Origin: Perkinsus olseni
Lineage: Eukaryota; Perkinsozoa; Perkinsida; Perkinsidae
Length of the DNA: 20,455 bases
Reading direction: 5' to 3'
Assembly: GCA_013115135.1 (NCBI GenBank)
Contig: JABANP010000731.1
Location: 1 to 20,455 of the forward strand
Each line of letters starts with the position of its first letter. Within the stretch, counting starts at the first letter, position 1. Under the pieces are notes generated by a model that saw only the letters and a list, made by a program, of their open reading frames with translations, made no database searches and was not told the DNA's origin. This document shows positions 1-20,455 of this stretch, piece by piece. A program made the translations under genes and the position numbers.

Positions 1-432
1 AATAATACATTACTCCTGAGTGAGGGAAGACTGTGCTTGTGAAAAAAGCATCGCCGTACCATCGCCAATGATGGGCCTGCTGGTTCACCCCACCTCTGAT
101 CGGTGATGAGGAACCGAAGGTCACTAGCGGCATTAAGACAAATAACAACAAACTCCTGGAAAGCGACGGTCTTTGCACCTCTTCCTGATCTGTCGCGAGG
201 CGTGCGCGGGAAATGATCAATTTGGCGCTCGCCATTATGTTCGACCATCTTCGGTTTCTCGACTGTTCGTCTCATCGCTCTCCTTTGGTTGGCTGGGTCT
301 CTAAACTTCAGGAAACATGTTACTGTCGCGTAGTGACTTCCGCGTGACGGGTGTGTGTAAAGTGTTAAGCCTCTCTTGCAAACCGAGCCGCCCTGGTGAA
401 CGCTCTGGACAGCTCCCGACAGCCTGACGTAA
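1..432. other. non-coding flank, nothing recognised
   Basis: No convincing reading frame, RNA gene or palindromic unit is visible here. The stretch ends at the start codon of the secreted-protein gene at 433, so its 3' part presumably holds that gene's promoter and 5' leader. I see no clear TATA box or other core promoter motif. Confidence 0.5.
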
Positions 433-1014
433 ATGCTATCAACCCTTCAAACTCTGATATCGTTCGCTTTCATCGGCGTCTGCCAGGCGAGACTTGCCAC
501 TATCTCTGATCCATCTCTCACCGGGCAAAGGCTGGTCAGAGACAACTTTTACAGCGGACTGATCGGTGATAGCATCGAAGTGTTTTACTACTTCCCGTCC
601 GAGGGCGAGGACCTCCAAGTTTGCATCATAATCACCTTCAGTCAGGAAAATGAAGAGCGACGACAGAAAGCAGTGTGCGGTGTTGTTTCTGACGATGAAG
701 CTAGCCCTAATTTAGTAGTCGACTATGGAGGTCGCTACGAAAGATTCATCGCCGCATTGCGGACAGCCTTCCGTGACATACGCCTAGCTCCCGGCGACTT
801 TAGAAACATCATTGTACGGAGCAGAGATGAAATTGGAATCACAGTGGAAGGCAACCGAGTGGAGCTATCCAGAGATCCGATTAAGAGCATTATTTGGAGG
901 CGAGGAATAGGGGAGCAGATGAGAGAACGAACTGGCGAGATCGTGTCTTTGCAGAAAACATCAGTTTTGTCTTCGGGTGTTACCATGTTAGTGAGTCGCC
1001 TTCTAGTTGCGTAA
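433..1014 (+). CDS. secreted protein of unknown function, 193 aa
   Basis: An ATG-initiated reading frame of 193 codons. The first 19 residues form a classic signal peptide: a short N-terminus, a hydrophobic core (LISFAFIGV), and a small-residue cleavage site after CQA. The product is therefore expected to enter the secretory pathway. The rest is polar and has only two cysteines (in VCIII and VCGVV), with no membrane segment and no motif I recognise. The middle part alternates hydrophobic and polar residues like a beta-rich domain (IEVFYYF, VCIIITF). The last 35 residues look less protein-like, so an unrecognised intron near 950 could alter the C-terminus. The gene is free of the 22-bp reflected units that litter neighbouring DNA. 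The start of the partial gene at 20286 has a loosely similar layout. Secretion is well supported; the function is unknown. Confidence 0.6.
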   Translation: MLSTLQTLISFAFIGVCQARLATISDPSLTGQRLVRDNFYSGLIGDSIEVFYYFPSEGEDLQVCIIITFSQENEERRQKAVCGVVSDDEASPNLVVDYGGRYERFIAALRTAFRDIRLAPGDFRNIIVRSRDEIGITVEGNRVELSRDPIKSIIWRRGIGEQMRERTGEIVSLQKTSVLSSGVTMLVSRLLVA

Positions 1015-1999
1015 AGTGTCGCCAACATCAGCTGCCCCTTCAAGTCTCCTGGGTGCTGATTCGCCTTCATAATTAGAATTGAAGCCTTGTCTTGTATCCG
1101 TCTCAGCCGATGGGCTGCTGCGCGCGTGAGTGTGCCATTGAGACAACGTGAGGGAACGGAACTAGGCGACAGCAGATGTGGATGGTGTTACCACAACCGA
1201 ACCGTTCTCACGGCCAGTTCGCTTAAGTACGCGAACCGTACAACCCAAAGCATTAGATGATCGAACGGACGAACCCTGTCTTGTACTGCCGAGTGACGTA
1301 TCCACGGTACACTTGTGAATAAGTCTCGGAGAACGGCGAACACCCTCTTACTTTCGGGCGGCCTCACTACGTGCTCCACGTCGCGTTAGAGCCATGAGTC
1401 ATGGGAGCAGTAGTCATGGCCCATGACTACTGTCAACTCAAGGTCTGAACTAGGATATACAAGCTGCCGTGATACTGTAACAATGCTGCTGCTACAACGC
1501 GAGTCGCATTGTTAAGCTAGTAGCTGTTACAGCTAGCAACCTACGAGTGGTCTTTTTCTAGTGGATACCTCTGCCCGCATTGCATCAGCCCTAAAATGTT
1601 ATTCATTCATGCCATCAGTAATGGTTGCTCCCGATTGCGAGCAAGTTATCCGTAGCTACATTCCGCCATCCTCTCCTACCGTTCGCCCACGCTATTCTGA
1701 CCCCAACACTCAAGGATAGTTTCGTGCAATGAGCCGATCATAAGTTATCTGGCCCACCGAAAGCTGTTTCTCATTGTGGCTACCCGACGTCACTTTGTTG
1801 GTAGTAGTTTGGCGCATTACACGAGAGACGAATGCATTGAGTTGTAGGAGTACAAATTACTAGTAGCCAGCCAGGAATGAATGCGAGGAACTTCGATTGA
1901 GGCGAGAGGGGTTGATTCAGCAATCATTCGTTACGTATCATTCGTACATTCAACACTGTTGAATAACCTCGGGTTCGACAATGATTCGTAACCAATCCG
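1015..1999. other. gene-poor spacer with palindromes
   Basis: No supported gene. The content I can name is structural: an interrupted reflected unit at 1391-1427, an odd palindrome at 1521-1535 (7-bp arms around T1528), one at 1948-1964 (8-bp arms around C1956), and an 8-bp inverted repeat (AACAATGC/GCATTGTT) just upstream of 1520. A 63-codon frame on the minus strand at 1188-1379 lacks any recognisable motif and was not called. Confidence 0.5.
1391..1427. repeat. interrupted reflected unit (8-bp core GCCATGAC)
   Basis: Reads G-CCATGA-G-TCATGG, then filler, then GTCATGG-C-CCATGA-C. The right half is part of a 25-bp perfect odd palindrome (1408-1432, 12-bp arms, centre C1420). The left half is an odd palindrome centred at G1398. 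The reverse complement of the 8-bp core occurs twice, once with its last base changed, on either side of 7 nt of filler. Confidence 0.6.
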
Positions 2000-2021
2000 G
2001 AACAGGACCCGTTGAACGGGT
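2000..2021. repeat. reflected 22-bp unit, two mismatches
   Basis: Centres at A2007 and G2014, 7 bp apart. The 6-mer is AACGGG; the left copy has A for G at 2004, and the left flank base departs from the rule. The right palindrome (2007-2021) is perfect, with 7-bp arms. An outer CCGGAA/TTCCGG pair (1997-2026) adds further symmetry. Confidence 0.55.
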
Positions 2022-2096
2022 TCCGGCTACTACGTGCGTGCAGCTTTCAATCTCGTGGTACACCTTGCAAATCGACACACCCCTTCCCTCAAGCGG

Positions 2097-2173
2097 CCAG
2101 GGCTTCAAAAGTTTCGTTGCAGCAGCAGCATGATCACGAAACTTCTCGGCGACGTCGGTGTTTGAAGCCCTGG
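2097..2173. repeat. long two-tier inverted repeat
   Basis: A 13-bp arm at 2097-2109 pairs perfectly with 2161-2173. Directly inside it, 2109-2117 pairs with 2136-2144. The left arm is continuous, while the right arm is split by 16 nt (2145-2160) that themselves contain the palindrome CGACGTCG. The whole could fold into a stem of about 21 bp with one large bulge. It ends where a retroelement RNase H scrap begins. Confidence 0.75.
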
Positions 2174-2242
2174 TTCGATGCCAGTGCGGCAGATGAGATA
2201 ACAGTCCACTCGGACTTCTCTGACTATGGCCTAGTTCCCGGT
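2159..2242 (+). pseudogene. possible retroelement RT/RNase H scrap
   Basis: About 28 codons read LKPWFDAS... then ITVHSDFSDYGLV. The second part resembles the start of the RNase H domain of Ty3/gypsy-type elements, where a motif of the form hxTDASDYGLGAVL carries the first catalytic Asp. The frame has no RT upstream and no RNase H downstream, so at most this is a remnant. It could be chance; the match rests on about 12 residues. Confidence 0.3.
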
Positions 2243-2245
2243 TAG

Positions 2246-3117
2246 TGAACTCCCTCCGATATGGGTGTCATGATTTGTGATACTCTTGTGTAATTCTCTG
2301 AGCTAGGCCATGCATTTGTCCCTGCTCGCTAGACGGCGTTATTTGAATGTATTACGATATTATGGTGCATATTTGCGCATCAGATCGGTATCTCTTCCTG
2401 TACCTGTTACTGGCAGAAGCATGGTTTTGTTGAGTCAAGAGAGGAATAACAACACGGGCTAACGAATAACATCAGAACTATTTAGATATCAGACCACCAA
2501 CCCAACAGATTTCGTTACAGCCGAGGAGTAGCCGCCCGCGATGCAGCCACGGCTGCATCGTTACGGACTGCCTACGTGTGTGTGAGTTTATAGTCCAACG
2601 CTGGATCTGGCTTAGTTAGACTCTTGCCGATACGCTCAGTTGGAATCTTTCTGTAGCGTTGACACGCAGTGCAATCGGATAGGTTCTCAAGGAACACTCC
2701 TCAGGGGTGAATTCTACCATAGAGGCTTCCTTTCCCTCCTTTCCGCCCGCATCATCAGTTGGGACTGCGCCGTCTTTGCTTGTTGTCTCAGAAACTCTGT
2801 CTACTAAAGAGAGAAAGCACCGCTTCTCAACGGTTAGAACGAAGCCAGAGAGTTGGTCTTGGTTGCAGCCGTGGCCGTGGCCTGCGGGCTGCGGCGAGCA
2901 TGACGACCAGAGTGACCGTCGTGCCCTACGGTACTCTCGCGAGGGTGCAATAGTGCTGAGCCCAGACGAAGCTAGCTGAACTGAAGCGAGGACACTGAGC
3001 CCAGAGTATAGCAACCCGTGGCCTACAGTACCTCACCGCTGAGTGTTTTGAACCTAATCTCTCCGGACATGGTCCTTGATGTGGGCACCTCGGTGCACTC
3101 TCAACTACGGCATTGTA
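2246..3117. other. gene-poor spacer, overlapping weak ORFs
   Basis: A near-palindrome at 2539-2560 has 10-bp arms around AC. Around 2616-3014 both strands are open: a 132-codon frame on the minus strand and a 90-codon frame on the plus strand. Both need non-ATG starts and neither shows a domain, so I call no gene. Confidence 0.4.
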
Positions 3118-3139
3118 TTTCTGTTACAGAAATTCTGTA
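3118..3139. repeat. reflected 22-bp unit, perfect (core TTTCTGTA)
   Basis: Centres T3125 and A3132, 7 bp apart. 6-mer TTCTGT, reverse complement ACAGAA, then TTCTGT again, with both flank bases obeying the complement rule. A further 7-bp inverted pair (AATTCTG at 3131-3137, CAGAATT at 3141-3147) extends the reflection. Confidence 0.9.
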
Positions 3140-3466
3140 TCAGAATTGATGGGCCTGCTATCCTTCCGCAGGGACAGGTCGCAGGGAGTTCGCGCCACGC
3201 CGTGAATCCGAGCCACGAAGGCTTATGTTCGGCTTGAGAGGGCCAAGTCTTGCTCGTTCAGGTCTGATGTGTTAGTGCTCTCGGTGGGCCCTCGAGCGAA
3301 GTGAGGGGGGATCGGCAAGGTGGCGGATGATCTGCATACTGACGTCACCCGCGGTACTTGACGGGAACTCCCGACTCTTACCGCGTGAAGAGAGACCGCC
3401 TTCGCCTGGGTTGATCTCATTTAGGAATACCGAGTTCAATATCGAATCAGAATTCATCGTCTGAAA

Positions 3467-3814
3467 ATGATGACCATCTTTGCTGCGAGCATCCTGCTCA
3501 TCATCGGTCTCACCGTGGCTGCTGAAGACGGTAACGTCAAACCCAAGAGCGAAAAAGAAGCCCGCTCCCCCATCATGCAGGAGGGGGCCGCTATGAGCCC
3601 CTACCAGTTCAATGATAACTTCATCGTCACTGCCCTACGCGGTTCGGAGAGTCACCTGCTGCCCGGCCCGGCCGAGCAAGTTTCGTCTGACAGTCCGAAG
3701 CTCCAAGACAGCCGCTGCAACTGGTGTCACTTCTGTCAGAGTGTACCTTACTGGTTAATTTGTTGGCCCACTCTGAGTGTATGCGGTTCTGACTGTGATA
3801 ACTGCTGCTCCTAA
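3467..3814 (+). CDS. small secreted cysteine-rich protein, 115 aa
   Basis: Two Met codons in a row open a 115-codon frame. Residues 1-19 form a strong signal peptide (core FAASILLIIGLTVAA). Residues 20-83 are polar, charged and cysteine-free, like a propeptide. The last 32 residues carry eight cysteines at 84, 87, 90, 99, 106, 110, 113 and 114, mixed with Trp, His and Tyr, including two CxxC-type spacings (84/87 and 110/113) and a final CC. An even cysteine number suggests up to four disulfides. The signal-propeptide-Cys-rich layout is shared by many secreted peptides (antimicrobials, protease inhibitors, venom-like peptides, surface ligands); nothing lets me choose. No dibasic processing site sits at the junction, though an Arg precedes the first Cys. 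A perfect 18-bp palindrome begins 4 bp after the stop. Confidence 0.6.
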   Translation: MMTIFAASILLIIGLTVAAEDGNVKPKSEKEARSPIMQEGAAMSPYQFNDNFIVTALRGSESHLLPGPAEQVSSDSPKLQDSRCNWCHFCQSVPYWLICWPTLSVCGSDCDNCCS

Positions 3815-3817
3815 CGA

Positions 3818-3835
3818 CCGGAGACCGGTCTCCGG
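3818..3835. repeat. 18-bp perfect even palindrome
   Basis: CCGGAGACC followed directly by its reverse complement, 3 bp after the stop codon of the cysteine-rich protein gene. It could shape the 3' end of that transcript, but it may simply belong to the local wealth of palindromes. Confidence 0.7.
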
Positions 3836-4326
3836 GATATTAATGGTTCTGGCAAACCCGTCATCAGTCATCGCACGCCGGTCGAGACATGTTGCTACGT
3901 CATCTGCTATCATTTCGATTATCATACGAAATTTTATTCTGGTCACTTGTTAGCCATCATCACGCACCTTATCAAGTCGATCATCTCGTGACATAGAATA
4001 TCGAGGTCACGTTAGGAAACTCGAGTGGTTCCCCCGGCTTGTCTTTGATTCCACTATTTACTTCATTATCTGACAAGTCCCGACAAGCACGGCCAATACT
4101 GGATCAGACCTTTGTTTTTTACGACGGAGGTGACATGATTTAAGTCTTCAACGCTCACTGTGTTCGCGTGCTACTGTGGTTCACGCATGTTTTGCCAGAG
4201 CCGGGCGATGGCCGTTTTTACTAGTCACCTCTGTCGAAAAAGTCAATGAAAAGAAGGTCCCTGTTCTTTCTCCGTTGTCTACATGTAGACGACGCGAGTC
4301 GTGTGCGCCGCCTCCTTATAGAATCT
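3836..4326. other. spacer upstream of the retrotransposon
   Basis: No supported gene or unit. The last seven bases (AGAATCT, 4320-4326) nearly match the seven bases after the 3' LTR (AGAACCT, 11464-11470) and are the candidate target-site duplication of the element. Confidence 0.5.
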
Positions 4327-4608
4327 TGTAGCACTATGTGCTCGGTGCGCCGATGGAGGCTCCGGGTTCGATCCCGAGCCTTGGCATTATTATTGTATTT
4401 TCTTTGATTATTGTGACGGGCTGTCTATTATGATTCTTAAGTGATTCACTCAGCCTAACACAATGACGCTAGTGGAGAGTAGTTTCCTCCATTACGATAA
4501 CTATGAGTTTGCAGGTTTATTTTCCTCCTCTGGTTGTGTTCCAATGAGTAATCAAGGAGATAACAGCCCTTCCACTAATAAGAAGACGTACAAGGATGCC
4601 GTCCTCCA
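4327..4608 (+). repeat. 5' LTR (282 bp)
   Basis: Identical to 11182-11463 except at one position. Begins TGTAGC and ends CTCCA. Two further bases (AG) and a third (A) are also shared with the 3' flank, probably by chance. It contains a tRNA-like stem near its start, an AT-rich stretch at about 4385-4440, and the first 49 codons of gag from the ATG at 4463. Confidence 0.92.
4329..4380 (+). promoter_or_regulatory. tRNA-like sequence with B-box in the LTR
   Basis: GGTTCGATCC (4365-4374) matches the Pol III B-box/T-loop consensus. It sits inside a stem in which GGCTC pairs with GAGCC and GGG with CCC, with one bulged C. Upstream, AGCAC-TAT-GTGCT (4331-4343) forms a small D-arm-like hairpin. The stretch looks derived from part of a tRNA, but acceptor and anticodon stems are missing. 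It may be a transcriptional element or a relic. Confidence 0.45.
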
Positions 4609-4861
4609 AGATGATGCACCGTCCGGCACTGGAGTCGTTATGAGCCCTAATACTGCTGCTTCCCCTACGCTCGAGGTTTATCCTAGTCTGGAGCCTCTGT
4701 TGGCTATTACGGATGGTAGTAAGGGTCCTTCGCTTGAACCCGGTGAGGCTTCGGCTTCTGTTGTTTCTGAACCTTCGTGGTTTAAGGAATGGTATGCTAC
4801 TTATTATACTTCTAAGGATTGGTCAAATCCTGACTGTACCCCTGATTTTTGTTGTTGGTAA
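4463..4861 (+). CDS. gag, 5' segment starting inside the LTR
   Basis: A 132-codon frame from the first ATG after the AT-rich part of the LTR; a second in-frame ATG is at 4544. The first 49 codons are LTR-encoded, as in yeast Ty1, where gag also begins in the LTR. The segment is Ser/Pro/Thr-rich and acidic, then turns aromatic (WFKEWYATYY). It stops at TAA 4859-4861, while the next frame (+1) continues immediately with coding-like sequence. The switch point is within a few codons of a T5 run at 4846-4850. An indel in that run is the simplest cause; a programmed +1 shift at the UGG-UAA codons is the alternative. The product would be the N-terminus of the capsid polyprotein. Confidence 0.75.
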   Translation: MTLVESSFLHYDNYEFAGLFSSSGCVPMSNQGDNSPSTNKKTYKDAVLQDDAPSGTGVVMSPNTAASPTLEVYPSLEPLLAITDGSKGPSLEPGEASASVVSEPSWFKEWYATYYTSKDWSNPDCTPDFCCW

Positions 4862-6314
4862 AACCTTTGATGGCTCCGACGCTCTCCTCAATGAGTTTAA
4901 TGATGTCTTCTTTGAAACCGTTAAGAAGGTTTTGGGCGTTGATGGTACTAATCCTTGGCTCGTGGCTAATCCCCTTCCACCCCATGAATCGTCTTCCTGG
5001 TCGTCCTCATCTTCCTCTTCGAAGAAATGGGATCATGGTTGTGATGTGGTGGCTTTCTGCAAGGACTGGTCCTTGAAGCCTTATGAAGAGATTCCTTCTA
5101 CTTCTCAAGGTGAGTATTGGTGGTCGCAAGTTTCTGCTAAACTTAATACTGCCCAAGCAAAGTGTCCTCACCCAGCTCTCATATTGGCTACTTTGGTTTA
5201 CTTGGTACCTTCCTCACTGACTAAGGAATTACGGGATAAGTGGTTGGTTCTTATATCCAATTCTTCAGAACCCTCTGGCTCTGTTATTACTAAGTGGGTC
5301 CCTTATGTTGGAACGTCCGAATATCAGGTGGATTCTTGGTCTGAGGAGAAGCAACGTAAATGGACTTTGGATAGGAAGCTATTCACTGACTATATGAAGG
5401 AGTCATGCCGTAATCTGAGTATTATGCTGAGTAAGAGGTTTGTTGTCCCAGAAGCAGATTTGTTGGCGTCTAAGATATCTGAATATTTGAATATGAAATG
5501 GACTACTATTAAATTTGGAGTTGTTAGATTTAATGATATTGTTATGATGGAGAGCCAAGTTTTTACGACCTTAGCCAAGCTATATAAGGGAGATATTTAT
5601 GAGATTCTTTCTTATGCGTCAAGGTTAAAGGTTATGATGGAGCTTATTTATCATCCTTTGGAAGTTATGATTACTGATGATAGTTTAATTTCGGTTAGAC
5701 AAATGCTTCATGAAGCTATGTCTTTCTCATATATGGTTTATGGACAGACTGACTATCCGAAGGAGCCTAAGCTAGTTTTCCAGCAGTTACTTACTATTCT
5801 GAACAAGGTGGACTATGGTGTATCGTTATGTACTTATGACTATTTTTCTGCCAAGTTCTACGAGGCCGAGAAAGCGTTTAAGAACTCTAAGAAGGACGAT
5901 TACCAGAAGCCTAACTTTAAGAAGAACAAGGGTAACAAGGGCAAGAATGCTTATGTTAAGAAGGTTAATGAAGTCTATGATAATGTTAGTATCAAGAGGG
6001 CTGATGGATCATTACAAAAGATTCGTGGTACTTATGACACTGGTTCTAATATATCGTTGGTTAGACGCTCTATTGCTGACCAAGTCAAAGAGTGCCCGCC
6101 GATTACGATTAAGGGTATTAAGGACTGCGTCTCCAAGGAGAAGGCAACTATATCCGCTTGCCCTGAGGGCAATCCGGAGGAGGTTTTTACTTTCGAGGCT
6201 TATGTGGTCCCTGATGATACCTTTAGAGATGACTGTGAATTAATATTGGCTCGTCAGATATCTATTGACAGTCAGGGTTTTTGCAAGGCATTTGTGAAAG
6301 TACCAGCGAAGTAG
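4713..6314 (+). CDS. gag capsid region and aspartic protease
   Basis: The frame is open from 4713, but protein-like sequence begins near 4850, where it takes over from the upstream gag frame. A long alpha-helical, Trp- and Met-rich capsid-like region is followed by a Lys/Asn-rich basic stretch (about 5866-5965) in the place where nucleocapsids usually have CCHC zinc knuckles; no CCHC box is visible. Next comes a retropepsin-type protease with the catalytic motif YDTGSNISLV (Asp codon 6036-6038, residue 442 of this frame) and a later hydrophobic ILAR segment that may match the family's second motif. The frame ends at TAG 6312-6314. Eleven codons earlier lies a GGGTTTT slippery site where a fraction of ribosomes would pass into the -1 frame. 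Protease in the gag frame with pol reached by -1 shifting is a common retroelement plan. Confidence 0.85.
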   Translation: MVVRVLRLNPVRLRLLLFLNLRGLRNGMLLIILLRIGQILTVPLIFVVGKTFDGSDALLNEFNDVFFETVKKVLGVDGTNPWLVANPLPPHESSSWSSSSSSSKKWDHGCDVVAFCKDWSLKPYEEIPSTSQGEYWWSQVSAKLNTAQAKCPHPALILATLVYLVPSSLTKELRDKWLVLISNSSEPSGSVITKWVPYVGTSEYQVDSWSEEKQRKWTLDRKLFTDYMKESCRNLSIMLSKRFVVPEADLLASKISEYLNMKWTTIKFGVVRFNDIVMMESQVFTTLAKLYKGDIYEILSYASRLKVMMELIYHPLEVMITDDSLISVRQMLHEAMSFSYMVYGQTDYPKEPKLVFQQLLTILNKVDYGVSLCTYDYFSAKFYEAEKAFKNSKKDDYQKPNFKKNKGNKGKNAYVKKVNEVYDNVSIKRADGSLQKIRGTYDTGSNISLVRRSIADQVKECPPITIKGIKDCVSKEKATISACPEGNPEEVFTFEAYVVPDDTFRDDCELILARQISIDSQGFCKAFVKVPAK

Positions 6315-7822
6315 AATCTGAGGTTGAAGCCGACTCTTTGCTATCCCCAAAGAGTAAAGCTGAACTTTCTTCTTCTTCCTCCTCTTCTTCCTCTTATTCT
6401 CATATGACAACATTTGGTGGTGGCTCTCTATCCAATGTATTATTTTCTAAGCCTCAAAAACGTAATCGAAGAGGCCAAAGAGCAAGAAGGGCTAGACGAC
6501 GTCTACGGAGTCAATCCCAACGAGCTACTTATGCTTCTTTTTATAATCCTATTATGTTACAGCCTTCATCTAATGAAGGTTTATCTAATCAATTTTCCAA
6601 GAAGGATTGGCAACATCCTTCTGAGCGAGACCGGTTACCTCCCTCTTCTACGGCATCTCAGCCTTCCCTTGTGGATGGTTCGCCGTATCATATGGTTGGA
6701 TCTGCTCAATCCCGATTGGATGGTCAACACCGGTCAACCCCCTCTTCTTCGGCGTCACAGCCTGTCTATATGGAAGGTTCACGCCTCTCTCCACTTGAGT
6801 CTGGACGACAAGGTTTTAAGGAACAGCCTTGGTCACCCTCATCTCCTTCGACATTACAGCCTTCTGCTATTGAAGGTTTGTCTAACTATCAGCCTCAGCC
6901 TGTATCGCGAGGTTTAACTGATCAACCTTTGCCGTCTTCCTCTTCTATGACGCCTCAGCCCCTATGTGATGAAGGGTTACGTTGTCATACTCAGGATATT
7001 GACAAGCAAGGTCGTGGAGAGCAGCCTTTGCTGCCCTCCCCTTCAACTTTGTCACAGCCTTCACTTAATGAAGGTTCACAACAAGACCCTGACGGCCCTT
7101 GTCCTTCTTTGTCTCCCTCGACGATTCGAGAAGCTTTGGACTCTAAGAAAAGATCGCTATCGTCGTCCTCTAGCCCAATGGATGAGTATGATGACTTCGA
7201 TTTGACTAAGTCTGAGCTTCATCTACTAGGCCCTAGTAAGGATGAAGTTAAACGACAACGATGTTTTCGGGTTATCGACGAGAAGATGATCCAGAATCAT
7301 GAGTCCTTGGCTGACCTTTTCACGGAAGAAAAGATCATTTCTATCACAAAGAAGCTTTTGGACAAGGTCTCTAAAGGCCCTGGTATTACTATTCCTTATA
7401 CTGATGGTATGGTTGCTAAAGTTCGCCGACTACATCCTGATGAACGACGAGATACTTCTCTTCAAGATTTCGCAGTAGAGATCCATTTTAATGAGAAGAC
7501 TCTCAAGCAGGTTAAGAGCGAGATTAACAACAACCCCCAAAAGAAGAAGGAGTTTAATCGACTTCAACAACAGCAAGCTCGAGGATATGATTATTCCAAG
7601 AAGCTTATTCGTGAGTTGGCCCCCGAATTCAAGGAGCAAATGGATCTTGAGATTGACCAATTTCTACAACTAGGCTATTGGGAACCAGTATCCAAAGAAG
7701 AGTTGGCTAATATTGATAAGTCGAAGGTTATTATATCGAGACCCTTGGTCCAAGGATCCCATAAAACTACCCGGTGTAGATTGGTATCCGACGCCCGGTA
7801 TGTTAACTTCTTTACCCCTTAA
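6269..7822 (+). CDS. pol N-terminal part: repeat linker and RT start
   Basis: Open from 6269 and entered by -1 shifting at 6275. After a Ser-rich and then Arg-rich stretch (residues around RRGQRARRARRR), six 33-residue repeats (from 6560) form a Ser/Pro/Gln-rich linker of about 200 residues. From about 7210 the sequence becomes a charged globular domain and then the RT fingers, including RLVSDARYVN, the counterpart of the Ty3-type motif around the conserved Arg and Asp. The frame is cut at TAA 7820-7822, between this motif and the catalytic Asp motif. The same frame resumes directly after it. Either the copy is defective or the stop is sometimes read through; the nearly identical LTRs show the lesion is recent. 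Confidence 0.8.
   Translation, partial: QSGFLQGICESTSEVESEVEADSLLSPKSKAELSSSSSSSSSYSHMTTFGGGSLSNVLFSKPQKRNRRGQRARRARRRLRSQSQRATYASFYNPIMLQPSSNEGLSNQFSKKDWQHPSERDRLPPSSTASQPSLVDGSPYHMVGSAQSRLDGQHRSTPSSSASQPVYMEGSRLSPLESGRQGFKEQPWSPSSPSTLQPSAIEGLSNYQPQPVSRGLTDQPLPSSSSMTPQPLCDEGLRCHTQDIDKQGRGEQPLLPSPSTLSQPSLNEGSQQDPDGPCPSLSPSTIREALDSKKRSLSSSSSPMDEYDDFDLTKSELHLLGPSKDEVKRQRCFRVIDEKMIQNHESLADLFTEEKIISITKKLLDKVSKGPGITIPYTDGMVAKVRRLHPDERRDTSLQDFAVEIHFNEKTLKQVKSEINNNPQKKKEFNRLQQQQARGYDYSKKLIRELAPEFKEQMDLEIDQFLQLGYWEPVSKEELANIDKSKVIISRPLVQGSHKTTRCRLVSDARYVNFFTP
6275..6281 (+). promoter_or_regulatory. -1 ribosomal frameshift site GGGTTTT
   Basis: The heptamer fits X-XXY-YYZ exactly in the gag-protease frame: the zero-frame codons are GGT (6276-6278) and TTT (6279-6281), preceded by G. 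Slipping back one base gives GGG TTT and continues TTG CAA into the long downstream frame. That -1 frame has a TGA at 6266-6268, only 6 bp before the heptamer, so the two frames meet almost exactly at the slip site. An 8-bp hairpin (ACTCTTTG at 6333-6340 with CAAAGAGT at 6348-6355) lies 51 nt downstream, farther than usual for a stimulator. Confidence 0.75.
6560..7128 (+). repeat. six-copy 99-bp tandem coding repeat
   Basis: A QP dipeptide opening the motif QPsxxEG recurs at 6560, 6659, 6758, 6857, 6956 and 7055, exactly 99 bp (33 codons) each time. Units also share a later basic/acidic part (RxxxEQP) and a Ser-rich end. The sixth copy is partial. Sequence divergence between units is substantial, while their length is perfectly kept, so the array is old within the lineage and held in frame. 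Confidence 0.9.
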
Positions 7823-10800
7823 GCTGGTCGGACTAAAGAAGACCCCTTCTGGATGACTAGTCTGGCACGGTCAAGATACCAAAAAGGCCATGAGGTCTGG
7901 TTTCTAGACTTGAAGAAGGCCTTCTACCGAATCCGTCAAGGAGGGAAGCGAGTGTCCTACCTGAAGTTTAATGGTTTATTTTACAAGAGCTCGAGAATTA
8001 TATTTGGGGTCCAACATGGACCCTCTTCATTATATGCGGCGACCTTATTGATGGAGCAACTGGCTTATGCGGTTTTCGACATCATCATGGAGCTGCAAGA
8101 CGAGGAGTCGGTATTATATAATTTCCGCTTTGAAGATAAACCAGTTCACAGAGACGATATTGAGATCACGTTGGCCTACTTCTTCGATGACTTTATGATA
8201 AGCGGTCCCCCTTTACTTGTTGAAATCTTCAAGCGGTTATTGGGAGTCGGAGTTACCCTAATCGGTTTCGAATTCCCCCCAGATAAGATGAGTATGGTGG
8301 AGGTCGACAAGCCGGAGCGACATTTGGGTTCTATGTGGTCCCTTACTCAAGATCTATCTCTTCGTATCGACTGTATAAACCCAGAGGATGTCCCGGCTAC
8401 AGAGATTCTACCATTAACTAAAAGAAGAGTCTTCCAACACACGGGCAGGCTTCATGAGACTACCCGAGAACATGGTGTCACCGACTACATCAAGAACGCT
8501 CTCAAGATGTGGGCTGGTGTAGTTGGTCTTCCTACTGATAAGAAGTCTTGGAATAAGAAACTACAGGTTTCTAGATCTCAATTGGAGCGGTATAAAGAAC
8601 TGCTCGATACTGGTCTTACTTATCTGAGAGAGTGTAAAGGTCACTATTCTATTGAAGACAGACGCCAAATTGTTGGTTTCTCTGACTCCTCAAAGGAAGG
8701 ATGTGCCTTTGCATTGTTTGCCTGTCATGAACTTCATCAAGGACCTGATGCTATTGATATGACGGGCCGTATTACACTTCAAGAAGGTACTTATGTGTTC
8801 AAGGAGCACAAGTCTGAATGGAATTGGCACACCAACAGGAAGGAGTTCTATGGTCTAGTCATTCTCTGTGAACGTATCCTTTTCTGGTGTGATCAACTTC
8901 ATCCCTTACACCAACAGCATTATGGTCCCTATCAGATCACTATATTTACTGATAGTGATGTCTCGAGAGCATGGGCACAACAAGGCTTTGGTAATAAATT
9001 TTTGGCTCGCCTTGCCAAAACTGACCAGAATGGTGTGGCCAAGCTGGTAACCCAACTCGATGATATCAAGCAGAAGTTGAAGACCAGAGGGTTCTCTATA
9101 AGTTTTGAACACATACATGCCCAACTTAATGGGGTAGCCGATTTTCTCTCACGCCTGCCTGAGAAGATGAAGATGCCTGAGCCTATTGTTACTATGGTTG
9201 CCAATGACAATGCCCCAGTCTCTGAGACTGATGATCAGATGGACCTACCTTTGGATGATCAATTATCTAATAATTGGATAAGCGACTACGTGGTTCGGTC
9301 TATCGATGATGATTTGTCAGAAGAAGATGGTGATGACTCTGAAGCTGAAGGTTCTATTCTTAATGAGGACGAGTCCATTCATGAAGGACCTATCCCTATT
9401 GAGAAGTCAGAGCTTCGTCTTTTTTTGAAGCTTACGGAAGAACAATTCCGAGAACAACTTGGTCCTCTTCAACGAGAGTCTGCGGACATCCTCTACAAGG
9501 TCCCGGTGAAGGAATTATTCGCTTATCTTGATGGCGAGACGAGAGGTGGTTCGTTTATCTTCTCCCACTATGAGGATTGTGAGAAGTTGTGCTCTCTGCA
9601 TAGGCGCTGTGGTCTTGATGAACAACAACGACTGGTCATCCTGGTTAATCACCGAGATTCGCTAGCTAAGGTCTACGTTCCCTCGGGTAAGGCCAGGTCC
9701 TACCTCTTCTTTAAGAATCATCATCATCCTCTTTTTGCGGCCCATATTGGTGGTCAGCGGTGCTACGAGAACATTAAGCAGAAGTATTTTTGGCCGAATA
9801 TGGCTAGAGACATTCGTCGCCTTGTGCAAGGATGTTCCTCTTGCCAAAAGAGTAAATGTACCACTTTGGCCCCTTCGGCGCGTATACGTTCAGTTCGTTT
9901 GGAACCGCCTCAACGGTTTCAACGGCTGCAGATGGATTTCTTTGCATATAGAGAAGAGTCTGATAATGTGCCTGATCTGGTTCATGGTAAGGAGTCAGCC
10001 TTGACTATATCTTACTTTGTTAGTATTATTGATTGTGGTACTAAACTGGCAGCTTTGTATCCGGCTTCTAGGGAGGATACTGACTCAGCTATTGTAGCCC
10101 TTTTATTATGGAGTCAGACTTATGGGAAGCCCGTTGAACTTCAAACTGATGGTTCATCGGCTTTTCTTTCTGCCAAATTTTCTCAATTTCTGAAGATTTG
10201 GGATGTCCGTCACCATGTGGGTTTTCCTTACGAACCTGAGTGTCAAGGGCTTGTAGAACGTCTACATGGGTTTATTCGAGGCGCGAATAGAGCCTCCAAC
10301 CCTGCCTTTAATCGACTAGGCTTGTCTTGGCTGATTAGTACTATGATAGCTGTGAACCAGCACAATATGACTCAATTACCGAGTTATGGAGTCTCTCCTT
10401 GTGAGTTGGCCTTTGGTGCTGAAGATCTGATCATGGATGATGCTGTATTAGACAAGTCTCTTGTCTTGGATCATGACTTTGCTACAAGACTTAAGGAGTT
10501 TGTGGACCTTCAGTATTTGGCTTATCGTGGTCTTCGTGAAGATGACGCCGCGAAGAAGGAGTTCTTGGCCCTTATGTCTTCTTCTGCGAAGGTACTTCCT
10601 CAATTTGCGATTGGTGACTCGGTTTATTGGTTTCCTTATGATTCTAGTCATCAACGCCTGCGCAAAGGTCCCTTTAAGGTGGTTGCGATTAATGGCGATA
10701 ACTCTTATCGACTAGAAAATGTGAACCAGAATGTCCACGCTGACGCTTTGGCTCCTCATATTACTAGTTCTAAAGATGAAGCTTTTCAAATGGCCGCTGA

Positions 10801-11173
10801 CGATGTGAGAGGTGAGATTAATGAACTTATCGTGGATAAGTGCCCTAATTCTAAGCCTTTATCGGAAGTTGCTAAGGGCGACTTCATCGTCTGGTTTGAT
10901 ATGGCCGGTGACTACTCTACTCGTACTAAGACAGGTTATGTGTTGGAGTATGTCGAGAAGCTACCTGATGGCCGAATTCGAGTTCAAGATCTGACTCAGA
11001 GACCCTCCGGGACTTGGAGTAGAGAGAAGGGTTTTTGCTGGGACGCTCGGCCTGAAGATTGTTGGCTGGTCTTCACTCCTACTAAGGCTCGGAAGATACC
11101 TGCGGTCGTCCAGCGCTGGCTGGAATCTTCTAATATACTGTCGACTGCTCCTTCTGTCGTTGAAGATGAGTGA
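7823..11173 (+). CDS. pol: RT palm, RNase H, integrase
   Basis: Continues the RT frame after the TAA at 7820; the first ATG is at 7853. Numbered from there: RT catalytic motif A is FLDLKKAF (Asp19), motif B is FGVQHGPSSL, and motif C is FFDDF (Asp112-Asp113) instead of the usual YxDD. RNase H shows Asp278 (SDSS), Glu331 (NRKEF), Asp367 (TDSD) and Asp430 (NGVADFLSR). Integrase shows a His/Cys zinc finger (His 623-625 region, His631, Cys661, Cys664) and the catalytic triad Asp695, Asp766 and Glu802, with exactly 35 residues between the last two (D,D35E). A GPY/F-like module (KGPFKVV...SYRLEN) follows. The C-terminus adds about 110 residues with a second SH3-like segment (GDFIVWFD...KTGYVLEYV) and no chromodomain motif. 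It ends 8 bp before the 3' LTR. All catalytic residues are present. Confidence 0.9.
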   Translation, partial: AGRTKEDPFWMTSLARSRYQKGHEVWFLDLKKAFYRIRQGGKRVSYLKFNGLFYKSSRIIFGVQHGPSSLYAATLLMEQLAYAVFDIIMELQDEESVLYNFRFEDKPVHRDDIEITLAYFFDDFMISGPPLLVEIFKRLLGVGVTLIGFEFPPDKMSMVEVDKPERHLGSMWSLTQDLSLRIDCINPEDVPATEILPLTKRRVFQHTGRLHETTREHGVTDYIKNALKMWAGVVGLPTDKKSWNKKLQVSRSQLERYKELLDTGLTYLRECKGHYSIEDRRQIVGFSDSSKEGCAFALFACHELHQGPDAIDMTGRITLQEGTYVFKEHKSEWNWHTNRKEFYGLVILCERILFWCDQLHPLHQQHYGPYQITIFTDSDVSRAWAQQGFGNKFLARLAKTDQNGVAKLVTQLDDIKQKLKTRGFSISFEHIHAQLNGVADFLSRLPEKMKMPEPIVTMVANDNAPVSETDDQMDLPLDDQLSNNWISDYVVRSIDDDLSEEDGDDSEAEGSILNEDESIHEGPIPIEKSELRLFLKLTEEQFREQLGPLQRESADILYKVPVKELFAYLDGETRGGSFIFSHYEDCEKLCSLHRRCGLDEQQRLVILVNHRDSLAKVYVPSGKARSYLFFKNHHHPLFAAHIGGQRCYENIKQKYFWPNMARDIRRLVQGCSSCQKSKCTTLAPSARIRSVRLEPPQRFQRLQMDFFAYREESDNVPDLVHGKESALTISYFVSIIDCGTKLAALYPASREDTDSAIVALLLWSQTYGKPVELQTDGSSAFLSAKFSQFLKIWDVRHHVGFPYEPECQGLVERLHGFIRGANRASNPAFNRLGLSWLISTMIAVNQHNMTQLPSYGVSPCELAFGAEDLIMDDAVLDKSLVLDHDFATRLKEFVDLQYLAYRGLREDDAAKKEFLALMSSSAKVLPQFAIGDSVYWFPYDSSHQRLRKGPFKVVAINGDNSYRLENVNQNVHADALAPHITSSKDEAFQMAADDVRGEINELIVDKCPNSKPLSEVAKGDFIVWFDMAGDYSTRTKTGYVLEYVEKLPDGRIRVQDLTQRPSGTWSREKGFCWDARPEDCWLVFTPTKARKIPAVVQRWLESSNILSTAPSVVEDE

Positions 11174-11181
11174 GATATGCA

Positions 11182-11463
11182 TGTAGCACTATGTGCTCGG
11201 TGCGCCGATGGAGGCTCCGGGTTCGATCCCGAGCCTTGGCATTATTATTGTATTTTCTTTGATTATTGTGACGGGCTGTCTATTATGATTCTTAAGTGAT
11301 TCACTCAGCCTAACACAATGACGCTAGTGGAGAGTAGGTTCCTCCATTACGATAACTATGAGTTTGCAGGTTTATTTTCCTCCTCTGGTTGTGTTCCAAT
11401 GAGTAATCAAGGAGATAACAGCCCTTCCACTAATAAGAAGACGTACAAGGATGCCGTCCTCCA
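11182..11463 (+). repeat. 3' LTR (282 bp)
   Basis: Second copy of the LTR, one mismatch (G11338) to the 5' copy. It again carries the gag start, so a 105-codon frame runs from 11318 through the LTR end into host DNA to 11635. That frame is an artefact of the LTR layout and not a gene. Confidence 0.92.
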
Positions 11464-11814
11464 AGAACCTTCACTATACAATTCCATGGTTATACTTTCA
11501 CCGTGTTGCCCGCGTGAGGGCGGGCCACCCTGGCTCGCCCAGAATCGTTGGCGACTGTTATATTCAGCGCCGAGTTATTATCAATTATTATTCTTCACGA
11601 ATCATTTAAGAGATCATTCACTTTTTTCAAGATGAATATTTTATCGCAAGTCAGGCCGGCAAAGCTCTTGAAGTTGACTATTATGTGGTTGAGTTGTGAA
11701 TCAAGGAGAAGCAAGGAGCATTCCGGAGACTCCATGGATGCGATGTTTGCTTAGGCATGGTTTCACTCTCCGTGAAGTCCGGTGGATACAAATATTGGTC
11801 TATAGTGTCTATCT

Positions 11815-11853
11815 CCGTAGCTGCTACGGAGCATAGTATGCTACGGCGTAGCA
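11815..11853. repeat. interrupted reflected unit (8-bp core CCGTAGCA)
   Basis: C-CGTAGC, then TGCTACGG, then filler AGCATAGTA, then a second TGCTACGG, then CGTAGC-A. The reverse complement of the 8-bp core is thus present twice around 9 nt of filler. The left palindrome (11813-11831) has perfect 9-bp arms around T11822; the right is centred at G11846. Confidence 0.8.
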
Positions 11854-11939
11854 CTAAGAGTGGTTTCAGCCCAAACCAAAATTCCCATATCGCAGGCGAT
11901 GCGATCTCTACGGGTAACGAGCGTATAGCCTTCTATTGC

Positions 11940-11961
11940 TTAAGAGACTCTTAATAAGAGT
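11940..11961. repeat. reflected 22-bp unit, perfect (core TTAAGAGT)
   Basis: Centres A11947 and A11954; 6-mer TAAGAG with CTCTTA between its two copies; both flank bases obey the rule. The right palindrome extends to 9-bp arms (11945-11963). Confidence 0.9.
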
Positions 11962-11972
11962 CTTCGACCAAA

Positions 11973-11994
11973 GCTGCATGATGCAACTTGCAAC
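11973..11994. repeat. reflected 22-bp unit, degenerate
   Basis: Centres G11980 and C11987. The middle 6-mer ATGCAA has copies CTGCAT and TTGCAA on either side, each with one mismatch, while both flank bases (G11973, C11994) still fit. Confidence 0.5.
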
Positions 11995-12150
11995 AATCTC
12001 AGTCCAACAGGGGTGGTATGTGGATACTGAGGTAAGGGGTGATTCAGATTCTTAACTCAGAGATAAAAATACACGATTACTAATAGGCGTTGGGTCATTG
12101 ACTTTTCCTACTCCGGATTGAAAAATCACAATCATTAGGACTTGATTCGA

Positions 12151-12172
12151 ATTTCGAGTCGAGATTCTCGAT
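12151..12172. repeat. reflected 22-bp unit, degenerate
   Basis: Centres G12158 and T12165. 6-mer TCTCGA; left copy TTTCGA has one mismatch and the right flank base departs from the rule. The same 6-mer occurs in the perfect unit at 18729. Confidence 0.45.
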
Positions 12173-12227
12173 AGTGGTTCGAAAATCAGAAGACCTCTTT
12201 TGCTCGGCGAAATGTGGTATAGCCGTG

Positions 12228-12274
12228 TCGTTCAGTACAGTTGCTGCACGTACAGTCTCGTTCAGTACAGTTGC
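12228..12274 (+). repeat. 17-bp direct repeat, 30-bp period
   Basis: TCGTTCAGTACAGTTGC occurs at 12228-12244 and again at 12258-12274. The purpose is unknown. It lies just upstream of the 61-bp palindrome. Confidence 0.85.
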
Positions 12275-12298
12275 AACCGATACAGACTTCGCTATTAG

Positions 12299-12359
12299 AC
12301 GGGCTATTAGACTACGCTCACATCACTTCAAGTGATGTGAGCGTAGTCTAATAGCCCGT
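12299..12359. repeat. 61-bp perfect palindrome, 1-nt centre
   Basis: Two perfect 30-bp arms flank the single base C12329. The left arm starts ACGGGCTATTAGAC, and a partial copy of that start (GCTATTAGAC) precedes it. The inner core TCACTTCAAGTGA also forms the core of the imperfect palindrome at 17289-17335. It is too compact to be an insertion element with coding capacity. Confidence 0.95.
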
Positions 12360-12392
12360 AGCCCGTTTTCATGATGCATCTTCAGCTTGCTC

Positions 12393-12429
12393 AAAAATAT
12401 TATTTTTGAACGGGATATTTTAAAAATAT
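12393..12429. repeat. possible interrupted reflected unit, AT-rich
   Basis: Two perfect odd palindromes, 12391-12409 (9-bp arms, centre T12400) and 12414-12430 (8-bp arms, centre A12422), share the 6-mer AAAATA. Their flank bases disagree, so this may be two independent or low-complexity events. Confidence 0.35.
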
Positions 12430-12582
12430 CGAGATGTTGGAACGGTGCGTGCCAATCAATGGTCTCGGGGCAGAGTGCAAGGACTCGGCGGCATTAACGG
12501 TACGGTGGCACTCCCCAGTCGCCGCAGCCCAGTCTGGGCACGATGTTGGTAGGTCACCCAGGTGGCGCTGCGGTCACCCGCA

Positions 12583-12604
12583 GGCTGACTGTCAGCCGCT
12601 GTCA
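12583..12604. repeat. reflected 22-bp unit, one mismatch (core GGCTGACA)
   Basis: Centres T12590 and C12597; 6-mer GCTGAC with GTCAGC between; the right copy reads GCTGTC. Both flank bases fit. On the minus strand its edge creates the stop codon that ends the MULE frame. Confidence 0.8.
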
Positions 12605-12740
12605 GCTCTTGAGATGAATCCGGCCATTGCTGCCTTGGGCTTGCATCTTCCATGTCTTCTTCATACAGAATTCCGCGAAACCACTCATAAGATGTCCTCT
12701 TCCCGGTTTTCGTACGTGCGTAGTGCTTGCATGGTAGACA

Positions 12741-12763
12741 CGGGCCGTGAAGTTCACGACCCG
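12741..12763. repeat. 23-bp odd palindrome inside the MULE relic
   Basis: 11-bp arms around G12752 with one mismatch. It lies in open MULE frame and has no second centre 7 bp away, so it may be native transposase sequence. Confidence 0.5.
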
Positions 12764-13078
12764 CCCCAGCTCACGTAACGCCAAACGATAGGTAGTCTTG
12801 GACTTGCCGGAAAGCAAAGCATATACCGGTTCGATAAACTGGTTACCGATAGCACCAGGAACAGCTAAAGCCTGGGCAAATCCGTGCGGTATGATGAAGA
12901 AGGAAGAGTCAATGAAGAACGTTTCCACCTCATCCCACCGGCGAATGCATTCGTCAGCAGTGAAAACAACCAAACCTTCGGCCTCATGATTGAACTGCAC
13001 GAACCTCTCGTTGTCGAAGGTGTTACGACCATACTACCCGACGCTCTGATGCGTCTGACGCCTACGGTTGAAGGACCT

Positions 13079-13100
13079 ATTGGACGTTCCAATTTGGACC
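13079..13100. repeat. reflected 22-bp unit, one mismatch (core ATTGGACC)
   Basis: Centres G13086 and T13093. The two outer 6-mers are both TTGGAC; the middle one is TTCCAA where GTCCAA is expected, a single substitution at 13087. Both flank bases fit. Confidence 0.75.
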
Positions 13101-13312
13101 CGTTGAGAGGGCCTTCCATCGGGTCCTGGTCGGCCTGGCCGGCAAATTTCTCGACTCCAGTCTTTCCGTCCCGACGGCAATAGAGCACAGACAATGCACC
13201 TTACAATATGAATTGAATTCGATAATAGCGTAGGTGATTTCAATATTCGCCACACTGTGACACCGGTGTTACATGCTAATACCCCTTAGCGAAATTCACA
13301 ACAGATCCTCGA

Positions 13313-13334
13313 GTCCTTCCGAAGGACTCCTTCA
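13313..13334. repeat. reflected 22-bp unit, one mismatch
   Basis: Centres C13320 and C13327; 6-mer TCCTTC with GAAGGA between; only the last flank base (A13334, expected G) departs. The left palindrome has perfect 9-bp arms (13311-13329). Confidence 0.8.
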
Positions 13335-13351
13335 GCGGCTGAAGTTCAGCC
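13330..13351. repeat. reflected 22-bp unit, perfect (core CTTCAGCC)
   Basis: Centres G13337 and G13344; 6-mer TTCAGC with GCTGAA between. It overlaps the end of the previous unit by five bases, so the two formed in succession at almost the same spot. Confidence 0.9.
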
Positions 13352-13776
13352 ACCTTCCGACGCCTTCTCCTCCCAGGCTGGAAGACTCAGCGAGGACGTT
13401 CGAAAAAAATCCAACCGCGTGCGGTACGGCCCTCGATATACACATGACACAACTGTCGAAGCTCGACAGAAGCATTTCAACGGAGACACTCATTGCATGA
13501 CAATGAGAATGAACATGCGGCATACATCGCTTCGCGGCTGGTTGGCGTAGCCTGCCTCCTTTGCCAACTCTGCTGAGCTTGTGCGAATCGCGATTCGCGA
13601 GAACACCAAGATGCCCGAATCTGCTCTCGCCAACTTCTAGGCGAGATCGGGCGGGGGCATGAGCCAAGCAACGATCTAACTTCCCCGAAAAGGTGAGGAA
13701 TCCGCGCGGAAATTTCGTTAAGCGCTGGCCGAGACCTTGTCTCTGTCTTCCTTCGACTTCGCCTGGCGGAATTCGT

Positions 13777-14419
13777 CTAGCCATGGGCCTTGTGCTTCGC
13801 CTTCATCTCGTCGATATTCCTCTGTACAGACTGTAATTGGCCTAAATCAGCATCGTCATCGCCATCATCTTCATCTTTTCTCATACTTCGGCAGCTCTGC
13901 GCCTGGGTTGCTCGGCCATGATCCCAGGGATAAGATCCCTGCTGCGCCCCTGATCATTTGATGAGCGCTTGCCGCCGGAGGACACGTCGGCCGTGCCCTA
14001 CTGTCGAGCCCGGTAGGTGACCCCGTCGGCCAGGGCCCTCGATCGCATCGTCGTCTCCACTCGGCCAAGCTGCTCACTCCCTTTCAGTCGCGGCAGACAC
14101 CGTGCTTGCGCGGAAGATCTCGTAACTTACGAACCTCATCCCGCTTACCTAGGTTTGGCAAGGCTCCTATGGCCTGCCTCACGAGCTGCTTGCTTTGGGA
14201 GATATCATTCGCAAACACGCTGACGAGCGAGTTGTAAATCTTACGTAAATGGGAGAGCGAACCCTCAATGTGACCCGAGTTATCGCACCTGAGTTCGGCA
14301 ACAGCCTCGTGAGAGTAGTCCTGGAGGTGCTGCCGTCGGCAATGCCGCGACCTGTCTAGTAGCACCTGAGCATCTCCTTCGAACCAGCTCATCAAGGGAC
14401 CCTTCGTTACCGGAACCAT
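13777..14419 (-). pseudogene. decayed reading frame, unknown
   Basis: On the minus strand a frame runs from 14419 to 13871 with a single TGA at 14084-14086. Its first part has a helical, coding-like stretch (LSHLRKIYNSLVSVFANDIS). Farther on, another frame (13884-13777, 35 codons) begins with ATG and encodes an Asp-rich run from a CAT-type microsatellite, then a coiled-coil-like helix (LGQLQSVQRNIDEMKAKHKA). A unit at 13919-13940 lies between the two. I recognise no family. A gag-like or other transposon origin is possible but unsupported. Confidence 0.3.
13919..13940. repeat. reflected 22-bp unit, one mismatch (core TGATCCCT)
   Basis: Centres A13926 and A13933; both outer 6-mers are GATCCC; the middle one is GGGATA with A13932 where C is expected. 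Both flank bases fit. Confidence 0.75.
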
Positions 14420-14648
14420 GTTTTCAGCTTCGGTTGCTAGCCCGAGAGTAACCCGTTTAGCTCTCGAGAGTAAAAGGATCTCGAGCTCGGGATGGAATAG
14501 GAATGAGCCGTCCTCCCCATCCTAGCCCCCCAGCCTGGGGGGCTCAGGCCATTGCGTTGCTCTCCAAAATTTCATTGTAGTACACGGAGTCGTGCAACAA
14601 GATGGTGTTGATTCCGATGTTGGGCTGATTCGGGACTTGACTAGCTTA

Positions 14649-14670
14649 GTGATGGTCCATCACTGATGGA
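14649..14670. repeat. reflected 22-bp unit, perfect (core GTGATGGA)
   Basis: Centres T14656 and C14663; 6-mer TGATGG with CCATCA between; both flank bases fit. Confidence 0.9.
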
Positions 14671-14677
14671 TCGCGAG

Positions 14678-14699
14678 TTTCTGAATCAGAAATTCTGAT
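14678..14699. repeat. reflected 22-bp unit, perfect (core TTTCTGAT)
   Basis: Centres A14685 and A14692; 6-mer TTCTGA with TCAGAA between; both flank bases fit. Its core differs from that of the unit at 3118 only in the last two positions. Confidence 0.9.
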
Positions 14700-14739
14700 G
14701 CGGAGTTTGAACCTCCGAGTTTCACACAAGCGTTGCATC

Positions 14740-14761
14740 GCAGGAGACTCCTGCCAGGAGT
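14740..14761. repeat. reflected 22-bp unit, perfect (core GCAGGAGT)
   Basis: Centres A14747 and C14754; 6-mer CAGGAG with CTCCTG between; both flank bases fit. Confidence 0.92.
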
Positions 14762-15009
14762 TGGCTCAACGAGTTAGGCTACTATCCCGAGTCCGAGGCA
14801 TTTCTCATAGGAGTGTCTTGAACACAAGGAAAATCACCTTAGAGATTCCGAGTCGGAATCTGCAATCTGGGGAATCTGAGTCGTTACGGGGGTCCTGCTC
14901 CTGGCGATGCTCGCTACGTTATCTACGACGAGCCTTTCGCGTAGGAGCATCGTTTCCAGCTACTGGAGCGCCAGCATGGTCATGGTCATCGTCGGGAGTG
15001 ACGCGTGAC

Positions 15010-15031
15010 CTTCAAAATCTGAAGCTCAGAT
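15010..15031. repeat. reflected 22-bp unit, two mismatches
   Basis: Centres A15017 and G15024; the middle 6-mer TCTGAA is flanked by TTCAAA and CTCAGA, each one base off TTCAGA. Both flank bases still fit. Confidence 0.5.
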
Positions 15032-15289
15032 GTCGTTATACTGTAAATTTACACCTTTACATTTAAAATATTCAACAAAGATCGAAGATTCTCGATTGAA
15101 ACTGAATTCCTCGCAACAATCGCCGGCGTCTTATACCTGACATACCTTCCAAAGTCTCCTAATGGAAGACAGAACACAGTGTGTCACCCTCCTTTCGCCA
15201 CACTGTGGTCCCCAGTCGTGATATAACCATCATATTATGGCCGTGTACTGTATGATATTACCGTAAGACGTTATATTACAACGCTTCCG

Positions 15290-15344
15290 ATTCTTTGAAA
15301 GAATCGAAGGCGTTGTAACTTAACGACTTGAAAGAATTTCTTTC
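15290..15344. repeat. interrupted reflected unit (8-bp core ATTCTTTC)
   Basis: ATTCTTT, then GAAAGAAT, then 25 nt of unrelated filler (15305-15329), then a second GAAAGAAT, then TTCTTTC. Both reverse-complement copies of the 8-bp core are perfect. The two halves are odd palindromes centred at G15297 and T15337, the second with 9-bp arms (15328-15346). The left half is nested in a larger imperfect inverted repeat (15276-15318). Confidence 0.88.
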
Positions 15345-15519
15345 AAACCCATTCTATGGCGGGCGCAATGTCGTCTATACGGTGTGGAAGCTATCTGTTC
15401 ACCTCACTGAAGCTCAACAATTATAGTTGCGATTTTCCGGATTATCGCTCGCATGATGTGAGTCACATCTGCATCTGTCTCAAATACTTCATGCTGACAT
15501 GCTTAAGCTTAGCAGCCGA

Positions 15520-15541
15520 GCGCCTCTGAGGCGCCGCCTCA
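15520..15541. repeat. reflected 22-bp unit, perfect (core GCGCCTCA)
   Basis: Centres T15527 and C15534; 6-mer CGCCTC with GAGGCG between; both flank bases fit. Confidence 0.9.
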
Positions 15542-15560
15542 GCTCGAGCCAATAATTGTT

Positions 15561-15764
15561 CTATTTCAGCTTCCATTCTCTCGCTATATCAAGAGCTTTG
15601 GAAAGCTTATGAGGTGACACCCAAGATGCTCCGAACGTCGTCAAAGTCTTGTCCTTATTCTTGAACTTAGAGAGTTCCCCTGCTGTAGCTGCGGCCACTT
15701 CATCCCTCACAAAATCAATGCTTTCTCGTTTGAGGGGAATACTGAGAGAAAGCCGTTTTCCCAA
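15561..15764 (-). pseudogene. short coding-like segment, unknown
   Basis: A minus-strand frame of about 68 codons that stays open for at least 15 more codons upstream of 15764 and ends at a TAG. It is Lys/Leu/Ser-rich with a helical look (AGELSKFKNKDKTLTTFG). No ATG opens it. It lies downstream of, and on the same strand as, the decayed frames at 15961-16930, so it may be a 3' exon or remnant of the same locus. A perfect reflected unit (15927) and a spacer of 200 bp separate them. No family recognised. Confidence 0.3.
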
Positions 15765-15926
15765 GCTACGTGGCTGGCAGAGAAACTCTGTTACTTGCTT
15801 ACTTCATCTGCTCGTTCGACTCAAATTCAATCGAGCCAATAACAGCACAAGCTGATCTATAACTCCAATAGGCTGAGCCTGTGACGTATCCTGGTATCTG
15901 AGTGACGCAAGAGGGTTGCAATGATG

Positions 15927-15948
15927 ATACTAAATTAGTATTACTAAT
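15927..15948. repeat. reflected 22-bp unit, perfect (core ATACTAAT)
   Basis: Centres A15934 and T15941; 6-mer TACTAA with TTAGTA between; both flank bases fit. It lies just beyond the end of the decayed minus-strand gene. Confidence 0.88.
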
Positions 15949-15960
15949 ATCGTCGTACTA

Positions 15961-16930
15961 CTATCGATCATTCTGCAATGACATTATCATCATCACAACC
16001 GAGCCCACGTGCGCGAAGCTAGTCCTTACACCTTTCAGATAGGTCCAAACTTGCCAGGGATGAATTTCTTCCTCATCGTATACCATTGCTTCTTCGAACT
16101 CCCTCCGTAAAATCCAGGCTATGACTAGCGGAGTGAAGGTCTCAGGATGATCGCTCATGAGCTTCTTCATGACTTTGATGTCAGGTATCTCTGTTAATGT
16201 TATTCCCGTTGTTTCCAGCTCCTTGAGAACCATCTTTCCCCATTGGATTACGGCCTCTTCGCACGACTCGCCACCGCTGATCCTATTCAAAACTCCCGCT
16301 ATCGGAAGGCTTCCAGGACTGGGGAACCACTGCAGATGGACCCTTTTGCTTTGCTCTTCCACCAACACCCATTCATCATCTTCGAGTTCAAACGCGTTGG
16401 CGGCATCGTCTTGCTCATGGCTGCTCTCATTGCCCTTCAATCTATCGCAGTGAAACACTCATCCCCAAGGAGTAGCTCGATGAAGACCTACATGGTTTCC
16501 CCTAGAGTAGCATAGTCGATGACATACTTGCCCTTTTTCTTGTCAAATTTGCCAGCGACCGAAGCTTGCCACTACACGAAGCACTGTAGGAGTTCAAATT
16601 TTTATCTCGACCGCTTCCTCAAAGGAAGTTCCTCTCCCTCACCGGCTCTATAATGTTCTTCAGTTTGCTTGTGCGGAATCCTTTGAAGTCGCTGGTCTCG
16701 AGGACGCAGTCCGAATGACTTCTAATGTGGCGCTCATCGCCTGCCACAATAACGACGAGTCCAAACAATATATGGCTATCTGCGCCACGCCAGGAACGAC
16801 ATATCGACAGGGTTTGCCAGGCAGACGACCCTCAGCTCTGACTGTGTGTGCTACACTACCCACCAGTGCGTCTAGCCCTCGGTCTCGCGGCACGATGATG
16901 AACGGCCTGTTGAATGAGTGAGGGATTTCT
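15961..16930 (-). pseudogene. broken gene of unknown family, about 320 codons
   Basis: Read leftward, coding-like sequence passes through several frames. A first part (from about 16920, IIVPRDRGLDALVG...) shifts near 16790 into a frame with VVIVAGDERHIRSHSDCVLE and ends at a TGA. A short stretch follows, then a frame with AGKFDKKKGKYVIDYATLGE broken by two TAG codons. After one more shift near 16453 comes the longest intact frame (165 codons, 16458-15961): a Glu/Asp-rich patch, then helical sequence (SCEEAVIQWGKMVLKELETT), ending at TAG. The last ORF's apparent start is GTG directly after a TGA, so it is not a native start. Small indels plus point stops mark a young pseudogene. Unspliced introns could explain some shifts, but not the in-frame TAGs. 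I recognise no domain. Unlike the tracts around it, it contains no palindromic unit. Confidence 0.45.
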
Positions 16931-17267
16931 TCGTGCGAAACTTGTGACTTCTCACCTTGAACAACCTCCCCTCGATTTGAGCGGCCGAGAAGAGGATGAT
17001 TGCGACTTCGAAACAGGGCATTCCTTTCATCTCAACCTGAAATCATTGCTACTATTTTGGCTCATAGGCTCTCGTTCCTTCGAAGAGGGACTGTGGGCGG
17101 ACTGTTTCGCGACCGGAAATATGATTCTCGTGCACTGGAAATAGGTGAAGATTTTGTGCGGCGCGATTCGCGGAGCGCGGAGGGGTAGAAATAGTATCTT
17201 TCACCAATAGCCCCGCTTTATGGGAACCATGATGCACGAGCTGGTCCTGCCCGAGATTGAAGTGCGC
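16931..17267. other. spacer, nothing recognised
   Basis: Short overlapping frames on both strands with no motif. No palindromic unit before 17267. Confidence 0.4.
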
Positions 17268-17319
17268 GAAGTGAGTCACTTCGTAAGCGCCAACCCGGAT
17301 AGTAGTCACTTCAAGTGAT
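17268..17319. repeat. interrupted reflected unit (8-bp core GAAGTGAC)
   Basis: G-AAGTGA, then GTCACTTC, then 22 nt of filler, then a second GTCACTTC, then AAGTGA and T where C is expected. Both reverse-complement copies of the core are perfect. The left palindrome (17267-17283) has 8-bp arms around G17275. Confidence 0.8.
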
Positions 17320-17335
17320 CACTTTACGGGTTGGC
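17289..17335. repeat. 47-bp imperfect palindrome, 1-nt centre
   Basis: 23-bp arms around C17312. The outer nine bases (GCCAACCCG/CGGGTTGGC) are perfect; five inner positions mismatch. It overlaps the interrupted unit, whose filler supplies the left arm. Confidence 0.75.
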
Positions 17336-17662
17336 AGTGCCGGCATTGCAACTGTACGACTGGAATCTGATTGTGTGGCGAGCGGACAACCACGATGCTG
17401 GGGGCTCGGTACCGTTGTTGTATGTGCTTCCTTCAGCGCAAGTGTGCTCTCCATCTACTACTACAACAGCTACCCAACCTCGTGTGGTCGTACTGATGAT
17501 CCTACCAGAGCCGGATGCCATGGAAGCGGAGCCGTCTTTGAGATGGAAGCTCATAAAAGAAGCTCACTCTACAGTCCATCTAGGGTTAGGAGTACTCAAG
17601 GTGCTCTGATACGCCTAGGATTGTGGGTTGCCTGTCTGTCTACAGTAAAGGTCCTTCACTGG

Positions 17663-17721
17663 CCTGACACCAGCACTGCATCACAAAAGCCTGGCTTTTG
17701 TGATGCAGTGCTGGTGTCAGG
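17663..17721. repeat. 59-bp perfect palindrome, 1-nt centre
   Basis: Two perfect 29-bp arms flank T17692; the left arm starts CCTGACACCAGCACTGC. It splits the dead integrase between zinc-finger and core regions. No sequence is shared with the 61-bp palindrome at 12299, but the design is the same. Confidence 0.95.
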
Positions 17722-17744
17722 AACAGTCAACAATTCCATCTAAT

Positions 17745-17766
17745 ACGAGGACTCCTCGTCGAGGAG
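17745..17766. repeat. reflected 22-bp unit, perfect (core ACGAGGAG)
   Basis: Centres C17752 and T17759; 6-mer CGAGGA with TCCTCG between; both flank bases fit. It lies 23 bp after the 59-bp palindrome. Confidence 0.9.
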
Positions 17767-18138
17767 CTATGGCGATATTGTGCAAGTATCAGCGCGCTTT
17801 CATACAGGATGCTGTCTGAAGGTATCAAAGCTGTGACAGGGTATGTTGCAGTTTTGGGAATTACAGGTATGAGTAGTGCTTATACAGTCTTCAAACCGGT
17901 CAGTAGCATGGAGCCCAACGAGTCCTATTCAATCTTCTTTCACCGATGGCTGGTGGGATTTTCGTGCCCGTCTTTGATTGCGAGCGACCTTGGAAGTAGC
18001 TTCGTTAACGAAGTTGTCGAGCTTTCCAATGCTCTCTTAGGCATTCGCCATGAGACAGTTGCGGTGGCTAATGCTCGTGGGAACAACCGCATTCAAAGAC
18101 CTAATGGTGCTCTGTCTCATATATTGAGAATCTGCGAA

Positions 18139-18160
18139 GGGCAGAATCTGCCCGGCAGAT
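18139..18160. repeat. reflected 22-bp unit, perfect (core GGGCAGAT)
   Basis: Centres A18146 and C18153; 6-mer GGCAGA with TCTGCC between; both flank bases fit. It interrupts the dead integrase. Replacing the 22 bp by the 8-bp core brings the frames on its two sides into line. Confidence 0.93.
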
Positions 18161-18445
18161 ACAATCGCCCGCGGATCTGCATCATTGGTTGGGGCTCTGC
18201 GAAGTGATGATCAATATGTCCTACCGTCAAAGTAGTGGTTCTAGCTGTGCTTTTGAGCGTGTTTATGGGTGCTCACGTGTTCTCAGCGGTATTTTGTCTA
18301 TCGCCGAGGATGAGAATGAAGACGAGACGGTTCGAGAATCTGCTGAGCGAAGTGACTCGGCCTGGATTAGTCAGCTCCAGAGTACTGTTCGTGAGCTTCT
18401 CGCCGAGTATCACGTATGGAGGGGCGAGATTAATCTTGCTGCCCA

Positions 18446-18478
18446 CGCACGGACGGACGTACGCACGCACGCTGCACA
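18446..18478 (+). repeat. short GCAC/GGAC-rich low-complexity tract
   Basis: Alternating CGCACG, GACGGACG and CGCACG tetramer-like repeats near the 3' end of the dead integrase frame. It is simple-sequence DNA, not a gene feature. Confidence 0.5.
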
Positions 18479-18728
18479 CGAGTGACCGTGAACTGTAATA
18501 TATGCTCCGCTCGCTCCGCAAATTATTGTGAAATTTCAGTGAACTTTTAACTTACGTAGTAAAAGCATTTTACACTACGTCAAAACGAGCGGAGGATCCA
18601 TTCTGAGAATGGGGGGTGGGTTTACTAAAAACCCGTCCTGAAGAAAAGAACTCCAGCACTTGCTGCAAGACTCTCTACGAGCTGCCACAAAATGGGGATT
18701 TTATCCTCGCTATGGCCGTCCTCGCGTG

Positions 18729-18750
18729 ATCTCGATTCGAGATTCTCGAA
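18729..18750. repeat. reflected 22-bp unit, perfect (core ATCTCGAA)
   Basis: Centres T18736 and T18743; 6-mer TCTCGA with TCGAGA between; both flank bases fit. The right palindrome extends to 9-bp arms (18734-18752). Confidence 0.9.
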
Positions 18751-18770
18751 TCATCATGGATAGAGCACTG

Positions 18771-18792
18771 CCCCTATCATAGGGGCCCTATG
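18771..18792. repeat. reflected 22-bp unit, perfect (core CCCCTATG)
   Basis: Centres C18778 and G18785; 6-mer CCCTAT with ATAGGG between; both flank bases fit. Confidence 0.9.
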
Positions 18793-18825
18793 TGAATCCT
18801 GTCGAACAACATCTTCCACAAGTAG

Positions 18826-18847
18826 CTTCACTGAGTGAAGTTCACTC
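18826..18847. repeat. reflected 22-bp unit, perfect (core CTTCACTC)
   Basis: Centres G18833 and G18840; 6-mer TTCACT with AGTGAA between; both flank bases fit. A further CACTGAGTG/CACTCAGTG inverted pair surrounds it. Confidence 0.9.
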
Positions 18848-19076
18848 CACTCAGTGCCATGGGCAAGGGTCAACCTGTAATCCTGAGAATCATCGCAGCT
18901 CGGGAACGAGGGACAGGAAGAAGCTCCTTGTGCAGGTGATGCCTTTCACAGCGAGAGGTGTCAGAAAGTCTATTGCTTACGCAGAGCCCTTTGCAGCGCG
19001 GACGGTGAACGGGACACTTTCGATCTCAGCACGGCTACGAAATTGACTTTTCTCGATGCCGCAATGCAACAATACA

Positions 19077-19148
19077 AGCCGGATGGCGGGATCGAACCGC
19101 CGACCTTCAGTTTACAAGACTGACGCTCTACCACTAAGCTAAACCGGC
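19077..19148 (-). tRNA. tRNA-Thr (anticodon UGU)
   Basis: A 72-nt cloverleaf on the minus strand. The acceptor stem GCCGGTT pairs with ATCCGGC with one T-T mismatch; the D-arm is GCTT/GAGC with AGTGGTA in the loop; the anticodon stem TCAGT/ACTGA encloses CTTGTAA, giving anticodon TGT for Thr codon ACA; the T-arm GGCGG/CCGCC encloses TTCGATC. The discriminator base is T and CCA is not encoded. There is no intron. The A-box (TAGCTTAGTGG) and B-box (GGTTCGATCCC) are good, as expected of a nuclear Pol III gene. No run of four T follows within 60 nt on the sense strand, so termination may rely on a more distant or weaker signal. There is no sign of decay. Confidence 0.95.
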
Positions 19149-19833
19149 TTGAAGATATCGCCAAGGCAAACTATGTGTCCACCGGCACAGAAATCTTCGA
19201 TCTCGAATCAGCTGAGCCGGCTTGAGAAGCTTCCAAAAAGCAGAACCGCGTGGGGCATGCTGTTGATTATGTCAACATTATAAAGATTGTGAGGTATTGT
19301 TCTTGCGGCCGTAAGGGATGTTCTCCCATTCACTGGCGTCGAGGCGGAAGTGCCTGACGAAGTCCCTCCAATTCTCCATAGAAATCATGAAATTAATCTC
19401 AGATTCGTCAGAGAAGGATTACACGACAACAGGACGGCTCACGAACTGCAACATTGACTGACCTCGCGCTGGAATTCTCTTCAGTAACAAGAGCGTGATC
19501 GTTAATGGCATTAAGACGACATCACCTTTATGTCGAAACAAGGTTACCGTGTACGAAGGCAACTATGAGCGGGGTGGAAGAGTGAGATATGAGAAAATGA
19601 TGCAGCTTGGACGCATACGGCAAATAGCAAGCGATTAATTCCTGCTGAAGCATATCGGGACAGGCCCAGCGCTGTACGCCGAGGGTGCGTATTTCCTTGC
19701 GCTAGCACGATTATATGGGTGACGCATATCAATGACATGATATGATATCATACATGCCGGTCGCATGGAAGGGCCTCTGTAGCACACAAGTGGGCATGCT
19801 CGATACGCACTATATCGGTTCAGGTACTCCGGT
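19149..19833. other. spacer, no supported gene
   Basis: Nothing coding recognised. A TGTTGA/TCAACA inverted pair lies near 19260-19277, and a unit interrupted by 5 nt is at 19725-19751. Confidence 0.4.
19725..19751. repeat. reflected unit with 5-nt interruption
   Basis: C-ATATCA-A, then TGACA, then TGATAT-G-ATATCA-T. The outer 6-mers and both flank bases obey the rule; five extra bases sit within the middle 6-mer region. The right palindrome (19737-19751) is perfect, with 7-bp arms around G19744. Confidence 0.6.
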
Positions 19834-20178
19834 ATGGGAAGCGTCCACCCAATGGTTTGGGCGATTTCAGTCGATTCTAATCCCGCGACAGGAAAAGGCC
19901 GGGACACTGGGGATTTTTCAGTGGGAAATTTTGTAGACATTGACGGCCGGGGCGTCACGGCCCGAGACCCCCGGGCTGAATCAACTTTCCATCCAGAACC
20001 CAGGATAGATAAAGCTTCTCGACGTCCCGGCCTTCTCGGTCAGCATCTAAACAAATCCAAACCTCCGAGGTCCAACTCTGCATATGCCTACCTCAACCTG
20101 ACGCTGCGCCCTCTCGAGACTCAGCACGCGCGAAATCGTGACATCCGGCGAGATTATCGAGACACCGTCCTAGCGTAG
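19834..20178 (+). CDS. hypothetical ORF, 114 aa
   Basis: An ATG-initiated frame of 114 codons, polar and Arg-rich (GNFVDIDGRGVTARDPRAES), with no signal peptide, membrane segment or motif I recognise. A second frame (19742-19936) overlaps its start and looks about equally protein-like, so one or both may be chance. It has no palindromic units and lies 107 bp upstream of the secreted-protein gene at 20286, on the same strand. Treat it as a candidate only. Confidence 0.22.
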   Translation: MGSVHPMVWAISVDSNPATGKGRDTGDFSVGNFVDIDGRGVTARDPRAESTFHPEPRIDKASRRPGLLGQHLNKSKPPRSNSAYAYLNLTLRPLETQHARNRDIRRDYRDTVLA

Positions 20179-20285
20179 AGGAAGACTTGCGATCCGCCTG
20201 GGCCGATACATTAGGGAAAGATCTCATAAGCTTACGTAGCACAAGTTGCTATTTGCCGTATGCATTCAAGTTGTATCATCTCCTC

Positions 20286-20455
20286 ATGTCCCATCCCACG
20301 CTGTTTATGCTCGTCTTTCTACTTATGGTGGCCAGCTTCGCCTTCCCTCCCAGTCAGCAGTACTATACTTTGAATAATGTCTTCCTGAGTGCTTGGCAAT
20401 TCAAACCGTATAATGCGGTTAATATTTCTGTTTTCATTCCCCCACCCACTTCGAA
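20286..20455 (+). CDS. secreted protein, 5' part (runs off the window)
   Basis: An ATG opens a frame that stays open for all 56 remaining codons. The first 20 residues are a strong signal peptide (LFMLVFLLMVASFAF). The next residues read PPSQQYYTLNNVFLSAWQF, then a beta-like segment (NISVFIPPP). The layout (signal peptide, a short Asn-containing segment, then hxVFhhP) loosely recalls the gene at 433 (NFYSGL...IEVFYYFP), so the two may belong to one secreted family, but the resemblance is only a few residues. A pyrimidine-rich leader (TTGTATCATCTCCTC) precedes the ATG. The C-terminus and function are unknown. Confidence 0.55.
   Translation, partial: MSHPTLFMLVFLLMVASFAFPPSQQYYTLNNVFLSAWQFKPYNAVNISVFIPPPTS

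What the first reader, a model, noticed from the sequence alone, without database searches (positions are those of the whole stretch)
1391..19751. A family of 22-bp reflected units with no shared sequence
Thirteen perfect 22-bp units have the form x-w-n-w'-m-w-y: w a 6-mer, w' its reverse complement, x complementing m, y complementing n. They start at 3118, 11940, 13330, 14649, 14678, 14740, 15520, 15927, 17745, 18139, 18729, 18771 and 18826. Four more have one mismatch (12583, 13079, 13313, 13919) and four have two (2000, 11973, 12151, 15010). The two palindrome centres are always 7 bp apart. The form imposes 14 base constraints, so chance predicts far fewer than one perfect copy in 13 kb. 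The 6-mers differ, so this is a shared process or architecture, not a dispersed repeat family; homology searches and repeat libraries would miss it.
Basis: seen in the sequence. Interest (0 to 1): 0.93.

Follow-up and report, generated by a model that had tools for sequence, protein, structure and literature searches.

The report
hAT transposon exit scars in Perkinsus
The mirrored 22-base units are 14-base insertions at 8-base sites, and they are likely scars left when hAT-type jumping genes cut themselves out of a Perkinsus-like parasite genome and the cell rejoined the predicted hairpin-capped DNA ends.

Summary
In detail: 13 perfect units, against 7.6e-5 expected from 14 base constraints, and no perfect one in Markov controls. 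The units need no shared sequence because each is made from its own 8-bp target. Indels of 4 bp or more between duplicated segments of the same genome were collected without reference to the unit: 64 of 195 distinct events are exactly 14 bp, and 62 of those 64 make this unit with at most two mismatches. 41 of 99 testable units have a duplicate without the 14 bp, 34 with the exact 8-mer xwy. With y' for the complement of y, the unit reads xw-y'w'x'-wy. hAT excision predicts this: an 8-bp target duplication, a nick one base outside the element, two hairpins with a one-base tip, and joining by annealing of the opened ends. Of 36 combinations of duplication length and nick offset, 8 bp with offset 1 fits far best (45 events; next 6). 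Three longer events follow the same rule base by base and copy flanking DNA. The genome has hAT transposase genes and elements with 8-bp duplications. No site with an element in one copy and a scar in another was found. The mechanism is known; the uniformity and abundance look new.

The parts
3118..3139 (.). perfect unit, 8-mer TTTCTGTA; a second, one-mismatch unit overlaps at 3125
   Evidence: no duplicate among the loci held; the genome was not searched with this part
11940..11961 (.). perfect unit, 8-mer TTAAGAGT
   Evidence: both duplicates shown also carry it, one with two small changes
13330..13351 (.). perfect unit, 8-mer CTTCAGCC
   Evidence: all duplicates shown carry it
14649..14670 (.). 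perfect unit, 8-mer GTGATGGA
   Evidence: two 8-bp empty duplicates, neither with the exact 8-mer
14678..14699 (.). perfect unit, 8-mer TTTCTGAT
   Evidence: three empty duplicates, all with the exact 8-mer
14740..14761 (.). perfect unit, 8-mer GCAGGAGT
   Evidence: duplicates shown carry the same or a mutated 22 bp
15520..15541 (.). perfect unit, 8-mer GCGCCTCA
   Evidence: three distinct empty duplicates, all exact
15927..15948 (.). perfect unit, 8-mer ATACTAAT
   Evidence: three empty duplicates, two exact
17745..17766 (.). perfect unit, 8-mer ACGAGGAG
   Evidence: one empty duplicate, exact
18139..18160 (.). perfect unit, 8-mer GGGCAGAT
   Evidence: one empty duplicate, exact
18729..18750 (.). 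perfect unit, 8-mer ATCTCGAA; a duplicate carries a different unit on an overlapping 8-mer (GTGATCTC)
   Evidence: one empty duplicate, not exact; the other unit is at L024:4369
18771..18792 (.). perfect unit, 8-mer CCCCTATG
   Evidence: three empty duplicates, one exact
18826..18847 (.). perfect unit, 8-mer CTTCACTC; the duplicates shown lack 19 bp here (14 plus 5)
12583..12604 (.). one-mismatch unit
13313..13334 (.). one-mismatch unit
13079..13100 (.). two-mismatch unit; in 6 of 8 duplicate rows the unit is perfect, so the window copy has decayed
   Evidence: rows read by eye; some rows are overlapping loci
13919..13940 (.). two-mismatch unit; one duplicate (L036) carries a perfect unit and further palindromes at the same place
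15010..15031 (.). two-mismatch unit; two duplicate rows have one mismatch fewer, five lack 13 bp
   Evidence: rows read by eye
12151..12172 (.). two-mismatch unit
11973..11994 (.). two-mismatch unit
2000..2021 (.). two-mismatch match; no duplicate among loci held, may be chance or a different structure
12299..12359 (.). 61-bp perfect palindrome with a one-base centre (arms 30), read as a scar with one hairpin opened far from its tip
   Evidence: reading inferred
17663..17721 (.). 59-bp perfect palindrome with a one-base centre (arms 29); duplicate L026 lacks 43 bp here
   Evidence: reading inferred
1408..1432 (.). 25-bp palindrome with a one-base centre (arms 12)
   Evidence: reading inferred

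Best explanation
The units are 14-bp insertions at 8-bp sites, and they are most likely excision scars of hAT-type cut-and-paste transposons. Inferred steps: (1) an element inserts and duplicates an 8-bp target xwy on both sides. (2) At excision the transposase nicks one base outside each element end, and the freed end attacks the opposite strand, so both chromosome ends close as hairpins whose single tip base is the complement of the base next to the element (y' on the left, x' on the right). (3) A host nuclease opens each hairpin away from its tip, leaving tails that copy y'w'x' (left) and xwy (right). (4) Because both tails come from the same duplicated 8-mer they are complementary, and whenever the two opened lengths together exceed 8 bases they can anneal, be filled in and ligated to xw-y'w'x'-wy, a net gain of exactly 14 bp. 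(5) If the tails join elsewhere, longer scars remain that include inverted copies of the flanking DNA. Shown here: the 14-bp insertions, the 8-bp empty sites, the one-base centres, the longer flank-copy events, and hAT transposase genes and elements in the genome. Not shown: an element and a scar at the same site.
For: 64 of 195 distinct indels of 4 bp or more between held duplicates are exactly 14 bp, and 62 of 64 fit the unit (43 perfect, 13 with one mismatch, 6 with two); the next commonest length, 5 bp, has 12. 41 of 99 testable units have an empty duplicate, 34 with the exact 8-mer; two differ from an empty duplicate with identical flanks over about 50 columns each side. Of 36 combinations of duplication length 4-12 and nick offset 0-3, (8,1) fits 40 of 64 14-bp events and 5 of 131 others; (10,3) fits 5 and 1, (5,1) fits 0 and 1, and 33 fit none. 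Three longer events (25, 31 and 34 bp) are fully explained by (8,1), with hairpin copies running 7 to 12 bases into the flank. The palindromes stop at the 8-mer: one further base pairs in 28% of 104 units on each side, near the 25% of chance. The weak target preference lies inside the 8 bp (G at position 1 in 77 of 208 half-sites; pyrimidine at 2 in 136 and at 3 in 139; position 4 flat; flanks flat). Genome: 21 hAT dimerisation-domain matches, a 581-aa frame with that domain and DUF4371, and elements with TAGAGATGGGCA-like ends and identical 8-bp duplications in L010, L012 and L057. Published Ac/Ds footprints are centred on the complement of the base next to the element, with arms up to 20 nt in yeast and frequent microhomology (PMC5873905, passages); cleavage at the nucleotide flanking the insertion is the model that fits them (PMC1978519, passages).
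Against: No site was found with an element in one copy and a scar in another: flanks or sites of three elements were searched; two were single-copy, two further copies of the third also carry the element, and its last copy is not alike past the site. The 14-bp events and the unit definition are not independent (the 5 others are). Classical short scars are nearly absent: of 51 indel clusters of 6-13 bp only one is fully explained by (8,1), though 5 of the 7 13-bp clusters lie within one mismatch of a unit; so this host would have to open hairpins far from the tip. Two of the 5 longer events keep 2-3 unexplained bases. The elements located (21 domain matches; 35 TIR words) are few beside the scars. 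The target preference is weak and does not match the nnnTAnnn of TcBuster (PMC3499496, passages).
Confidence: 0.88

Rival explanations
1. Local template switching: a replication fork copies back on the other strand over 8 bases and returns, with no transposon involved.
For: It makes short inverted insertions and needs no element; no filled site was found here.
Against: It has no fixed length. Here 62 of 195 indels share one geometry, other triple spacings have 0 or 1 case, the 8-bp target has its own weak sequence preference, and the 25-, 31- and 34-bp events need two separate hairpins that each hold the 8-mer.
Confidence: 0.06
2. Excision scars of another superfamily with 8-bp duplications, such as Merlin or P.
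For: Merlin has 8-9-bp duplications, and two preserved Merlin-related frames and remnants were reported in Perkinsus marinus (PMC8101967, passages).
Against: No DDE_Tnp_IS1595 match in this genome. P was not searched. Hairpins on flanking DNA with a one-base offset are, to my knowledge, a hAT trait; Transib/RAG hairpins go with 5-bp duplications (recalled).
Confidence: 0.04
3. A programmed break: a domesticated hAT-like enzyme, as Kat1 in Kluyveromyces, cuts chosen sites or removes elements in a set life stage.
For: Kat1 makes hairpin-capped breaks (PMC4763223, passages); one product dominates and scars outnumber the elements located here.
Against: Targets are nearly random in sequence and presence differs between duplicates, as expected of ordinary transposition.
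Confidence: 0.05

Closest known systems
Ac/Ds excision footprints (maize elements in plants, budding yeast, Candida albicans)
   Same: Palindromes centred on the complement of the base next to the element, hairpin opening, microhomology joining (PMC5873905 and PMC1978519, passages).
   Different: In C. albicans 128 footprints had 28 types with palindromic insertions of at most 3 nt; in yeast arms reach 20 nt. Here one 14-bp product makes up about a third of the indels found between duplicates. The main yeast and Arabidopsis footprint papers cited there were not read (Yu 2004 is not held), so this exact product may already have been seen in them.
Hermes and TcBuster excision
   Same: Hairpins on flanking DNA and 8-bp duplications (PMC4763223, PMC10368747 and PMC3499496, passages).
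   Different: TcBuster footprints have a few added bases or deletions of up to 50 bp; no uniform copy of the whole 8-bp target is described in the passages read.
V(D)J coding joints (P nucleotides)
   Same: Hairpin opening off the tip leaves palindromic bases (recalled).
   Different: No 8-bp duplication shared by both ends, so the ends do not anneal over 8 bases (recalled).

Membership tests
hAT excision footprint | 8-bp target, seen plain in empty copies | tested here: met
   34 of 99 units have a duplicate with the exact 8-mer; 7 more have only an 8-bp empty copy with changes; 58 have no empty copy among loci held
hAT excision footprint | palindrome centre is the complement of the base bordering the element (one-base offset) | tested here: met
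   8-bp duplication with offset 1 fits 45 events, the next combination 6
hAT excision footprint | P-nucleotide copies of flanking DNA in some joints | tested here: met
   25-, 31- and 34-bp events fully explained; 44 and 59 bp on one side only
hAT excision footprint | a hAT element at the same site in another copy | tested here: inconclusive
   flanks or sites of three elements searched, no paired scar found
hAT superfamily present in the genome | hAT C-terminal dimerisation domain | tested here: met
   21 matches, all above cut-off
hAT superfamily present in the genome | short TIRs and 8-bp target duplications | tested here: met
   identical duplications in L010, L012, L057, one mismatch in L058; other TIR words had no matching second end or duplication in the stretch held
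hAT superfamily present in the genome | transposase active now | not testable with these tools
   no expression or transposition data
Merlin | DDE_Tnp_IS1595 transposase | tested here: not met
   0 matches
dispersed repeat family | copies share sequence | tested here: not met
   104 distinct units

The most novel reading that the evidence does not exclude
This lineage carries a near-uniform hairpin-repair route: nearly every hairpin pair left by an excised element is opened well back from the tip and rejoined through the duplicated 8-mer itself. Transposon exit then becomes a main source of the genome's small insertions, each a 14-bp self-made mirror of its target.
Probability: 0.35. Interest if true: 0.78.

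Novelty: new variant of a known kind. Interest (0 to 1): 0.58.

Why it matters
A static genome here records the chemistry of transposon exit: duplication length, nick offset and hairpin opening can be read from its scars with no experiment. It also gives a search rule, free of any consensus, for past hAT activity where the elements are gone, and explains a large class of indels that homology-based annotation would not see.

Tried and rejected
Looked for large filled insertions with 4-14-bp duplications between held duplicates: repeats of a few places, none with TAGAGATGGGCA-like ends; what those insertions are was not followed up. Searched flanks or sites of three hAT elements for scarred copies: none. 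Tested classical short footprints: 1 of 51 clusters of 6-13 bp. In one search, (8,1) fully explains 44 events; (7,1), (6,1) and (5,1) explain 21, 16 and 8, with 18, 10 and 4 of these being 14-bp events; offsets 0 and 2 explain at most 7. A first indel script rotated some inserted bases wrongly and so misfiled many 14-bp events; one search replaces it and no count from 28 is used. The first BLAST script printed no matches, probably because of its gap setting; repeated with another setting in 16. Ku has one weak match (28.3 bits, cut-off 25) and the SNM1/Pso2/Artemis-type domain one; both are only candidates for the repair side. Ten literature searches (titles and abstract starts seen) listed no paper on such scars in Perkinsus; only open-licence papers are held.
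Full report
What was checked. The window is contig C703 of a 61.5-Mb, 968-contig genome. A hAT-like protein of that genome is 95% identical over 74% of its length to a Perkinsus olseni protein, so the source is probably P. olseni or close to it. All 13 units are perfect. Chance predicts 7.6e-5, and Markov controls gave no perfect one. Only a 6-mer triple with spacers of one base each is populated: 14 cases in the window, and 28 in the window plus eight 10-kb stretches, against 0 or 1 for every other spacing tested (81 spacings, 36).

What a unit is. Write the 8-mer as x-w-y and complements as x', w', y' (w' being the reverse complement). The unit is xw-y'w'x'-wy: the 8-mer cut open, with its own reverse complement inside and w on both sides. 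It is the 8-mer plus 14 bp. Duplicated segments of the same genome allow a direct test. All indels of 4 bp or more with good flanks between held loci were collected without reference to the unit and merged to 195 distinct events. 64 are exactly 14 bp; 43, 13 and 6 of these form the unit with 0, 1 and 2 mismatches, and 2 do not. The next commonest length is 5 bp (12 events). Of 104 distinct perfect units in the loci held, 99 had enough flank to test (5 dropped). 41 have at least one duplicate that is 14 bp shorter, 34 with the exact 8-mer; 58 have none. Across those 41 there are 47 distinct full, 102 empty (78 exact) and 24 other-length sequences. Two pairs have identical flanks over the columns compared, so some events look recent. 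Of the window's 13 units, 8 have an empty duplicate by this measure, 18826 has duplicates shorter by 19 bp, 11940, 13330 and 14740 have only full or nearly full duplicates, and 3118 has no duplicate among the loci held.

Which process. If an element duplicates D bases on insertion and is cut out with a nick d bases into the flank, the two hairpin ends fix what the joint can look like. D from 4 to 12 and d from 0 to 3 were scored. D=8, d=1 fits 40 of 64 14-bp events and 5 of the 131 others. D=10, d=3 fits 5 and 1, D=5, d=1 fits 0 and 1, and the remaining 33 combinations fit none. The 5 other events do not depend on how the unit was defined. Three of them are explained base by base: L051 25 bp, L022 31 bp and L005 34 bp hold two copies of y'w'x', one from each end, and the copy from one end runs 7 to 12 bases on into the flank. 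The other two (24 and 25 bp) leave 2-3 bases unexplained, and two further events (44 and 59 bp) show 22-23 bases of hairpin copy on one side only. The window's 59- and 61-bp palindromes with a one-base centre read the same way, by inference.

Why one product dominates (inference). Opened tails from both ends come from the same duplicated 8-mer. Whenever the two opened lengths together exceed 8 bases the tails are complementary, and joining by that overlap always yields the same 14-bp gain. Scars with shorter openings, as published for Candida, are nearly absent here: 1 of 51 clusters of 6-13 bp. This points to hairpin opening far from the tip. A SNM1/Pso2/Artemis-type domain is present once and a weak Ku match once. 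Which enzyme acts is unknown.

Link to hAT. The genome has 21 hAT dimerisation-domain matches and a 581-aa frame with that domain and DUF4371. The word TAGAGATGGGCA occurs 35 times, against 5 for the reversed control. Elements with such ends carry identical 8-bp duplications: L010 (1864 bp, GTCTGATG), L012 (1431 bp, GTCCGGAG) and L057 (42 bp, GTGTCTTT); L058 has one mismatch. For most other TIR words no second end with a matching duplication lies in the stretch held. The 8-mers of the units show a weak preference confined to the 8 bp: G at the outer base (77 of 208 half-sites), pyrimidine at the next two (136 and 139), none at the fourth and none outside. The three element duplications all begin GT, and the hAT consensus nTnnnnAn that I recall is compatible. 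Merlin, an 8-9-bp superfamily reported in P. marinus, has no match here. Against: no site with an element in one copy and a scar in another was found.

Abundance. Six 10-kb stretches not chosen for hAT genes hold 4 perfect units, two of them copies of one; the two stretches chosen because they hold hAT domains have 10. A near-intact LTR retrotransposon in the window (4327-11466, LTRs with 1 mismatch in 285 bp) holds no unit with two mismatches or fewer, as expected of a young insertion.

Known and new. The chemistry is that of published hAT footprints (passages read). The scale, the single dominant product, and the reading of duplication length and nick offset from a static genome were not met in the searches made here; the older yeast and plant footprint papers were not read.

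Noticed in passing
window 4327-11466: Near-intact LTR retrotransposon with integrase (rve and H2C2), LTRs 285 bp with one mismatch; each LTR holds a tRNA-like stretch (GGTTCGATCCCGAGCC, seen in the sequence).
   Followed up: partly
window 12225-12285: 61-bp stretch of a GTACAGT-rich minisatellite with dozens of near-identical copies over the genome (longer array in L006).
   Followed up: partly
window 19076-19149: tRNA-Thr (anticodon TGT) on the minus strand.
   Followed up: no
L057:684-725: A 42-bp mini-element: two hAT-like terminal repeats nearly back to back, flanked by identical 8-bp duplications GTGTCTTT.
   Followed up: no
paralogous indels of 5 bp: The second commonest indel class (12 of 195) is 5 bp, four of them with 4-bp direct repeats; origin unexplained.
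   Followed up: no
window 12000-18900: Low-copy duplicated segment family (C736, C242, C215, C216, C53 and others), 75-97% identical in matches over 300 bp; five frames in it gave no Pfam match.
   Followed up: partly
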